A stretch of DNA of 64,000 bases, taken from contig JAHHGX010000020.1 of NCBI GenBank assembly GCA_019359675.1, positions 310,001 through 374,000 of the forward strand. Reading direction: 5' to 3'. Every line of letters starts with the position of its first letter. The first letter of the stretch is position 1. This document shows positions 1 through 64,000 of this stretch, one piece after another. Under the pieces are notes generated by a model, which was given only the letters and a program-made list of their open reading frames with translations, had not been told where the DNA came from and searched no databases. Source of the DNA: Calothrix sp. FI2-JRJ7. Its GTDB lineage: Bacteria > Cyanobacteriota > Cyanobacteriia > Cyanobacteriales > Nostocaceae. The translations under genes and the position numbers were made by a program.

Positions 1-1
1 C

Positions 2-2644
2 GAACTTGCAGCAGCATCGAGTCATAATGGAAACCGAGATATAACTCAACTTACTGACGAGCAAAATTATCTTGTTGAAAAACTCGACTCTTTTCTACAC
101 GACCCTTTTTTCCGTGAATATTGGTTAAAAGATGATGGTATTATTCATCGTCTCATCACTCATACATTAGGATATAAGGATAAAGTCGAAATTATCGAAG
201 AAAGACAAGGATTTTCGATAGAAGACTTACCCCTTGATATCCTTAACTGGCAAAAGTCAGCGGCAAAAACCCAAGAGTTTTATACTTTTCTGATTAGTAA
301 TGAAAGTTTTCAAAAAACTACAGTTGAGTGGTTGAACGAACATCTTAACGAAGCTATCAAACAAGTACTTAGCTTAGGTCGGGAAGACTTGCAGCGATTA
401 ATGCGTGAAGTGCGTGAAACTTTAGCGGAGCAGGGTGTCGAGTTAGTTTTACTAATTGAAGATTTTGCGAAATTACAAGGTATTGACCGAGAGGTGTTAG
501 AAGCAGTATTAGCTCGACCACAGCAACCAGGAAGTAAACCTTTGTGTGCAATTCGTACTGCTTTAGCTTGTACTACAGGTTATTTCCAAAGTTTAATCGA
601 TACCGTTCAACAGCGTATTACCTTTAGTGTCAACCTCGATATTGGTACAGTTGATAATCAATCTTTAATTACCCCAGATGATATTCAAGAGTTTGTGTCT
701 AGATACCTAAATACGGTTCGTTTAGAAAATCAGGTTATCTCCGACTGGGCAAAAAACAACCAAGAAGAGGATTCTCAACAAGAATCTATCGTCAGTGCGT
801 GTAACGATTGCGAACATCGTGAAGCTTGTCATGCAGGTTTTGGGAATGTTAACGACATGGGATTATATCCGTTCACACCCAAAGCTTTAGAACAAATGTG
901 GAATCGTGTCAATACAGGTAACTTTAACCCCCGCATTCTCATTAAAGATGTACTAAAGTATACTTTAGAAAATGGATTCAATGATATTAAGAAAGGTAAT
1001 TTCCCATCTGTGACTTTGCGAGAGCATTTTGGTAAGGTGCGTTTGAATACTATGCTCCAAACAGATATTAGAACAAAAGACCCTTACAATACTGAGCGAC
1101 GTGCAATACTTATAGACTTATGGACTGACAGTAATGAGCTTTGTGACCTACCTGCTTCTGTTCATACTGCTTTTAGTCTACCAACTCTCGGCGCCAAAAT
1201 TCAGCAAACCGAAAATAAACGTACCATTCCAAACCCTCAAAATAATCTTCCCACACCACGCACGGGTGAAGGTGGAGGAAGTTATATAACCGAACCAAAA
1301 TCAGTTGATAAAGAACCAGAAATTCCAGAAACGTTACAAGAAAAGCTAAAAATTCTGGATAACTGGAACAACGAATCAATATTACCTCAAGACATAGCAC
1401 AAAATATACGCACGTTTCTTTTTCCTGCAATAGTTGAAAAAATCCAGTTGGATAATGAACTTTTACTAGAAAATTTTTTTGCTAGTAACACAAGTAAGTA
1501 TTTTAAACAGAAAAATATTTACTTCCATAGTCCGAGGTTTACAAGAGAAAAAGTTTTTGGTGTAAAGTTATTATTACCTCTTAACCCTAATGATAAGAAC
1601 GAGTTTCTTGAAACTGCTGTAGCATTCCAAGGAATTTTACTATATAGTCACCACAAAAACTGGAAGTTTCCGAACGGTGACCGTTATTTACTAACCTATA
1701 GCAAGCTTCTAGAAAAATGGAGTCAGTATGTATTGAAAGCAATTCGTCTTTATCCTAGAGAATCTGGAGAAATTTGGAATCCAGTTCCAGCAGCAGTAGA
1801 ACTGTTAGCGATTGCTGCAACAATGGGAGGACACTCGACTAATTCTCTAGAAAACTTAATTAATGCGTTATTTTTAGATTTAGATAGAAACGATACAGGT
1901 CGTAGTGAGAGTTGGGAAAATCTTTTAAAATCTTTGAAAAAACACCGTGATGAGTTACTAGAAATTGTTCAAACTCGAATTGCTTGTACTAAAGGTAGTT
2001 CAAGAGATTTTCAAATTATTGATTCCATACAAATTATTGACCATTTAGAAAAAATCAGAAAATCCTGGCAACCTCAGTGTGAGATTCCAGAAGATGTTAG
2101 TGGTAAATTTTCAGAAATTTATAATGCTCGTAAAGATGTAGATGAACTGCTTGAAAAAAGTATTGAAGAAGAATATCAACGTCAATTTGAAATTTACCAA
2201 TTGTTAATATCAGAGTTGGGGGAAAATTTCAATAAGAAAGAAGTGATTGATACTGTAAGTTCTGCTTTAGAAAATGCACAAATTGCAGGAGTATTACGTG
2301 GTGTTAAAAACATTGATGACATTAAAAAAGTTATCGAACAATTCCGTCGTACTGCAATTACTAAGTATCAAGAAAATATGAGACGTATCCAAGCAGAGAA
2401 AGAAGCGGAAAATGGGAGAGGTAAAACTCTTGTTTATTTGAGTGAAGATTTTCAAAAGGTAATTAGTGATTCTAAAGATTTTTTGAATCAGACACATAGA
2501 TTTATTGGAGCTTCGACTTTAGAAGCAAAAAATCAAATTGGTGATTTAGGACAATTAGGACAAGGTTCAGTAAATTCTTGTCATCAAGGAATAAAAGATG
2601 ATTTGGCTAAACTCAAAAATTTATTGAATGAAATTAAAGGATAA
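2..2644 (+). CDS. dpdH: DpdH-like ATPase, 5' end outside window (partial)
   Basis: The frame is open from base 2, so the gene begins upstream and the TTG at 332 is not its start. About 880 residues are visible. A run reading VELVLLIEDFA near visible residue 146 looks like a Walker B strand of a STAND/AAA-type ATPase, whose P-loop would lie upstream. A CNDCEHREACHAGF cluster near residue 266 looks like a metal site. A low-complexity Pro/Gly/Glu linker lies near residues 415-430, and the rest is helical. The context is an ATPase, a small protein, a helicase, a PLD nuclease and a DpdD-like protein, which matches the H-I-J-K order of Dpd clusters. Those clusters insert 7-deazaguanine derivatives in DNA and restrict unmodified DNA. 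The DpdH name rests on motif memory and gene order, without a search. Confidence 0.65.
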   Translation, partial: ELAAASSHNGNRDITQLTDEQNYLVEKLDSFLHDPFFREYWLKDDGIIHRLITHTLGYKDKVEIIEERQGFSIEDLPLDILNWQKSAAKTQEFYTFLISNESFQKTTVEWLNEHLNEAIKQVLSLGREDLQRLMREVRETLAEQGVELVLLIEDFAKLQGIDREVLEAVLARPQQPGSKPLCAIRTALACTTGYFQSLIDTVQQRITFSVNLDIGTVDNQSLITPDDIQEFVSRYLNTVRLENQVISDWAKNNQEEDSQQESIVSACNDCEHREACHAGFGNVNDMGLYPFTPKALEQMWNRVNTGNFNPRILIKDVLKYTLENGFNDIKKGNFPSVTLREHFGKVRLNTMLQTDIRTKDPYNTERRAILIDLWTDSNELCDLPASVHTAFSLPTLGAKIQQTENKRTIPNPQNNLPTPRTGEGGGSYITEPKSVDKEPEIPETLQEKLKILDNWNNESILPQDIAQNIRTFLFPAIVEKIQLDNELLLENFFASNTSKYFKQKNIYFHSPRFTREKVFGVKLLLPLNPNDKNEFLETAVAFQGILLYSHHKNWKFPNGDRYLLTYSKLLEKWSQYVLKAIRLYPRESGEIWNPVPAAVELLAIAATMGGHSTNSLENLINALFLDLDRNDTGRSESWENLLKSLKKHRDELLEIVQTRIACTKGSSRDFQIIDSIQIIDHLEKIRKSWQPQCEIPEDVSGKFSEIYNARKDVDELLEKSIEEEYQRQFEIYQLLISELGENFNKKEVIDTVSSALENAQIAGVLRGVKNIDDIKKVIEQFRRTAITKYQENMRRIQAEKEAENGRGKTLVYLSEDFQKVISDSKDFLNQTHRFIGASTLEAKNQIGDLGQLGQGSVNSCHQGIKDDLAKLKNLLNEIKG

Positions 2645-2649
2645 ATGTA

Positions 2650-3354
2650 ATGCTCATTAGTAAATCTCAAGAATTGATTGATTTATGCCAGCAGAAAGAA
2701 ACTCAGCAAAGAATTGCCGATAATCTTCAAGCATTCCAATCGAGGCAAAAGCACATAAATGATGCTTTAACCATGATTGAACCAATTGTTGAAGCTGTAC
2801 GTGCGTTTCGGCAACGAGAGCTAACAAATTTTGACGTAGTTCCAAAAGTTGACTCTCTAGTATCTATTATTGCTGAAGCTGAAGAAAAATTTCGGCAAAA
2901 TCCTGAGTGGATTATTGAAAATAATAATTTTAAAGCAAACAGTTTTATCTCAAGCATAAGAGGTCTAAAAAATACAATAGAACAGCAATTAAGTCAAGCA
3001 TGGAATATTTATATTAAGCAAACAATGCCCAGTACAAATAATGATATGCTGAATGTGTTATCTAAAGTAGAAGCTTTTAAAGATACGGTTCAAGAAATAC
3101 GTATTTTAGATAAGGAAATAAAAGATATTAATTTTCCTAAAAATAATGTAGAATTTGAAAAATATGAACGTAAGATAGAACTATTAAAGTTATGCTGGAA
3201 TAGTTTAAATTCAGATGAAGTACCAGATACTGTATTACGACTACTTAAAGATGCTGCAAATCAAGGCGCCTCTTTAAGTCTTTTAACTCCAGAAGTCCAA
3301 GATTGGATTAATAAACATAATATCTCAGATTCATTAAAAATTCGCTTAATTTAA
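2650..3354 (+). CDS. dpdI: DpdI-like protein
   Basis: This 234-residue, Glu/Lys/Gln-rich, mostly helical and probably coiled-coil protein starts 5 bp after the preceding stop, behind an AAAGGA ribosome site, so it is co-transcribed and probably translationally coupled. I see no catalytic motif. The name DpdI is inferred from position, between a DpdH-like ATPase and a DpdJ-like helicase, and from size. It could act as an adaptor between these two, but nothing in the sequence shows that. Confidence 0.5.
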   Translation: MLISKSQELIDLCQQKETQQRIADNLQAFQSRQKHINDALTMIEPIVEAVRAFRQRELTNFDVVPKVDSLVSIIAEAEEKFRQNPEWIIENNNFKANSFISSIRGLKNTIEQQLSQAWNIYIKQTMPSTNNDMLNVLSKVEAFKDTVQEIRILDKEIKDINFPKNNVEFEKYERKIELLKLCWNSLNSDEVPDTVLRLLKDAANQGASLSLLTPEVQDWINKHNISDSLKIRLI

Positions 3355-3359
3355 ATATA

Positions 3360-3391
3360 CATATTCTTCGCTTCGCGACTAATGACAATAC
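3360..3391. repeat. Dispersed repeat copy between dpdI and dpdJ
   Basis: Read on the minus strand this stretch has TATTGTCATTAGTCGCG followed by AAGCGAAGAAT. It is the same element seen at 9.6-9.8 kb and 19.95-20.03 kb. It separates two genes that would otherwise be closely packed. Confidence 0.6.
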
Positions 3392-3406
3392 TCGTTTTTG
3401 CGTTAT

Positions 3407-5569
3407 ATGGTTATTGATTGGGATAAGTTAATTAGGGAATTTCTTGATACCTTAGAGCGCAAAGAGGTGCAACTTCTCTCGTGGGGTATTGTTGATGGTG
3501 GGTTTTCTGAAGAGGAAATAGAAGAACTAGCACAAGATTTCTTTGATAATAATGATATTGATGAGGATGCTTGGGATTTAGTTGAGTTAATGCTCGAACG
3601 GCGCCTTATATTCGATTTTAACATCAGAGGTCGGCGCCTATACCGCAGTCGCATGGCTGAGGCTGTAAGGTTATTCGCGCGTCTTCGTCAGCTTTTCCCT
3701 AGCAATAATTGGCAAACTGCCCCTACAATGGTTGCTGACTATCGTTTGCAAATTACCCCTAGAGTTTATCCTAGAAGACATATTACGTTACAAACTGTAA
3801 TTGAGAATTTACAGAATGACAAAGTATTAACTCCCATACGGCAACAAGCAATTACAGCTATTCTTGATTTACCTGAGAAGGATAATCAAATTTTATTGGC
3901 TGATTTTCAATTACGCGCGACGAGTAGAATGTTGCGCGATTTGAATAGTACAAAAAGTCGGGGGATGATTGTTTGTGCGGGAACGGGGACAGGGAAGACT
4001 TTAGCTTTTTACTTGCCTGCATTGGCACATATTGCTGGTTTTCTTAAAAAAGATGAGTATTGGAGTAAGGGTTTAGCGATTTATCCTCGTAATGAACTGC
4101 TCAAAGACCAATTTTCGGAAACTTACCAACAAGCACGGCGCCTTGATAGTGTTTTAGGTAATAACAAGCGTAAAATTATTATCGGCGCCTTTTTTGGTCT
4201 CACTCCCCGAAGCGCAACATTAGAAGACGTAGATGAAAAATGGGATTCTGAAAGCGGTGGTTATACCTGTCCTTATTTACGATGTCCTGAATGTGATGGT
4301 ACTTTATCTTGGCAACGTGCTGATTTGGAGGCAAAAAGAGAGAAGCTTACTTGTTTAAACCGAGATTGCCGTAATGTTATTGATGAGTCGGAAGTAATTC
4401 TCACGCGCGATAGAATGGCGAAAACTCCCCCTGACCTGGTTTTTACTACGACGGAAATGTTAAATCGGTCGATGGGTGATTCTAAATATGGTCATGTGTT
4501 TGGAATTAGGGCGCCTTTAACTCCTCAAATAATATTACTCGATGAGGTGCATACTTACACGGGAATACATGGCGCCCAAGTTGCTTATTTATTGCGACGT
4601 TGGCAACACATCATTCAAAATAAAGTTCAATATACTGGACTTTCGGCAACATTAGAAAGTGCAGCAGAATTTTTTAGCCAACTTACTGGTTTAAATTTAG
4701 GTCGGGTTGAAGAAATATATCCTGGTGATGACTTAATTGCTGAAGGGATGGAATATCAACTTGTTCTCAGAGGCGACCCTGTATCAGGTACTACTTTATT
4801 ATCAAGTAGTATATTAACAGCAGTATTATTAAGACGTGTACTAGACCCTAATGTTGAACCTCTTAGCAAAGACTTTTATGGTTCACGTGTTTTTGCTTTT
4901 ACTGATGACTTAGATGTTACAAATCGTTTGTTTCATAACTTATTAGATACTGAAGCACAAAATAGTTGGGGGCGCCAAATTAGAGGAAGATTACCTTTAG
5001 CAGCTTTACGCGCGCATAGTGCATCTAATAGTATAGAGCGTTTAGTTTCTGGTCAATCTTGGTTTATGTGCCAAGAAATTGGTCATCGCTTAGAAGTTCC
5101 ATTAAGTATTGGACGTACAAGCTCTCAAGATACAGGAGTAGCTTTAGATGCAGATATCATTGTTGCTACCGCATCGTTAGAAGTGGGATTTAATGACCCA
5201 GATGTTGGAGGTGTTATTCAACATAAAGCACCGCGCGATATGGCTTCTTTTCTTCAGCGAAAAGGACGTGCAGGACGAAAAAGAACGATGCGACCTTGGA
5301 CTGTAGTAGTACTTTCTGACTATGGACGCGACCGCATAGCTTATCAAAATTACGATATGCTATTTAGTCCAATTTTAGAAAAACGCTTTCTACCAATTGC
5401 CAACCGTTATGTAATTAGAATTCAAGCTGTTTATGCTTTTATGGATTGGGTTGCTATGAAGCTAGTTAATACAAATAGAGGCAGTGTTTGGAACGACTTT
5501 GCATCACCAGCATTATACGATAACAAGCGTCAACAGTTAGAAATAAATATTATCAAGAATGTCCTTTAA
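3407..5569 (+). CDS. dpdJ: DpdJ-like superfamily 2 DEAD/DEAH helicase, probably C-terminally truncated
   Basis: The ATG at 3407 (MVIDWDKLIREF) is preferred over the in-frame TTG nine bases upstream. The protein has an N-terminal helical domain, a P-loop (AGTGTGKT, about residue 193), a Cys4 zinc-ribbon insertion (CPYLRCPEC then CLNRDC, about 285-330), motif II LLDEVH (about 378), motif III LSAT, and motif VI QRKGRAGR (about 618). Such proteins use ATP to translocate on or remodel nucleic acid. In Dpd loci the helicase belongs to the restriction half. The ORF stops about 90 residues after motif VI, and from memory DpdJ proteins are much longer. The stop lies where the next reading frame (the PLD protein) is already open, which suggests a deletion or frameshift. 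The alternative is a DISARM-type or other defence helicase. Confidence 0.65.
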   Translation: MVIDWDKLIREFLDTLERKEVQLLSWGIVDGGFSEEEIEELAQDFFDNNDIDEDAWDLVELMLERRLIFDFNIRGRRLYRSRMAEAVRLFARLRQLFPSNNWQTAPTMVADYRLQITPRVYPRRHITLQTVIENLQNDKVLTPIRQQAITAILDLPEKDNQILLADFQLRATSRMLRDLNSTKSRGMIVCAGTGTGKTLAFYLPALAHIAGFLKKDEYWSKGLAIYPRNELLKDQFSETYQQARRLDSVLGNNKRKIIIGAFFGLTPRSATLEDVDEKWDSESGGYTCPYLRCPECDGTLSWQRADLEAKREKLTCLNRDCRNVIDESEVILTRDRMAKTPPDLVFTTTEMLNRSMGDSKYGHVFGIRAPLTPQIILLDEVHTYTGIHGAQVAYLLRRWQHIIQNKVQYTGLSATLESAAEFFSQLTGLNLGRVEEIYPGDDLIAEGMEYQLVLRGDPVSGTTLLSSSILTAVLLRRVLDPNVEPLSKDFYGSRVFAFTDDLDVTNRLFHNLLDTEAQNSWGRQIRGRLPLAALRAHSASNSIERLVSGQSWFMCQEIGHRLEVPLSIGRTSSQDTGVALDADIIVATASLEVGFNDPDVGGVIQHKAPRDMASFLQRKGRAGRKRTMRPWTVVVLSDYGRDRIAYQNYDMLFSPILEKRFLPIANRYVIRIQAVYAFMDWVAMKLVNTNRGSVWNDFASPALYDNKRQQLEINIIKNVL

Positions 5570-5589
5570 GTTCTCGTCAAGTTCCTAAC

Positions 5590-6048
5590 TTGCTGCAAGC
5601 TATATTCGTTGCAGAACTTCTTACTTCTAGTAAATGTATATGGCTTGTTTCACCGTGGATATCTGATATCCAAGTTATAGATAATACTAGTAATTCATTT
5701 ATGTGCTTAGAACCGTCTTGGAGTCGTTCGCGTATTTTACTTTCTCAAATTCTTAGTACCCTGACTCAACGAGGAACCATAGTACATGTTGCAACTCGTC
5801 CAGATAAACACAACCGCAGTTTTATAGAAGCACTTCTTCTCAAAACTGATGGTGTTAATTGTCATGTCCATAGTACTGATGAACTTCATTCTAAGGGTAT
5901 TTTAGGAGACGGGTATTATTTAGCTGGTTCTATGAATTTTACTTATAACGGTATAACTGTAAACGAGGAAGCGTTAACTTATGATACATCACCAGAAGTA
6001 ATTGCCGAACAACAGTTGATTTTTGGCAGTCGTTGGGGAGTTGTGTAG
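5590..6048 (+). CDS. dpdK: DpdK-like phospholipase D-family nuclease, start lost or truncated
   Basis: A 152-residue protein with one PLD catalytic motif: HSKGILGD matches HxKxxxxD and is followed by GSMNFTYNG. The conserved-looking N-terminal segment LLQAIFVAELL then WLVSPWISD precedes it. One HKD motif per chain implies a dimeric nuclease. The frame is open back to 5524 and still reads sensibly there (RQVPNLLQA), but it holds no ATG or GTG. The first candidate is TTG at 5590, without a ribosome site. The original start was therefore probably removed in the event that ended the helicase frame at 5569. Expression could depend on frameshifting or reinitiation, or the gene may be silent. Confidence 0.6.
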   Translation: MLQAIFVAELLTSSKCIWLVSPWISDIQVIDNTSNSFMCLEPSWSRSRILLSQILSTLTQRGTIVHVATRPDKHNRSFIEALLLKTDGVNCHVHSTDELHSKGILGDGYYLAGSMNFTYNGITVNEEALTYDTSPEVIAEQQLIFGSRWGVV

Positions 6049-6060
6049 GATAAAACAGTG

Positions 6061-8313
6061 ATGAATAAAAGCAATGCTAGTACTCTTCGTTTTCTGGAAC
6101 AGTTTTTCGGCGCCAGTAATAAATTTGATTTAGACAAAATTAAGCGTACCGAAGGAAAAAGCGCGAAAATTCGTCCTTGGGTAGAGTTGTTGACCCAGAG
6201 TACACCTCAACCTACCATCCTTCCATGCTGGCGCCCAATAAACAATCAGGTAGATTGGTATGGCATTGCTTTTTCACCAAAACAGTTACGTCGTTTAAGC
6301 GAAGAATTAATGGCATTTGTGGGGCCAACGTATTCAACGTATCGGGGACAAACTGCACAACTAAATTTACAAGACCCTATAGAAGCGGCAATCAATCAAT
6401 TTACACAAGGTAATGCAATAAAATTTAACGGAGATTCCTCTCAAATTTGGCAAGCACTTGAACGGATGCGCCAAGTAAGCGCGCGCTGTGTCAAACATAA
6501 TAGAGAAATTCCCCGTCCAACAGGTAGAGTACTGCGGGATTTTTATATGGCGCTACAAGCAGGCGCCCGCAGTTGTGCAGAACAAGAACTACAGTACCTC
6601 GCTAACCAACACCGCTTAGATGCACTCAATCTTTTATTTTTGCGTGTGCAACTTTTAGCAGAGTTAGAACAATGGAATGAATTACTCACGCTTCCAGAAC
6701 TTAGCAACCTTTTGCAAGTCAAAAGACCGTTTGCCGTTACAATCGCATTATTAAAAGCAGTATACCAAGTTGAACTTCTGCACTTTGAAGAAAAAAACAC
6801 TCCTAGTAGCGCAATAGCTTATTTTAAAGAATTTGTTTTTCCCCGATATCAAAATCTTTTTGCTGCCCGTGCAGGTAGTAAAGTTCCAGAAGTATTAAAG
6901 TTATTTATGCTGCTAGCTGTAAGCGTAGAACCAAAAAAACCAGCTTTACGTGATGAGCTACTAGCAATTGAGACAGCAGAACACCGTAACTACTTAGAAA
7001 GACTAGCTCAATCTTTACCTGATATTACACCTTGTAATGAAGAAGACCCTTTACAACAAGCCGAAAAATTAGCGTCTGAAGCAGATTTTGACCAATTATT
7101 TTTAGTGTTGCGCGATGTTCCACTATCACAGCGTAAAGTTAGCTTACTGTTTCAAGGCGCCTACGAGTTACAAACATTAGAAGCAGAAAAAACCGCATTA
7201 CAAGCTTTTGATGAGCTTACGATTGAAGAACAAACAGCTTTTTTGAAGTTACGTTGGAACCAAGATTGCCTAAACCGATGGCGAGGGAGTACCGAAGAGG
7301 TAACAAATACTCAATTAGCCGAAACAATTCCAGCAAGCTGGTTAGAATGGTTATCACAACTAGATAAACAGCCAACTTGGGAGCGTGCGCTATTTACTGC
7401 ACGTCAGGGTTCTAGCGAATGGGATGTTACAAGTTTACTCGTACAACCAAATGCTGTATACGAATTTGAGGAATTACTAAGCACAGTTGGCTCGAAAGCT
7501 GAATCTGTTCTACACAATGCAATTCCTTATTTATTGGGATTTTTCCAAAAGGATCAGTTATTTCCTCGTAGTGAATTTTTTAACCTTTATCAATTGTTGT
7601 TAGAAATATTAGTTATAAGTACCGAAGGTGGAGATGCCGATTTAGTATTGTTTAACGATTTAGTAATTGCACTGTTAAATCTTGGTTTGGATGCTAAAAA
7701 GTATACAGATATAATCAACTGTGCTTTAGACCTTTGGAAGCGCTATGAATCTCCGAAAAAAGTTGATTGGGCATTAGATTTACTCGATATACTAGTATTA
7801 AATTCTAGTCAAAATATGAGCGTGCGCGAGCAAACTTTATTTACTGTAGCCGAAAGCTTACGAAATTTTGCAGGACGCATCGACGAAGAACAATGGGGAA
7901 TTTTGCGCTCTTTAGTTAAGGACTTAAAGTTTGAAGAAGCATTTTCATGGTTATTTGATAAACAAATTGTAGAGCAAGAAAGTGAAGTAGATATTTTTCA
8001 AAAGCTCAATGGTAAATCAGTACTCATTTATACTCTTACTGAAACCGCAGCGTTAAGAGTCAAAAGCATTTTAGAAGCAGCTTCTAAAGTAAAAGTTAAT
8101 ATTAGTCATGATAAAGGTGGTACTGATAGACTCGGACAGTGGGTTAAAAACTCTGACATTGTTTTAATGGTGACAGCTAGCGCAAAACATGCAGCAACTA
8201 ATTTTATTGAAGCAAATCGTCCACCACATCTGGCGCCGATTCTTTTAGTTAATAGCAAAGGTAGTGCAAGTATGCTGCGAATAATTAAAAATTACTTAAC
8301 AAAAATTGGCTAA
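6061..8313 (+). CDS. dpdD: DpdD-like protein with C-terminal DUF2325-like domain
   Basis: A protein of about 750 residues starting 12 bp after dpdK. An AGGA lies upstream of a GTG-ATG pair, and ATG at 6061 is taken as the start. The N-terminus (RFLEQFFGASN) and the overall size fit my memory of DpdD. The centre is helical and repeat-like. The last 100 residues (about 648-750) form an alpha/beta unit: VLIYTLTETAALRVKSIL, then an isolated DIVLMVTASAKHA and PILLVNSKGSASMLR. This resembles the Rossmann-like DUF2325 fold. Residue conservation is unbroken, so this end of the cluster looks intact. No catalytic chemistry can be assigned. It is the last gene of the plus-strand cluster. Confidence 0.6.
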   Translation: MNKSNASTLRFLEQFFGASNKFDLDKIKRTEGKSAKIRPWVELLTQSTPQPTILPCWRPINNQVDWYGIAFSPKQLRRLSEELMAFVGPTYSTYRGQTAQLNLQDPIEAAINQFTQGNAIKFNGDSSQIWQALERMRQVSARCVKHNREIPRPTGRVLRDFYMALQAGARSCAEQELQYLANQHRLDALNLLFLRVQLLAELEQWNELLTLPELSNLLQVKRPFAVTIALLKAVYQVELLHFEEKNTPSSAIAYFKEFVFPRYQNLFAARAGSKVPEVLKLFMLLAVSVEPKKPALRDELLAIETAEHRNYLERLAQSLPDITPCNEEDPLQQAEKLASEADFDQLFLVLRDVPLSQRKVSLLFQGAYELQTLEAEKTALQAFDELTIEEQTAFLKLRWNQDCLNRWRGSTEEVTNTQLAETIPASWLEWLSQLDKQPTWERALFTARQGSSEWDVTSLLVQPNAVYEFEELLSTVGSKAESVLHNAIPYLLGFFQKDQLFPRSEFFNLYQLLLEILVISTEGGDADLVLFNDLVIALLNLGLDAKKYTDIINCALDLWKRYESPKKVDWALDLLDILVLNSSQNMSVREQTLFTVAESLRNFAGRIDEEQWGILRSLVKDLKFEEAFSWLFDKQIVEQESEVDIFQKLNGKSVLIYTLTETAALRVKSILEAASKVKVNISHDKGGTDRLGQWVKNSDIVLMVTASAKHAATNFIEANRPPHLAPILLVNSKGSASMLRIIKNYLTKIG

Positions 8314-8363
8314 TTAAGCGTTTTAATATTGAGAATCGCGCTTTGCTAACTATAAATTTCGAT

Positions 8364-8424
8364 GGTGCGTGAAAGCTTGTAGATTTGGTGCTTCTATTTT
8401 TACTTATTTGTGCTTTCACGCACC
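8364..8424. repeat. Inverted repeat, TGCGTGAAAGC family
   Basis: GGTGCGTGAAAGC at the left is mirrored by GCTTTCACGCACC at the right, with a 35-bp A/T-rich centre. It lies between convergent genes (dpdD and the Rpn-like gene) and could end transcription from both sides. Related copies are at 13335, 22268, 55381, 60876 and 60965. Confidence 0.85.
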
Positions 8425-8429
8425 CTACT

Positions 8430-9290
8430 TTAATTCTGAACTAATTGACGCAATTCGTCTAAGCTGTCAACAATTTTAATTGCGTCTTTAATTACTTTAA
8501 GTTGCTCTAAATCTGAAATTTGAGAAATAGATTCCATTAATTGTAATGCTTCGGCGCCGAATTTTAACTCAAGTCCTAACTCAATTGCTGATAAAATACC
8601 CCGCTGCTCACCAATTTCTTCTCCTATTTGCTGTCCTTCTTTAAGAATTTGCTCATACCAAGGTGATTGTTGTAGTACTGCCATATCTAACCTCATTATA
8701 CGTTGTACTAATGGACTATCTAACACAAATGTAGCAAAAAAACCTAGGAGCATTTCAAATTGCTCTAATTGCTCATCAGCACGCAGTACTCGCAATGCTT
8801 GCTCAATTGTTGCTTCGTTACCACCATTTTTGAGAATTGGCACAAATGGTAGCAGAGAAGACAATCCATTAAAGGCTACCTGTGCGTCAATTTCCCAGAG
8901 ATTAATAACTTTATAGTCCTGACGTGCTAATAAACCCATGAATTTTGATTTGAAGCGAGTGGGTATTTTGGTATCGCTTCCTTTTATGATGTTTATCAGG
9001 ACAGGGTATACAGGTAGGTCGTACTTTTCTTCCGCTAACCCTGTATATGCGCGCATTCGTTTTGGCATCCTCATTTTATAACGCAGTTGTAATTCGTTGA
9101 GAATAAAGAATTTTCCAAGTGTTGGACTTTCTGCACGAATTAAAACATCGCTTTCACGACTAACCCATTGAAATTCTGAGTTGGGAATTTCTTTAACTAT
9201 TATATCTGAGGCGCCTGTCACCCAGTTTGCCCACTGCTGTGGCGCCAGACTTATCAAACGTTTGGAACCGATATCAGATGCTTCTGCCAT
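8430..9290 (-). CDS. Rpn/transposase_31-like PD-(D/E)XK nuclease family protein
   Basis: A 286-residue protein of a type very common in large cyanobacterial genomes. The N-terminal half has an acidic DVLIRAES strand followed by FFILNELQLRY, the E-x-Q arrangement of Rpn/PD-(D/E)XK proteins, then VYPVLINII. The C-terminal half is helical with a Gln/Glu-rich stretch (EGQQIGEEIGEQRG) and a tail of the DUF4351-like kind. Rpn proteins are recombination-promoting DNases. The biological role of the cyanobacterial versions is not settled. The gene stands alone and converges on dpdD. Confidence 0.6.
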   Translation of the reverse strand: MAEASDIGSKRLISLAPQQWANWVTGASDIIVKEIPNSEFQWVSRESDVLIRAESPTLGKFFILNELQLRYKMRMPKRMRAYTGLAEEKYDLPVYPVLINIIKGSDTKIPTRFKSKFMGLLARQDYKVINLWEIDAQVAFNGLSSLLPFVPILKNGGNEATIEQALRVLRADEQLEQFEMLLGFFATFVLDSPLVQRIMRLDMAVLQQSPWYEQILKEGQQIGEEIGEQRGILSAIELGLELKFGAEALQLMESISQISDLEQLKVIKDAIKIVDSLDELRQLVQN

Positions 9291-9811
9291 TTTTGATTAT
9301 GCTTCAAGGGTGAGAAATCAATATTGATTTCTAAGCGAATAGAATAAATGGCTATATTGATTCATGTCACGCTTTATTCAAAAAATATAACTTGAACCTT
9401 CAAATAATCATTCTCAGTAGATGCTTGCTAGTTTTTATCCTTGAAATATAACGATTTTACTGTCCATCGTATTTTGATATTGAGAATATATAGTACTTTT
9501 GTATACGTGTACGGATGTTGCGAATTTTACCGAGCCGTATTGTGGCGAAGTGCTTCCTGTTTTGTAATTTAAACCAACATCTTATTAATATAGTTCAGAT
9601 ACAAGAGTGGTTACTAGAATCTCTAAAAGATTAAATTGTCATTAGCCCCGAAGGGTAGAATCTAAGGTATAAATTGTCATTAGTCGCGCATTATAAATTG
9701 TCATTCTGAGCGTAGCGAAGAATCTAGATGCTTCACTGCGTTCAGCATGACATTTTAAAATATAGAATCTAGATGCTTCACTGCGTTCAGCATGACATTT
9801 CAAAACATCCT
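9291..9811. repeat. Intergenic 0.5 kb with repeat cluster (GTCATTCTGAGCGTAGCGAA family)
   Basis: The left half (9291-9600) is A/T-rich and I see nothing in it. From 9635 to 9801 there are three starts of ATTGTCATT, then GAGCGTAGCGAAGAATCT, and a near-exact tandem duplication of about 36 bp containing GATGCTTCACTGCGTTCAGC (about 9719-9755 and 9765-9801). This is the element that has also entered the NTF2-like gene near 20.0 kb. Confidence 0.75.
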
Positions 9812-10663
9812 TTAAGATTTTTCTGAGCGTCGCATGAATGGTAACAAGTCTTGCAAAATTGTTTCGTGGTAGTGTTCTTGTGGGTAGTGACCGACGTTAT
9901 TAAGTTTTACTAACTCTCCATCGGGTGTAGCTTTCGCAAAGGTTTCTGCCATATCTACAGATAACCAAGGGTCTATTGCTCCCCATTGTACTAATACTGG
10001 TTGCTTCCATTCTTTAAATCCAGTTTCGATTTCTTGCATGGCTTTATCTAGTTGCAAGTTACGAATAGTTGCTAAAAGCGCGCGTCCTGATGATGAACTT
10101 TTTAAATATGGTTTACGATAAATATCTAAATGTTCGTCATCGATACGATAACGGGCGCCACCTTCTAATGTTCTATCAACTAATAATGGGTCTTGGGTCA
10201 TCATTTCACCTGCCAAGGGTAAACCCATTTGCTGAATTTTCCAAGGTACTTTGGCAGTTGAAGAAATTGGTGCATTCAAAATTGCTATATTAGCGATTTG
10301 CTCAGGGTGACGTAAAGCGTATTGTAAGCCAACTGAACCTAGAAAACCCTGAACGACTAAAGAAAATCTTTCAAGCTTTAATTCTGTGATAAATTTTTCT
10401 AATGCAGTAATAAATGCATCGGGTGTATACGCAAAATCACGTTTTTCTGGTTTAGAAGAAAACCCGTATCCAATCCAATCTGGTGCAATTGCGTGTGTTC
10501 CCTGCTGTGCTAATGCTGGAATAATATTTCGCCAACTGTAACTTTGTGATACTAATCCATGCAGTAATATTACAGGTAATAAATCACTGCGACCAATGGG
10601 TTCAGATTCGCGGTAAAACCATTCATGTGAGTCGATTTTTATCTTTTTTTCTGCTATTGACAC
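9812..10663 (-). CDS. Alpha/beta-fold hydrolase
   Basis: A 283-residue protein with the oxyanion-hole LLHGLVSQSYSW (residues 33-44), APDWIGYGFSS, and a late GHYPQEHYHE carrying the expected catalytic His. VQWGAIDPWLS supplies the usual Asp region. The nucleophile elbow reads LVVQGFLGSVGLQYA. Aligned with haloalkane-dehalogenase-like relatives (VVQDWGG), the nucleophile position is Gly, so a standard Ser/Asp/Cys nucleophile is not evident. It may be a non-catalytic member or use a different residue. Substrate unknown. Confidence 0.75.
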   Translation of the reverse strand: MSIAEKKIKIDSHEWFYRESEPIGRSDLLPVILLHGLVSQSYSWRNIIPALAQQGTHAIAPDWIGYGFSSKPEKRDFAYTPDAFITALEKFITELKLERFSLVVQGFLGSVGLQYALRHPEQIANIAILNAPISSTAKVPWKIQQMGLPLAGEMMTQDPLLVDRTLEGGARYRIDDEHLDIYRKPYLKSSSSGRALLATIRNLQLDKAMQEIETGFKEWKQPVLVQWGAIDPWLSVDMAETFAKATPDGELVKLNNVGHYPQEHYHETILQDLLPFMRRSEKS

Positions 10664-10689
10664 GGTTTTTTATCTGTTTGTATTTGTGG

Positions 10690-10842
10690 TTTGATCCCCC
10701 CAACCCCCCTTAATAAGGGGGGCTAAGAGAAAATTCTTATTTCCCATTACTAAGCTAAGAGAAAGTTTTTACTCCCCCTTATTAATAAGCTAAAAGAAAC
10801 TTCTTACTCCCCCCTTATTAAGGGGGGCTGGGGGGGATTCAA
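10690..10842. repeat. Array of CCCCCTTATTAAGGGGGG palindromes
   Basis: Several G-run/C-run half-palindromes with AATAAG or TTATTA centres, separated by CTAAGAGAAA-type spacers. They lie between thiO and the hydrolase, both on the minus strand. The same family sits inside thiO at 11651-11722. Confidence 0.8.
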
Positions 10843-10845
10843 TAT

Positions 10846-12021
10846 TTAGATATTTGAAATAATCATCTCACGAATTGTTACCGCAGTTGCAGGCGCCAGC
10901 AAAACGCCGTTACGATAATGTCCTGTAGCAACAAGAATATTGCTATACCCAGGTAGTTTTTCAATAATTGGGGCAGGGCGCCCTTCGGGACGGGGACGTA
11001 AACCTGACCATGTGCGCGTAATAGTCGCGTTTTTAAGTTCAGGACAAAAAGAGATAGCTTGCTGTTTGACTGACTTTAATAATTCAGTATCAGGAGGTAA
11101 GCTATATCCATCAGTGTTGGGAAACTCTACAGTGGCGCCTACCCAATAATCTGTTGCGGGTACAATGCCAGCGCCGCATGGAACAATATGGACATCATCC
11201 CCTGTAATCGCTGGCTGAAAATCTGGGTTGCCAAGTGCGTGTCCAACATGAAAGTGTATAGCTTGCCCTAATACAGGACGAATATCTATTTTTTGATTTA
11301 ACTGCGCTGTTAAAGCAGTTGAACCTAGCCCAGCAGATATAATCACTTTGTCTACAGATATTTTACCTGCGCTTGTCTCGACATATTGACACACTTCTTC
11401 TGAGTTCATACTTAGAGGACTAAACCCGTTAACTTCTACGCCAAATTTGAAACTTACACCATTTGACATTGCTGCATCTACCAAAGCTAATGTCAATGTT
11501 GTTGGGTCAAGTTGACGGTCACATGGAGAATATACGGCGCCAGTAATTTGTTCAGCATTTAGCTGTGGACATGCTTGCTTTAGTTTAGCTGTGTCCCATA
11601 CTTCTAACTGCCAACCTTGTTTAGCACGAATTGCTGCTAAATTTTCCCATTGTAATCCCCCCTGCCCCCCTTGATAAGGGGGGTTAGAATTAAGCCCCCC
11701 TTGGTAAGGGGGGTTGGGGGGATCTTCTGGAGTTAGTAACATCAAGATTCCCTGACGATTAAAAGGTATTTTACGCCCAGAAACAGCTTCTAATTTGGGA
11801 ACCCACTCTTCGTAAATCGCAATACTCTGTTCTCGCATTCGCCACGCTTTACCCTTAGTCTTGTGGCTAATAATGCCCATTAATACACCTAATGCCGCCC
11901 CTGTTGAAGCTTGTGCTGGCGGTTTTTGGTCGAAAACTGTAATTTTTAATCCCGGAACTTGACTCAGTTCGTATGCTATTGCGGCGCCGACGATGCCACA
12001 TCCAATAATTGCTATGTACAT
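10846..12021 (-). CDS. thiO: FAD-dependent glycine oxidase (ThiO type)
   Basis: A 391-residue D-amino-acid-oxidase-family flavoenzyme. The N-terminal dinucleotide-binding motif is GCGIVGAAIAYELS (residues 7-20), with VIISAGLGS in the middle and TWSGLRPRPEGRP plus VATGHYRNGVLLAP near the C-terminus, as in ThiO. It oxidises glycine to the imine used in thiazole synthesis for thiamine. At about residues 104-127 it carries a Pro/Gly/Tyr-rich insert with two NPPYQGG units. The DNA of this insert (11651-11722) is a copy of the G-run/C-run intergenic repeat, kept in frame. No thiG or other thi gene is adjacent. Confidence 0.85.
   Translation of the reverse strand: MYIAIIGCGIVGAAIAYELSQVPGLKITVFDQKPPAQASTGAALGVLMGIISHKTKGKAWRMREQSIAIYEEWVPKLEAVSGRKIPFNRQGILMLLTPEDPPNPPYQGGLNSNPPYQGGQGGLQWENLAAIRAKQGWQLEVWDTAKLKQACPQLNAEQITGAVYSPCDRQLDPTTLTLALVDAAMSNGVSFKFGVEVNGFSPLSMNSEEVCQYVETSAGKISVDKVIISAGLGSTALTAQLNQKIDIRPVLGQAIHFHVGHALGNPDFQPAITGDDVHIVPCGAGIVPATDYWVGATVEFPNTDGYSLPPDTELLKSVKQQAISFCPELKNATITRTWSGLRPRPEGRPAPIIEKLPGYSNILVATGHYRNGVLLAPATAVTIREMIISNI
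11651..11722. repeat. Intragenic copy of the CCCCCTT/AAGGGGGG repeat inside thiO
   Basis: Three G-run/C-run palindromic units occupy about 72 bp in a multiple of three. They translate on the minus strand as NPPYQGG units without a stop. The match to the array at 10690-10842 shows it is an inserted repeat and not ancestral coding sequence. Confidence 0.8.
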
Positions 12022-12072
12022 GATTTGAGAGTAAGAGACCAGGGACTAATTCCCTAGCCCCTTTATTCCAGA

Positions 12073-12540
12073 TTAACCTTCTTCAGCAGAATTAAGCTTA
12101 GACGGCATTAAATTCAGGAATTTGTCAATATCCGAATATACCGCTTCAAAGTTGCTGGCAGCAACAAGCTGATTACCAGAAGAAGCTGCTTGGTCAACTT
12201 TGACTAAGTGGTCGAACACATCGCGTGCAACTTTACGCGCAGGCGCCTGTTCAGATGGCAGCAAGTTAGGAACAATATATGTCATGTCCAAACGCGCTTC
12301 CGCCATTGGTCCATGTATAAAATTACCCACCTTAATCCATTCTTTTTCGTCAATTAACTCTCCAAGTTCTGATTTACGCTCACGTACTGCTTTGATATCA
12401 GTTAAATATCCCTGAATCTTTTCTAGTTGCGCTTGCGTATAGGTAGGAGGTGGAGTGGCAACGGTGGGTCCACCACAACTCATTAAGAAAGTTGCCAAAA
12501 ATACCAGTATTAAAGAAATGATGCTCCGTTGACGCGCCAT
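12073..12540 (-). CDS. psbQ: Photosystem II lipoprotein PsbQ (CyanoQ)
   Basis: The start is taken at MARQRSIISL (12540). Upstream in-frame ATGs exist, but this one gives a normal lipoprotein signal peptide: the hydrophobic core ends in a lipobox FLMSC with Cys at about residue 23. The mature part is four-helix-like (AQLEKIQGYLTDIKAV, NFIHGPMAEARLDMTYI, YSDIDKFLNLMP), as in cyanobacterial PsbQ. The protein sits on the lumenal side of photosystem II and stabilises the oxygen-evolving complex. It lies 51 bp behind thiO's start on the same strand, and co-transcription is possible. Confidence 0.9.
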   Translation of the reverse strand: MARQRSIISLILVFLATFLMSCGGPTVATPPPTYTQAQLEKIQGYLTDIKAVRERKSELGELIDEKEWIKVGNFIHGPMAEARLDMTYIVPNLLPSEQAPARKVARDVFDHLVKVDQAASSGNQLVAASNFEAVYSDIDKFLNLMPSKLNSAEEG

Positions 12541-12914
12541 AAGCTGCATACGATTTGATAGCCATATAACAGTTGTCATTTTAGATCGGAGCGGCCTTGT
12601 TTACGAGTGCTTATTGGTAATTCTTGTTTTATGAACATACCTGATTTACTAGCTCACAACTTGCATACTACAAAACTGGCAACTTTTATCACTTCCAAGT
12701 AAAATTGAGTATAATTGCTCAATAAGCCTCTATAACTCAAAAATTTTTGTATCAAAAGTTTCAAAAAATACAACTAGGGACACAAATATTATAAAATGCT
12801 AATTTTTAAGTTGATTTCTTTGTGTAGTATTGTTAAGCTGTAACACCAATAAAGCAAGTTTAGTGTCGTCACAAATTCGGGAATCATCGATGCAGTAAGA
12901 ATGGAGGATAATTC
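12541..12914. other. Divergent intergenic region between psbQ and the GTG-start gene
   Basis: About 370 bp of A/T-rich DNA that must contain the psbQ promoter (minus) and the promoter of the next plus-strand gene. No clear palindrome or repeat copy is visible. Confidence 0.4.
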
Positions 12915-13334
12915 GTGAACGCAGCTGAAATGGCAACCAGTCTTGAATTCACTAGTAAAATAGCCACGGTAGTTAATTTATTCAAGCGCGAATTTCCAGA
13001 TGCAAAATCTGACCTTAAGCCTTGGCACAATGACCCCGACACTCGCGAGTTAATTGATCCTGACTCAATTGATATTGGTTTTCATTTTCCTGGTATTAGT
13101 CGGTCGTGGCGTGTTCGCAGTTTACTGTTTCAAATTCGTCTGCACTTAGACCCAGAAACTAATTCGCGTTTTTGTGTGGGTGTTGAAGTCGCTGGTTTCG
13201 ACCATCGCGGTGAAGCTTGGCGCCTTTCTACGGTGGAAAATTGGAAGTTTGTAGGCGCCACCATGCCATCTGAACAAGTCGGAGAACGACTCAAACAAAT
13301 TTGTCGCCAAATACTAGAAATATTTAACACGTAA
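12915..13334 (+). CDS. Conserved-looking hypothetical protein, 139 aa
   Basis: The GTG start is supported by a strong ribosome site GGAGG at 12904-12908, six bases upstream. The product is a compact alpha/beta protein. A helical N-terminus (IATVVNLFKREFPDA) is followed by alternating strands (SIDIGFHFPG, LLFQIRLHLD, RFCVGVEVAGFD, WRLSTVENWKFVG) and a terminal amphipathic helix. No signal peptide or membrane segment. I do not recognise the family. The excellent ribosome site and regular codon use argue that it is real. Confidence 0.65.
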   Translation: MNAAEMATSLEFTSKIATVVNLFKREFPDAKSDLKPWHNDPDTRELIDPDSIDIGFHFPGISRSWRVRSLLFQIRLHLDPETNSRFCVGVEVAGFDHRGEAWRLSTVENWKFVGATMPSEQVGERLKQICRQILEIFNT

Positions 13335-13395
13335 GGTGCGTGAAAGCACTTTAATATTGCATTACAATGATAGATTGAAATAGGTTTCACGCACC
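13335..13395. repeat. Inverted repeat, TGCGTGAAAGC family
   Basis: GGTGCGTGAAAGC on the left and GTTTCACGCACC on the right, directly after a stop codon and just before the 3' end of the convergent peptidase gene. It is in the typical place for a bidirectional terminator. Confidence 0.8.
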
Positions 13396-13399
13396 CTAC

Positions 13400-14662
13400 C
13401 TAACGCGGCGCCGAACTTTCACATTTAAGCAGATTATTCAAAATGGCTATTTGCTGTTGATTACCAGATTTACGAATATTATTTTCCATACTAATATCTA
13501 TAAGTTCCATACCCAAGCGTTTTAAATAAGCTTGTTTCTCTTCGGTATCATACTCCGAAGCGCTTAACTGGTCGTAATTATCACCATAAGACTTGGTAGA
13601 ATTCCAGTTAAACATTTTGGCTATCGAATTAACTACATACTTTTGCTCTGGACGTGCAGTTCTAATAATTTCGCTTATCGGTTGCTGCATTATTCTTTTC
13701 ATATCTTCAGAGGTAGCTTTTTCTTGTAACCAAGATTCCGAAGTCGAAATAGGTAAATCCATTGTTTGCTCATCAACTTTAGCAAAAGCATGAGCCTCAG
13801 CATAAGAAACTTTATTATCTTTGTTATAATCGGCTGAAGCTACAGGCTGTCCAATCCGATTTTTACCGCTCAACCCAGCAAAGAAGCTTGAACTATAATC
13901 TTTGTAGTCAGCTTCGTTAACTAGTGGTGTACATCCTACCGAAGGTCGTGTTTTAACAGTTGCAAAGAAACCACACCGTGTTTGTAGTGCAACTGGACGC
14001 TGCGGATTACCCCCAGTATAAATAAAATTGGCAAAAGAACCAGAAAAACACTGCGCCATTAATACCACTACAGGTGTTTCTTGCGGCATTTTATCGAGCA
14101 TCGTGGAAAATTCTTTAACGCTCATTGATTTACGGTTCCAAAGCGTCAATGCATTATTATTCAAATCTTGTTCGTTAGGAATTCCATGTCCTGTAAAATA
14201 CATTAATATTGGCTTTTTAGGAGTTTGGCTAGCTTGTTGTACCCAGCTAATTAAATTATCTAAAGTTGAGGCGCCTTTAAGTTCAGGAATAGCTGGCACT
14301 TTAAATTTCTCGTTACCCGCATCATCTATATAGCGAATAGTCGCTTCACCATCATTACCATTGGCAAAGTATACCGATGCGTCTTTTTGGTCGTATCCCA
14401 ATAGACTAAGCGTTCGTTGAAAATAAAGAACGTTCTTTTCTAAAGCTATTTCATTATGGTCTGGGGCGCCACCACCTGCCAAAACCAAAAAATTTAAATT
14501 ATTCTTCTTATCCCAGTTTGCTTTTAACTCCTTAACATCATGCTGCATCGAACAATTACTCTTAGTCACTGCAAAATTGGGAGCCATTTCGAGTAGTGAT
14601 GTAGTAACTATTACAGCAAAAACAGTACCCGAAAAAAGCTGGCGATGCATAAAATACCTCAT
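13400..14662 (-). CDS. Secreted legumain/caspase-like (clan CD, C13-type) cysteine peptidase
   Basis: 420 residues with an N-terminal hydrophobic signal segment (about residues 8-32). The catalytic dyad motifs of clan CD are both present: MYFTGHGIP (His, about residue 156) and VVVLMAQCFSGSF (Cys, about 203). A loop reading DYNKDNKVSYAEA (about 275) fits an EF-hand or dockerin-like calcium loop. The C-terminal 120 residues are helical. Family knowledge: C13 and metacaspase-like enzymes cleave after Asn, Asp or basic residues. Specificity cannot be read here. The neighbours give no functional hint. Confidence 0.75.
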   Translation of the reverse strand: MRYFMHRQLFSGTVFAVIVTTSLLEMAPNFAVTKSNCSMQHDVKELKANWDKKNNLNFLVLAGGGAPDHNEIALEKNVLYFQRTLSLLGYDQKDASVYFANGNDGEATIRYIDDAGNEKFKVPAIPELKGASTLDNLISWVQQASQTPKKPILMYFTGHGIPNEQDLNNNALTLWNRKSMSVKEFSTMLDKMPQETPVVVLMAQCFSGSFANFIYTGGNPQRPVALQTRCGFFATVKTRPSVGCTPLVNEADYKDYSSSFFAGLSGKNRIGQPVASADYNKDNKVSYAEAHAFAKVDEQTMDLPISTSESWLQEKATSEDMKRIMQQPISEIIRTARPEQKYVVNSIAKMFNWNSTKSYGDNYDQLSASEYDTEEKQAYLKRLGMELIDISMENNIRKSGNQQQIAILNNLLKCESSAPR

Positions 14663-14973
14663 GATAGACTCTTAAGCCTGATTTGTCGTCTAACTTACTT
14701 AATTCTAGTAATTTTTATTTCATATTTCATAAGTACTTTTTTAAACTTATATAAAGAAATATACTGGTATTCCCGGCGCCTCATACCCACAACCTTGACA
14801 TTCTGATAGTACTATAGTATTATGTATTTATTCACGGCGCCGATACGACTTCTATAAATATAGGGCGCATAAGTGTAGAGTAAACATTTTGTAATATCTG
14901 CATTGCAACGGATACAACGGATGTAACGGATGGTTCATTCGTCTATAACAATCTATCCAGGGAAGCTAGAAAT
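14663..14973. other. Divergent intergenic region with CAACGGATGTAACGGAT repeat
   Basis: About 310 bp between the C13-type gene (minus) and the 477-aa gene (plus). It carries one half of the ACGGATGTAACGGAT repeat at 14905-14933, whose fuller inverted copies lie at 29643 and 53102. It also has two GGCGCC sites. Promoters for both flanking genes are expected here but not resolved. Confidence 0.5.
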
Positions 14974-16407
14974 ATGGAAATTAAAACAGGCGCCAAAATA
15001 TCGCTGCTCGAATTGATTAAAATCTTAGAGGAGCATCGCAACAGTATTATTATCAACTTTAAGCATTTACAGGAAAACTACCAACATCAAGGAATTAAGC
15101 GTATAAAAGGTGTACGTGATACTAAGGGAGACTTGATAGAACCTTGGTTGAAAACCCAATATATTGATGCGGGTGAGTATGTTGATATGGGGACGTTTGA
15201 ACTTAACCGCAATACTGCCACTATTAACATGTTGATAAAACGTCGAGTTAAATTGGTGACAGCAGAACATAAAACACCAATTATTGAAGTAGCGGGTTTA
15301 CTAGCAAATGACCTTTACAAGTTTAATAATTATACGGTTGTCAGTGATGGTGAAGTTAATATCAGGTCGTTACGAGTCAAAATAAGTGCCAAGAAAACTT
15401 TTGATTTACTTAAAGCTAAGGGTGTAGTTCTAGCAGAAAAATTTGATTTTAGTTCGGAGTATGAAATTTTACTCGATAATTTATCTCTGGTAACATTTGA
15501 TGCACATTTCAATAATGTAGATGGGTTATTTTATGAACTTGCTCAGATGAAAGTGCTATTAAGTATTATCAAGGCACATCTTAAGCAGAAATCAGATGTA
15601 TATATCCCTGACCAATTAGATGAATTGCGAAAACATTATTTGTCGAAAAATGTGTATATTAATTTTCCAACCACAAATGAGTATACTGATATCAACACAG
15701 CGCTAGCCACGGGTGTAATTGATACACGTGTGAGCTATAAAATTGATATCGGTAGTCGAGATATTCTCAACTTTGGTAAATTAATGAGCGCGAATCAATT
15801 CCTTGATAGAATGTATCGTGCTTACGTTCACGAAGTGTCTCCGGAGGAGAATAGTCAAACGGGTGAAGCGTTCCAAAAGGCAAAATTTGAAATGACGTGG
15901 GAAGAAAACATTTGCTTCCGACGTAAGTCACCATCCGCGCGTATGAAGATTACAGCAGTAGATGATTTAATGGCGCCTATTTTTGATGACTTTCTTGGCT
16001 TTGAGAATAACGGTATCGTTAGTGCAATACTTAATAAAGTTGGTGCTGGCACCGACTATAGTATATTAGAAGCCAAGCGAAACGGTATTTTGGTAAATAA
16101 AGAAAAAACGGTAACAGCTTTTACAGCGGCAAATACCAAGTTGAGTCATCATATAGATAGGGTTTACCGCGAAAATATTTCACCGCTTATTTTTTACATC
16201 GGTTCCACAGGAATTTTACCCGGCCAAATTGATGGCAAAGCGCTTTCAGCTATTGAGCTTGCAGCAAAATATCCAAATTTACAGTTTAGTGAGGATGAAA
16301 AAAATGGCACATTTTTTGAAGTAGGCAACAGCATTATTGGAGTATACGCTAAGACCGAGTATTACAGCACGCGAATTTCCACAAATGTAGAGACGTGTAC
16401 ACCATAA
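14974..16407 (+). CDS. Unrecognised 477-aa protein; C-terminus supplied by a repeat
   Basis: I do not recognise this protein. It has no signal peptide or membrane span. It is a soluble alpha/beta protein with several acidic strand-rich stretches (ITAVDDLMAPIFDDFLGF near residue 330; LIFYIGSTGILPGQIDGKALSAIE near 400). The start is ATG at 14974, with no strong ribosome site; an AGGGAA lies about 15 bp upstream. The last residues (NVETCTP) are encoded by the left end of a GTAGAGAC-family repeat that also supplies the stop codon, so the ancestral C-terminus was different. Plausible as an accessory gene; its neighbours give no function. Confidence 0.6.
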   Translation: MEIKTGAKISLLELIKILEEHRNSIIINFKHLQENYQHQGIKRIKGVRDTKGDLIEPWLKTQYIDAGEYVDMGTFELNRNTATINMLIKRRVKLVTAEHKTPIIEVAGLLANDLYKFNNYTVVSDGEVNIRSLRVKISAKKTFDLLKAKGVVLAEKFDFSSEYEILLDNLSLVTFDAHFNNVDGLFYELAQMKVLLSIIKAHLKQKSDVYIPDQLDELRKHYLSKNVYINFPTTNEYTDINTALATGVIDTRVSYKIDIGSRDILNFGKLMSANQFLDRMYRAYVHEVSPEENSQTGEAFQKAKFEMTWEENICFRRKSPSARMKITAVDDLMAPIFDDFLGFENNGIVSAILNKVGAGTDYSILEAKRNGILVNKEKTVTAFTAANTKLSHHIDRVYRENISPLIFYIGSTGILPGQIDGKALSAIELAAKYPNLQFSEDEKNGTFFEVGNSIIGVYAKTEYYSTRISTNVETCTP

Positions 16408-16435
16408 ACCAAGACCGAATAAATTCGGTCTCTAC
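16387..16435. repeat. GTAGAGAC inverted repeat overlapping gene end
   Basis: Starts with GTAGAGACGTGTAC inside the preceding gene and ends with ATTCGGTCTCTAC. The right half forms an inner hairpin AAGACCGAAT-AAATTCGGTC. It is a compound copy of the family also seen at 20402, 25345, 51543, 54923 and 56004. Confidence 0.75.
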
Positions 16436-16749
16436 ATTTTGGCGCCCAAATTTTTATGCGATGGAAGAAAATAAATAAAAGTTTGAGAATTTTCCGTAAT
16501 TCAGATTTTAAGAGTGTATTAGTACAAAACACCTGAATTGAGTTCTGTAAACCTTGCGATTCGATTTTTAATTAAACTCTAGCCAAGGATAATTATACCT
16601 ACTAGTTTCAAACCAAAACGCTGTTCCGAAATTGATACGAAAGATACAAATATTACTAGTGGCAAATAAAATGTAAGCTCTTTGTTACCTAGAAAAAATC
16701 CAGGATGCAGAACCATGACAATTGCAGCTTCTTCTAGCGTTTCATAGTA
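16436..16749. other. Intergenic region with no recognisable feature
   Basis: About 310 bp, A/T-rich, with one GGCGCC next to the repeat. A minus-strand hydrophobic ORF overlaps here and runs into the next gene's start; I do not support it. Confidence 0.4.
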
Positions 16750-17712
16750 ATGAAAAATCTTGTGAAGCAATCGCTTATGGTTATCAAAAAATGGCAACTT
16801 AAATCATGGGGTTGTTCGGATGCTGTTAAGACAACTTTACCGCCAATGGGACAAGATAAACAGACCGTTTCTGAGTTGATTACTTTATTAAAACATGACA
16901 ACGTGACGGTTCGTATCAACGCGATTGAGTCACTTTGCAAAATTGGTGACTGCAAAGCAATTCCAGCACTAATTAATGCTTTACAAGATACAGACTCACA
17001 AGTGCGCGCGACTGCTGCGTTTGCACTTGGTTGTTTTCGTTCTCAAGCGATAACTGCTGTTGAACCACTAATTATGAGTTTGGAAGATTCTGATGAATGG
17101 GTACGTGCGAAAGCTGTAGAAGCTTTAAGTCATATTCGTCATCCCAAAGCTACTGTACATCTAGCTGCTGCCTTACACGATAATTATCCAGGAGTACGTG
17201 CAAAAGCGGCTTTAGCTTTACCTAATATTGCTGAAGCTGGTTTTGCTGTTCCACAATTAATTGCAGCACTAACAGATACAGATACGCGAGTGCGTGCTGC
17301 TGTTGTTGACGGTTTGGGTATGTTTGGTACATTAGCGAATTCAGCGGCGCCATATTTAGTAAACGCTTTGCAAGACGAAGACTTACACGTTCAAATCAAT
17401 GCAGCTAAAGCATTAATCAAAATCGGCTCGCATACCACTCATAGTATGAATATTTTGATGCAGATGCTTGAAAAAGAAGACACCAATACTCGCATCACTA
17501 CGGCTTTAAATTTGGGTATTATTGCTCTACACTTCCAAGATAAAGCAAATTTTTTATCTGTGTTGGAACTAGAACAGGTGATATACGACTTAGAAACAGC
17601 AAGCCAGTTGTTAAAAACAAACTCTGACTTTGACGCTGCACAATTTGCACTTGTTTCTGTCAACAATGCATTATGTTCTTTGAAAAAAGAACGAAAAAGT
17701 CGTAATAATTAA
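16750..17712 (+). CDS. HEAT-repeat (PBS-lyase-like) protein
   Basis: 320 residues with about six tandem HEAT/PBS-lyase units of roughly 31 residues between 40 and 230 (for example SQVRATAAFALGCF, EWVRAKAVEALSHI, PGVRAKAALALPNI, TRVRAAVVDGLGMF). Such units form curved helical scaffolds for protein binding. Some cyanobacterial members are phycobilin lyases (CpcE/F type), others are simple adaptors. No cpc gene is nearby, so a binding role is more likely. The N-terminal 40 residues are basic and not part of the repeats. Confidence 0.8.
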   Translation: MKNLVKQSLMVIKKWQLKSWGCSDAVKTTLPPMGQDKQTVSELITLLKHDNVTVRINAIESLCKIGDCKAIPALINALQDTDSQVRATAAFALGCFRSQAITAVEPLIMSLEDSDEWVRAKAVEALSHIRHPKATVHLAAALHDNYPGVRAKAALALPNIAEAGFAVPQLIAALTDTDTRVRAAVVDGLGMFGTLANSAAPYLVNALQDEDLHVQINAAKALIKIGSHTTHSMNILMQMLEKEDTNTRITTALNLGIIALHFQDKANFLSVLELEQVIYDLETASQLLKTNSDFDAAQFALVSVNNALCSLKKERKSRNN

Positions 17713-17852
17713 AATGAATCACTAAATCAGGGCGACGATTTATTTTGTTAGACGTTTGAGCTAAAAATAACGTTAAAATTTGGGCAGTTAGTTACAAAGT
17801 ACAATACATATCGGCATATAAGAACCATACTTACGCTCTGGTACTAAATTCT

Positions 17853-18677
17853 TTAGGAATTAGCAGCTATTGGCTGAGATTGCATCATATACATCAAATC
17901 TTGAATGCCTTTTTGCAGATATCGCGTTACAGTCATTGGACTTGTGCCAATTTTTTTAGCTGCGTCTTTACGAGAAAGCTCTTTTAAGAACACTAGTTCT
18001 ACTGCCATCCGTGGTTTATCTTCAAGCTGTGTAATGGCGCCTTGTAACTGCTGACGTTCTTCTTCTTCTTGCTGTACAGAAGTGGAACGTGGGCAAGGTA
18101 GTGCTTCACCCAAGGTAATTTGGCAGTCTACATAATGAACAACAGTAGCATCTAAACTCAATGGCATCCGATTTTGGGCAGCGAGTTTTGTTTCTTGCCA
18201 TTCGTGTAATGGTACATCAAGTAGGTCAGCAATTTCTGAATCTTTAGGTGGGCGCCCTAAAGACTCCGCCAAATCTTTGCGAACTTTCTGTCCTTCGTTA
18301 TATAATTCTTGCCAACGACGAGGAATTTTTAGTAAAGTGCTGCGGTCACGTAAGAAGTGCAGCATTTCACCGCGAATATAAGGTACAGCGAACGAGCTAA
18401 AAGCATAACCTTGACTAGGGTCAAAGCGTTCAATTGCGCGAATTAAACCAAAATAACCAATTTGTTCCAAATCCTCATAAGGTTCGTTACATTGATGGCT
18501 AAACTTATGCGCCATTTTACGAACCAAACCAGTGTGTAGCTGGACTAATTCATTACGAAGTTTTATAGAGGGATTTTGATGATAAGTGAGCAATAGCTCC
18601 ATGCTATCAGAAGGCATTGTAGAGCGATTTCCGCTTTCACAATTGCCGTACCGCATATACGACTGATTGGCGACCAT
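17853..18677 (-). CDS. sigF: RNA polymerase sigma factor, group 3, SigF type
   Basis: The start is placed at MVANQSYM (18677) because AAAAGGA lies 8 bases upstream; the open frame runs further to 18818. Region 2: NELVQLHTGLVRKMAHKF, YEDLEQIGYFGLIRAIERFD and FSSFAVPYIRGEMLHFLRDR. Region 3: IPRRWQELYNEGQKV. Region 4: LEDKPRMAVELVFLKELSRKDAAKKIG-TSPMTVTRYLQ, the last part being the -35-recognition helix-turn-helix. Cyanobacterial SigF directs transcription of pilus, motility or envelope genes. No anti-sigma gene is adjacent. Confidence 0.85.
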   Translation of the reverse strand: MVANQSYMRYGNCESGNRSTMPSDSMELLLTYHQNPSIKLRNELVQLHTGLVRKMAHKFSHQCNEPYEDLEQIGYFGLIRAIERFDPSQGYAFSSFAVPYIRGEMLHFLRDRSTLLKIPRRWQELYNEGQKVRKDLAESLGRPPKDSEIADLLDVPLHEWQETKLAAQNRMPLSLDATVVHYVDCQITLGEALPCPRSTSVQQEEEERQQLQGAITQLEDKPRMAVELVFLKELSRKDAAKKIGTSPMTVTRYLQKGIQDLMYMMQSQPIAANS

Positions 18678-19179
18678 ATAATATATCCTTTTAATTAACC
18701 CCGATACTGATTTACCGAAGTCGCGTAATTTTTCATCTAAGCTGTAATTATTTTCCTTACTGACGCTTTTAGACACCATTCGTTGTTCTACTGAACTTGC
18801 TGGAGGGGTCAAACCCACGGTCAGTATTTATACGGTTATCTTTTCCGGGATATTCTGTTCTAAGCAAATTTTAGTTTGAGCGTTGTGGATGAATAATTTG
18901 AAGTGCAATTCGCCTCAATCGTTTACCATTCCAATCTTCTAGCGTTTTATTATAAGTCCCACAAGCATCATTCAACTCTGCTTATTCTTGTTGTACCCAA
19001 AATGGAGCAACGATTTTACAATGTGGGAAAAATTTATGTCTTTTTCAAAAAACTCTGCCTATAACTCGAAATTTCAGTAATTTATCACAAAAATTAATGG
19101 GCGGTAGAATTGTACACTATAGAGCTACATTATTCAATAACGTAATCTTATGTAACACTCAGTCAAAAACTTTTACTCG
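18678..19179. other. Intergenic region upstream of sigF and the prfB remnant
   Basis: Holds the sigF leader and promoter (minus) and A/T-rich DNA running into the decayed prfB copy. There is no repeat copy and no other supported gene. Confidence 0.4.
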
Positions 19180-19932
19180 AACACTAAATTTTGTCAAAAC
19201 ATTAGCTATGGTATTATACACTACAAAATCCTCAGCTTTCATAATAATTTCTGCGATTGAAACAACACAACCGCAGCAATGGGTAAAAGATTTATGGCGA
19301 ATGTATGATTACTAGGCAGAAAACCACGGTTATAAAGTTTCGGTGCTTGAAGTAGCCAAGATGATGACTATAGCGATGGATTGAGTTATGTGACCTTAGA
19401 AGTAACAGGTGATGGCGTATATGGCGCTTTACAACATGAAACTGGAATCCACCAATGTAAGCGAATAAACTCGGACATCAGTACTAAAGTACAGATTACG
19501 CACTTTGCAGCAGTCGAAGTTATCCCTGTTATGTCAAATTATTTATTAATTCCAAAACAGAATTTAGATATAACAAGGGGTTGGTTATGGCGCCATGTGA
19601 AGAGCAAGTATGATAGGTTTGATACGGGTGTACAGGTCATTCACAAGCCAACAAAGTTAGAGGCATTCTGTAACGGCGCCTCTAAATCAGAAATCAACCA
19701 AGAGAATGCTTTAAGAATTATTCAAAGTAAGTTAAATATGATTATGCACCTCAAAGGTGTGACGTTAGATGAGATTATACCAACAGATGTGGCGCCGAAG
19801 CTTAAAACTATTAAAGAATATGTTTTTTATCCCAAAGAGGTAGTCAAAGACTAGCGTACTAAAATCAAGACTAATACTATTAAAGATATATTAAATGGTA
19901 ATATAGACTTATTTATTTATTTATTTAATTAA
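19180..19932 (+). pseudogene. Decayed copy of prfB (peptide chain release factor 2)
   Basis: Pieces in two frames align in order with the intact PrfB at 25.4 kb. QQWVKDLWRMYDY then a TAG (19313) and AENHGYKVSVLE match [25 protein letters not shown]. After a frame change near 19380, LEVTGDGVYGALQHETGIHQ matches [21 protein letters not shown] second TAG (19852) is followed by RTKIKTNTIKDILNGNIDLFI, matching the PrfB C-terminus. The GGQ catalytic region is replaced by a sequence without GGQ, so even a read-through product could not hydrolyse peptidyl-tRNA. Three GGCGCC sites lie within it. The 157-residue ORF from 19381 is its longest open piece. Confidence 0.8.
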
Positions 19933-20373
19933 AATTGTCTTTATATAACTTGGAATTGTCATTATGAGCGTAGCGAAGAATCTCTTTAAACTTGAAACTT
20001 TTTTAAGATACTTCACTGCGTTCAGTATGACATTGACAGCATGGTTGGTAATCAGATGCTGTGTAGTTTTAAAGGTTTTAATAAAAAAGTCTTGCCATCC
20101 AGCAATTAATGTATCTGCTTGGACTTTATTAGGTGTACCACCATTCAGAGAAGTGTAATCTGTTAATACTTTATCGGCAAAAGCTGCACGGCATGATTTC
20201 CAGTCGCGTAAATCGGCGCCTAAACGTATAATATTAACTGCATCGATGATTTCAGCACGGTCTATTACCATTTTTGCATTATCTACTTGCTTGGCTTGGG
20301 TTTTGCTAAGGGTTAAAATTCCTGATAGTCCAGCGATGGCACCAAATATAACTGTTCGTCGTGATTTATTCAT
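19921..20373 (-). pseudogene. NTF2/SnoaL-like secreted protein, truncated by a repeat insertion
   Basis: The first 115 residues look genuine. A twin-Arg signal (NKSRRTVIFGAIAGLSG) is followed by IIDAVNIIRLGADLRDWKS, AFADKVLTDYTSLNGGT and QADTLIAGWQDFF-KTFKTTQHLITNHAV, the start of a SnoaL/NTF2-like fold. After NHAV the frame runs into the GTCATTCTGAGCGTAGCGAA repeat (19948-20034), giving a foreign tail VILNAVKYLKKVS. The second half of the fold is missing. Family proteins are small ligand-binding or isomerase-like cones; this one is unlikely to fold. Confidence 0.65.
19948..20034. repeat. GTCATTCTGAGCGTAGCGAA-family repeat inserted in a gene
   Basis: ATTGTCATTATGAGCGTAGCGAAGAATCT at the left and CTTCACTGCGTTCAGTATGAC at the right, the same ends as the copies at 9.7 kb. 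It replaces the 3' half of the NTF2-like gene. Confidence 0.75.
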
Positions 20374-20401
20374 GTTTTTAAATTATGGGATTTATTTATT
20401 T

Positions 20402-20429
20402 GTAGAGACGTTACATGTAACGTCTCTAC
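20402..20429. repeat. Perfect 28-bp palindrome, GTAGAGAC family
   Basis: GTAGAGACGTTACA is followed directly by its exact reverse complement. It lies between the aldo/keto reductase and the NTF2-like gene. Confidence 0.85.
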
Positions 20430-20443
20430 ATTTGGTTGATTTT

Positions 20444-21556
20444 TTACGAGACACCTGCACCAGCAGATTGAATTAGTACATTTGGCTGATATCCCGCAGG
20501 TTTATCGCCAACTTTTACACCACCGTGAATCATTCCTTGAATTTCGGCGCCAAAGAAACTGTAAGGAAACTGTGGTTCTGGACGACTAACAGCTTCTAAA
20601 CGGTTAGAAGATTCTGTGGGAATTTCAAAATCTAGTGCTTGGATATTGTCTTCTAATTGGGATAACTTTGAGGCACCAACTATAACCGTTGCGACACCAG
20701 GACGGTTAGCAGTCCAGTTTACAGCTACTTGTGCCATACTGCGTCCAAGTTCTTTAGATACTGTTTCGAGTTCTGTGACAATTTTCCAGTTGCGTTCACT
20801 AATTTTTTGAAACGCTGGGTTACTAATACCACGTGTAGTATCAAGGCGCCCTTCTCCAGTAAATCCAGATTCGCTTGGTTTATATTTACCACTAAGTAAA
20901 CCACTTGCCAATGGACTCCATACCATTGTTCCCATTCCTAGCTGTTGACCAAGAGGGATAAGTTCGCGCTCAATATTGCGTTCAACTAAGGAATATTCTA
21001 GTTGCAGCGCAGAAATTGGTTCATAATTACGGTACTCAGCTATAGTTTGCGCGCGTGCTGCATACCAAGCAGGAGTATCGCTCAACCCAATATGTCGTAC
21101 TTTGCCAGCGGAAACTAAATCATCAAGTGTCCGCATTACTTCTTCAGCAGGTGTAATTGTGTCCCATGTGTGAAGAATATATAAATCTATATAGTCAGTA
21201 TTGAGTCTTTTCAATGAACCTTCTACCGCACGCAAAATATTTTTACGTCCGTTACCACCTGCGTTAGGGTTTCCTGGTTGGGCGTTATAAGTAAATTTAG
21301 TGGCAATTACGACTTTATCACGGAGATTACGCTCAGTAATAAACTTGCCTAACCAAGTTTCGCTAGTACCATTGGTGTACAAATCAGCCGTATCGACAAA
21401 ATTGCCACCAGCATCTATATATGTATTAAACAACTGACGTGCGCTATCTTCGTCGGCGCCCCATCCCCACTCGGTACCAAAAGTCATGGCGCCTAATGCT
21501 AGGGGACTTACGCGCAGTCCAGAACGTCCAAGTGTATAGTAGGTGTTGAGAGGCAT
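20444..21556 (-). CDS. Aldo/keto reductase
   Basis: 370 residues of the AKR TIM-barrel type. LGRSGLRVSPLALGAMTFG opens the barrel. The catalytic Asp-Tyr region is GNFVDTADLYTNGTSETWLG, and VVIATKFTYN carries the active-site Lys. IDLYILHTWD supplies the His. The C-terminal NADPH site reads VATVIVGASKLSQLEDNI. It reduces aldehydes or ketones with NADPH; the substrate is unknown. An extended C-terminus (about residues 330-370) is usual for this cyanobacterial and proteobacterial subgroup. It stands alone. Confidence 0.88.
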   Translation of the reverse strand: MPLNTYYTLGRSGLRVSPLALGAMTFGTEWGWGADEDSARQLFNTYIDAGGNFVDTADLYTNGTSETWLGKFITERNLRDKVVIATKFTYNAQPGNPNAGGNGRKNILRAVEGSLKRLNTDYIDLYILHTWDTITPAEEVMRTLDDLVSAGKVRHIGLSDTPAWYAARAQTIAEYRNYEPISALQLEYSLVERNIERELIPLGQQLGMGTMVWSPLASGLLSGKYKPSESGFTGEGRLDTTRGISNPAFQKISERNWKIVTELETVSKELGRSMAQVAVNWTANRPGVATVIVGASKLSQLEDNIQALDFEIPTESSNRLEAVSRPEPQFPYSFFGAEIQGMIHGGVKVGDKPAGYQPNVLIQSAGAGVS

Positions 21557-21978
21557 ATGTTTATTTCCCTGTTTGTGTGTTATTTACACTTTAAGGAATT
21601 TCGGTTTGTGAAGCATACTCAATTTTTGCGTGGTTATATCAAAATCTTACGGGAGTTGCGAAATTAGAATGGAACGGGCAAGGGTGCCCATCCCACAAGA
21701 GTTCTATTCTTGTGGCACATCTGTCTCAAAGGATGTTTGAAAAGTATCTGTGAATGTCATGCCCACCAGGTAGAAGCATCTCAGTACATAGTTTTAAACC
21801 CTAGATTCTAGCCTGCGGCAAATGCTCCGCATTACGTTCCGCTGCGCTCCACTCGCTTGGGACAATTTATACCTTATTTGACTTTTCAAACAACCTCTCA
21901 GATGTGCAGTGACATATATTTCCTGTGCAGTGACATATTTTTTTTACCACAGAGTCACAGATGGCACAGAGAAGAAAG
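21557..21978. repeat. Intergenic repeats (GGGCAAGGGTGCCCATCCCACAAG type and others)
   Basis: 21671-21713 is a copy of the family CTTGTGGGATGGGCATCC, read here on the minus strand and followed by TTCTTGTGG. 21754-21900 carries degraded pieces of the GTCAT/AGATTCTAG family and CGCTGCGCTCC. 21910-21945 has a short direct repeat of GTGCAGTGACATAT. No gene is visible. Confidence 0.65.
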
Positions 21979-22232
21979 CTAAGTACCACTCCTACTAGCC
22001 TTAAATCTTTCCATAGCTTCTTGTGTAGGTAAACTTTTGACCCAAGCAGAACGTTGATTTAAATTCTCAAGCCAAACTCTTAATTTTGGATAATTATCAA
22101 GCGATATACCAACAAAATGCAAACTATTAACTATCGTTCCTGCCGTCACTTCTGCAAGGGTCAACTGTTCCCCTATGAAATACTTTTGTTCGCCTAAAAG
22201 TTTTTCAAAAAAAGATATGAACAGTCAACAGC
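21979..22232 (-). pseudogene. C-terminal remnant of a glutathione S-transferase
   Basis: Only about 83 residues of frame remain. They begin after a stop with SFFEKLLGEQKYFIGEQLTLAEVTAG and continue with the GST C-terminal helical domain (YPKLRVWLENLNQRSAWVK). The thioredoxin-fold half that binds glutathione is missing. Just beyond the break lies a set of TGCGTGACGC repeats (22268-22364). The first ATG in the remnant is at 22164. Confidence 0.7.
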
Positions 22233-22267
22233 AGCTACCTGACGATTTTATACAACTTTGTCGGTCA

Positions 22268-22364
22268 GTGCGTGACGCTACCAATAACTGCGCTTCGTTT
22301 CAGAATTTTAGTGCCGTCACGCACCCTACGTTGAAATATTTTCGTAGCGTCACGCATCCTACGG
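22268..22364. repeat. Three half-sites of the TGCGTGACGC repeat
   Basis: GTGCGTGACGCTACC, then GCCGTCACGCACCCTACG and TAGCGTCACGCATCCTACGG: one left arm and two right arms. This is a compound copy of the family, placed between the GST remnant and the large surface-protein gene. Confidence 0.75.
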
Positions 22365-22378
22365 TGACTGAATGACAA

Positions 22379-25225
22379 TTAGGGGCAGTTTGTTACGTTT
22401 GTAAAGCTGTCTTTATTGGGTTGAAAAGTAGCGGCGCCTATATTATCGCGGTCAACTACCAAAAAGTCACCACTATTACGTTGAAGCACAAAACCTGTAG
22501 TAGTTTTATTATTCCTCAATGCTAAACACATTGGTTTATCGCTGTTATTAGCAGCACTCAACGAATTTATTACTTGGTTTTCTAAGTTATTTAGTTCAGT
22601 AAGTGCGGTCATTTGAGAGCTTCCGTTTGCTTGTAAGAAAATATCATTACTACCGCTATTAGTAATTGTATTACTATTTATACTAACTTTGGAAATAGCG
22701 GCGCCATTCGTTTGTACAAATATTCCTTGACCAGCACTATTACTAATTTGTGTATTGTTAATATTAATATTTTGCTGTGTACCGTTGGCTTGGACGAATA
22801 TTCCTTGACCTCCTTCACCGTTATTATCTAGTTTTGTGTCGTTAATTTTACCGTTGGTAAGTATAAATTCTTGTTTAGCGTTGTCGTTTAACTGAACAAA
22901 TACTCCTTGACCGCGACTACCGTTAATATTCGGTAAGGTTAGTGTAACTGTTTGCTGAGTTTGCGGAGTGTCTAATTTACCACTAGCGCCAATAAATATA
23001 CCTTGTCCAGCACTGTTAGTGACAGTTGGGTTATCTAACTTCAAGCTTTGTTGGGCGCCACCATTTGCTGCAATAAATATACCTTGTCCACCATCTCCGT
23101 TACTATCTCTAGTAGTATTATTGACTACAGCTTGTTTAATTTCTAACTCTTGGGTTGAGCTATTTGCTTGGACAAAAATTCCTTGACCGCTATTATTATT
23201 TACAGTGGGTTGATTGACTGTTACATTTTGTTTGGCGCCATCGTTTGCAGAAATAAACAAACCTTGCGATAAGTTATCTGTAACTACTGGGCTATTTAAA
23301 GTAAACTTTTGCTGTCCACCGTTTGCTGCAATAAATATACCTTGACCACCATCACCGTTACTATCTTTAGCTGTATTACTAGCAGTTATTTGATTGATGG
23401 TAAATTCTTGCTGTGAGCTACCGTTTGCTTGAACAAACACTCCCTGTCCAGCGTTACGGGTTGCGGTTGAGTTGTCGATGGTGAAGGTTTGCTTGGCGCC
23501 AGTATTTGCTGATACAAATATACCTTGTGCAGCATTATCGCTAGCTGTGCTGTTTTCTATTTTCAAATTTTGCTGTGCGGCACCGTTTGCTGTTACAAAT
23601 ATACCTTGGCCACCATCACCAACACTATCTTTAACCGTTCCACGCGCTTCAACTCCCGTAATATTAACAGTTTGACGAGCATTGTTATTCGCTTGAACAA
23701 AAACGCCTGTACCAGTGCTGTTGGTAATTAAATTATCTTTAAGATTCACCTGCTGCTCAGAGCTATCGGAAGCTTGAGCGAAAATACCTTGTGAGCGACT
23801 GCTATTAATGATGTTATTCTCAACGTTAAATGATTGCTGATTATTTCCAAATCCTTGCAGGAAGATACTTTGACTGCCTGTGTTTTGAATTGTATTATTG
23901 CTAATAATATTACGTCCACCTACACCGTTGAGACTAATACCCTGTCCAGATGGGTTAGTAATTTGGTTATTAGTAATAGTTAAATTGTTAACACCTGATG
24001 CTTGAATAGCGTTACCTGTAGCGTTAGTTATTGCAAACCCTTCGAGCGTTGTGTTATTACCCATTGTTACAGCACCGTTCACAACAGGTAATTGCCCAGT
24101 CCCTGAATTTGGTATTTGTACTCTTCCAACTTCGCGCGTTTCTACAAAGCGTGGAAGTGCGTTAGATAGTACCTTGACACCATCAGGAATATTAAATCCT
24201 TCAGAGGAAGAGTTACTAAATTCTACCAAGACAATATCTTCTGGTTTGGCGACACTTAAAGCAGTTTGAATATTACCAGTTGGATTTTCAACCGTTCCAT
24301 CACCTATTGCTGTACCTGGAGTTACGTAGCGAAACTCTAAAGGTTGACGAGTTTCAGAATTAGTTGCAGGCTCTTGAGTATTTTCAATCTTACCAATAAC
24401 TCCTATAGTTGGAATTCGCTGTACAGATTCAGCTAACCGCGTTCTAACATCATCTTTGAGAACACGACGTGAACTACCAGCAAAATCAACATTGGCATTA
24501 AATACTAATCGAGTATCAAAAATAGAGTCATGTTGTAACATCAAACCTAAACTAACATTGTCAGTAGGGTTAGCAACTAACCTTCCTCGTACTCCCAACG
24601 CACTCCCAACACTTTCCCCTGTGTAATAGTACATTCCTCCATATGCACGCAAGTCTCCTGTACCAAAACGTGCTACCTGCATTCCCGCTTCAACGTCAAA
24701 CCCAGCAAGAGCTACTTCAAACTGTCTATTTACATCTAGTAGAAAACTATTGCCTGTAAATCCTAAACCGCGAAAAGACTCAGAAATAACTTGTTTGCTA
24801 TTACCTACAGGAATATAACCATTTGCGCGTAAATCCCAGTTTTTTCCTAATCGTTCTATCCCTAAACCAATTTGGTTAAAGACTTTATTACCTGTATCGC
24901 GAATATCATAAGCAACATAACCACCCCATACTGCATCATTAGAAGCACTAAATCTATGCCCAAGTAATACATTACCTCCTATTGTCGCGTCAGTAGATAC
25001 TAACAGGCGCCCTTCTAAAAAAGTTAAGTTATAATTCGTAGCGTTTTGAAATGGAATAAACCCCTCAATACCAAAATAAGGCTCTTGATATCCGGCACCT
25101 GTACTAGTGAAACTGCCACTAAATCGAGGAATTACTGAATTAGTTGTTGTCTGTGCTACTACTGGTAGAGCAGAGAATAGACAAGAAAATAGTCCAATAA
25201 TGCTATATTTAAAAGTTTTTTTCAT
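22379..25225 (-). CDS. Inverse-autotransporter-like outer-membrane barrel with right-handed beta-helix passenger
   Basis: 948 residues. The signal peptide covers 1-24 (hydrophobic core, VVAQ cleavage). Residues about 40-265 are a transmembrane beta-barrel of the intimin/inverse autotransporter kind (alternating aromatic strands such as GGNVLLGHRF, WGGYVAYDIRD, DVEAGMQVARFG, GVRGRLVANPTDNVSLGLML). After a linker, residues about 390-900 are tandem beta-helix coils with recurring GQGIFVQANG or QGIFIAANGG and every third coil carrying a DSNGDGGQG insertion. The barrel-first order is that of type Ve secretion: the helix would be displayed outside the cell. Stacked Asn/Ser/Gln faces suggest adhesion or matrix binding. 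No enzymatic motif is seen. Confidence 0.75.
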   Translation of the reverse strand: MKKTFKYSIIGLFSCLFSALPVVAQTTTNSVIPRFSGSFTSTGAGYQEPYFGIEGFIPFQNATNYNLTFLEGRLLVSTDATIGGNVLLGHRFSASNDAVWGGYVAYDIRDTGNKVFNQIGLGIERLGKNWDLRANGYIPVGNSKQVISESFRGLGFTGNSFLLDVNRQFEVALAGFDVEAGMQVARFGTGDLRAYGGMYYYTGESVGSALGVRGRLVANPTDNVSLGLMLQHDSIFDTRLVFNANVDFAGSSRRVLKDDVRTRLAESVQRIPTIGVIGKIENTQEPATNSETRQPLEFRYVTPGTAIGDGTVENPTGNIQTALSVAKPEDIVLVEFSNSSSEGFNIPDGVKVLSNALPRFVETREVGRVQIPNSGTGQLPVVNGAVTMGNNTTLEGFAITNATGNAIQASGVNNLTITNNQITNPSGQGISLNGVGGRNIISNNTIQNTGSQSIFLQGFGNNQQSFNVENNIINSSRSQGIFAQASDSSEQQVNLKDNLITNSTGTGVFVQANNNARQTVNITGVEARGTVKDSVGDGGQGIFVTANGAAQQNLKIENSTASDNAAQGIFVSANTGAKQTFTIDNSTATRNAGQGVFVQANGSSQQEFTINQITASNTAKDSNGDGGQGIFIAANGGQQKFTLNSPVVTDNLSQGLFISANDGAKQNVTVNQPTVNNNSGQGIFVQANSSTQELEIKQAVVNNTTRDSNGDGGQGIFIAANGGAQQSLKLDNPTVTNSAGQGIFIGASGKLDTPQTQQTVTLTLPNINGSRGQGVFVQLNDNAKQEFILTNGKINDTKLDNNGEGGQGIFVQANGTQQNININNTQISNSAGQGIFVQTNGAAISKVSINSNTITNSGSNDIFLQANGSSQMTALTELNNLENQVINSLSAANNSDKPMCLALRNNKTTTGFVLQRNSGDFLVVDRDNIGAATFQPNKDSFTNVTNCP

Positions 25226-25344
25226 TACGTATGATTATTGCCTTACATGTATCATTTTCATATACCAGCGACGATAACGCGACAAAATACATCAGCAAAC
25301 CGTGAAATCACGATAAATTTTTGATAAAGACTCATAATCGTAAT

Positions 25345-25374
25345 GTAGAGACGCGAGGAACATCGCGTCTCTAC
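25345..25374. repeat. GTAGAGAC palindrome upstream of prfB
   Basis: GTAGAGACGCGA and its exact complement TCGCGTCTCTAC flank a 6-base loop, 44 bp upstream of the prfB start and within the divergent region with the barrel gene. Confidence 0.8.
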
Positions 25375-25417
25375 AACCGTGTAATAATCGTAAATACAAT
25401 CCAATTCAACAAGTCCT

Positions 25418-26534
25418 ATGGACGTATTAGAACTGAAACGCGAAATTGAAACGTTGTCTCGCCGCCTGGGTAAAACCCAGGACTATCTTTGACCTACCCG
25501 CACTTACAGCTAAAATTCAAGATTTAGAACAAGTCTCAGCGCAACCTGAGTTTTGGAACGACCAAGCCAAAGCGCAGCAAACAATGCAAGAACTTGATGA
25601 AGTCAAAGCACACCTGTCACAGTATCAACAGTGGCGAAGTAACTTAGAAGATACTAAAGCTGTCGTCGAACTGTTGGAGTTAGAAACTGACGAAGGGTTA
25701 CTCAAAGAAGCAGAGTTAACCGTAAATAAACTCAACCGTGAACTCGATAATTGGGAATTAGAACAGTTACTTTCCGGCACTTACGATAAAGAAGGCGCCG
25801 TAATATCAATTAACGCAGGTGCAGGTGGTACAGACGCTCAAGATTGGGCGGAGATGTTACTAAGAATGTACACTCGCTGGGGTGAAGACCACGGTTACAA
25901 GGTTAACCTCGTTGAAGAATCCGAAGGCGATGAAGCAGGAATAAAATCTGCGACAATCGAAATTACTGGGCGTTATGCCTACGGTTACTTACGTTCAGAA
26001 ATGGGGACTCACCGCTTAGTGCGAATATCACCCTTTAACGCCAACGGCAAACGACAAACCAGCTTTGCTGGTGTTGAAGTGATGCCACAAATTGATAGTA
26101 GTGTCCAGTTAGACATACCAGAAAAAGACTTAGAAATCACCACATCTAGGTCAGGTGGTAAAGGTGGACAAAACGTCAACAAAGTAGAAACTGCCGTGCG
26201 TATCGTTCACCTCCCTACTGGTATAGCTGTACGCTGTACCGAAGAACGCAGCCAGCTACAAAACAAAGATAAAGCTCTTGCACGCTTAAAAGGCAAACTA
26301 TTAGTTATAGCCCAACAACAGCGTGCCAAAGAAATTGCCGAAATTCGTGGTGATATTGCAGATGCATCTTGGGGCAACCAAATTCGTAACTACGTATTTC
26401 ACCCTTACCAACTGGTCAAAGATTTACGTACCAATTTGGAAACCACAGCCATCAACGATGTCATGAACGGTGAACTCGACCCGTTTATCCAGTCCTACCT
26501 CAGACAGGAAAACCAATTGGTCGAAACTACCTAA
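25418..26534 (+). CDS. prfB: Peptide chain release factor 2, with programmed +1 frameshift
   Basis: Translation starts at ATG 25418 ([14 protein letters not shown]) and meets an in-frame TGA at 25490 after 24 codons, in the context TAT CTT TGA C. A +1 slip at CTT gives [16 protein letters not shown] and a 371-residue RF2. The AGGA just upstream serves as the internal Shine-Dalgarno. Domains: the SPF-type stop recognition loop reads [10 protein letters not shown], and the GGQ peptidyl-tRNA hydrolysis motif is [16 protein letters not shown]2 ends translation at UGA and UAA and represses itself through this frameshift. A decayed second copy lies at 19.2 kb. Confidence 0.95.
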
Positions 26535-26535
26535 T

Positions 26536-26598
26536 TAGTTAGGAGTTAGGAGGCGCGGAGTTGTAACTTATAACTCATAACTCTTAACTTATAACTTT
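26536..26598. repeat. GGAGTTAGGAGGCGCGGAGT / TAACTCATAACTC element
   Basis: TTAGGAGTTAGGAGGCGCGGAGTT followed by three AACTTATAACTCATAACT-like units, partly complementary and able to fold. A related copy follows ftsH at 43777. Confidence 0.6.
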
Positions 26599-26673
26599 CT
26601 GCCTTGGCAAACTGGCACGCTATATCATCAACAAACTGTTACATTAATAATGAGGATTTGTGAGCAAATCATT

Positions 26674-26826
26674 ATGAGTAATTCTTCTACCGAACCAAAA
26701 CCCAGTTACGTCAAGCTCGCCATGCGAAACATGGTGCAAAAACGTCTTACATCTCTCAAGCATTTTGCTTTAACAACCGTGGGGTTATTAGCTGTATTGA
26801 TTGGGCTAGCTTACCTAACCCGTTAA
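26674..26826 (+). CDS. Small single-span membrane protein (DUF3285 type)
   Basis: 50 residues: a hydrophilic N-terminus (MSNSSTEPKPSYVKLAMRN), a basic stretch and one C-terminal membrane span (TTVGLLAVLIGLAYLTR). This matches the conserved small cyanobacterial family annotated DUF3285, which in many genomes sits between prfB and ybeY as here. Function unknown. ATG at 26674. Confidence 0.8.
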   Translation: MSNSSTEPKPSYVKLAMRNMVQKRLTSLKHFALTTVGLLAVLIGLAYLTR

Positions 26827-26853
26827 TTAAAGCTTCTGTGTCTTAAAAAATGT

Positions 26854-27405
26854 TTGTTATCTGGGATTGATAAATTAACCGTGTTGGTTGAACTGTGTGT
26901 ACAAAATTGTTTTGATGAACTTCGCGACTGCGAAGAAACGCGCGTTATCTATAACGATGCTCAAGTTCCCTTAGAAACTTGGGAAAACTGGTTTAGTGCT
27001 TGGCTAAAATTAAACCAATTTGAGGCGCCAAAAGAACATTCAGGTTATGAGATAGCGTTGCGTTTGACAAACGACGCTGAAATTCATTCTTTAAACTCTC
27101 AGTATCGTCACCAAGATAAACCAACAGATGTTTTAGCTTTTGCGGCATTGGAGGTTGACTCTCCTGATTTCGAGCAAGATGACTCACCTTTATACTTGGG
27201 CGATATCATAATTTCCGTCGAAACAGCATTCTTACAAGCGCAACAACAAGGTCATACGCTATTAACTGAACTCGCTTGGTTAAGCGCACATGGATTGCTA
27301 CATTTATTAGGATGGGACCATCCGGATGACGAATCACTAGAAAGAATGTTAAAACAGCAGGTGACAATGCTGAATAAGATAGGTATTTCTATTGATATAA
27401 ATTAG
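26854..27405 (+). CDS. ybeY: Endoribonuclease YbeY (16S rRNA maturation factor)
   Basis: The zinc motif HGLLHLLGWDHPDD (about residues 148-161) is the UPF0054/YbeY signature H-x3-H-x5-H. LGDIIIS and LNSQYRHQDKPTDVLAF are also conserved. The open frame begins at TTG 26854; the GTG at 26881 (MLVELCVQN) is a likelier start by comparison with the family. YbeY processes rRNA ends and takes part in ribosome quality control. It lies in the usual cyanobacterial order with prfB upstream and dgkA downstream. Confidence 0.93.
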   Translation: MLSGIDKLTVLVELCVQNCFDELRDCEETRVIYNDAQVPLETWENWFSAWLKLNQFEAPKEHSGYEIALRLTNDAEIHSLNSQYRHQDKPTDVLAFAALEVDSPDFEQDDSPLYLGDIIISVETAFLQAQQQGHTLLTELAWLSAHGLLHLLGWDHPDDESLERMLKQQVTMLNKIGISIDIN

Positions 27406-27670
27406 TGTTAAGATTTGCTTGCATCAGTTTAGCTGGTGCTAGGTACAGCTTGGCATGGGTAGCAGAGCGCTTCTTGAAGTGTGTATAAAATTTATGTTAA
27501 TTGGAGATAAATTTTTGATTAACTTGTCACCTATGTCTAAAGTTTTTGTATAATTCGCCCAAAATATCGATGAAAGCGACCTGTACTAGTGCCATACTTT
27601 ACTTGGCAGCTGTCATCTTAAGCGTATATTTAGATTAAAACCAATTTTGCTATCTTAATTACCTATTTAT

Positions 27671-28132
27671 ATGTCTATGTCGCAGAAATTAACACCACTA
27701 ACTAAACCTAACCCTATAGAGCCTGTTATGTCCGAAGAACGGCAACTATCCTGGAAGGTTGCCTCAAATTTATTTGTCAGCTTTAAGTATGCTTGGGCTG
27801 GTGTTAGTTACGCATTTAGAACACAGCGTAATTTTCGCATCCATGTTTGTGTTGGGACATTAGCCATTGGACTCTCACTTTTATTACATTTACAAGGTGT
27901 GGAAATCGCTGTAATTGCCATAACTAGCGGTTTAGTTTTAGCTTTAGAGCTAGTAAACACAGCCATAGAATCACTAGTTGATTTAACGGTAAAACAAACG
28001 TATCACGAACTAGCTAAAATCGCAAAAGATTGTGCAGCTGCTGCCGTACTAATTTCAGCTTTAGTCGCAGTACTTGTTGCAGCGACACTTCTACTACCTC
28101 CATTAGTCAAGCTTGTACTGGCACAACTGTAA
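27671..28132 (+). CDS. dgkA: Diacylglycerol/undecaprenol kinase family protein
   Basis: 153 residues with the small integral-membrane kinase fold. An amphipathic surface helix (FVSFKYAWAGVSYAFRTQRNFRIH) is followed by three membrane spans. The signature ALELVNTAIESLVDLT (about residues 95-110) contains the catalytic Glu. It phosphorylates diacylglycerol or undecaprenol. The N-terminal 35 residues are extra and hydrophilic. Order ybeY-dgkA-trpG is conserved in cyanobacteria. Confidence 0.9.
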   Translation: MSMSQKLTPLTKPNPIEPVMSEERQLSWKVASNLFVSFKYAWAGVSYAFRTQRNFRIHVCVGTLAIGLSLLLHLQGVEIAVIAITSGLVLALELVNTAIESLVDLTVKQTYHELAKIAKDCAAAAVLISALVAVLVAATLLLPPLVKLVLAQL

Positions 28133-28276
28133 TTAGAAACAATTCAGTACATATATATTATAAAAATTCAGGCTTATAGAATAATTAAATTTGGTTATCG
28201 TATTGAGATGACTTTAAAATCCTGCAAGAATCATAGAGAATGCTTTGATTGATAAAATACAGGAGCTATTGTCACG

Positions 28277-28879
28277 GTGCTTATAGTCATCGATAACTAC
28301 GATAGTTTTACATATAACTTAGTTCAATATTTAGGAGAGCTTGCAGCAGATTTTCCTGTTGCGGCAGATATCCAAGTTTTTCGCAATGATAAAATATCAA
28401 TCGAAGAACTGCGTGCGCTGTCTCCTGATGGAATTGTCATATCTCCAGGTCCTGGGCGCCCAGAAGATGCAGGTATCTCACAATTAATAATTGAGCAACT
28501 TGGGGAAACGATGCCCATTTTAGGCGTGTGCTTAGGGCATCAAAGTATTGGTCAAGTATTTGGCGGTACAATTACAACAGCCAAAGAACTTATGCACGGC
28601 AAAACTTCTCAAGTGTCGCATACTGGGGTTGGTGTTTTCAAAGGTATCGAAAACCCAATGACTGCGACTCGCTATCACAGCTTAATTATTGACCGTGATA
28701 CCTGCCCCGAAGTGTTAGAAATTACAGCTTGGATTGATGATGGCACGATAATGGGCGTGCGTCATCGGAACTATCCACATATTGAAGGCGTCCAATTTCA
28801 TCCAGAGAGTGTTCTTACTACTTCTGGTAAGCAGTTGCTACGTAATTTTCTGGAACAATTACAGGCGAGAAAAAATTAA
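28277..28879 (+). CDS. trpG: Anthranilate/aminodeoxychorismate synthase glutaminase subunit
   Basis: GTG start with AGGAGC upstream. It is a class I glutamine amidotransferase of 200 residues. SPGPGRPEDAG forms the oxyanion strand, and GVCLGHQSIGQVFGG contains the nucleophilic Cys. YHSLIID and VQFHPESVLT (His-Glu) complete the triad. It delivers ammonia from glutamine to a TrpE- or PabB-type partner. The sequence does not tell TrpG from PabA. The stop TAA overlaps the next ATG by one base, so the MBL gene is translationally coupled. Confidence 0.9.
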   Translation: MLIVIDNYDSFTYNLVQYLGELAADFPVAADIQVFRNDKISIEELRALSPDGIVISPGPGRPEDAGISQLIIEQLGETMPILGVCLGHQSIGQVFGGTITTAKELMHGKTSQVSHTGVGVFKGIENPMTATRYHSLIIDRDTCPEVLEITAWIDDGTIMGVRHRNYPHIEGVQFHPESVLTTSGKQLLRNFLEQLQARKN

Positions 28880-29643
28880 TGAAACGAAGAGAGTTGATAG
28901 GCTATGCTGGCGTTGGGCTAGCTACAGCACTGATTACTGCTTTGGCTGACTCGAAAGTTTTTGCACAAGCTGGTGGATTATCAGTACAGTGGTTGGGTCA
29001 CACCTGCTTTCTGTTTACTGGTGGTGGTCTCAGAATTTTAGTCAATCCGTTTCGGACGCTTGGCTGTACTGCTGGGTATCGCGCTCCGAAAGTAGCAGCT
29101 GATTTGGTTATGATTAGCAGTCAACTTTTTGATGAAGGTGCAGTTGAGGGTTTACCCGGTAATCCTAAGTTGATTTACGAACCAGGTGTTTACGACTTTA
29201 AGGGTATCAAATTTCAAGGAGTCGGAATTGATCATGACCGTAAAGGTGGTAAACAATTTGGAATTAATGCTGCCTGGAGTTGGAGCCAAGCTGGTATTAA
29301 AATCACCCATTTAGGCGCCCCAGCAGCACCGTTATCGTTCGAGCAAAAAGTTCTGTTTGGGCGCCCAGATATTTTATTCGTACCCGTAGGTGGTGGACCC
29401 AAAGCATATAATGCAACTGAAGCTAAACAAGCAATTCAGGCATTAAATCCGAAACTGGTAGTTCCTACACACTTCCGTACCCAAGCTGCTGACCCCAACA
29501 AATGCGATATTTCACCAGTTGATGAATTTCTTACTGTTACGCAGGGTACACCCGTAAGACGTAGCAACAGCGACACAATTTCAGTTGGCACCCGCAGCTT
29601 GCCAGAAGCAACTACAATTCAACTTATGAGTTATAGGTTTTAG
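28879..29643 (+). CDS. Exported MBL-fold metallo-hydrolase
   Basis: 254 residues. The N-terminus MKRRELIGYAGVGLATALI is a twin-arginine-like signal ending near VFAQA. The mature part is a UlaG-like beta-lactamase fold: VQWLGHTCFLF and LRILVNPFRTLG open it, with GVGIDHDRKGGKQF and VVPTHFRTQ later. The classic HxHxDH is not present as such; the metal site would rest on the single His residues seen. Coupled to trpG by a TAATG overlap. Substrate unknown. Confidence 0.8.
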   Translation: MKRRELIGYAGVGLATALITALADSKVFAQAGGLSVQWLGHTCFLFTGGGLRILVNPFRTLGCTAGYRAPKVAADLVMISSQLFDEGAVEGLPGNPKLIYEPGVYDFKGIKFQGVGIDHDRKGGKQFGINAAWSWSQAGIKITHLGAPAAPLSFEQKVLFGRPDILFVPVGGGPKAYNATEAKQAIQALNPKLVVPTHFRTQAADPNKCDISPVDEFLTVTQGTPVRRSNSDTISVGTRSLPEATTIQLMSYRF

Positions 29644-29743
29644 GCAACGGATCATAAACGGATGTAACGGATAAATGGTTTCAAATAACTAAACAAAGTT
29701 TTATACCTATAACTCATCCGTTATATCCGTTGTATCCGTTGCC
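29643..29743. repeat. Inverted repeat, GCAACGGATGTAACGGAT family
   Basis: GGCAACGGATCATAAACGGATGTAACGGAT at the left is mirrored by ATCCGTTATATCCGTTGTATCCGTTGCC at the right, with about 40 bp between. It lies between convergent genes. Sister copies are at 14905 (half) and 53102. Confidence 0.85.
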
Positions 29744-29745
29744 TG

Positions 29746-30189
29746 TTATTCTGGACGTAATCGCGTTATTTTCAACGTAAAGCTGCCCTCAACTGGTTCA
29801 GATCCAAAACTACGCACACGAATAATATAATTACCAGCTTTGGTGGTACGCTCAAACAACATAGAATTGGTTGTTCCTTCTGCTGCATCGTCGTTTTCAC
29901 CAATAACTACACCTTTGGCGCCTATCAAAATGACAATTGTATCAAAGCTATCAGATTTCAAATCGATAACAATTTGGTCGCCCGCGCGTAAATTCACAAT
30001 ATAATCGCGCGCAAATCCTCCTTCCCCTATAGGGAAATCAGACTTTGTTAAATTATCCTTAATTTCTTTACCAATTGGCAGAGGTATTGGATTATAAGCT
30101 TGGACTGGCGTTGCGGCAATAACAGCAGTTGCTTGATTAATTAATATTACAGTTGAAGCTATTACGATTTTCCTTACCAAAAAATTCAT
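29746..30189 (-). CDS. Small secreted PPC-domain-like protein
   Basis: 147 residues: an N-terminal signal (about residues 1-30), then a beta-sandwich of the bacterial pre-peptidase C-terminal type. Strands include YIVNLRAGDQIVIDLKS, FDTIVILIGAKG, NSMLFERTTKAGNYIIRVRS and SFTLKITRL. PPC domains usually sit behind secreted peptidases. A free-standing one suggests a small extracellular binding protein. No peptidase is adjacent. Confidence 0.65.
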   Translation of the reverse strand: MNFLVRKIVIASTVILINQATAVIAATPVQAYNPIPLPIGKEIKDNLTKSDFPIGEGGFARDYIVNLRAGDQIVIDLKSDSFDTIVILIGAKGVVIGENDDAAEGTTNSMLFERTTKAGNYIIRVRSFGSEPVEGSFTLKITRLRPE

Positions 30190-30245
30190 ATTTAATTATT
30201 AATAAATAATGGCATCTAAGACTAAATAAATAAATAAATACTCTT

Positions 30246-30866
30246 ATGTCAAGTCATACACTCCCCAAACGCCAAAATCGGCTACGTAATGTAATTGGTT
30301 CTGTATTTGCTGCCGTATGTATATACAGCGTTGGAACCTACGTAATTTTACCAGCATTGTGGCGGTACTACGAACATAACCCTAAATTAGAATATTCACC
30401 AAAAGTTACTCAAACATCTGAAGGTGTCTCAGGAGACCCGCTTAACGTGGGTTTAGTGGGGACAAAAGAAGAAGTAGTAGGTGCGCTACTTACTGCTGGT
30501 TGGTATCCTGCTGACCCTATTACACTTCGTTCAGGTATCGGTAACACCAGCGTCGAACTTAGTCATTATACAGGGCAAATAACGCACCGTATCGACGCGG
30601 ATATAGATGAAGAGCGAGATACATTCATGAGCTATCTCGAAAAAGCACATCAAATAAACAGCGAGTATCAGGTAACAGGTGTTGGAGCGACTTTACAGGG
30701 TCGTAACGGTGGTGGTGACTACTATTATACGGATGGCTAACAAACTATCGGTGTACTTACAGCCAATAGCCAGATACAAACGGCGCCTATAGCCAAGTTA
30801 CCAAACCCCGTACCCGTAGAAGTGAAGAATAAAGTATGGTCTTCGTTGTGGCACATGTTTAATTAA
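30246..30866 (+). pseudogene. LssY-C-like membrane protein with internal deletion and nonsense codon
   Basis: The open part is 164 residues: one membrane span (about 17-38), then DPLNVGLVGTKEEVVGALL and AGWYPADPITLRSG, the start of an LssY C-terminal domain. It continues with ITHRIDADIDEERD and GDYYYTDG. Against my memory of the family, the central part of the domain between TLRS and ITHRID is missing. A TAA at 30738 follows YTDG, and beyond it the same frame goes on (QTIGVLTANSQIQ to WSSLWHMFN, ending at 30866). Both defects point to a decaying gene. Confidence 0.6.
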
Positions 30867-30943
30867 GCAACCTGTTTAACTTTTATAAAATTCTGGGAAT
30901 ACTAAATGTAAATCACTATATTTAGTAACTATTGCTCCCGAAA

Positions 30944-31729
30944 ATGTTTGCACTGTCTCGTCAACTTGTAGGAACATCACTTGCAACTTTATTATGTGTC
31001 ATTGGAGTTATATCACTTCAATATCCACGCATGAATAAAGTGCTTACGACAAAGCAGGGGTTGTCAAAAGAAGCTTTAGAACGTGACGTACTAGTCGAAA
31101 AAGCACGTTTAAACCTGCTGGAAAAAATACCTGCGTTTGGCTACGATAACCTACTAGCAAACTGGGTTTATCTAAGCTTTCTACAATACTTTGGTGACGA
31201 TGAAGTTCGTGCAAAAACAGGTTACGCGCTCAGTCCTGAATATTTTGAAATCATTCTCAAACACGACCCACGTTTTCGCTTGGCATATTTAGGACTTTCT
31301 ACAAGCACATCTATGTACGCCGCAATGCCCGAACGTTCGGTTAAAATTACAGAAAAAGGTTTAAAACATCTCACTCCTTGGGCGCCTTCTGACTCATATT
31401 ATGTATGGCGATACAAAGGAACAGACGAACTATTATTTTTAGGTAATTCCCAAGCAGCCAGAAAATCATTTCAGTCAGCAGCAGACTGGGCAAGCAAACA
31501 TACAGACGAAGACAGCAAACTATCAGCCAGCATCTCCCAAGGAACAGCAAACTTCCTCGCGCGCAACCCCAACAGCAAACGCGCACAAATTTCAGCTTGG
31601 GGAATGGTACTACAAAATCAAATCGATAAAGAAACAGAGAAACGCGCGATTCGTGCTATAGAAGCTTTAGGCGGTCAAGTTGTCAGCACTCCTCAAGGTA
31701 ATCAAATCAAATTTCCTCGAAACGACTAA
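30944..31729 (+). CDS. Membrane-anchored helical-repeat protein
   Basis: ATG at 30944 is chosen over the TTG 12 bases upstream. About 261 residues: an N-terminal membrane anchor (LVGTSLATLLCVIGVISLQYP), then a helical domain with the pattern of degenerate TPR helices (LLANWVYLSFLQYFGDDEVRAKTGYALSPEYFEIILKHDPRF and SQAARKSFQSAADWASKH, only excerpted here in parts). It resembles conserved cyanobacterial membrane proteins of unknown role. No catalytic motif. Confidence 0.65.
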   Translation: MFALSRQLVGTSLATLLCVIGVISLQYPRMNKVLTTKQGLSKEALERDVLVEKARLNLLEKIPAFGYDNLLANWVYLSFLQYFGDDEVRAKTGYALSPEYFEIILKHDPRFRLAYLGLSTSTSMYAAMPERSVKITEKGLKHLTPWAPSDSYYVWRYKGTDELLFLGNSQAARKSFQSAADWASKHTDEDSKLSASISQGTANFLARNPNSKRAQISAWGMVLQNQIDKETEKRAIRAIEALGGQVVSTPQGNQIKFPRND

Positions 31730-31959
31730 TATCAACTTGTGCATGAGATTACATAGGTTTAGGAAAGCGCACTTTTGACTCCAAGTACCGACTATATAAT
31801 TACCGGGGATGCGTCGTAGGCACATACCCCTGAGCGGTTACGCCAAAACATATGTAAATAATTAATAATACTTCTTAAATTTGACAGAAGTAGAACTTAG
31901 CATTAATTAGGGATCTATAAGTTTAATGCCTAAGTAACTTTCGCAAATAGAAACCAAAT

Positions 31960-34900
31960 ATGAATATTACTATTGCAGGTTACAATCTCATCGAACTCCT
32001 TTATGACGGTACTACTACCTGTGTGTATCGGGCTTTACGAGAATCAGACCAAACATCGGTAATTATTAAAACTTTGAAATCTGAGTATCCAAGCATAGAA
32101 CAAGTATCTAGATTACGACACGAGTATAAAATACTTCAAACTTTAGAAATAGAAGGAATTGTGAAACCTCTATCTTTGGATAGTTATCAAAGCGGTCTGT
32201 CACTAATTTTGTCAGGCTTTGAAGGAGAAACTCTAAAAAACTTTTTGACTAAGAAAAATTTAGAATTAAACATTTTTTTACATATTGCTATTCAATTAGC
32301 TTCTACCCTTGCTCAGTTACATCAAGCCAATATTATTCACAAAGATATCAAACCTCAAAATATTTTAATTAATCCAAAAACAGCCCAAGTAAAAATTATT
32401 GATTTTAGTATTGCATCATGCCTATCTCAAGAGAACTCAAATCCCAGTAATCCTAACTTACTAGAAGGCACCCTTGCCTATATGTCTCCAGAACAAACAG
32501 GGAGGATGAACCGCTCAATTGATTACCGAAGTGATTTTTACTCTTTAGGTGTTACTTTCTATGAAATTTTAACGGGACAACTACCTTTTCAATCCACTGA
32601 CTCGTTAGAATTAGTTCATTGCCACATTGCAAAAACACCAGTATCTCCTAAGGAAATTAACTCAAATCTTCCTGCGGTAGTTTCTGATATTGTGATGAAA
32701 TTGTTAGCTAAAACTGCTGAGGAGAGATATCAAAATGCTTTGGGGTTTAAAGCAGATTTAGAAGAATGCTTACAACAACTACAAACAACTGGAAAAATTG
32801 AAGATTTCAGCATCGGGCAGCTTGATTTATATAGCCAATTTGTTATTTCACAAAAACTTTATGGTCGCGAGAAAGAAGTTATTATTCTCATGAATGCCTT
32901 TGAGAGAGTTAGTCTTGGGGCAACTGAGATGATGTTAATAAGTGGGTACTCTGGTATAGGAAAATCCTGCTTAGTCAATGAAGTTCATAAACCCATAGTA
33001 CGTCAACGGGGCTATTTTATTTCGGGTAAATTCGACCAATTTAAACGCAATATCCCTTATGCGTCTTTAATTCAAGCTTTTCAAGAATTAATCCGGCAGT
33101 TATTAACAGAAAGTAGTCAGCAAATAGCAATTTGGCAAGCAAAGCTTTTAGCAGCTTTGGGTAACAATGCTCAAGTTATTACTGATGTCATTCCTGAAGT
33201 CGAACGAATTATTGGACCTCAACCAGATGTTCCGCAATTAAGTCCTACTGAATTACAAAACCGATTTTATCGACTGTTTCAAAAATTTATTCATATATTT
33301 TGTAAACCCGAACATCCGTTAGTGCTGTTCTTGGACGACTTGCAGTGGGCAGATTCAGCTTCATTAAAGTTGATTCATTGGCTTGCTACTGACCCAGATA
33401 GTCAATATTTATTACTGATTGGTACATATCGAGATAACGAAGTACATACAACTCATCCGTTGATTTTGGTTTTAGAAGAAATTCAAAAATCTGGTGCAGT
33501 TGTCAATAATATTGTACTTCAACCTTTGCGGATTTCTCATGTCAATCAATTAGTGAGTGATACCCTCCACACTAACTTGGAAAATTCAAAATCATTAGCT
33601 TATTTAGTATACAATAAAACTCAGGGTAATCCTTTCTGCTTAACCCAGCTACTTAAATCACTTTATCAAGATAACTTATTGTCATTTAATTTCAGTGAGT
33701 GTTGCTGGCAGTGGGACATTCATCGTCTAGAAAATATTGATATCACTGATAATGTTATTGAATTAATGGTTAGCCAGATTCAAAGGTTGTTGCCGGCTAC
33801 ACAGAATGTTTTAAAGTTAGCTGCTTGTATTGGCGACAAATTTTCTTTAGAAGTTTTGGCAACCGTTAATAAAACAAATCAGTCAGAAACAGCCATAGAT
33901 TTATGGGAAGCTCTGCAAGCAGGTTTGATATTGCCCTTAAACCATTCCTATAAAATCCCCCTTTTACTTGATCAAAAAGGAATAAATAATGGGGATTACC
34001 AAGCAGAAGCAATATTAAATCATACCTATCAAACAATCACATATAAGTTCTTACATGACCGAGTGCAGCAAGCAGCCTATTCTCTAATTCCTGATGAGCA
34101 GAAGAAAAAAACACACCTGAAAATTGGTCAATTACTACTGCAAAATGCAACGTCAGAAGAACGCAAAGAAAACATATTTGCACTAGTTAATCAACTCAAT
34201 TACGGTACTGAACTACTCGTATATGAGCCAGAAAAATATGAACTAGCCCAACTTAATCTCTTAGCAGGGCAAAAAGCGAAAGCAGCGACAGCGTATGACT
34301 CAGCTGTTCGTTATTTCAACGTAGGTTTGAGATTGTTACCAGCCAACAGTTGGTATCAGCAATATGAACTGGCATTAGCTCTACATCAGGAAGCAGCAGA
34401 AGCAGCATTTCTGAGTGGTGATTTTGAGCAAATGGAGCAACTGATTAAGGTAGTTCTGCAACAAGCAAAATCGCAACTAGACCAAGTGAAAGTGTATGAG
34501 TTGCGAATCAAAAGCTGTGAAGCACAAAGAAAACTTCTTGAAGCGGTAAAGCTAGGTTTACAAGTTCTAGAAATACTGGGAGTAACACTCACTGAATCAC
34601 CAACTTCTTTAGATATCCAAAAAGCTGTTGAGGAAACAACAGCTAATTTAGCCGAGAAAGGAATAGAAAATTTAATTAATCTACCGTCAATGATAGATGT
34701 AGAGAAACTAGCAGCTTTTCGGCTTATAGTAAGTTTAGTTCCTGCTGCCTATCAATCTGCACCTGCATTATTTATCTTGATGGCTTGTCAACAAGTAAAT
34801 TTATCAATTCAATATGGAATTACTCCTTTGTCTGTTAGCGGCTTTGCTGATTATGGAATTATTTTTAGCGGTCTTTTACAAGATATAGAAGCTGCTTATA

Positions 34901-37900
34901 AATTTGGGCAAGTGGCTTTACATCTATTAGAACAGTTAGATACTCATGAGGTTAGAAGCCAAACCTTATTTAAAGTTTCGACGTTCATCCTGCATTGGAA
35001 ACATCATGTAAAGGAGACGTTACCACTTTTAGAAGATGCTTATTATAATGGTTTAGAATATGGAGACTTAATACATAGTGGATATGCTGCAAGTAATAAG
35101 TGCCAATATTCTTACTGGAGTGGTTCAGAGTTAAAAAGCCTAGAACAGGAAATGGCCAGATATAGTAAAGCAATTGCTCAAATTAATCAAGAAACAGCTT
35201 TAAAGTGGCATCAGATATTTCATCAGGCAGTTTTGAATTTAATAGGAGCGTCTGAAAATCCTTGTCGTTTAGTTGGCGAAGCTTATGATGAAGAGGAATT
35301 TTTACCACTTCATATTGAATTCAATGAGCGAACAGTAATTCATTATGTATTCTTGAACAAATTAATCCTGTGCTACATGTTTGGTGAATTTTCTCAAGCT
35401 GTGGAAAATGCTACCAAAGCCGAACAGTATTTAGATGGGGTAATTGGGTGGTTAATTGTACCGTTGTTTCATTTTTACGATTCTTTAGCACAACTAGCAA
35501 TATATTCATCACTGCCACAGTTACAACAACAAGACCTTTTAAATCGAGTAGTTAATAATCAAGAAAAAATGCAAAAATGGGCGCATTATGCCCCAATGAA
35601 TCATCTGCACAAATTTTATTTAGTAGAGGCAGAACGGCATCGTGTCTTAGATGAAAAAGTAGAGGCAGTTGAGATGTACGATCGCGCAATCGCACTTGCC
35701 AAAGACAACGATTATATCAACGAAAAAGCCCTTGCTCACGAACTCGCTGCTAAATTTTATCTGTCATGGGGTAGAGAAACGATTGCCCGCACTTACATGA
35801 CTAATGCTTACCATGCCTATAGCAGTTGGGGAGCTATCGCTAAAGTCAAAGATTTAGAAACACGCTATCCCCAATTAATTATGATATCGCCAAATGCACA
35901 AAAGCTAGAAACAAATTACCAAGAACTTAATCAGACAAATTTCACGAGAATTAGCAGAACTCACAGTCTCGACTTGATGACTGTGATGAAGGCTTCTCAA
36001 GCTCTTTCAGGTGAAATTGTTTTAAGCAAGTTATTGGCTAATTTGATGCGAATTTTAATTGAAAATGCAGGTGCAGAAAAGGGATTTTTAATTTTAGAAA
36101 CAGCAGGAAACTTAGAGATAGAAGCTTCAGGAAGTGTAGATAAAGATGAAATAAATGTCGAGCAATCGATACCTGTGGAAAGCAGTCAACAGCTACCGAT
36201 ATCCATCATTAACTATGTGCAGAGAACACAGAAAGACGTAGTTATTAATGATGCCACTAGCGAAGCTGTATTTAATCTGGATAATTATATCATCACCCAA
36301 AAACCAAAATCTATTTTATGTACTCCAATTATTCATCAAAGTAAACTCATTGGTATTCTTTACTTAGAAAATAATGTAATTACTAAAGCATTTACGCCAG
36401 AGAGGTTAGAAATTTTACAACTTTTATCCTCGCAAGCAGCAATTTCAATTGAAAATGCACGTCTTTATAACGACTTAGAGGAATATAATCGCACACTGGA
36501 AGTCAGAGTAAAAGAGCGAACTCTGGAATTAGAAGCTAAAAATTTGCAACTGCAACAGGAAATTCGTGAACGCCAAAGAGCAGAAGAAGCCGCAGCCGCA
36601 GCCAACCGCGCCAAAAGCGAGTTTCTAGCTAGTATGAGCCATGAACTCCGCACGCCGCTCAATGGGATTTTAGGCTATGCTCAAATTTTTAAGAAAAATC
36701 AAAATTTAACAGTCCAGCAAAAGAATGGTATAAATATCATTCATCAATGCGGTGAACATCTACTAACGCTAATCAACGATATTTTAGACATCTCTAAAAT
36801 TGAAGCTCGGAAACTGGAACTTTATCCCACAGAATTTTATTTTCCGGATTTTCTTGAAAGTATTGTGCAAATCTGCCGTATACGTAGTGAACAAAAAGGA
36901 ATTTTGTTAACTTATCAGCAACTTTCTCCTCTGCCTAGAGTTGTTAAGGCTGATGAAAAACGTTTGCGCCAGGTTTTAATTAATCTACTTAGTAATGCCG
37001 TCAAATTTACAGAACAAGGTACTGTAAATTTTCAGGTGGGATATCATGAGGGAAAATTAAGGTTTCAAGTCGAGGATACAGGAATCGGCATTGCACAAGA
37101 ACAATTAGAAGAAATATTCTTGCCGTTTAAGCAAGTAGGAGAAGATAACCGCAAGACTGAAGGTACAGGATTAGGATTGGCAATTAGCCGTCAATTAGTC
37201 GAGATGATGGGTGGTGAAATTAAAGTAAAAAGTACCTTAGGTAAAGGTAGCGTTTTCTGGATAGATTTAGATTTACATGAAGTTTTATCACAAATTAGTG
37301 TTAAGAAATTTGACGAGCGTAACATTATTGGTTTTGTTGGTGATAAAAAGAAAATTTTAGTGGTAGATGATAAATGGGAAAATCGTTCTGTTTTAGTACA
37401 TTTACTAGAGCCTTTAGGGTTTGAAGTTATAGAAGCAACAGATGGCTTAGACTGTCTTAACAAAGCAACAGAGTTTAAGCCAGATGTGATTTTTATGGAC
37501 TTAGTTATGAGTGTGATGGATGGTTTTGAAGCCACTCGGCGCCTGAGAATGTTACCAGACCTTAAAAAAGCAGTAGTAATTGCCATATCAGCCAGCGTTT
37601 TTGATTTTGATAAAAAACAGAGTCGAGAAGTAGGTTGCAATGATTTTCTTCCTAAGCCATTCCGAGTTGCGGAACTTTTAGAAAAATTAAGAGTTCACTT
37701 GGAATTTGAATGGGTTTATGAAGAAATAAAAAATGATATAAAATACCCAAAAGATGTTAAATTAAAATTACAAATTCCAAATCAAGATTTGATTCCTCCA
37801 CCAGCAGAGGAAATGGCAATTTTACTCGATTTGGCAATCAGGGGTAATCTAAGGAGTATTGCACAAAGAACAGCTTTCTTAGAGGAGTTGGATGAAAAAT

Positions 37901-38001
37901 GGTCTCCATTTGCGACTCATTTACGCCAACTGGCTAAAGAATTTAAATGCAAACAAATCGTAACTTTTATTAAAAAATATTTACAGTCAACATCAAGTTA
38001 A
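31960..38001 (+). CDS. Trifunctional Ser/Thr kinase - AAA ATPase - GAF - histidine kinase - receiver protein
   Basis: 2013 residues. 1-270: Hanks-type kinase with HKDIKPQN (about 126), DFS in place of DFG (about 147) and YMSPEQTGRMNR. 295-620: AAA_16/STAND ATPase with GYSGIGKS (P-loop, about 330) and VLFLDDLQWAD (Walker B). 700-1320: TPR-like helices. 1350-1500: GAF domain. 1510-1560: coiled coil. About 1560: HisKA SMSHELRTPL with phospho-His. 1670-1790: HATPase (NLLSNAVKF, DTGIGI, GTGLGLAIS). 1799-1915: receiver with ILVVDDKWENRS and IFMDL (phospho-Asp). Such giant kinases are typical of filamentous cyanobacteria. It contains one GGCGCC only, at its far 3' end, unlike its neighbours. Confidence 0.92.
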   Translation: MNITIAGYNLIELLYDGTTTCVYRALRESDQTSVIIKTLKSEYPSIEQVSRLRHEYKILQTLEIEGIVKPLSLDSYQSGLSLILSGFEGETLKNFLTKKNLELNIFLHIAIQLASTLAQLHQANIIHKDIKPQNILINPKTAQVKIIDFSIASCLSQENSNPSNPNLLEGTLAYMSPEQTGRMNRSIDYRSDFYSLGVTFYEILTGQLPFQSTDSLELVHCHIAKTPVSPKEINSNLPAVVSDIVMKLLAKTAEERYQNALGFKADLEECLQQLQTTGKIEDFSIGQLDLYSQFVISQKLYGREKEVIILMNAFERVSLGATEMMLISGYSGIGKSCLVNEVHKPIVRQRGYFISGKFDQFKRNIPYASLIQAFQELIRQLLTESSQQIAIWQAKLLAALGNNAQVITDVIPEVERIIGPQPDVPQLSPTELQNRFYRLFQKFIHIFCKPEHPLVLFLDDLQWADSASLKLIHWLATDPDSQYLLLIGTYRDNEVHTTHPLILVLEEIQKSGAVVNNIVLQPLRISHVNQLVSDTLHTNLENSKSLAYLVYNKTQGNPFCLTQLLKSLYQDNLLSFNFSECCWQWDIHRLENIDITDNVIELMVSQIQRLLPATQNVLKLAACIGDKFSLEVLATVNKTNQSETAIDLWEALQAGLILPLNHSYKIPLLLDQKGINNGDYQAEAILNHTYQTITYKFLHDRVQQAAYSLIPDEQKKKTHLKIGQLLLQNATSEERKENIFALVNQLNYGTELLVYEPEKYELAQLNLLAGQKAKAATAYDSAVRYFNVGLRLLPANSWYQQYELALALHQEAAEAAFLSGDFEQMEQLIKVVLQQAKSQLDQVKVYELRIKSCEAQRKLLEAVKLGLQVLEILGVTLTESPTSLDIQKAVEETTANLAEKGIENLINLPSMIDVEKLAAFRLIVSLVPAAYQSAPALFILMACQQVNLSIQYGITPLSVSGFADYGIIFSGLLQDIEAAYKFGQVALHLLEQLDTHEVRSQTLFKVSTFILHWKHHVKETLPLLEDAYYNGLEYGDLIHSGYAASNKCQYSYWSGSELKSLEQEMARYSKAIAQINQETALKWHQIFHQAVLNLIGASENPCRLVGEAYDEEEFLPLHIEFNERTVIHYVFLNKLILCYMFGEFSQAVENATKAEQYLDGVIGWLIVPLFHFYDSLAQLAIYSSLPQLQQQDLLNRVVNNQEKMQKWAHYAPMNHLHKFYLVEAERHRVLDEKVEAVEMYDRAIALAKDNDYINEKALAHELAAKFYLSWGRETIARTYMTNAYHAYSSWGAIAKVKDLETRYPQLIMISPNAQKLETNYQELNQTNFTRISRTHSLDLMTVMKASQALSGEIVLSKLLANLMRILIENAGAEKGFLILETAGNLEIEASGSVDKDEINVEQSIPVESSQQLPISIINYVQRTQKDVVINDATSEAVFNLDNYIITQKPKSILCTPIIHQSKLIGILYLENNVITKAFTPERLEILQLLSSQAAISIENARLYNDLEEYNRTLEVRVKERTLELEAKNLQLQQEIRERQRAEEAAAAANRAKSEFLASMSHELRTPLNGILGYAQIFKKNQNLTVQQKNGINIIHQCGEHLLTLINDILDISKIEARKLELYPTEFYFPDFLESIVQICRIRSEQKGILLTYQQLSPLPRVVKADEKRLRQVLINLLSNAVKFTEQGTVNFQVGYHEGKLRFQVEDTGIGIAQEQLEEIFLPFKQVGEDNRKTEGTGLGLAISRQLVEMMGGEIKVKSTLGKGSVFWIDLDLHEVLSQISVKKFDERNIIGFVGDKKKILVVDDKWENRSVLVHLLEPLGFEVIEATDGLDCLNKATEFKPDVIFMDLVMSVMDGFEATRRLRMLPDLKKAVVIAISASVFDFDKKQSREVGCNDFLPKPFRVAELLEKLRVHLEFEWVYEEIKNDIKYPKDVKLKLQIPNQDLIPPPAEEMAILLDLAIRGNLRSIAQRTAFLEELDEKWSPFATHLRQLAKEFKCKQIVTFIKKYLQSTSS

Positions 38002-38189
38002 TTAAGAATGTTAACACAAATAAAGCTAAGTAGTTACAGTCGTCATTTTTCCTTTATAATTGGTAAGATTTATAAATAATATATTGACTTTTGGCAACCT
38101 AGTTCAATTTATTCCTACCAAGTTACTTAGTATTCGCTAGTATAAATTATTATCCTTTCTGCTCTCGGCGTGATTTTAAATGAGGTTTT

Positions 38190-40163
38190 ATGAGTACTGA
38201 TGTTAATGATAAAGGCGCCATCTTAATTGTTGATGACAACCCAGCAAATTTAGAAATGTTGCTTGAGTTTTTATCGAATGCAGGATTTACTGTTTTGGTT
38301 GCGGAAGATGGCGAAAGTGCGATTACAGGAGCCGAATATGCTCCACCTGACATGATTCTATTGGACATACTGATGCCAGTAATGGACGGTTTTGAAACTT
38401 GTCAGCGTTTGAAAGCGAATCCATTAACGCAAGATATTCCCATTATTTTCATGACCGCACTCACGGAAACCGTGGATAAGCTCAAGGGCTTGAGTTTAGG
38501 AGCAGTCGATTATGTTACTAAACCGCTACAGCACGAAGAGGTTTTAGCCCGGATTGAACTTCATCTTAAGCTGCGAAAATTAACCAAGACACTACAAGAA
38601 CAAAATCAGCGTTTGGAGAGGGAAATTTGTGAGCGTAAGCAAGCAGAACAAAAAATCCGCGAGCAAGCTGCTTTGCTAGATATCACTACAGATGCAATTC
38701 TCGTTAGAGATTTCGACAGTAAAATCAACTTTTGGAGCCAAGGGGCTGAACATTTATATGGATGGCAGGCAACAGAAGTAATTGGTAAAAATGTTAATCA
38801 ACTTTTGTATCGACCGGATCTCTTATCACAACTAGAAAATGTCGAGAAAAGTCTTACCGAACATGGCTGCTGGCAAGGTGAGTTAGAGCAAGTTACCAAA
38901 CAAAAGAAAAAAATTATTGTTGCTAGTCGCTGGACTTTAATGCGTGACCAACATGGACAACCTAAATCTATTTTGACAGTTAACACTGACATTACAGAAA
39001 AAAAACAACTTGAAAGCCAATTTCTCCGCACTCAGCGTTTAGAAAGTTTGGGTACACTTGCTGGCGGCATTGCCCATGACTTAAACAATATATTGACACC
39101 AATTTTATCAGCAGCACAACTACTACAGCTAAAACACTCTAAGTCTGATGAATGGAGTCAGCAAATATTTAGGACGATAGAAACCAGTGCTAAACGTGGA
39201 TCTGCTGTAGTTAAGCAAGTGCTACAGTTTGCGCGCGGGGTCGATGGTAAGCGTGAAATAGTACTATTGAAAAATCTTTTCTTGGAAATCCAGCAGATTG
39301 TTCATGGCACATTTCCCAAATCCATAGAATTTTCTCTAAATATTCAGTCAGACCTTTGGGCTATAATTGGAGACTGCACGCACTTGCATCAGGTACTGAT
39401 GAATCTTATTGTCAATGCTCGTGATGCTATGCCCGATGGTGGTACTCTCAGCATTTGTGCCAAAAATCTGTCGATTGATGAACAATATGCCCGCATGAAT
39501 CTGGAGGCTAATGTCGGTTCCTACATTGTGATTACTGTTGCGGACACAGGAATTGGGATGCCGCCAGAGATCTTAGATAGAATATTTGAGCCGTTTTTCA
39601 CTACTAAAGACGTTGGTAAAGGTACAGGTTTAGGTCTTTCAACCGTAAGAGGAATCATCAAAAGCCACGGTGGTTTTATTAACGTGCATAGCATAATTGG
39701 GAAAGGAACTGAATTTAAATTGTTCTTGCCAGCAGTAAAAACGATGGCAACGTCGCCAACCGAAAATCTAGATTTGCCATATGGAAATGAAGAATTAATT
39801 TTAGTAGTAGATGATGAAGCTAAAATTCTCGAAACTACTCAAACTTTATTAAAAAGTTATAACTACAAAGTAGTGACTGCCAGTAATGGTATTGAAGCGA
39901 TCGCACTGTATGCTAGCTACCAAGATAAAATCAGTGTAGTTTTGGTAGATATGATGATGCCGTTGATGGATGGTGCAGTTACCATTCGCACATTGCAAAA
40001 AATGAATCCGTTAGTCAAGATTGTTGCTGTTAGCGGTATAGTAGGCAGCAATAAAATTACTAAAGATGCAACTCAGGGCAAATTTATTTCTAAGCCCTAT
40101 ACAACTCAAGAATTATTGCAAACTTTACATGAGCTTCTTGGCCAAGAGACTTGCACAAAATAA
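38190..40163 (+). CDS. Hybrid histidine kinase REC-PAS-HisKA-HATPase-REC
   Basis: 657 residues. An N-terminal receiver (ILIVDDNPANLEML, phospho-Asp in ILLDILMPVMDG, Lys in VTKPL) is followed by a short coiled coil to about 155. PAS covers about 160-275. HisKA reads LAGGIAHDLNNILTPIL. HATPase includes NLIVNARDAMPDGG, ADTGIGMP and GTGLGLSTVRG. The C-terminal receiver begins ILVVDDEAKILE with phospho-Asp in VLVDMMMPLMDG. It lies 188 bp behind the giant kinase on the same strand and is a plausible phosphorelay partner. It holds the only HIP1 octamer seen in the window (39896-39903). Confidence 0.92.
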   Translation: MSTDVNDKGAILIVDDNPANLEMLLEFLSNAGFTVLVAEDGESAITGAEYAPPDMILLDILMPVMDGFETCQRLKANPLTQDIPIIFMTALTETVDKLKGLSLGAVDYVTKPLQHEEVLARIELHLKLRKLTKTLQEQNQRLEREICERKQAEQKIREQAALLDITTDAILVRDFDSKINFWSQGAEHLYGWQATEVIGKNVNQLLYRPDLLSQLENVEKSLTEHGCWQGELEQVTKQKKKIIVASRWTLMRDQHGQPKSILTVNTDITEKKQLESQFLRTQRLESLGTLAGGIAHDLNNILTPILSAAQLLQLKHSKSDEWSQQIFRTIETSAKRGSAVVKQVLQFARGVDGKREIVLLKNLFLEIQQIVHGTFPKSIEFSLNIQSDLWAIIGDCTHLHQVLMNLIVNARDAMPDGGTLSICAKNLSIDEQYARMNLEANVGSYIVITVADTGIGMPPEILDRIFEPFFTTKDVGKGTGLGLSTVRGIIKSHGGFINVHSIIGKGTEFKLFLPAVKTMATSPTENLDLPYGNEELILVVDDEAKILETTQTLLKSYNYKVVTASNGIEAIALYASYQDKISVVLVDMMMPLMDGAVTIRTLQKMNPLVKIVAVSGIVGSNKITKDATQGKFISKPYTTQELLQTLHELLGQETCTK

Positions 40164-40268
40164 ATTGTATAACATTTGTAACTGCTGTTTGTTTAAGTAC
40201 AGTGGAGACTGAAGCTTTCTAAGGAAATGAAACATCAATAAAATAAAAATCACAGTAAGCTCGTACTA

Positions 40269-40416
40269 GTAGGTTGGGTGCAACCCAACACAACCAACGT
40301 TGATATGATGAATGTAAATGTTGGGTTGTGCCTACCCTACCCTTCGGGAAAACTTCGTTAACGGGAAAACTTCGTTAACGGCATACTGCGTAAACGCAAA
40401 GCCTCCACCCAACTTA
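40269..40416. repeat. GTAGGTTGGGTG ... CACCCAAC compound repeat
   Basis: GTAGGTTGGGTGCAACCCAACA at the left, GTTGGGTTGTGCCTACCCTACCC in the middle, then a tandem duplication of GGGAAAACTTCGTTAAC and CACCCAACTTAC at the right. The pabC-like gene begins about 20 bp downstream. Related copies: 49187, 51452, 59336. Confidence 0.75.
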
Positions 40417-40438
40417 CATCCAAACAGAGGTTAAATAT

Positions 40439-41233
40439 ATTTTTTGGTACAACGGTAAATTTATAGATTCACAAACCATTGAGTTAGACATTAACAATCC
40501 AGGGTTGTTATACGGCGCCACCGTTTTTACAACGCTACGAGTATATAACTCTTTAGATAATCCTTTGACGCAATGGCAAGCACATCTCGCGCGCATTAAA
40601 ACTTCCTTAAATTATTTTGGTTGGCAGCAACCTAATTGGGACTCGGTACGCGAAGGCGCCGAATTGATGAAACAGCATTTTCCCGTATTGCGAATAACAG
40701 TGTTTCCTGATGGTAAAGAATGGATAACAGGGAGAAAGCTGGCGCCGGACTTATCAGAAAAGCAGAAACATGGAATTACAGCGAGTATTGTTCAAGCAGA
40801 TTATTACCGTTCGCTACCCGGTCACAAAACAGGAAATTATCTGGTGCCAATATTAGCAAAAACGAATGCCGCTCAAAATCATAATTCTCAAGAAGCTATA
40901 TTTATAGATGACGAGGGAAACTGGTTAGAAACGACTACAGGTAATCTTTGGGGGTGGAAAGATAACTATTGGTGGACTCCTCCCTTGTCTGCGGGTATTT
41001 TACCAGGAATGGTGCGGAAGTATATAATAACTAGCTTAATTGAGCAAAATCAGGTAGTACGCGAAGACCCTTGGAATATAGAGTTAGTTGAAAGCTTTGA
41101 AACGCTTGCTTATAGTAATTGTATAGTAGAATTTATACCTATCCATACTGTTGTTATAGATACAGGTGCATTGACATACGGCGCCCAACATCCAAGCTTG
41201 AAGGAATTACAAGCATTGTTTCAAAAGGATTAA
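40439..41233 (+). CDS. pabC: Class IV aminotransferase, 4-amino-4-deoxychorismate lyase-like, apparent ATT start
   Basis: A PLP fold-type IV protein. Homology-like sequence begins at FWYNGKFID (40442) and runs FIDSQTIELDINNPGLLYGATVFTTLR. The Schiff-base Lys lies in PGHKTGNYL, and the cofactor site includes LETTTGNLWGW. There is no ATG, GTG or TTG in frame between the stop at 40391 and TTG 40505. The natural start position is ATT at 40439, with AGAGG 8 bases upstream, so ATT initiation or loss of the start is implied. TTG 40505 would remove the first strand and the GLLYG region. PabC releases p-aminobenzoate for folate; a branched-chain or D-amino-acid aminotransferase is a less likely alternative. 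Confidence 0.75.
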   Translation: MFWYNGKFIDSQTIELDINNPGLLYGATVFTTLRVYNSLDNPLTQWQAHLARIKTSLNYFGWQQPNWDSVREGAELMKQHFPVLRITVFPDGKEWITGRKLAPDLSEKQKHGITASIVQADYYRSLPGHKTGNYLVPILAKTNAAQNHNSQEAIFIDDEGNWLETTTGNLWGWKDNYWWTPPLSAGILPGMVRKYIITSLIEQNQVVREDPWNIELVESFETLAYSNCIVEFIPIHTVVIDTGALTYGAQHPSLKELQALFQKD

Positions 41234-41249
41234 ATATCATGATTCTGCT

Positions 41250-41483
41250 ATGCCCAAAAAAACAGATGAGAAAGATAAGCGACTCGAACAATGGTCATAT
41301 ACGAAGTTTATCCGAGAAGTGAAAGGCGGCGCCGTTGAACGTGTGTCGTTGAGTGCCGACCGAAGCAAGGTTATGGTAAAGAGTAAAAATGATGCTAAGA
41401 AGAAACTTGTTTACTTAGTTGATGACCCAGAGCTAATTAATACTTTGACTACTAACAACGTTGATATCTCGGTTTTGCCTTAA
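41250..41483 (+). CDS. Orphan FtsH extracellular-domain-like protein
   Basis: 77 residues, ATG at 41250. From residue 13 it matches the domain between the two membrane spans of FtsH: WSYTKFIREVKGGAVERVSL against [20 protein letters not shown], then SLSADRSKVMVKSK, VDDPELINTLTTNNVDISVL. It has no membrane span, signal, ATPase or protease, and its N-terminus is charged (MPKKTDEKDKR). It ends exactly where the FtsH domain ends, 426 bp upstream of ftsH. It may be a domain copy that has become a separate gene, a decoy or regulator of FtsH, or a residue of an ftsH duplication. Confidence 0.75.
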   Translation: MPKKTDEKDKRLEQWSYTKFIREVKGGAVERVSLSADRSKVMVKSKNDAKKKLVYLVDDPELINTLTTNNVDISVLP

Positions 41484-41909
41484 GTTTAGTCTTGTGGGGT
41501 GGGCTTTCTCTTGCCCGCTCTATATATTGGATGTTGACGGTTCGGGATGCCCGTTCCACAAGATTATATTTCCACAAGATTATATTTCCACAAGATTATA
41601 TTTTTACAAGATTGTGGTTTTGTAGTGTAATCCGTCTATACATACTCAGGCGCCTGCAAGGGTTGGCTCGCTAGAATGTATCTTCAAGGGTTTGGTGTCC
41701 ACAACGGCGCCAAGCTTAATGTAACGAAATTGACTGAGGGTTCTAGAATTTTTTTGCTTTTACATGAATATGAGAGCATTTTGCGATACCTTAAGATAAG
41801 TTAACATAATTCTTAACTACACCCAGTTGATTTCGGAACGCTCTGCGGTTCTCTAATAAACAAGAGGCGCTAAGGCGACAGCACAAAATGTACAGGAGGA
41901 CTCACTTCG
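41484..41909. repeat. Intergenic region with repeats upstream of ftsH
   Basis: 41491-41563 is the CTTGTGGGGTGGGC ... GATGCCCGTTCCACAAG element. At its end CCACAAGATTATATTT is repeated about three times in tandem (41553-41605), with a fourth degenerate unit. 41650-41710 carries two GGCGCC sites. The ftsH promoter should lie in 41710-41890. Confidence 0.7.
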
Positions 41910-43775
41910 GTGAATAGTAACAACAACAATAATAATAATAATAAAAAGTGGAGAAGCGCAGGGCTGTACGCACTGCTGTTCATTGTAGTCATAGCGTTGG
42001 GAACAGCGTTTTTTGACAAACAGCCTCAAAACAGGGAAACATGGCGCTATAGCCAGTTTATTCAAGAAGTAGAAAAAGGTAACGTCGCACAAGTAAGACT
42101 GAGTGCTGACCGTACACAAGCTATCGTTAAGTCACAAAGTGGCAACCAAGTATTGGTAACTTTGGTAGACGACCCACAATTAATTAATACGCTTACTGAG
42201 AAAAACGTAGATATTAGCGTTTTACCTCAAACCGATGAAGGTTTCTGGTTTAAGGCACTTAGCAGTTTATTCTTCCCAGTATTACTACTAGTAGGTTTAT
42301 TCTTTTTACTTCGCCGAGCGCAAAATGGTCCAGGTAGTCAAGCGATGAACTTTGGTAAGTCGCGCGCTAGGGTACAAATGGAACCGCAAACCCAAGTTAC
42401 TTTTGGTGATGTTGCAGGTATTGACCAAGCGAAATTGGAATTAAACGAAGTTGTAGACTTCCTTAAAAATGCCGACCGCTTTACAGCTATTGGTGCCAAA
42501 ATTCCTAAAGGTGTATTGTTAGTTGGACCTCCAGGAACAGGTAAAACCTTGTTAGCACGTGCGGTTGCAGGTGAAGCTGGTGTACCTTTCTTCTCTATCT
42601 CTGGTTCAGAGTTTGTAGAGATGTTTGTTGGTGTAGGTGCTTCTCGTGTACGTGACTTATTCGAGCAAGCAAAAGCTAATGCACCTTGTATTGTATTTAT
42701 AGATGAAATTGACGCAGTAGGTCGTCAACGTGGCGCCGGTTTAGGTGGTGGTAACGACGAACGTGAACAAACCCTTAACCAGTTGCTCACCGAAATGGAT
42801 GGCTTTGAGGGTAACACAGGTATTATCATCATCGCTGCTACCAACCGTCCCGACGTATTAGATGCAGCATTATTGCGTCCTGGTCGCTTCGACCGTCAGG
42901 TAGTAGTAGACCGTCCTGACTACGCTGGACGTGTAGAAATTCTCAAAGTACACGCGCGTGGTAAAACTCTAGGTAAAGACGTAGATATCGAACGTATTGC
43001 ACGTCGTTCACCAGGGTTTACAGGTGCTGACTTGTCGAACTTGCTCAACGAAGCAGCAATTTTGGCAGCACGTCGTAACCTCACTGAAATTTCGATGGAC
43101 GAAATTAACGACGCTATCGACCGTGTATTAGCAGGTCCAGAGAAGAAAGACCGCGTAATGAGCGAACGTCGCAAGCAGTTAGTAGCGTACCACGAAGCAG
43201 GTCATGCTCTTGTTGGTGCATTAATGCCCGACTATGACCCAGTACAAAAAATCAGCATTATTCCCCGTGGTCGTGCAGGTGGTTTAACTTGGTTTACCCC
43301 TTCCGAAGACCGTATGGACAGTGGACTTTATAGTCGTTCCTACTTAGAAAACCAAATGGCAGTTGCCTTGGGTGGACGTATCGCTGAAGAATTAATCTTT
43401 GGTGACGAAGAAGTAACCACAGGTGCTTCTGGTGACTTACAACAAGTTGCACGAGTTGCCCGTCAAATGGTGACACGCTTCGGTATGAGCGACAAACTTG
43501 GACCTGTAGCATTAGGGCGCCAGCAAGGTAACATGTTCTTAGGACGTGACATCATGTCCGAGCGCGACTTCTCCGAAGAAACCGCTGCTTCCATCGACGA
43601 AGAAGTACGTAAATTAGTAGACGTAGCTTACATTCGTGCGAAAGAAGTATTAGTAAATAACAAACTCATCCTCGACAAACTAGCAGATATGTTAGTTGAA
43701 AAAGAAACCGTAGACGCAGAAGAACTGCAAGACCTACTCGCTAACAACGACGTACAAACTGCAGCATTCGCGTAA
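41910..43775 (+). CDS. ftsH: ATP-dependent zinc metalloprotease FtsH
   Basis: GTG start with GGAGG 12 bases upstream. 621 residues: eight consecutive Asn residues near the N-terminus, coded by an AAC/AAT microsatellite. TM1 (about 19-36), the periplasmic/lumenal domain (46-108), TM2 (about 114-133). AAA module: GPPGTGKT Walker [15 protein letters not shown] Walker B, second region of homology near [19 protein letters not shown]. Zinc protease HEAGH (about 424). FtsH degrades damaged membrane proteins such as D1 of photosystem II. It is followed by a terminator-like hairpin. Confidence 0.97.
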
Positions 43776-43847
43776 TGAGGCGCGGAGTTAGGAGTTATGA
43801 GTTAATAAGTAATTTCTAGCTTTTAATCAATAAAAATACATTTGTAG

Positions 43848-43876
43848 GGTGGGCATTGCCCACCTTATTTTTTGTT
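43848..43876 (+). terminator. Probable rho-independent terminator of ftsH
   Basis: GGTGGGCATTGCCCACC forms a GC-rich hairpin followed by TTATTTTTTG. It resembles one arm of the GGGTGGGC repeat family, so a repeat copy may serve as the terminator. Confidence 0.6.
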
Positions 43877-43926
43877 AAAATTTTATTCATTAACTAACCC
43901 TGGATTGTAAATAAAACAAATACATT

Positions 43927-44580
43927 ATGCTGAAGTACAATCCATTATCTTGCCTTCCTTTTTCTGAAGAATTACCAGACTCTGACGATATACCAGTAGA
44001 TAACGAACTGCAATCTTTAATACCTAACTTACTTAACACAACTCTTGCAATGGCTTGGTCAGAGCGAATGGATTGGTTTTTTGGGGTAGATATGGGTGTT
44101 TATTATGACCCTGAATTACCCCCAATAGTACCAGATGCCTTTCTAAGTTTAGAAGTTGAGCGATACTTCGACGAAAACTTACGTCTAAGTTATGCAATAT
44201 GGGAAGAAGAGCAAGTACCTATTTTGGCATTAAAAATAGTATCTCAAACTTATCGTGGCGAATATTATAGCAAAAAAGACAAATATGCTTCACTAGGTGT
44301 TTTATACTACGTTGTTTACAATCCTGGGCGCCGTCGCAAAGCACGCTTAGAAGTGTATAAACTAGTAAATGGTGAATATCAATTATTAGCAGGAAATCCT
44401 ATTTGGCTACCAGAAGTCGGTTTAGGTATAGGAATGGAACGAGGAACTTACCAAAATATTCCGCGCGAATGGCTGTATTGGTATAATGAACAAGGAAAGC
44501 GCTTGTTAACTCCAGAAGAGCGTGCGGCTAAATTAGCTGAGAAATTACGTGATTTAGGTGTAGACCCTGATAGCCTTTGA
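43927..44580 (+). CDS. Uma2-family (DUF820) putative endonuclease, catalytic Glu replaced
   Basis: 217 residues of the PD-(D/E)XK-related Uma2 fold: VPDAFLSLEV (Asp), then ILALKIVSQTYRGEY, then KKDKYASLGVLYYVVYNP. In related proteins, from memory, the middle strand has Glu (LEIVS); here it is Lys (a single G-to-A change from GAA to AAA). The Lys of KKDKY is kept. The C-terminal tail (LTPEERAAKLAEKLRDLGVDP) is typical of this cyanobacterial family. Role unknown; the change may make it inactive. Confidence 0.75.
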   Translation: MLKYNPLSCLPFSEELPDSDDIPVDNELQSLIPNLLNTTLAMAWSERMDWFFGVDMGVYYDPELPPIVPDAFLSLEVERYFDENLRLSYAIWEEEQVPILALKIVSQTYRGEYYSKKDKYASLGVLYYVVYNPGRRRKARLEVYKLVNGEYQLLAGNPIWLPEVGLGIGMERGTYQNIPREWLYWYNEQGKRLLTPEERAAKLAEKLRDLGVDPDSL

Positions 44581-44656
44581 TGTAATACCATTGAATTGGG
44601 TAACATCATTCACCTTTTATTGTTAAAATCGAAAGCGCTATAATGATAAGTGGCTT

Positions 44657-44857
44657 ATGGCAATTAATATCCAAATTGATGACGCTTTAGTAAAAGAAGC
44701 CTTGACCTTTGATAATCAGCAAAGTGAGCGCGATGTAGTTGAGCAAGCTTTGCGTGAATACGTGCAACGTCGCAAGCAAATAAAAGTTATAGATTTATTT
44801 GGGACAATTGATTACGACGAAGACTACGACTATAAACAGCAACGGCAAAAGCAATGA
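44657..44857 (+). CDS. vapB: VapB-type antitoxin, orphan
   Basis: 66 residues, ribbon-helix-helix type: AINIQIDDALVKEAL, then SERDVVEQALREYVQRRKQ and a C-terminal toxin-binding tail FGTIDYDEDYDYK. The stop overlaps the start of a vapC remnant by four bases (ATGA), the usual coupling in vapBC pairs. As the toxin is truncated, it can now act only on its own operator or on a related toxin elsewhere. Confidence 0.75.
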   Translation: MAINIQIDDALVKEALTFDNQQSERDVVEQALREYVQRRKQIKVIDLFGTIDYDEDYDYKQQRQKQ

Positions 44858-44928
44858 GAGTAGTTGTAGATAGTTCTGTATGGTCATTAGCGCTACGGCG
44901 AAATAATCCTCTGTGCAAGACTTCTTAA
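44854..44928 (+). pseudogene. VapC (PIN-domain toxin) remnant
   Basis: Only 24 codons: MRVVVDSSVWSLALRRN followed by a non-homologous tail and TAA. The first PIN Asp is present but all other acidic residues and the rest of the roughly 130-residue domain are missing. Downstream DNA to 45095 is non-coding. Confidence 0.75.
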
Positions 44929-45095
44929 CCTATAAGGTATTATAATTCCACCTTATCTATAAAGTTTTTATTAAATTAAAATACGTAACAAAATCTTTGT
45001 TAATTGATTAGCGAAATTTGGGAACTATATTAATACGGGTAGAAAGGTGATATGGAACCCGGTTCAGTTTCTCACAGTCAAAGAACAGAGATAAT

Positions 45096-46124
45096 ATGAT
45101 TGAAAATAACTTTATAAACGCTTCTACTGAGCAGATCAAAGCTGCACTATCTTCTTTTATTGAAAAGCTAAAATCAGCACAAGATAAAAATTTTACATTC
45201 CTTTTAGTTGGACGTACAGGTGTTGGTAAATCTAGCACTGTAAATTCATTAATTGGTAAAAAAATAGCTCAGGTTGGAGACTATGAAGCAACAACAATGG
45301 GAGTTGAAGCATATAACTCGCAAGTAAATGGCGTTAATTTTACCGTATTTGATACACCAGGATTATGTGATGATTTTGAAGAAGCCGATAATGATGAAAA
45401 ATATTTAGAACTGATGCAATCTAAAGTCAAGCAAATTGACTCAATGTGGTTTGTCAGTCGTCTGGATGAAGCAAGAGTTACAGCCGATGAAAAACGAGGT
45501 ATTAAGCTAATTTCAGAAGCTTTTACACCAAAAGTGTGGAAACATGCGGTGATTATTTTTACTTATGCAAATTCCGTAGAAAAGGAAAGATATACAGAAG
45601 CACTGGAAAAAAGAACAGAACTTATTAGGAAAGAAATTTCTAAGTATGCTAGTGCTGAAATAGCAAATGACATTCCCTCTGTAGCCGTAGATAATAAGAG
45701 CAGAATGACGCCAGATGATAAGGAATGGTTGGGAGAACTTTACACAAAAGTTTTTGTCAGGATATCTGAACGAGGAGTTTTACCTTTTTTGATAGCTACC
45801 GCTGACAGCGTAAAAACTCCACAAGATAAATCAACAAAAGATAAACAAGGTTATGATAAAGCAGAAAAACCTTATCGACGCTTTTACGTTGATCCATCTG
45901 GCACTACACAAGAATGTCTAGATGATCAAGAGCCACGAATTAATGAAATTAATCTTGATGAACTACAGAAGGAATTGATTAAAAAAAAGATAATTGATGC
46001 TGGGATTATTCCTGCTTTAGCATTAGGAGGCGCCGCAATTGGAGCAGGATTAGGTCCAGTAGGCGCTGCTATTGGCGGTGCGGTAGGTGCTGCTGTTGGA
46101 TTAGTAGCTTGGCTATGGGGGTAA
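45096..46124 (+). CDS. AIG1/septin-like (paraseptin) GTPase with C-terminal glycine-zipper membrane segment
   Basis: 342 residues. G1 is LLVGRTGVGKSSTVNSL (about residues 38-54). The Thr of ATTMGVEAY gives G2, FDTPGLCDD gives G3, and the region around IIFTYANS takes the place of G4. This combination and the TRTGVGKSS type loop resemble the AIG1/Toc34/GIMAP group. The last 40 residues are Gly/Ala-rich (IPALALGGAAIGAGLG then AIGGAVGAAVGLVAWLWG), a glycine-zipper that could insert in membranes. Such GTPases assemble on membranes. No partner gene is adjacent, and the surroundings are accessory. Confidence 0.7.
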   Translation: MIENNFINASTEQIKAALSSFIEKLKSAQDKNFTFLLVGRTGVGKSSTVNSLIGKKIAQVGDYEATTMGVEAYNSQVNGVNFTVFDTPGLCDDFEEADNDEKYLELMQSKVKQIDSMWFVSRLDEARVTADEKRGIKLISEAFTPKVWKHAVIIFTYANSVEKERYTEALEKRTELIRKEISKYASAEIANDIPSVAVDNKSRMTPDDKEWLGELYTKVFVRISERGVLPFLIATADSVKTPQDKSTKDKQGYDKAEKPYRRFYVDPSGTTQECLDDQEPRINEINLDELQKELIKKKIIDAGIIPALALGGAAIGAGLGPVGAAIGGAVGAAVGLVAWLWG

Positions 46125-46248
46125 TAAAAAATTAATCATGGCATGATTACCTAAATGTTTTCTTGCTTGGGTGGCATGATGTCTCGAACAATAACTTGTA
46201 AATCATGAAAAAGCTGTTTCCGACACCTGGTGGCTCGTTACTGTTTAA

Positions 46249-46805
46249 TTAATCGCTTTCAAAATCTATCTCTAGTTGAGTTTCGGTTACTGAATCATCT
46301 TCTTCATCGGCTAATTCAATATTTGGCTCGTCCATTCTTTCTGAAAGATGTTCTGTAAATATTTGTATAAATCGCTCAAGTTCTGCTCGATTCGGAATTA
46401 CGCTTCTTTCTCCCCCATCTCCAAATAAAAAGAATTTTGTACTAGCTTGTGAGGCTTCAACTATTGTTAAATCCATTTCTTTTCTAAGAGCTATTTGAAC
46501 AGATAAACAATGAGAATTTCCCCTATTCATCAATTGTCCTCTACCTAACCAGTCAAAAAATTCTGATTGTGAAATTCTTATTTTTGAATTTATTGTAGAA
46601 AGAGGTATCACAGTCTGATTTTTTCCTAACTTATATATTGGCTGTTTAGGGTAAGGTTCATCTGAAAGCTTTATTTTTCCATCTTCAACCAAATAACCTA
46701 TTGCTATATCCGAACGTTCAGATGGGGTTTTGAAAGAAACTTTCCCAGCTTCCCAAATTAGATACGTTCCAAATGGAACACGTACTTCAGTAAAAATATC
46801 TTTTT
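46249..46805 (-). pseudogene. Remnant of a restriction-modification-associated gene
   Basis: The frame opens at 46802 right after a stop (KDIFTEVRVPFGTYLIWEAG) and runs to 46249. It has no convincing ATG; TTG 46692 is the first common start. The product is an alpha/beta protein with SERSDIAIGYLVEDGKI, KLGKNQTVIPLSTINSKIRI and an acidic tail. It abuts, in another frame, the first 50 codons of a C5 methyltransferase. The most economical reading is that a deletion joined the methyltransferase N-terminus to this gene. The family is not recognised; the function is likely linked to the methyltransferase. Confidence 0.5.
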
Positions 46806-46943
46806 ATGTGTTAAATGCGCGTTTGGATGTATATCACTTGCTGCAACTAGTTTAAAAAAACTTCTATCATGACTGGCTAACAACATTCCTTCAGTAAAAC
46901 CTCCGGCGCCTGCAAATAAATCTAAAAAAGTATATATACTCAT
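46758..46943 (-). pseudogene. N-terminal fragment of a DNA (cytosine-5) methyltransferase
   Basis: 61 codons: motif I IYTFLDLFAGAGGFTEG (AdoMet binding) and motif II-like LVAASDIHPNAHLTHKK are intact, then the frame leaves the family (IFLLKYVFH) and stops. The PCQ catalytic motif IV, the recognition domain and motifs VIII-X are missing. It is therefore a dead methyltransferase. One GGCGCC lies within it. Confidence 0.8.
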
Positions 46944-47034
46944 AATTATATAAAAATTAAGCCAATAAATAGTGATATAGAGGCGCCTTAAAATTAAACG
47001 CCTCTATATATTATATAAATGCTGTATATTTTAG

Positions 47035-47613
47035 CTAGTAGGTAGGTGGTAACATATCGCAAACACTAACTACTAAATCTGGGAACGTTAACGGTGAAAT
47101 AGTTTTATCTTCGCTCAAAACAGTTTTACTTTTGTAACCTTCTGGTGTTGGTTGACGATATACATATAATTCACGGTCAATTACATCTAGTACCCAATAA
47201 TCAGCAATACCCGCTTTTGCGTAAGCTTTACCTTTGGTATCGCAGTCAAATTTTAGGCTACTATCTGCAACTTCAATAATCAAATATACTTCTTCTGGTG
47301 TGGGATGGTGGTCAGCGTAATCTAAAGGGTCTACTTTAACTATTGCTATATCAGGTTCGGGTTCAGAATTATTACTTAAAGTTATTGGGTCTTGGACTGA
47401 TACCCAAGCACGGTTTTCTAAACGCTTTTGCAGTAATTTGTCAATTCTTCCTACCGCAGAACTATGTGCTGTTCCCTTTGCGCTCATCCAAATAATTTTT
47501 CCTTCAAGAAGTTCTACTCGTTCTGAGCTATCTAGAATACCAGTTTTTGCCATGCGGTGGTATTCATCAACTGTCCATAAACGAAGATTAAAGGTAGTTT
47601 CGATACTTTGCAT
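47035..47613 (-). CDS. Uma2-family (DUF820) putative endonuclease
   Basis: Start taken at MQSIETTFNLRLW (47613), as relatives begin this way; the frame is open to 47670. 192 residues. LWTVDEYHRMAKTGILDSSERVELLEGKI is the conserved N-terminus. The nuclease-like core has EPDIAIVKVD (Asp), EVYLIIEVADSSLKFD (Glu) and KGKAYAKAGIADYWVLDV (Lys), all intact. Function unknown; these proteins are abundant in cyanobacteria. Confidence 0.8.
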   Translation of the reverse strand: MQSIETTFNLRLWTVDEYHRMAKTGILDSSERVELLEGKIIWMSAKGTAHSSAVGRIDKLLQKRLENRAWVSVQDPITLSNNSEPEPDIAIVKVDPLDYADHHPTPEEVYLIIEVADSSLKFDCDTKGKAYAKAGIADYWVLDVIDRELYVYRQPTPEGYKSKTVLSEDKTISPLTFPDLVVSVCDMLPPTY

Positions 47614-48133
47614 AGCATTAATTAATATACCTTCAGCGGACAAAGCCTTATCTACTATAATACATAACAATTAGCTATCAGTTGTTTCCGGCGCCTTATA
47701 CTGCTCATAGTTTAGTTTTGTTAGTAAAGATTGTTACCTTATTAGGCGCAGAGGGCACAGAGCGGGAACAAGAGGAAAGTTAAAGTAGCTTTCAACTGAT
47801 AGACAGTACTAAAATTGTATAAAAATTACGCTCATTATACATATCAATTCTATAAAATAGCGCTATTTTTGCGAATAATACGTACTTTATTTCACATTAA
47901 AGTATTTCTATTTACTTAAAATTTAGCATGAAGATATGGCATTTTATTAGTTCTAAGCCTAAAAAATCCTGCGTAAACCGACAAGAGTAGTGGTTTATGC
48001 CAAAAGCTTTGGGGTGTCTAACGTGCGTAACTGTCAGAATACTTTTTAAATAAGGTATATTGCTTTTATAGTCATATTGATATAAGTTATCAATAATTCG
48101 TCACTAAGAAGCATTAGAGGGTATTGTACAGTT
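47614..48133. other. Intergenic region between Uma2 gene and PhnD-like gene
   Basis: About 520 bp of A/T-rich DNA. A GGCGCAGAGGGCACAGAG piece at 47742-47760 belongs to a dispersed repeat type (compare ACAGATGGCACAGAG at 21957). The rest shows no gene; the promoter for the lipoprotein gene should be at its right end. Confidence 0.4.
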
Positions 48134-49114
48134 ATGCAAGTGAAAGTGCTAAGAGCCATTGCTCCACATTTAGCGTTATTAGGGCTAACGATAGGCGCCT
48201 TTGGATGTAGCCAAGAAACAGCAACAAATACTCCCAGCACTCCAGAAGCAGTAGCAACACCTGCTGCAAATACAACTCAAGGTGCTGGAAATGCGATAAA
48301 AGTTGCTTTTCCCAGTCGTTCAGATTCAACAGACTTACAGAATAAAGCCAATGCAGTCGCTACATACTTATCAAAAGAAATTGGCAGTCCAGTAGAAGCA
48401 GTAGTTGGTGATGATGCTGCTGCGGTTGAAGCATTGCGCGCGAACCAAGCAGATGTAGCATTTTTGAGTAGTCGTCCAGCATTGAAAGCAGAACAACTTG
48501 CAGGCGCCAATCTATATTTAGCAGAAGTTCGCCCCACTTATTCAGGAAAGCAAACTTACAACTCGGTGTTTGTCGTTCCAAAAGATAGTCCTCTACAAAG
48601 CAAAGGTTCAGCAAAAGAAACTCTACAACAACTCAAAGGTAAAAAAATGGCGTTTACCTCGCCAACCTCCGGTTCAGGGTTTATCTTTCCTGTTAGCGAA
48701 TTAGTCAAACAAGGATTTGTGCCAAACCGAGACAAACTCGACGGTTTCTTTGGACAAGTTAGCTACGGTGGAAACTACAGTAAAGCACTACAAGCAGTCT
48801 TACGCGGACAAGCAGAAGTTGCCGCAGTCTCAGAATATGCGCTACAACCACCCTACATTACTGCCGAAGAAGGTAAAAAGCTGCGAGTTCTCCACGCAAT
48901 TCCCAATGTACCAGCACATGGAATAGCAATAGATGATGATGTTCCAGCAGAAAAACGCGAAAAAATCATAAGTGCGCTATTGAAATTAAATCAAAAAGAT
49001 AACAACAAACTTTTAAGCGACTTATACAACTCCACCGAACTCGTCAAAGTTGACCACAAATCACATTTACAAGGAATGCGCGAAGCACTAAAAACAGTAG
49101 CAATTGACCCATAA
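48134..49114 (+). CDS. PhnD-like phosphate/phosphite/phosphonate-binding lipoprotein
   Basis: 326 residues. A lipoprotein signal with lipobox GAFGC (Cys at about residue 25) is followed by a Thr/Pro/Ala-rich linker and a periplasmic type II binding fold: IKVAFPSRSDSTD, VEALRANQADVAFLSSRPAL, KKMAFTSPTSGSGFIFP and AEVAAVSEYAL. The Ser-Gly-Ser loop is the anion-binding part. Family proteins feed a PhnC/PhnE-type ABC transporter. No permease or ATPase gene lies beside it, so it works with a distant transporter or as a sensor. Confidence 0.82.
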   Translation: MQVKVLRAIAPHLALLGLTIGAFGCSQETATNTPSTPEAVATPAANTTQGAGNAIKVAFPSRSDSTDLQNKANAVATYLSKEIGSPVEAVVGDDAAAVEALRANQADVAFLSSRPALKAEQLAGANLYLAEVRPTYSGKQTYNSVFVVPKDSPLQSKGSAKETLQQLKGKKMAFTSPTSGSGFIFPVSELVKQGFVPNRDKLDGFFGQVSYGGNYSKALQAVLRGQAEVAAVSEYALQPPYITAEEGKKLRVLHAIPNVPAHGIAIDDDVPAEKREKIISALLKLNQKDNNKLLSDLYNSTELVKVDHKSHLQGMREALKTVAIDP

Positions 49115-49143
49115 ACTCACAATTTCATAATTTTACACATATT

Positions 49144-49179
49144 ATTCCCGGCGCCTCCAAACAATGCCGGGAATTTTAT
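49144..49179 (+). terminator. Rho-independent terminator of the PhnD-like gene
   Basis: ATTCCCGGC and GCCGGGAAT form a 9-bp stem with a 12-base loop, followed by TTTATT, 30 bp after the stop. GGCGCC sits at the base of the loop. Confidence 0.75.
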
Positions 49180-49186
49180 TAAACCC

Positions 49187-49288
49187 GTAGGTTGGGTGTC
49201 AGCGAGTGCGTTTACGTAGTATGCCGTTATCCGTAAACGGAGTTTTCCCGCAGGGTAGGATATCCCGAAGGGTAGGCACAACCCAACA
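49187..49288. repeat. GTAGGTTGGGTG repeat, compound copy
   Basis: GTAGGTTGGGTGTC, then an inverted core GTAGTATGCCGTTATCCGTAAACGG, then GGGTAGGCACAACCCAAC. It shares its central pieces with 40269-40416. Confidence 0.75.
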
Positions 49289-49435
49289 TAAAAATTAAAT
49301 ATTTGATATAAATAATTATTAACACAAATTATATTAATAAATTAGACTATTTATTAATAATAAAAATTTGTATATTCTGCATATAATTAATTGTAAAATT
49401 ATCATATAAGCTTGCCGCAGTGCATCTTTCACTAA

Positions 49436-49495
49436 ATGAAAACAGACACAATTTTCAGGTCTGTTGCTGATTTGATGGCGGAGTTAGATGAGTGA
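49436..49495 (+). pseudogene. C-terminal remnant or minimal antitoxin
   Basis: Nineteen codons (MKTDTIFRSVADLMAELDE) that overlap the following RelE-like GTG by four bases (GTGA). The coupling is that of an antitoxin-toxin pair, but the antitoxin is far too short to carry a DNA-binding domain. Confidence 0.45.
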
Positions 49496-49674
49496 AAAAT
49501 TTAGTTTGGAGTGCAGGGTTTGTACACAAATTCAAGCGTCTAACAAAGAAAAATCCACAGTTGCGCTCGCAGGTTGAAAATGTACTACAATTGCTTACCG
49601 AAGACCCTTTTGATTCAAGCTTGCGTACTCATAAGTTAAAGGGCGATTTGGATGATATTTTACATGTGTCATAA
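49492..49674 (+). pseudogene. Truncated RelE/YafQ-type toxin
   Basis: 60 codons from GTG: LVWSAGFVHKFKRLTKKNPQLRSQVENVLQLLTEDPFDSSLRTHKLKG, typical of RelE-superfamily mRNA interferases. After LKGDLDD the conserved final strands with catalytic Arg/His/Tyr are lost and TAA follows (49672). About one third of the domain is missing, so the toxin should be inactive. Confidence 0.7.
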
Positions 49675-49965
49675 TATACTATTAGATTAAGTGATATAAC
49701 TGAAATTTTCTAAACAGTGTTGCCAATGTCTTTAAATTGGGAATCTTGAAATTAGAACAGCTTTTTCAAGTTTGAGTTCTACTAATCACGACACAGCAAA
49801 ATGTTTTGGAGCTTGCAAAGCAGGGTAATGCTGTAGTACAAAAATATATCCTAGCTATATATTTTTTCTTGGTTAGAATTGACACAATCATTTTGGGCAT
49901 TTAAGTTTTTCTCTAAATGCCTAAAGTTAATGTACTTATATTTCAATTATATATTAGGGTTTAAT

Positions 49966-51165
49966 ATGGGATTCACAGAAGATATTGCTAAGTTGTCAGA
50001 AAGAGTTCGTAATAGAGCGGAACAAGTTGTAGGAGAAGAAGCGACTAAAATGGCGCTAATCGTACCTTTTTTAAGCACTCTTGGTTACGATGTTTATGAC
50101 CCAAGTGAAGTTAAACCTGAATATATAGCAGATTTTGCGATTAGAAAGGCAGGACAGTTTGAGAAAGTCGATTATGCAATAGCCATTAACGGTAGTATTG
50201 TAATGCTTGTAGAAGCAAAAGCTCGTGGACAAAAAGCTGAAGCTCATGATGGTCAGCTTAGTCGTTATTTCAATGGTCTTATAACAACTAAGGTTGCTAT
50301 AGTAACCAATGGTATTGAGTATCGCTTCTTTACAGACTTGCGTGACAAAAATGTCATGGACAAGGAGCCATTTTTTACTTTTAATATTCTTGAGTACGAT
50401 AATAAAGATATAGAGAATCTAAAGTTATTCCATAGAGATAATTTTGATGTAGCATCGATTAATCAGTATGCAGAAGAAATGGTTTACGTTAAAGGAATGA
50501 CTCAGCTAGTAGGTCATCTTTTACGTTCTCCATCTGAAGAATTTATTCGTTTTTTGGTGTGTGAACTAGGTAAGGTGGCGCCTAACTATCAGATTCAAGG
50601 TAAAATTACCAATAAAGTGATTGAAAAATTTAAGCCTATTGTTAAAAAATCTATTCAAGGTAGTTTAGTCGAACTGATGACACGCTCATTAAGTCAAGAA
50701 ATTATTCAATTGAGCGAAGTAACTAACACAGAAGAAGCTGAGGAGTTAGATGCTTTAGAAGCGAATGATACTAAAGTTACCGAAGAATCGAAAATTATAA
50801 CAACAGAAGAAGAACTCAAAGCTTTTGATAAAATTAGGAGTATTGTGACCACCTCCAAAAATTATCAGCATGACGTGTACTATAAAGATACCGAGTCTTA
50901 CTTTAGTGTTCATCTTGGTAAAGCTAATTGGTGGTTCCTCCGTTTCTACTTATCTTCTTCTAAAAAGACATTTATCGCTCGATTAAGCCCAGAAGAAGCA
51001 AAATATCTAGCATCAGAATTTACAATTCAAGAAGTACCTTCTTCAGCGTCAGAAGTTATATCGAAAATTACTATTTCTTCTATAGACGACTTGGATAAAT
51101 TATCGCAAATTATTATTAAAGCTTATGAAGCAGAAGCTTCTAAGCACTCTCTTCAGAAAGTCTAG
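49966..51165 (+). CDS. HsdR-N-like (type I restriction endonuclease N-domain) protein
   Basis: Start at ATG 49966 (MGFTEDIAKLSERVRN); the open frame starts earlier at 49879. About 399 residues. A PD-(D/E)XK site is visible: EKVDYAIAINGSIVMLVEAKA (Asp, Glu-x-Lys), then QLSRYFN and VAIVTNGIEYRFF, as in HsdR N-terminal domains. The C-terminal part holds a second alpha/beta region (YYKDTESYFSVHLGKANWW) and an acidic linker. The family is found alone in genomes and prophages. No helicase, HsdM or HsdS is adjacent, so it is a stand-alone nuclease-like protein. Confidence 0.72.
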   Translation: MGFTEDIAKLSERVRNRAEQVVGEEATKMALIVPFLSTLGYDVYDPSEVKPEYIADFAIRKAGQFEKVDYAIAINGSIVMLVEAKARGQKAEAHDGQLSRYFNGLITTKVAIVTNGIEYRFFTDLRDKNVMDKEPFFTFNILEYDNKDIENLKLFHRDNFDVASINQYAEEMVYVKGMTQLVGHLLRSPSEEFIRFLVCELGKVAPNYQIQGKITNKVIEKFKPIVKKSIQGSLVELMTRSLSQEIIQLSEVTNTEEAEELDALEANDTKVTEESKIITTEEELKAFDKIRSIVTTSKNYQHDVYYKDTESYFSVHLGKANWWFLRFYLSSSKKTFIARLSPEEAKYLASEFTIQEVPSSASEVISKITISSIDDLDKLSQIIIKAYEAEASKHSLQKV

Positions 51166-51589
51166 TACGATGTTGGGTTATAGTAGTTTGATAGACGCGG
51201 TTAGGTTAGAAGTAAGTGGTGAAGTAATTACCGTAGTACTACTATTTTGTAGTATTGCTTACTATCTTATCAGACAGCGTTTATCCATCTCTGAACCTCA
51301 TAGGCTTCTTAATTGAAAATTTATAAATTAATTACAAATATCAATATCTTCTAAATCTTCTGTTTCCAATGATAAAGATATTTCAATTATATCTTTATAA
51401 ATAATAACAATCTTGTGGGATGGACATCCTTGCCCGTCCTTCTATAAATTAATGTTGGGTTACGCTGTCGCTCCACCCAACCTACGGATATTACAGATAC
51501 TAAAAAAGGATGAGCAAATGCCCATCCTTAAAATTACGCATTGTAGAGACCGAATTAATACGGTCTCTACGAGAATGTCAATTTACAAA
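51166..51589. repeat. Intergenic region with three repeat copies
   Basis: 51412-51440: CTTGTGGGATGGACATCC type. 51452-51487: ATGTTGGGTTACGCTG ... CCACCCAACCTACGG type. 51543-51570: GTAGAGACCG-AATTAATA-CGGTCTCTAC hairpin, 20 bp from the 3' end of ahcY, where it may act as its terminator. A 48-codon hydrophobic frame from 51170 is not supported. Confidence 0.7.
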
Positions 51590-53330
<1,741 letters not shown>

Positions 53331-54926
53331 ATGCGGTTTAGATTTTTGGCAGTCGCTAGTTCAATCGCTGTTGTAACTTTTTGCACTGTGCCAAAAGCTA
53401 CAGGTCAAATCAACTTGTTACCTAATTTACTAACTCCTACTAGCCCGAATAATGACTCAGAGAATAGAGTTGTAAATGGCTGGGTTTACTTAGATGGTCG
53501 TCGTTTATTTCAGTTAGCAGCAGCTAGAGCCAATCTTGCAGAACGTTTAGAAAATGTCCAGCAGAATCTTAATGAAGCTAGTCGCGGTTATTTTGAATCA
53601 TCTGCAACAGAACCAAAGGTGGAATTTCGAGTTCTAAATGGGTTGCCAGTGATATATCTCAATAACCGCTACTTGATGACGGTTACTTCTAATGATGCAG
53701 AATTACTACAGGTAGATGTAAAGACAGCAGCAAATCAAATTACTCAAATATTGCGGGATGATTTGATACGGGCAAAGCAGGAACGCTCAAGAGATTTTTT
53801 GATTCACCAAGGTTTTATTGCACTCGGAATTGGCGCCAGTGTAATTATTGTGAGCTGGGGTATTCATTCCTGGCAATGTCGCTTAAAAAGGAAAGCTTTA
53901 CACTCAACGATACCAGCACCAACGGAGACGCCAATATCTACACAGCTAAAGCAAAAACAGCATCAAAATCTCCAAGAAGTTAGGCGCCGACTGTTTCAGT
54001 TAACACAAACAGGAGTATGGGGAAGTGGCACCTTTGTGATTTTAGGTTTATTTCCCTACACACGGATGCTACAGGTAGTTATTCTCAGAGTTGCACAAAT
54101 TCCTTTGACATTAGGTATTGTTGCACTTGGCACTTATGTAGTTATTCGTTTGAGCTATGCTTTAATTGACCGCTTCACTTCGGCTATAGTTAGTAGTACT
54201 TTATTAAGCCCAGAAACTCCCGAACGTTTACAATTACGTATTTCTACTATATCTGGTGTTGCGAAAAGTATTATTACCATTGTTTGGATAGGAGTTGGGA
54301 TTCTCCTAACTTTAATTTCTTTGGGTATTGATATTGTTCCCTTACTAGCTGGTGTTAGTTTAGTTGGCGTTGCAGTATCCTTAGCCTCACAAAATTTAAT
54401 TAAAGACGCAATTAATGGCTTTCTCATTATTCTCGAAGACCAATATGCCTTGGGCGATGTCATTGCACTAAACAATGTAAGTGGTTTTGTAGAAACTTTG
54501 AATTTGCGTATTACCCAAGTACGTGACTCAGAAGGTCGTTTAATTACCATTCCCAACGGCGAAATAAAAATCGTCGCCAATCTTTCCAGTCGTTGGTCGC
54601 GCGCGGACTTAAGTGTACCTGTTGCCTATAACACTGATATTAGCCAAGCTTTAAAATTAATCGAAACAGTCGCAGTAGATATGGACTTAGACCCAGCATG
54701 GCAAGCGCAAATCCTCGAAACACCCAAAGTCCTAGGTGTCGAGAACTTTGGCGAACGTGGTCTAATTATTCGTGTCTGGATTAAAACACAGCCACTTAAA
54801 CAATGGGACGTTGCCAGAGAATTTAGGCGCCGTCTCAAGATAGCCTTTGATAAAGCAGGAATTTCCATTCCCATTCCGCAACAAGCTATTTGGATCAACG
54901 ACGGGCAAACATTGAACAGCAAGTAG
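53331..54926 (+). CDS. MscS-family mechanosensitive channel protein
   Basis: 531 residues. Signal peptide 1-25 (VPKATGQ). A periplasmic helical domain covers about 45-155. Membrane spans lie near 162-178, 228-250 (FVILGLFPYTRMLQVVI), 258-280 and 305-325. The pore helix and gate read AGVSLVGVAVSLASQNLIKDAINGF (about 338-362), then the MscS beta domain (GFVETLNLRITQVRDSEGR, TIPNGEI). It releases solutes on hypo-osmotic shock. The stop codon TAG lies within a GTAGAGAC palindrome, so the last residue or two come from the repeat. Confidence 0.88.
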   Translation: MRFRFLAVASSIAVVTFCTVPKATGQINLLPNLLTPTSPNNDSENRVVNGWVYLDGRRLFQLAAARANLAERLENVQQNLNEASRGYFESSATEPKVEFRVLNGLPVIYLNNRYLMTVTSNDAELLQVDVKTAANQITQILRDDLIRAKQERSRDFLIHQGFIALGIGASVIIVSWGIHSWQCRLKRKALHSTIPAPTETPISTQLKQKQHQNLQEVRRRLFQLTQTGVWGSGTFVILGLFPYTRMLQVVILRVAQIPLTLGIVALGTYVVIRLSYALIDRFTSAIVSSTLLSPETPERLQLRISTISGVAKSIITIVWIGVGILLTLISLGIDIVPLLAGVSLVGVAVSLASQNLIKDAINGFLIILEDQYALGDVIALNNVSGFVETLNLRITQVRDSEGRLITIPNGEIKIVANLSSRWSRADLSVPVAYNTDISQALKLIETVAVDMDLDPAWQAQILETPKVLGVENFGERGLIIRVWIKTQPLKQWDVAREFRRRLKIAFDKAGISIPIPQQAIWINDGQTLNSK

Positions 54927-54950
54927 AGACGTGATTAATCACGTCTCTAC
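54923..54950. repeat. Perfect 28-bp GTAGAGAC palindrome at the mscS stop codon
   Basis: GTAGAGACGTGATT followed by its exact reverse complement. The TAG stop of the channel gene is bases 2-4 of the repeat. It may double as a terminator. Confidence 0.85.
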
Positions 54951-55011
54951 AATCACATCTTTACACTGAAAAATAATTCCTCAGAACCTACACACTCAGG
55001 TAATTTTGTAC

Positions 55012-55017
55012 TATAAT
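55012..55017 (+). promoter_or_regulatory. Probable -10 element TATAAT
   Basis: TACTATAAT is a consensus extended -10. Transcription would start near 55024, which rules out the TTG at 55006 as a start and leaves a leader of about 90 bases before ATG 55114. No good -35 is seen. Confidence 0.45.
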
Positions 55018-55113
55018 AGAGAAGTAGTGATTATAAAGCCTGTAAACAGGGAAAAGCTTTGTAACAACTGCATTCACAAGCTCAAAGACAAGAGTGATGC
55101 GAGGGTTAGTCCG

Positions 55114-55377
55114 ATGATAAAGCACTATATTCTTAGCCTCAATCCCGTAGCTAAACACGAATGGGATAGATGTATATTACGCGACCCGTTAACTGCTAAA
55201 CGTCCGGATATAGCCAAATTAATCGCCGATGCAGTTGGCTCAGAAGCAGGAAGTTATTTAGTTAGCGTCAATATAGACGTGCAGGTTTTAGAACAAGCAA
55301 ATGCCCCCCAGGTAGAACAATTAACCATAAACCTTGCAGAAGTCACCGAAAAACCACAGTTACGTGAAGCAGCCTAG
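55114..55377 (+). CDS. Small hypothetical protein, 87 aa
   Basis: ATG 55114 has GAGGG 10 bases upstream and follows the TATAAT at 55012. Product: MIKHYILSLNPVAKHEWDR, then a helix DPLTAKRPDIAKLIADAVG, a strand YLVSVNIDVQVLE and an acidic tail. No membrane span or known motif. It is followed by a 60-bp TGCGTGACGC inverted repeat and another small gene on the same strand; the pair looks like an operon invaded by the repeat. Unknown function. Confidence 0.6.
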   Translation: MIKHYILSLNPVAKHEWDRCILRDPLTAKRPDIAKLIADAVGSEAGSYLVSVNIDVQVLEQANAPQVEQLTINLAEVTEKPQLREAA

Positions 55378-55380
55378 TAG

Positions 55381-55440
55381 GGTGCGTGACGCCACCAATA
55401 ACCTTAAAACGAAGCTAATAATCTAATAGCGTCACGCACC
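55381..55440. repeat. Inverted repeat, TGCGTGACGC family
   Basis: GGTGCGTGACGC at 55381 and GCGTCACGCACC ending at 55440 are exact complements, 60 bp overall. It lies between two co-directional small genes. Confidence 0.85.
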
Positions 55441-55479
55441 TTACGAATTATAAGAATCAACTCATAACTTTTTATTTTT

Positions 55480-55851
55480 ATGATGCAACTTAGTCATTAT
55501 CCATCTGCTATTGCTCAAGCATCTCAACGAGTTAATGAGATTGACTCACAGCTAATGGCAGTACAATTACAAATTAACCGTTTTGAAGGTGGCGCCGATC
55601 GAATTTCCTCGTTCGATATGGACATGAAAAACGATGCTCAACGCAAAGCACGCCGCTTTGACGTATTACTCGTTAATCAAGAGTATCAAAAAGCACTGGA
55701 TACTCAAATTCGGTTAGTAACAGAAAAAGCAAATGCTCTCGCGCATTTAGAGTATCTACGAAATCAATTTAGTGTTGCCAAGTTAGAAGCACGTTTAAAG
55801 ATAGCACAGCAACTTACCGATTTAGAATCGCGCGAGTTCGTTGGTTTGTAA
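55480..55851 (+). CDS. Small coiled-coil hypothetical protein, 123 aa
   Basis: Helical throughout: SAIAQASQRVNEIDSQLMAVQLQINRFE, NDAQRKARRFDVLLVNQEYQKALDTQ and AHLEYLRNQFSVAKLEARLKIAQ. It reads like a two- or three-helix coiled coil with an aspartate-rich bend. The length and clean start suggest a genuine gene. It is probably co-transcribed with the 87-residue gene and ends before a strong terminator. No function can be proposed. Confidence 0.65.
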   Translation: MMQLSHYPSAIAQASQRVNEIDSQLMAVQLQINRFEGGADRISSFDMDMKNDAQRKARRFDVLLVNQEYQKALDTQIRLVTEKANALAHLEYLRNQFSVAKLEARLKIAQQLTDLESREFVGL

Positions 55852-55881
55852 AACTTTAAATTAAATTACCTAGATATTTAG

Positions 55882-55915
55882 ATTCCCGACTTCGCCGAAG
55901 TTGTCGGGAATTTTC
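55882..55915 (+). terminator. Rho-independent terminator
   Basis: ATTCCCGAC and GTCGGGAAT form the lower stem, ACTTCGCCGAAGT the upper stem, followed by TTTT. It ends the two-gene transcript of the small hypothetical genes. Confidence 0.8.
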
Positions 55916-56003
55916 GCATTTTAGCACTGATAAACTATAATATTGTTACAATCAGCTTATGTGCTAATACCAATTCTGCATAAAGTTGCGCCAAATAAAT
56001 CCC

Positions 56004-56029
56004 GTAGAGATTGACATGTCAATCTCTAC
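56004..56029. repeat. Perfect 26-bp GTAGAGA palindrome
   Basis: GTAGAGATTGACA and its exact complement, without a loop. It lies in the otherwise empty 55916-56300 stretch. Confidence 0.8.
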
Positions 56030-56300
56030 AGTCAGGGATAAAGCGCATCTTCATCGAGAAACGGTATAAGTAAAATTTGTTTAGCATAGGAAATCAAAAT
56101 ATGACTATTAGTAAGTATTGAAAAATATCCAAATTCGAGCTAGTAATTCCAAAAGGAAGATATGAAAGTTTTAATTTAAAGGAAAATCCATTTCCTGCGT
56201 TCCCATTCATTAATACTAATTCCAATGATGCAAGGAATAATGGGGAAATTTATGAGCCATCGATTCGTGAGCATTTGTATGTCAGTGCCGATAATTTTCA

Positions 56301-56642
56301 TTAATTCATATGCTTTGCGAACTCTTTATACTGAAGAAATGGAAAATCACCACGTCTTCTGTCTCTGTAACTTTTTTCTTCGAGTAACACAGCAATCTTT
56401 GAAAGTTGGAAATATATTAGTGTAGAAAGTTGTTTCTTTTTGATTTCAAACGTAACTATTACTTCCTCTTTCTCTTTTTCGGCTTTTGTGAAAAAATCTG
56501 AAATTTCTGATATTGTAATGATGACTTTATGATGTTGCTTATCATTTATTCTCAGGCGCCATCTATATCCACCTGGTTCGCCAGGAAATATAAATTCAGA
56601 TTCTACGGCGCCTTTGTTTATTAGCATGATGGCTTCTATCAT
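56301..56642 (-). CDS. Hypothetical protein, 113 aa
   Basis: MIEAIMLINKGAVESEFIF, then GEPGGYRWRLRINDKQHHKVIITISEI, then a charged helix (FFTKAEKEKEEVIVTFEIKKK) and YFQLSKIAVLLEEKSYRDRR. The regular alternation of hydrophobic and charged residues and two GGCGCC sites inside it support a real gene. It could be the remainder of a longer one. The neighbourhood is otherwise non-coding. Not recognised. Confidence 0.45.
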   Translation of the reverse strand: MIEAIMLINKGAVESEFIFPGEPGGYRWRLRINDKQHHKVIITISEISDFFTKAEKEKEEVIVTFEIKKKQLSTLIYFQLSKIAVLLEEKSYRDRRRGDFPFLQYKEFAKHMN

Positions 56643-56879
56643 GTCGGCTATTGGGCATGAAAAAGCATGTGTGATTGCAAAATTATAGATATCACCGTTT
56701 ATATAAAGTAAACATGTACTTCAACCATGTGGTTGTAAATTGTACAGAAAATCAATATCATCACCGTCGTACATGTCTTTACTGTGAACTTGAGTCTTGT
56801 GGGATGGGCATCCTTGCCCGTCCTTTTATAAGTTGTAAGAGACGGTTCGGGATGCCCGCTCCACAAGAGCAAGAATGAA
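56643..56879. repeat. Intergenic region with CTTGTGGGATGGGCATCC repeat
   Basis: 56796-56868: CTTGTGGGATGGGCATCC ... TTGCCCGTCC at the left, and GGTTCGGGATGCCCGCTCCACAAG at the right. This is the most complete copy of this family in the window. It ends 12 bp from the glycosyltransferase stop. Confidence 0.75.
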
Positions 56880-58016
56880 TTATATTTTACTTAGTGCTTG
56901 GGCTATTTGCTGATTAATTACTTGTACATCGAATTTGGAACGTGCGCTATGAAGTGCGTTGTCTGCTAATATGGCAGTTTTTGATGGTTCTTTGACACAG
57001 GTGGTAATAATTTTTGCGAGTTCTTGGGGTTCTCCTGGTGTGACGAGATAGCCATTTACATTATTTTCTACTATTTCTATGGCGCCACCTGCTTCTGCTG
57101 CTACTACTGGTTTTCCACATAACATTGCTTCTACTATAACTCTACCAAATGGTTCGGCGGCGATTGAGGTGTGTGCGACTAAATCACATGCTGACATTAG
57201 TTGAGGTATGTCGGAACGGAAACCTAGAAATTTAACGCGGTTTTGAAGTTGCAGTTTTTCTACTTGTTCGTGCAGTTGTTTAACGTATTCTTGTTCTCCA
57301 AATAATGCGTCACCAACTAATATAGCTGTGACTTGTGAAGGAGACTTTGCTATTGCTTCTATTAATATATGTTGTCCTTTCCACGGTGACAAACGGCTAA
57401 AGTGTCCAATTACAAATTTATCTTCGAGTTCTAATTCTTGACGAAGTTGTTTTATTTGGGCTTCGTTTACTTGATATGATGTTGAGTCAAAGCCGTTGTA
57501 AACTACTTCTACTATGTCCGCACGTCCGGATGCTGCAATAAAAGCGGTTTTACTCGCTTGCGAGTTTGCTATGATAATGCGTGCAAATCGATTTGCTAGG
57601 GTAACGGCAATAGTTCGGTTTGTTTTGCTGAAGTGTTCAGGAGATAATATATCGTGAAGATGATATACTAATGGGCGCCGACTCAGAAAACTTGCAATGG
57701 CGCCGATAACTAGTGCTTTTTGTGTGTTAGCGTAAATTAAATCATAGTCACGGGCAATTTTTGCTACTTTGTTAATTAAGGGTAATAGCTGAGTTAAACT
57801 TGCTAAACCTTGTATTAATGTGCTTTCTTTACGAACTTGAATAGCTTGGTTTGTTAAAATTTTTACGGGTATTTGATTTTTTTCGAGTAAGTCGCGAAAT
57901 GAACCGTCAGCGAATAAGCCTACTAAACAATTAGAGCGATACGGTTTTGCTATGTCTATTAAACATAATTCGGCGCCGCCCGGTTTGCCGCTTTGGTCTA
58001 AAAATAATATTTTCAT
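56880..58016 (-). CDS. Glycosyltransferase family 4 protein
   Basis: Start at MKILFLDQSGKPGGAELCL (58016), the natural beginning of the GT-B fold; the frame is open to 58070. 378 residues. The N-domain has LIDIAKPYRSNCLVGLFADG and YHLHDILSPEHFS. The C-domain has VIGHFSRLSPWKGQHILIEAI and the E-x7-E motif EPFGRVIVEAM followed by GKPVVAAEAGGAIEIV. It transfers a sugar from a nucleotide donor, probably to an envelope or extracellular polysaccharide. Acceptor unknown; no other sugar genes are beside it. Confidence 0.88.
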   Translation of the reverse strand: MKILFLDQSGKPGGAELCLIDIAKPYRSNCLVGLFADGSFRDLLEKNQIPVKILTNQAIQVRKESTLIQGLASLTQLLPLINKVAKIARDYDLIYANTQKALVIGAIASFLSRRPLVYHLHDILSPEHFSKTNRTIAVTLANRFARIIIANSQASKTAFIAASGRADIVEVVYNGFDSTSYQVNEAQIKQLRQELELEDKFVIGHFSRLSPWKGQHILIEAIAKSPSQVTAILVGDALFGEQEYVKQLHEQVEKLQLQNRVKFLGFRSDIPQLMSACDLVAHTSIAAEPFGRVIVEAMLCGKPVVAAEAGGAIEIVENNVNGYLVTPGEPQELAKIITTCVKEPSKTAILADNALHSARSKFDVQVINQQIAQALSKI

Positions 58017-58133
58017 ATATATAAAGCACGAATGTATCGTGTCCTTACAATATCTTATTGTTTTATTCACTTGTAACTAGTTACAAGATTTAAATAAAAA
58101 ATTTACAGTAAAAAAATATTAAATGAATGACGT

Positions 58134-58156
58134 ATGGTGGGCCGCGGCCCACCCTA
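58134..58156. repeat. GGTGGGCCGCGGCCCACC palindrome
   Basis: A perfect 18-bp GC-rich palindrome in TATGGTGGGCCGCGGCCCACC-CTAC context, between cupB and the glycosyltransferase. It is in terminator position for the cupB operon although no T-run follows on the minus strand. Confidence 0.6.
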
Positions 58157-58172
58157 CACTGATGAGCAAAAG

Positions 58173-59309
58173 TTAAGAGTCTTTGTTTACGTCTAGTAAG
58201 CGTGAGTTTTGTAATCTATCGAGCCATTTTTGGAAATAGACTTGGTTAGCCATTTGCTCGTTGGGGTTTTGGGTATCGGCAGGATGGGGCATTAGTCCCA
58301 ATATTGTTGCTGAGGTTACACAAAACATCGATTTTTGGAAGCTGATACATATTTGTACCCGCAGGTCGTCTTCTCCTCTGGGACTTTTACGGTATATTTC
58401 GTGGAGGTATTCGGGTAAGAAGTGCCGCATGTCTTGCATTAGCAATGTTGGAGGTATACCGGCGCCTCCTATAGGTAGTGGGTCTGCGTATAAGGCGCCG
58501 TATTGAAAGCGCGCTTGGTCTGCGGGTATTTGATATGCTTGAGCGTTATATGAAACTGTACCTGGGAATGGTGTTCCTCTAAAAAATACTGCTTCGACGT
58601 AGGGTATAGCGGTATCTACTAAGAAGGTTAAACCTAATGATTTAGGTAGAATGCTGTAAGTTTTATCTTTGATTTTGACTGAGTAAGTAATTGGTCTTGA
58701 GGCATCAAAAACTAAACCATCTTTTATATGGTTGACGACATCTGGAATTGTTTTTATCATTCCCATGTCGTAATAGTCTGATAATGACAGAAATATATCA
58801 GCCATGACGTGCCAGAATTGTCCTAAACCACTGTAGTATGCAGAAACTCGCAGTTGTTCGGTTAGGAAATCAGGAAATAAGCTATTTAAACCTAAGACAA
58901 AAGGATTATTTCCAAATTTTGCTTGTATTATAGCGTTGGCTCGCTGTTGAAATTCTGGAGTGTCTAAATAACTATCTAAACCGCCGCCTCCGTGCCAATA
59001 CATTGCTTTCATGCAATATTCCGCATATTCAAAGTTAATACGGTCGTGCCACCAATGTTTAAATAGTTTTTTTCTATTGATGTCACCGTTGAAGTACTTA
59101 AAGAATGGGAAAAATACTAAAAATTGATTTTCTGCGATGTAAATGAGGTTTTTATAATATTCGTCTAAAACGACTCCGTAGCTTTTTAATATACCTACTA
59201 CTTCGCGGACATTTTCTGGTGTATCTGGAAGTAGTGAATCACCATTTTGTAATCTTTTTAGGTATTCTACTAAAGGATAGTTATCAAGTGTTTTTGCTTT
59301 TGTTACCAT
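58173..59309 (-). CDS. cupB: CO2 hydration protein (CupB/ChpX type)
   Basis: 378 residues without membrane spans. It matches the CO2-hydration-protein family of the specialised NDH-1 complexes: PLVEYLKRLQNGDSLLPD, HWWHDRINFEYAEYCMKAMYW, YYSGLGQFWHVMADIFL and TPFPGTVSYNAQAYQIP. The protein converts CO2 to bicarbonate on the cytoplasmic face of the NDH-1MS complex, driven by electron flow. The CupB rather than CupA assignment is inferred from the absence of a cupS gene next to it and from the neighbouring ccmK2. It is last in an ndhF-ndhD-cup transcript on the minus strand. Confidence 0.8.
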   Translation of the reverse strand: MVTKAKTLDNYPLVEYLKRLQNGDSLLPDTPENVREVVGILKSYGVVLDEYYKNLIYIAENQFLVFFPFFKYFNGDINRKKLFKHWWHDRINFEYAEYCMKAMYWHGGGGLDSYLDTPEFQQRANAIIQAKFGNNPFVLGLNSLFPDFLTEQLRVSAYYSGLGQFWHVMADIFLSLSDYYDMGMIKTIPDVVNHIKDGLVFDASRPITYSVKIKDKTYSILPKSLGLTFLVDTAIPYVEAVFFRGTPFPGTVSYNAQAYQIPADQARFQYGALYADPLPIGGAGIPPTLLMQDMRHFLPEYLHEIYRKSPRGEDDLRVQICISFQKSMFCVTSATILGLMPHPADTQNPNEQMANQVYFQKWLDRLQNSRLLDVNKDS

Positions 59310-59335
59310 AGCTTTTTAAAGAGGGTATTGGGATA

Positions 59336-59368
59336 TGTTGGGTTCCGCTTGCGCTCCACCCAACCTAC
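59336..59368. repeat. GTTGGGTTCCGCTTGCGCTCCACCCAACC repeat
   Basis: A short imperfect hairpin (GTTGGGT ... ACCCAAC) between ndhD and cupB. It is the same form as the copy at 51452. Confidence 0.75.
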
Positions 59369-59372
59369 ATTA

Positions 59373-60848
59373 TTATTTTGTTGCAACTACGTTTTCAATG
59401 TGAACCATTGCGGTTGTTGTTGGTTCTGTCCAGTGTATTAACCATGCGGGTTGAATACCGAAAATGATAATTAATACTGCTAGGGCTAAAGCTGGAAGAC
59501 GTTCACTCCAATACACTCTGGGTAAATTCATTACCTGTGTGGATAATCTACCGAAGAATGCTTGGTTCATTAAAATTAGGAAGTAAACTGCTGTTAGCCC
59601 TGTTCCTATCATTGATATTAGGGTTTGCACTGGGAAAACAGCGAAGCTGCCCCGAAAGACGATAAATTCGGAAATAAACCCAACCATTCCGGGTATTCCA
59701 GCACTTGCCATTATCCCAACTACCATTAAGCTACCAATTACTGGCATTCCGCGTTCGGGGTTGAAGAGTCCTTGAACTACATCTAAGTCACGACTGCCTG
59801 CTTTTTTATATACAACACCTACTAGCAGGAACAGTAGTGCTGATATTAAACCATGACTAATCATTTGTAGTACTGCTCCTAACACGCTCAATGGTGTTGC
59901 AGCAGCAGCGGCAAGTAGTACATAACCCATGTGTCCAACTGAACTATATGCCACCATTTTCTTCATGTCTTTTTGAGCGATGGCACAAGATGAACCATAT
60001 AGTACGCTTATTACTGACCATGTTGCTAAAAACGGCGCCAATGTTGCCCAAGCATCAGGGAATAAATCCATGCCAAACCGCAATAAACCATAAGTACCTA
60101 GTTTCAACAGTACCCCTGCTAATAATACCGATATTGGTGTGGAAGCTTCAACGTGAGCATCGGGTAGCCAGGTATGAAAAGGTACTAAAGGCATTTTGAT
60201 GCCAAAACCAATTAAGATTCCTAGTAGTAAGATGATTTGTGTAACCAGTGGTAGACTTTCCGTATTCAAATTTTCGAGCGCAAAGTTATGTGAATTACTC
60301 AGTAGTACCATGCCAAGGAAACTTGCTAATATCAGGAATCCTGATACTGCTGTGTATATCAAAAATTTCGTTGCTGCATAACCTCGACGTTCACCACCCC
60401 AAATCGCAATTAGTAAGTACAGGGGAATCAATTCGATTTCGTAAAACAGGAAGAACAATAGCAAGTCCTGCGATAGAAAGGCGCCTGTTACCCCGATATT
60501 TAACAGCAGTAATAATGAATAATAAAATCGCGGTCGATTTATAGATTCATCAGAACTGTAAATCGCAATACAAGTCAACAGCGCATTTAGTACCAATAAT
60601 GGTAATGATAATCCATCAATACCAAGATTGTAATTCAAGCCTAATGCATCTATCCAGGGCAAGAATTCTGTAAATTGTTGCGAGACGTTGCTTGGATTAA
60701 ATAAAAATGCCAAAACAATCGTCCATACAAAAGCAACGCTAGCAAAACCCAAAGCTATTTTACGTGTTAGCTTTGGTGTTATTTCGACGGGCAAAAACCC
60801 TATCAATGCGGCGCCAAAAAACGGCAACAGAAGTAATACAGTAAGCAT
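59373..60848 (-). CDS. ndhD4: NDH-1 subunit NdhD (CO2-uptake type, probably NdhD4)
   Basis: 491 residues with about 14 membrane spans: a proton-pumping antiporter-like subunit of complex I. Conserved parts include LGLNYNLGIDGLSLPLLVLNA, FFLFYEIELIPLYLLIAIWGG (Glu), PLVPFHTWLPDAHVEA (His) and KKMVAYSSVGHMGYVL. Together with NdhF and Cup it forms the CO2-uptake form of NDH-1. The D4 number is inferred from context and was not tested by phylogeny. Confidence 0.85.
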   Translation of the reverse strand: MLTVLLLLPFFGAALIGFLPVEITPKLTRKIALGFASVAFVWTIVLAFLFNPSNVSQQFTEFLPWIDALGLNYNLGIDGLSLPLLVLNALLTCIAIYSSDESINRPRFYYSLLLLLNIGVTGAFLSQDLLLFFLFYEIELIPLYLLIAIWGGERRGYAATKFLIYTAVSGFLILASFLGMVLLSNSHNFALENLNTESLPLVTQIILLLGILIGFGIKMPLVPFHTWLPDAHVEASTPISVLLAGVLLKLGTYGLLRFGMDLFPDAWATLAPFLATWSVISVLYGSSCAIAQKDMKKMVAYSSVGHMGYVLLAAAAATPLSVLGAVLQMISHGLISALLFLLVGVVYKKAGSRDLDVVQGLFNPERGMPVIGSLMVVGIMASAGIPGMVGFISEFIVFRGSFAVFPVQTLISMIGTGLTAVYFLILMNQAFFGRLSTQVMNLPRVYWSERLPALALAVLIIIFGIQPAWLIHWTEPTTTAMVHIENVVATK

Positions 60849-60875
60849 TTTTTAAGTTAAGAGTGAAAAGTTTTA

Positions 60876-61028
60876 GGGTGGGTGAAAGCTATTACAATCA
60901 TGCAATGTAACGCGAGATTAAAGTGCTTTCACCCACCATTAACCGTGTGGTACATAAAGTTTCTGGTGCGTAACGCCACAAGGAAACTTTGCGCGCGTTG
61001 TAGGATTGTTATGGCGTTACACACCCTA
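60876..61028. repeat. Two TGCGTGAAAGC/TGCGTAACGCC inverted repeats inside the ndhF-ndhD operon
   Basis: 60876-60937: GGTGGGTGAAAGC and GCTTTCACCCACC. 60965-61028: GGTGCGTAACGCC and GGCGTTACACACC, ending at the base before the ndhF stop codon. They separate ndhF from ndhD by 180 bp and could set differential expression within the operon. Confidence 0.85.
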
Positions 61029-62885
61029 CTAAAACGGGAGGTTATTAAGAAGACCTAATGACCAGCTAATAAAGAAACCTAGTATGCTGATACCAATAAC
61101 GATGGTCAGCATGTACCCTTGTGATTGTCCGGATACACTGTATTTCAAGCTTTGTCCGCTGAATATTGCCGCAAACCCCACTAAGTTAACTAACCCGTCA
61201 ATAATGTAGCGGTCACTCCATGCTGATATATTAGAAAGTATTGCGACTATACTTACTACGGTTGATTTGTATATACGGTCGATGTAAAAGTCATATCCTA
61301 ATAAGTCTTGTATAAATCGCCATGCCAGTACAGTTGAACGTGACCATGCTTTGTGTAGATGAATTGTTGAACCGAGTAATACCCCGAATGCTGTAGATGA
61401 CACTAGTAGGGATAATACTGTTAAATTTATACTTTCCCACGTCGGTAGTAAATACCACTGTTGAAGCATTAATGGTACTAACAAGTTCACAATTGTTAAT
61501 GAAACCATTGGTATTGACATTTGCCAACCAACTTCCGGCGCCCGTCGAGTTTTCTGCTGTGGTTTACCCCAAAAAACTAACCGAAAGACTCTGGTCAAAT
61601 TTAATGCCGTTAACCCGTTGACTAAAACTAATACGACAACTACCCACGGTGAAATATTCGCTAAACCATCTGCCCAAGACAGCATTGCCCAAAAGCTACC
61701 AAGCGGTAACATTGTCACCATACTTGCCGCACCCACAACAAATGCAGTGGTTGTTGCTGGCATTCGCGACCATAGTCCACCCATTTCGGTTAAGTCTTGG
61801 CTGCTAGTTGTAAAAATGACTGAGCCAGAACTCATAAATAACAGTGCTTTGGCTATGGCATGAGTTAATAGTAGCATCAGCGCAACACCACCCTGTTCCA
61901 TACCGACAGCTAAGAATACCAAGCCCATATACGCACTCGTTGAATGTGATAATGCGCGTTTAATATCAGTTTGGGCTATTGAAACTAGTGTTGCACCAAT
62001 TGCTGTCACCAAACCCATCACTACTAATGCATTTAACGCTATGGGTGAAAGTGCTAGTACTGGCTGAAGTTTGTACAGTAAATAGGCGCCACCAGCTACT
62101 ACCATCGAGTTTCGTAAAATCGACGCTGGGTTGGGACCCTCCATTGCTTCATCTAACCATAAATGGAACGGAAACTGCGCGCACTTACCCGCTGGTCCAG
62201 CAATTAAAGCAAGCCCTAATAAAGTTGATACTACAGGAGAAAGTTCCGCCGTCTGTGCCCACTCGTACAAGTCTGAAAAATTCAAACTGCCTGCAATCAC
62301 AGAAAGCGCTACAACAGCCATCAAAAGCATTAAGTCTCCAACGCGCTTCGTCCAAAACGCATCACGTGCGGCAGTTACAACTAAAGGTTGCGCGTACCAA
62401 AAACCAACGAGTAAATACGTTGATAATGTCAGAACTTCCAAAAGCGCGTAACTCAAAAACAACGAATCACTGATTGCTAAACCGCTTAACGCTGCTTCAA
62501 AAAATCCCATCAAGGCGAAAAAGCGAGCTAATGCCCAGTCTTTTTCCATATATCCCAAGGCATAAATTTGCGCGAGCAAACTCAAACCAGTTATTAATAC
62601 TGATGCTCCAACACTAACAGTTGAAATTTCAATAGCAAACGATAAATCAAAATCGGCAGCTTTAAACCAAGTTACAAGTAAACTTTGCTGGTCACTGTTC
62701 CAAATCACTCTAAAAATAAGTAAGCTGTGAACAAAAGCTAATACTGTGGTTAACAAATTCAAGTACGCCGCTGGTCTTGGACCCGTTCGTCTTATTAGTC
62801 CTATTGCCCAAGGTAGCGTCAATATCGCTCCAATTAAGCCATAGAAAGGAACCCACCAACTTGTTGATAGCAGAAACTGATTCAT
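61029..62885 (-). CDS. ndhF4: NDH-1 subunit NdhF (CO2-uptake type, probably NdhF4)
   Basis: 618 residues, about 15-16 membrane spans. Opens with MNQFLLSTSWWVPFYGLIGA; conserved parts are SYALLEVLTLSTYLLVGFWYA (Glu), GPAGKCAQFPFHLWLDEAMEGPNPAS (Lys, His) and DIKRALSHSTSAYMGLVFLAVG. It is the distal antiporter-like subunit. The short C-terminus compared with NdhF1 and the NdhD/Cup partners place it in the CO2-uptake class. It is first in the operon and its promoter lies in the region shared with ccmK2. Confidence 0.87.
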   Translation of the reverse strand: MNQFLLSTSWWVPFYGLIGAILTLPWAIGLIRRTGPRPAAYLNLLTTVLAFVHSLLIFRVIWNSDQQSLLVTWFKAADFDLSFAIEISTVSVGASVLITGLSLLAQIYALGYMEKDWALARFFALMGFFEAALSGLAISDSLFLSYALLEVLTLSTYLLVGFWYAQPLVVTAARDAFWTKRVGDLMLLMAVVALSVIAGSLNFSDLYEWAQTAELSPVVSTLLGLALIAGPAGKCAQFPFHLWLDEAMEGPNPASILRNSMVVAGGAYLLYKLQPVLALSPIALNALVVMGLVTAIGATLVSIAQTDIKRALSHSTSAYMGLVFLAVGMEQGGVALMLLLTHAIAKALLFMSSGSVIFTTSSQDLTEMGGLWSRMPATTTAFVVGAASMVTMLPLGSFWAMLSWADGLANISPWVVVVLVLVNGLTALNLTRVFRLVFWGKPQQKTRRAPEVGWQMSIPMVSLTIVNLLVPLMLQQWYLLPTWESINLTVLSLLVSSTAFGVLLGSTIHLHKAWSRSTVLAWRFIQDLLGYDFYIDRIYKSTVVSIVAILSNISAWSDRYIIDGLVNLVGFAAIFSGQSLKYSVSGQSQGYMLTIVIGISILGFFISWSLGLLNNLPF

Positions 62886-63531
62886 TTAAACTTCCCGATT
62901 TGCCGTAATTTAAAAAAATTATTAACGATGAAACTAAGTTAACTAAAAGCTATGTCCTAAAATTGTGTTCAATATATAAATTGCACGGAATAGCTTTTTA
63001 TTACTTAGATTTTCTCGGAAATATGTCAAAAAGACTACTATGCTTCGCATAAATAAACATTATCTTTTCACGTCCAAGCCCCTACCTGCTAAGATTTTCT
63101 TTGTCTCAAAAATCCAGCTTATATGTTTTATAACAAAAACTTATATTTTGAGAAAAAATAAATGGTCAGCGCACGCTTGCAGCAGAACACTCGCAGAGAG
63201 GCGCCATATACGCTCTCGCTCGACTACTCCCTCACGGTAGATTTGTCACTGTCACGTTTATTTATAAACTAACAGTATAAAGAAATTATAAATCATAAGG
63301 CATGGAGAAGGAATCCGTAGTCTATGAGAACCGGAAATACACTGATATTAAGTTGGTTAAGTTTTTCAAAACCATTTTATTATAAAGTATTATAGTAATT
63401 TATCTTGCCAGGGGTGCCAACCTTTTCTATGCTTAAGAACGAGAGTGCTTTTTGAATTGGACTAAGATGAGCATCCCCGTCAAAAAATTCAGTAAGCAAA
63501 GTGTCGCGTAAATTTTTGTAGGAGTCTAGAA
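62886..63531. promoter_or_regulatory. Divergent promoter region between ndhF4 and ccmK2
   Basis: About 650 bp with no supported gene. One GGCGCC (63199) and a C/G-rich patch at 63165-63240 stand out from A/T-rich DNA. A long leader for the ccm operon is plausible. No LysR-type box could be identified with confidence. Confidence 0.4.
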
Positions 63532-63840
63532 GTGCCAATTGCAGTTGGAATGATTGAGACTAAGGGTTTTCCGGCAGTTGTAGAAGCTGCGGATGCGATG
63601 GTTAAGGCTGCACGTGTAACCTTAGTTGGATATGAAAAAATCGGTAGCGCTCGCGTTACCGTTATTGTCCGAGGTGACGTATCAGAAGTACAAGCTTCGG
63701 TAGCTGCTGGAATTGAAGCTGCGCGTCGTGTTAATGGTGGTGAAGTCGTATCCACACACATTATTGCACGTCCACATGAGAACCTAGAGTATGTACTACC
63801 AATTCGATATACCGAAGCGGTTGAACAATTCCGGACATAA
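63532..63840 (+). CDS. ccmK2: Carboxysome shell protein CcmK2
   Basis: GTG start, AGGAG 7 bases upstream. 102 residues, a single BMC domain: [45 protein letters not shown] (pore loop Lys-Ile-Gly-Ser), and the C-terminus [20 protein letters not shown]. The length and tail match CcmK2, not the longer CcmK1. Hexamers tile the facets of the beta-carboxysome; the central pore admits bicarbonate. It is the first gene of what should be a ccmK-L-M-N operon continuing past the window. Confidence 0.93.
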
Positions 63841-64000
63841 TTTGTAGTACTGGTGTATTACAGCATTTAAGTACTGTAATACGGCAACAGGAGATGCTTG
63901 GGTTTTAGATTTTGGATTGAGTCTGTAGCTGTTTCTAAGTACAAACTAAGTTTGGTAAATTTTGATACAAGTACAATTAAAATTCAGAATTTGAAATCCG
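63841..64000. other. Intergenic region at window end
   Basis: 160 bp without a gene start in the window; the next ccm gene presumably lies beyond. Confidence 0.4.

Follow-up and report, generated by a model that had tools for sequence, protein, structure and literature searches.

GGCGCC in place of HIP1 throughout the genus of Calothrix sp. FI2-JRJ7, with a conserved methyltransferase probably of GRCGYC type

The window analysed here, a stretch of 64,000 bases from Calothrix sp. FI2-JRJ7 with a G+C content of 38.5%, carries 101 dispersed copies of GGCGCC (1..64000, no strand assigned), which we annotate as an alternate highly iterated palindrome on the basis of counts, Markov expectation and placement relative to ORFs and strands. 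Base composition predicts 3.26 copies and a first-order Markov model 5.2. Thus, the original prediction of about 100 sites where about three are expected was accurate, and its roughly 30-fold excess holds against base composition, whereas the Markov model puts the excess at about 19-fold for the window and at 20-fold for 394 kb of the contig. Ranked by observed over expected copies, GGCGCC comes first among the 64 six-base palindromes, and no other 6-mer of the window reaches its z-like score. The HIP1 word (GCGATCGC) occurs once, as had been noticed. Likewise as described, the sites lie in genes on both strands and between genes: according to longest-ORF calls of at least 100 aa, 45 are located in plus-strand ORFs, 44 in minus-strand ORFs and 12 outside ORFs. 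Over the 394 kb, ORFs contain 1.8 sites per kb and the remaining DNA 1.3. An even spacing of the sites was considered and rejected, the spacing being near random (CV 1.09 and 0.86).

The longest stretch of the window free of GGCGCC (31381..37538, plus strand, 6,157 bases between sites) falls almost wholly in the ORF 31960-38001, whose 2013-aa product matches kinase, AAA_16, GAF, HisKA, HATPase and response-regulator domains in Pfam. Its counterpart in strain PCC 7716 aligns in full and also lacks GGCGCC, while only 352 bases align in PCC 7103, with one GGCGCC. The window furthermore contains the start of an m5C DNA methyltransferase gene, a 61-aa remnant on the minus strand (46758..46943; PF00145, 25.1 bits, cut-off 22); this is a different gene from the enzyme proposed below to mark GGCGCC.

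The whole genome (8.66 Mb, 91 contigs) contains 14,889 GGCGCC and 31 HIP1 sites, so that neither a GGCGCC count near expectation nor a high HIP1 count beyond the window was found. The reversed word CCGCGG occurs eight times, although this word is itself avoided.

The distribution was determined in 60 genomes, comprising seven members of the genus, 29 other members of the family and 24 further genomes of the order. The genus is represented by the genome of the window, Dulcicalothrix desertica PCC 7102 (G004), Calothrix PCC 7103 (G005), PCC 7716 (G002), NIES-4105 (G003), C42_A2020_038 (G001) and HK-06 (G006), the last six being identified through the coordinates of their methyltransferase gene. 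GGCGCC is enriched in all seven species and in none of the 53 other relatives: each genus member has 7,475-20,380 copies, each of the 29 other family members at most 530, and the 24 genomes outside the family at most 2,493. This maximum (G043, about 400 per Mb) was considered as an independent case and rejected, since it is about the number expected at 49% G+C (one 3.5-kb locus). HIP1 behaves inversely, with 31-163 copies in all seven genus members and 1,117-7,721 in the rest of the family apart from one genome of the 29 (G028, 535 copies). The suggestion that GGCGCC seems to replace HIP1 therefore applies to the genus as a whole. For four species, each sampled over 394-400 kb, the observed to expected ratio of GGCGCC is 17-22, while GACGTC, another GRCGYC site, is at 0.03-0.09 of expectation. 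In a survey of 386 genomes of the phylum, a table read by eye in which the genome of the window was the sole genus member drawn, no other genome combined at least 1,000 GGCGCC per Mb with more than five times its CCGCGG count; CCGCGG was high too in the other GGCGCC-dense genomes. The simplest reading of the mirror-image distribution of the two words is a single swap before the radiation of the genus.

The replacement of HIP1 by GGCGCC is not a new observation, having been in print for PCC 7103 of the same genus (Elhai 2015, PMC4390886). According to that study, PCC 7103 carries two GRCGYC methyltransferases, an unusual m4C CGATCG enzyme instead of the standard m5C one and a GATC nuclease gene, with GATC very low; HIP1 is linked to DNA methylation, and alternate HIPs are argued to be sporadic and without persistence. 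The density in the seven genus genomes (1,150-1,720 per Mb, from counts and rounded sizes) lies within the ~1,000-2,000 per Mb given there for an alternate HIP; the extreme excess of a GC-rich palindrome is likewise present in the four species sampled for it, and HIP1 is low in all seven genomes. Our case agrees with the published one in the word itself, the near absence of HIP1, the presence of a methyltransferase of GRCGYC type, the strong depletion of GATC and the depletion of GACGTC and its kin. It differs in that the trait is seen in seven species and is thus not sporadic, contrary to that argument, and in that site conservation and the decay spectrum were measured. With HIP1 of other cyanobacteria GGCGCC shares the character of a GC-rich palindrome of high density tied to methylation; the word and the methyltransferase are different, and HIP1 is almost absent from the genus. 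No further paper on the GGCGCC case was recognised in a literature search judged by titles and opening abstracts. The enrichment is therefore real and strong, described before in a close relative and now a conserved trait of the genus; its genus-wide extent, the inheritance of the enzyme, the missing matches to the HindVP nuclease and to the probable CGATCG enzyme, the conservation of the sites, their decay spectrum and their net loss are new.

The nine m5C methyltransferase matches in the genome (METHYLTRANSFERASES) fall in eight genes or parts of genes, of which three are fragments. One gene (L010, 317 aa; PF00145, 219 bits; TIGR00675) has an orthologue in all seven genus members with 81-100% identity. 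In a tree of 32 rows the orthologues form one clade with a support of 100/99, their dN/dS is 0.05-0.18, and the L010-type enzyme is, judging by this phylogeny, inherited vertically in the genus. It was assigned to the GRCGYC type from homology and gene neighbourhood: relatives of L010 adjoin RE_HindVP genes in G033, G026 and G054, and a HindVP-like stretch was detected at 59 of the 74 named loci outside the genus that bear an L010-type enzyme. In that locus search half of the ten nuclease queries were wrongly cut pieces of 17-68 aa, and the hits came from the five full-length queries; several loci were truncated at contig ends. We take HindVP to be specific for GRCGYC, and Eco29kI for CCGCGG. 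The original prediction had envisaged a methyltransferase that recognises GGCGCC; the genus does have a conserved candidate, which however probably recognises GRCGYC rather than GGCGCC alone.

RE_HindVP was matched in none of the seven genus genomes, nor in the 14 control genomes of the same search; the model is nevertheless able to detect the family, since it matched 26 of 292 genomes in another scan. The genus thus resembles a HindVP-type GRCGYC restriction-modification system in its methyltransferase, whose homologues lie next to RE_HindVP in relatives, but differs from it in the missing nuclease match and in that GGCGCC is enriched, not avoided. The family of the probable CGATCG methyltransferase was matched at E<=1e-60 in 51 of the 53 relatives outside the genus and in none of the seven genus genomes. 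Its identity is deduced from the distribution of the family and from the report of Elhai (2015) that PCC 7103 is without the standard m5C enzyme. HIP1 is not strictly tied to this enzyme: G026 lacks a match yet retains HIP1, and HIP1 is low in G028, G053 and G055 in spite of a match.

The methyltransferase alone does not suffice, because relatives carrying it have few GGCGCC sites. Seven relatives outside the genus with a 62-69% identical enzyme have 3-277 copies each, and the 74 loci outside the genus 0-10 per locus, compared with 16-41 at six genus loci. Even seven cyanobacterial loci with no HindVP stretch nearby (L086, L088, L089, L090, L096, L097 and L111; four of them from one close clade, and the nuclease search covering the HindVP type only) have 0-1 GGCGCC and 6-28 HIP1. 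The hallmark of the genus is an L010-type enzyme without a HindVP nuclease combined with no match to the CGATCG enzyme, and we infer that this combination caused the enrichment. A second methyltransferase copy (L009) groups with Rivularia/Richelia enzymes; since G001 and G004 have no high-identity match to its type, it is not needed for the trait. This sets the genus apart from the account of PCC 7103 in Elhai 2015, which stresses the second GRCGYC copy as a window of opportunity.

The sites are conserved between species. In BLAST blocks of 300 bases or more, with genes taken from uncurated longest-ORF calls, GGCGCC is intact at 502 of 626 aligned places in G005, 536 of 611 in G002 and 86 of 103 in G003 (86.8% identity), as well as at 24 of 29 in G004 and 12 of 21 in G001, the aligned overlap being small for G003 (58,852 columns) and G001 (10,047 columns). 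With codon position and neighbours matched, an intact fraction of 0.39-0.55 would be expected for G005 and G002 and of 0.15-0.39 for G003. Among all hexamers with enough aligned copies GGCGCC ranks 18th of 1,800 in the comparison with G005 and is the best kept in the other two (first of 1,802 for G002 and of 1,533 for G003). Its conservation exceeds the matched expectation in each of the three frames as well as in non-coding DNA. Where the amino acid is conserved in G003, 91% of GGC codons are retained within the motif vs 53% elsewhere, and 91% vs 56% of GCC codons, some of the control groups of this codon-level comparison being tiny. A better protection of isolated sites was considered and rejected, the nearest-neighbour effect being weak and non-monotonic (p=0.045).

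In a three-way comparison of 290,775 columns 125 sites were lost by a single base change and 31 through more than one base; 85 of the 125 were C3>T (or G4>A). At third codon positions the other transitions are rare in the motif: 1.3% vs 6.7% in control GCC codons for C6>T, 1.1% and 0.9% vs 6.0% of control G for G1>A and G2>A, and 1.9% vs 7.7% of control C for C5>T. C3>A/G was found in 2 of 519 cases vs 26 of 964 in controls, and other changes at G4 in 0 of 259 vs 77 of 1,419. C3>T, by contrast, reaches 7.1% vs 11% and G4>A 6.9% vs 8.7%. Synonymous transitions are thus 4- to 7-fold rarer in GGCGCC than in controls with the exception of C3>T, which is expected if the inner C is 5-methylcytosine; this signature indirectly suggests that the inner C is methylated. 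Against transversions the protection is weaker than against transitions: they occurred at C6 in 10 of 550 cases vs 52 of 1,177 in controls, and at G1 in 4 of 266, barely below the 1.9% of control G. The methylation bias originally proposed thus gains indirect support from the decay signature, from the conserved m5C methyltransferase of GRCGYC type, for which no HindVP nuclease was found, and from the unmatched probable CGATCG enzyme.

GGCGCC is present in one, two and three of the three species 85, 156 and 408 times, respectively. For comparison seven further hexamers were picked by hand, among them two GC palindromes; in all of these singletons outnumber pairs, so that of the eight only GGCGCC shows a pattern of net loss. 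Parsimony yields 18 one-base gains; since losses outnumber gains, the sites seem to be mostly inherited. With G003 as outgroup GGCGCC is also present for 21 of 27 pairs and 6 of 10 singletons, both small samples. The flux at control third positions is balanced (2,375 C>T vs 2,456 T>C), and the method is therefore not generally biased.

Based on the counts, the distribution, the gene matches and their lack, the conservation and the decay spectrum, we consider it probable, with some reservation, that GGCGCC is the alternate HIP of the genus, in which a GRCGYC-type orphan marker replaced HIP1 and the hexamer is held by selection. The common ancestor would have lost HIP1 and very probably also the standard CGATCG m5C methyltransferase, and a nuclease-less GRCGYC-type m5C methyltransferase may have become the new resident marker across the genome by methylating the inner cytosine (GG-5mC-GCC). 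Most sites would have been laid down before the four compared species split, after which site-specific purifying selection may have maintained the hexamer against slow erosion by deamination of 5mC to GGTGCC/GGCACC. The likeliest reason for such selection would be that the methylated palindrome is read by a protein, as has been supposed for HIP1.

Alternatively, the sites may be a functionless by-product of repair. In the model published by Elhai (2015, PMC4390886), GmeC-directed mismatch repair turns near-sites into GGCGCC until a density of about one per kb is reached. The inner-C methylation that it requires is supported by the C3>T signature, and losses in excess of gains would fit a ratchet halted at saturation. 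The third-codon variability bears on it in both directions. It rises to 0.29 (1,449 sites) at distances of more than 1 kb from GGCGCC, which speaks for the model, but stays at the background rate nearer by, with 0.20 at the 1-3 bases outside the motif and 0.18-0.20 out to 1 kb, and the rise is absent from sites with C in G000; a regional protection by mismatch repair was rejected for distances of up to 1 kb. Taking furthermore into account that the hexamer is kept in every frame and in non-coding DNA, that no nicking enzyme is known and that a window of opportunity opened by a second copy misfits a trait of all seven members, two of them without that copy, we regard this explanation as rather unlikely. 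The repair bias originally offered as the other option is not demonstrated, with gains fewer than losses, motif-adjacent bases unprotected and, as detailed below, no Vsr.

A role of GGCGCC as a self-recognition word for DNA uptake (DUS/USS-like) would fit its high density and its conservation both inside and outside coding DNA, but leaves the link to the methyltransferase and the missing CGATCG enzyme unexplained, and appears very improbable. Even less credible is an accumulation of GGCGCC through very-short-patch (Vsr) repair that acts on deaminated GG5mCGCC and over-corrects T:G to C:G. Apparent changes from GGTGCC to GGCGCC are indeed common, with 10 in 14 cases at third codon positions compared with 4 in 196 at GGTGC[AGT]. 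However, Vsr (PF03852) was matched in none of the 60 genomes, that of the window included, while 5 of 14 control genomes were matched; C3>T is the chief route of loss, and GGTGCC is not depleted (observed/expected 0.96-1.27 in four species). A fast creation from GGTGCC was rejected as well, parallel losses being the simplest explanation of the single-species sites shared with G003. Codon usage, G+C or protein composition can be dismissed as practically negligible causes: the Gly-Ala frame is indeed the commonest placement (273 of 686 sites in one stretch and 136 of 295 in another), but GGC-GCC encodes 409 of 784 Gly-Ala pairs in 574 kb of the genome (52% vs 2.2% expected), a 24-fold excess over codon usage with the dipeptide itself at 1.06, the sites occur in all frames and in non-coding DNA, and relatives' loci of like G+C (L083-L098) have 0-1 sites.

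Against the favoured reading, a selected alternate HIP marked by an orphan methyltransferase, stand the insufficiency of the methyltransferase alone, the loose relation between HIP1 and the probable CGATCG enzyme, the m4C CGATCG enzyme and the GATC nuclease that Elhai (2015) reports for PCC 7103, the depletion of GACGTC, the weaker protection from transversions, the near-random spacing and a conservation of isolated sites that is not clearly better. Its extension is more tentative: the genome word of a lineage may possibly be set by its resident orphan m5C methyltransferase, a GRCGYC enzyme having replaced the lost CGATCG one and rewritten the genome with about 15,000 methylated sites, held ever since by selection on the hexamer.

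The purpose of HIP1 has been debated for decades, and a whole genus with a swapped word and a visible change of methyltransferase among its relatives constitutes a natural experiment. Its genus-wide extent weakens the view of alternate HIPs as sporadic and non-persistent, and the decay spectrum offers genetic evidence for the methylated base, which is listed as unknown for this enzyme type (both according to Elhai 2015). A protection limited to the hexamer is not easily given by a purely neutral by-product. If the word of a lineage is indeed set by its resident methyltransferase, the identity of a HIP would be an exchangeable, functional epigenetic mark.

Besides GGCGCC, the palindrome CGCGCG is also over-represented in the genomes of the genus. 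It was counted 3,257-8,759 times per genome in seven of seven members. Outside the genus 18 genomes of the family and 16 of the order were searched, and the highest counts there were 505 and 1,311, respectively. The word was 5.0-8.5 times as frequent as expected in four species, and 574 kb of the window's own genome (stretches of contigs C20 and C79) contained the word at 227 places. According to the hexamer comparison between species CGCGCG is less conserved than GGCGCC.

The window also includes a 6.2-kb stretch without GGCGCC (31381-37538), which lies almost entirely within the gene for a hybrid kinase of 2013 amino acids; the aligned sequence of Calothrix PCC 7716 is likewise devoid of the word. 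In four species GATC has an observed/expected ratio of 0.12-0.22 (20 occurrences vs 147 expected at 1-64000 of the window) and GGCC one of 0.11-0.12, and CCATGG, GTGCAC, TGCGCA and TTCGAA show near-zero occurrence.

The reversed word CCGCGG is all but missing from the window's own genome, with eight occurrences in total. Its contig C61 carries a restriction-modification pair similar to Eco29kI (locus L013, 1462-3345; PF09517, 3.5e-60; PDB Eco29kI), the presence of which is consistent with this near absence. A fragment similar to the methyltransferase of the pair was detected in a further locus, L016. The truncated start of an m5C methyltransferase on the reverse strand of the window (46758-46943) is a leftover of a lost system.

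Genome G126 contained 9,489 GGCGCC and 2,450 CCGCGG, with 304-343 GGCGCC in three other members of its own genus; it may be a high-G+C assembly that was mislabelled or mixed.

Low HIP1 counts were also found outside the genus. In the family member G028 (535 in 10.7 Mb) no obvious substitute palindrome was detected in 60 kb (L277-L279). In G055, which belongs to a different family of the same order and has 673 HIP1 per genome, GCCGGC occurred 106 times vs 10.7 expected in 40 kb (L280 and L281). This word is an alternate HIP of the rCCGGy type, resembling that of Oscillatoria PCC 10802 as described in PMC4390886.
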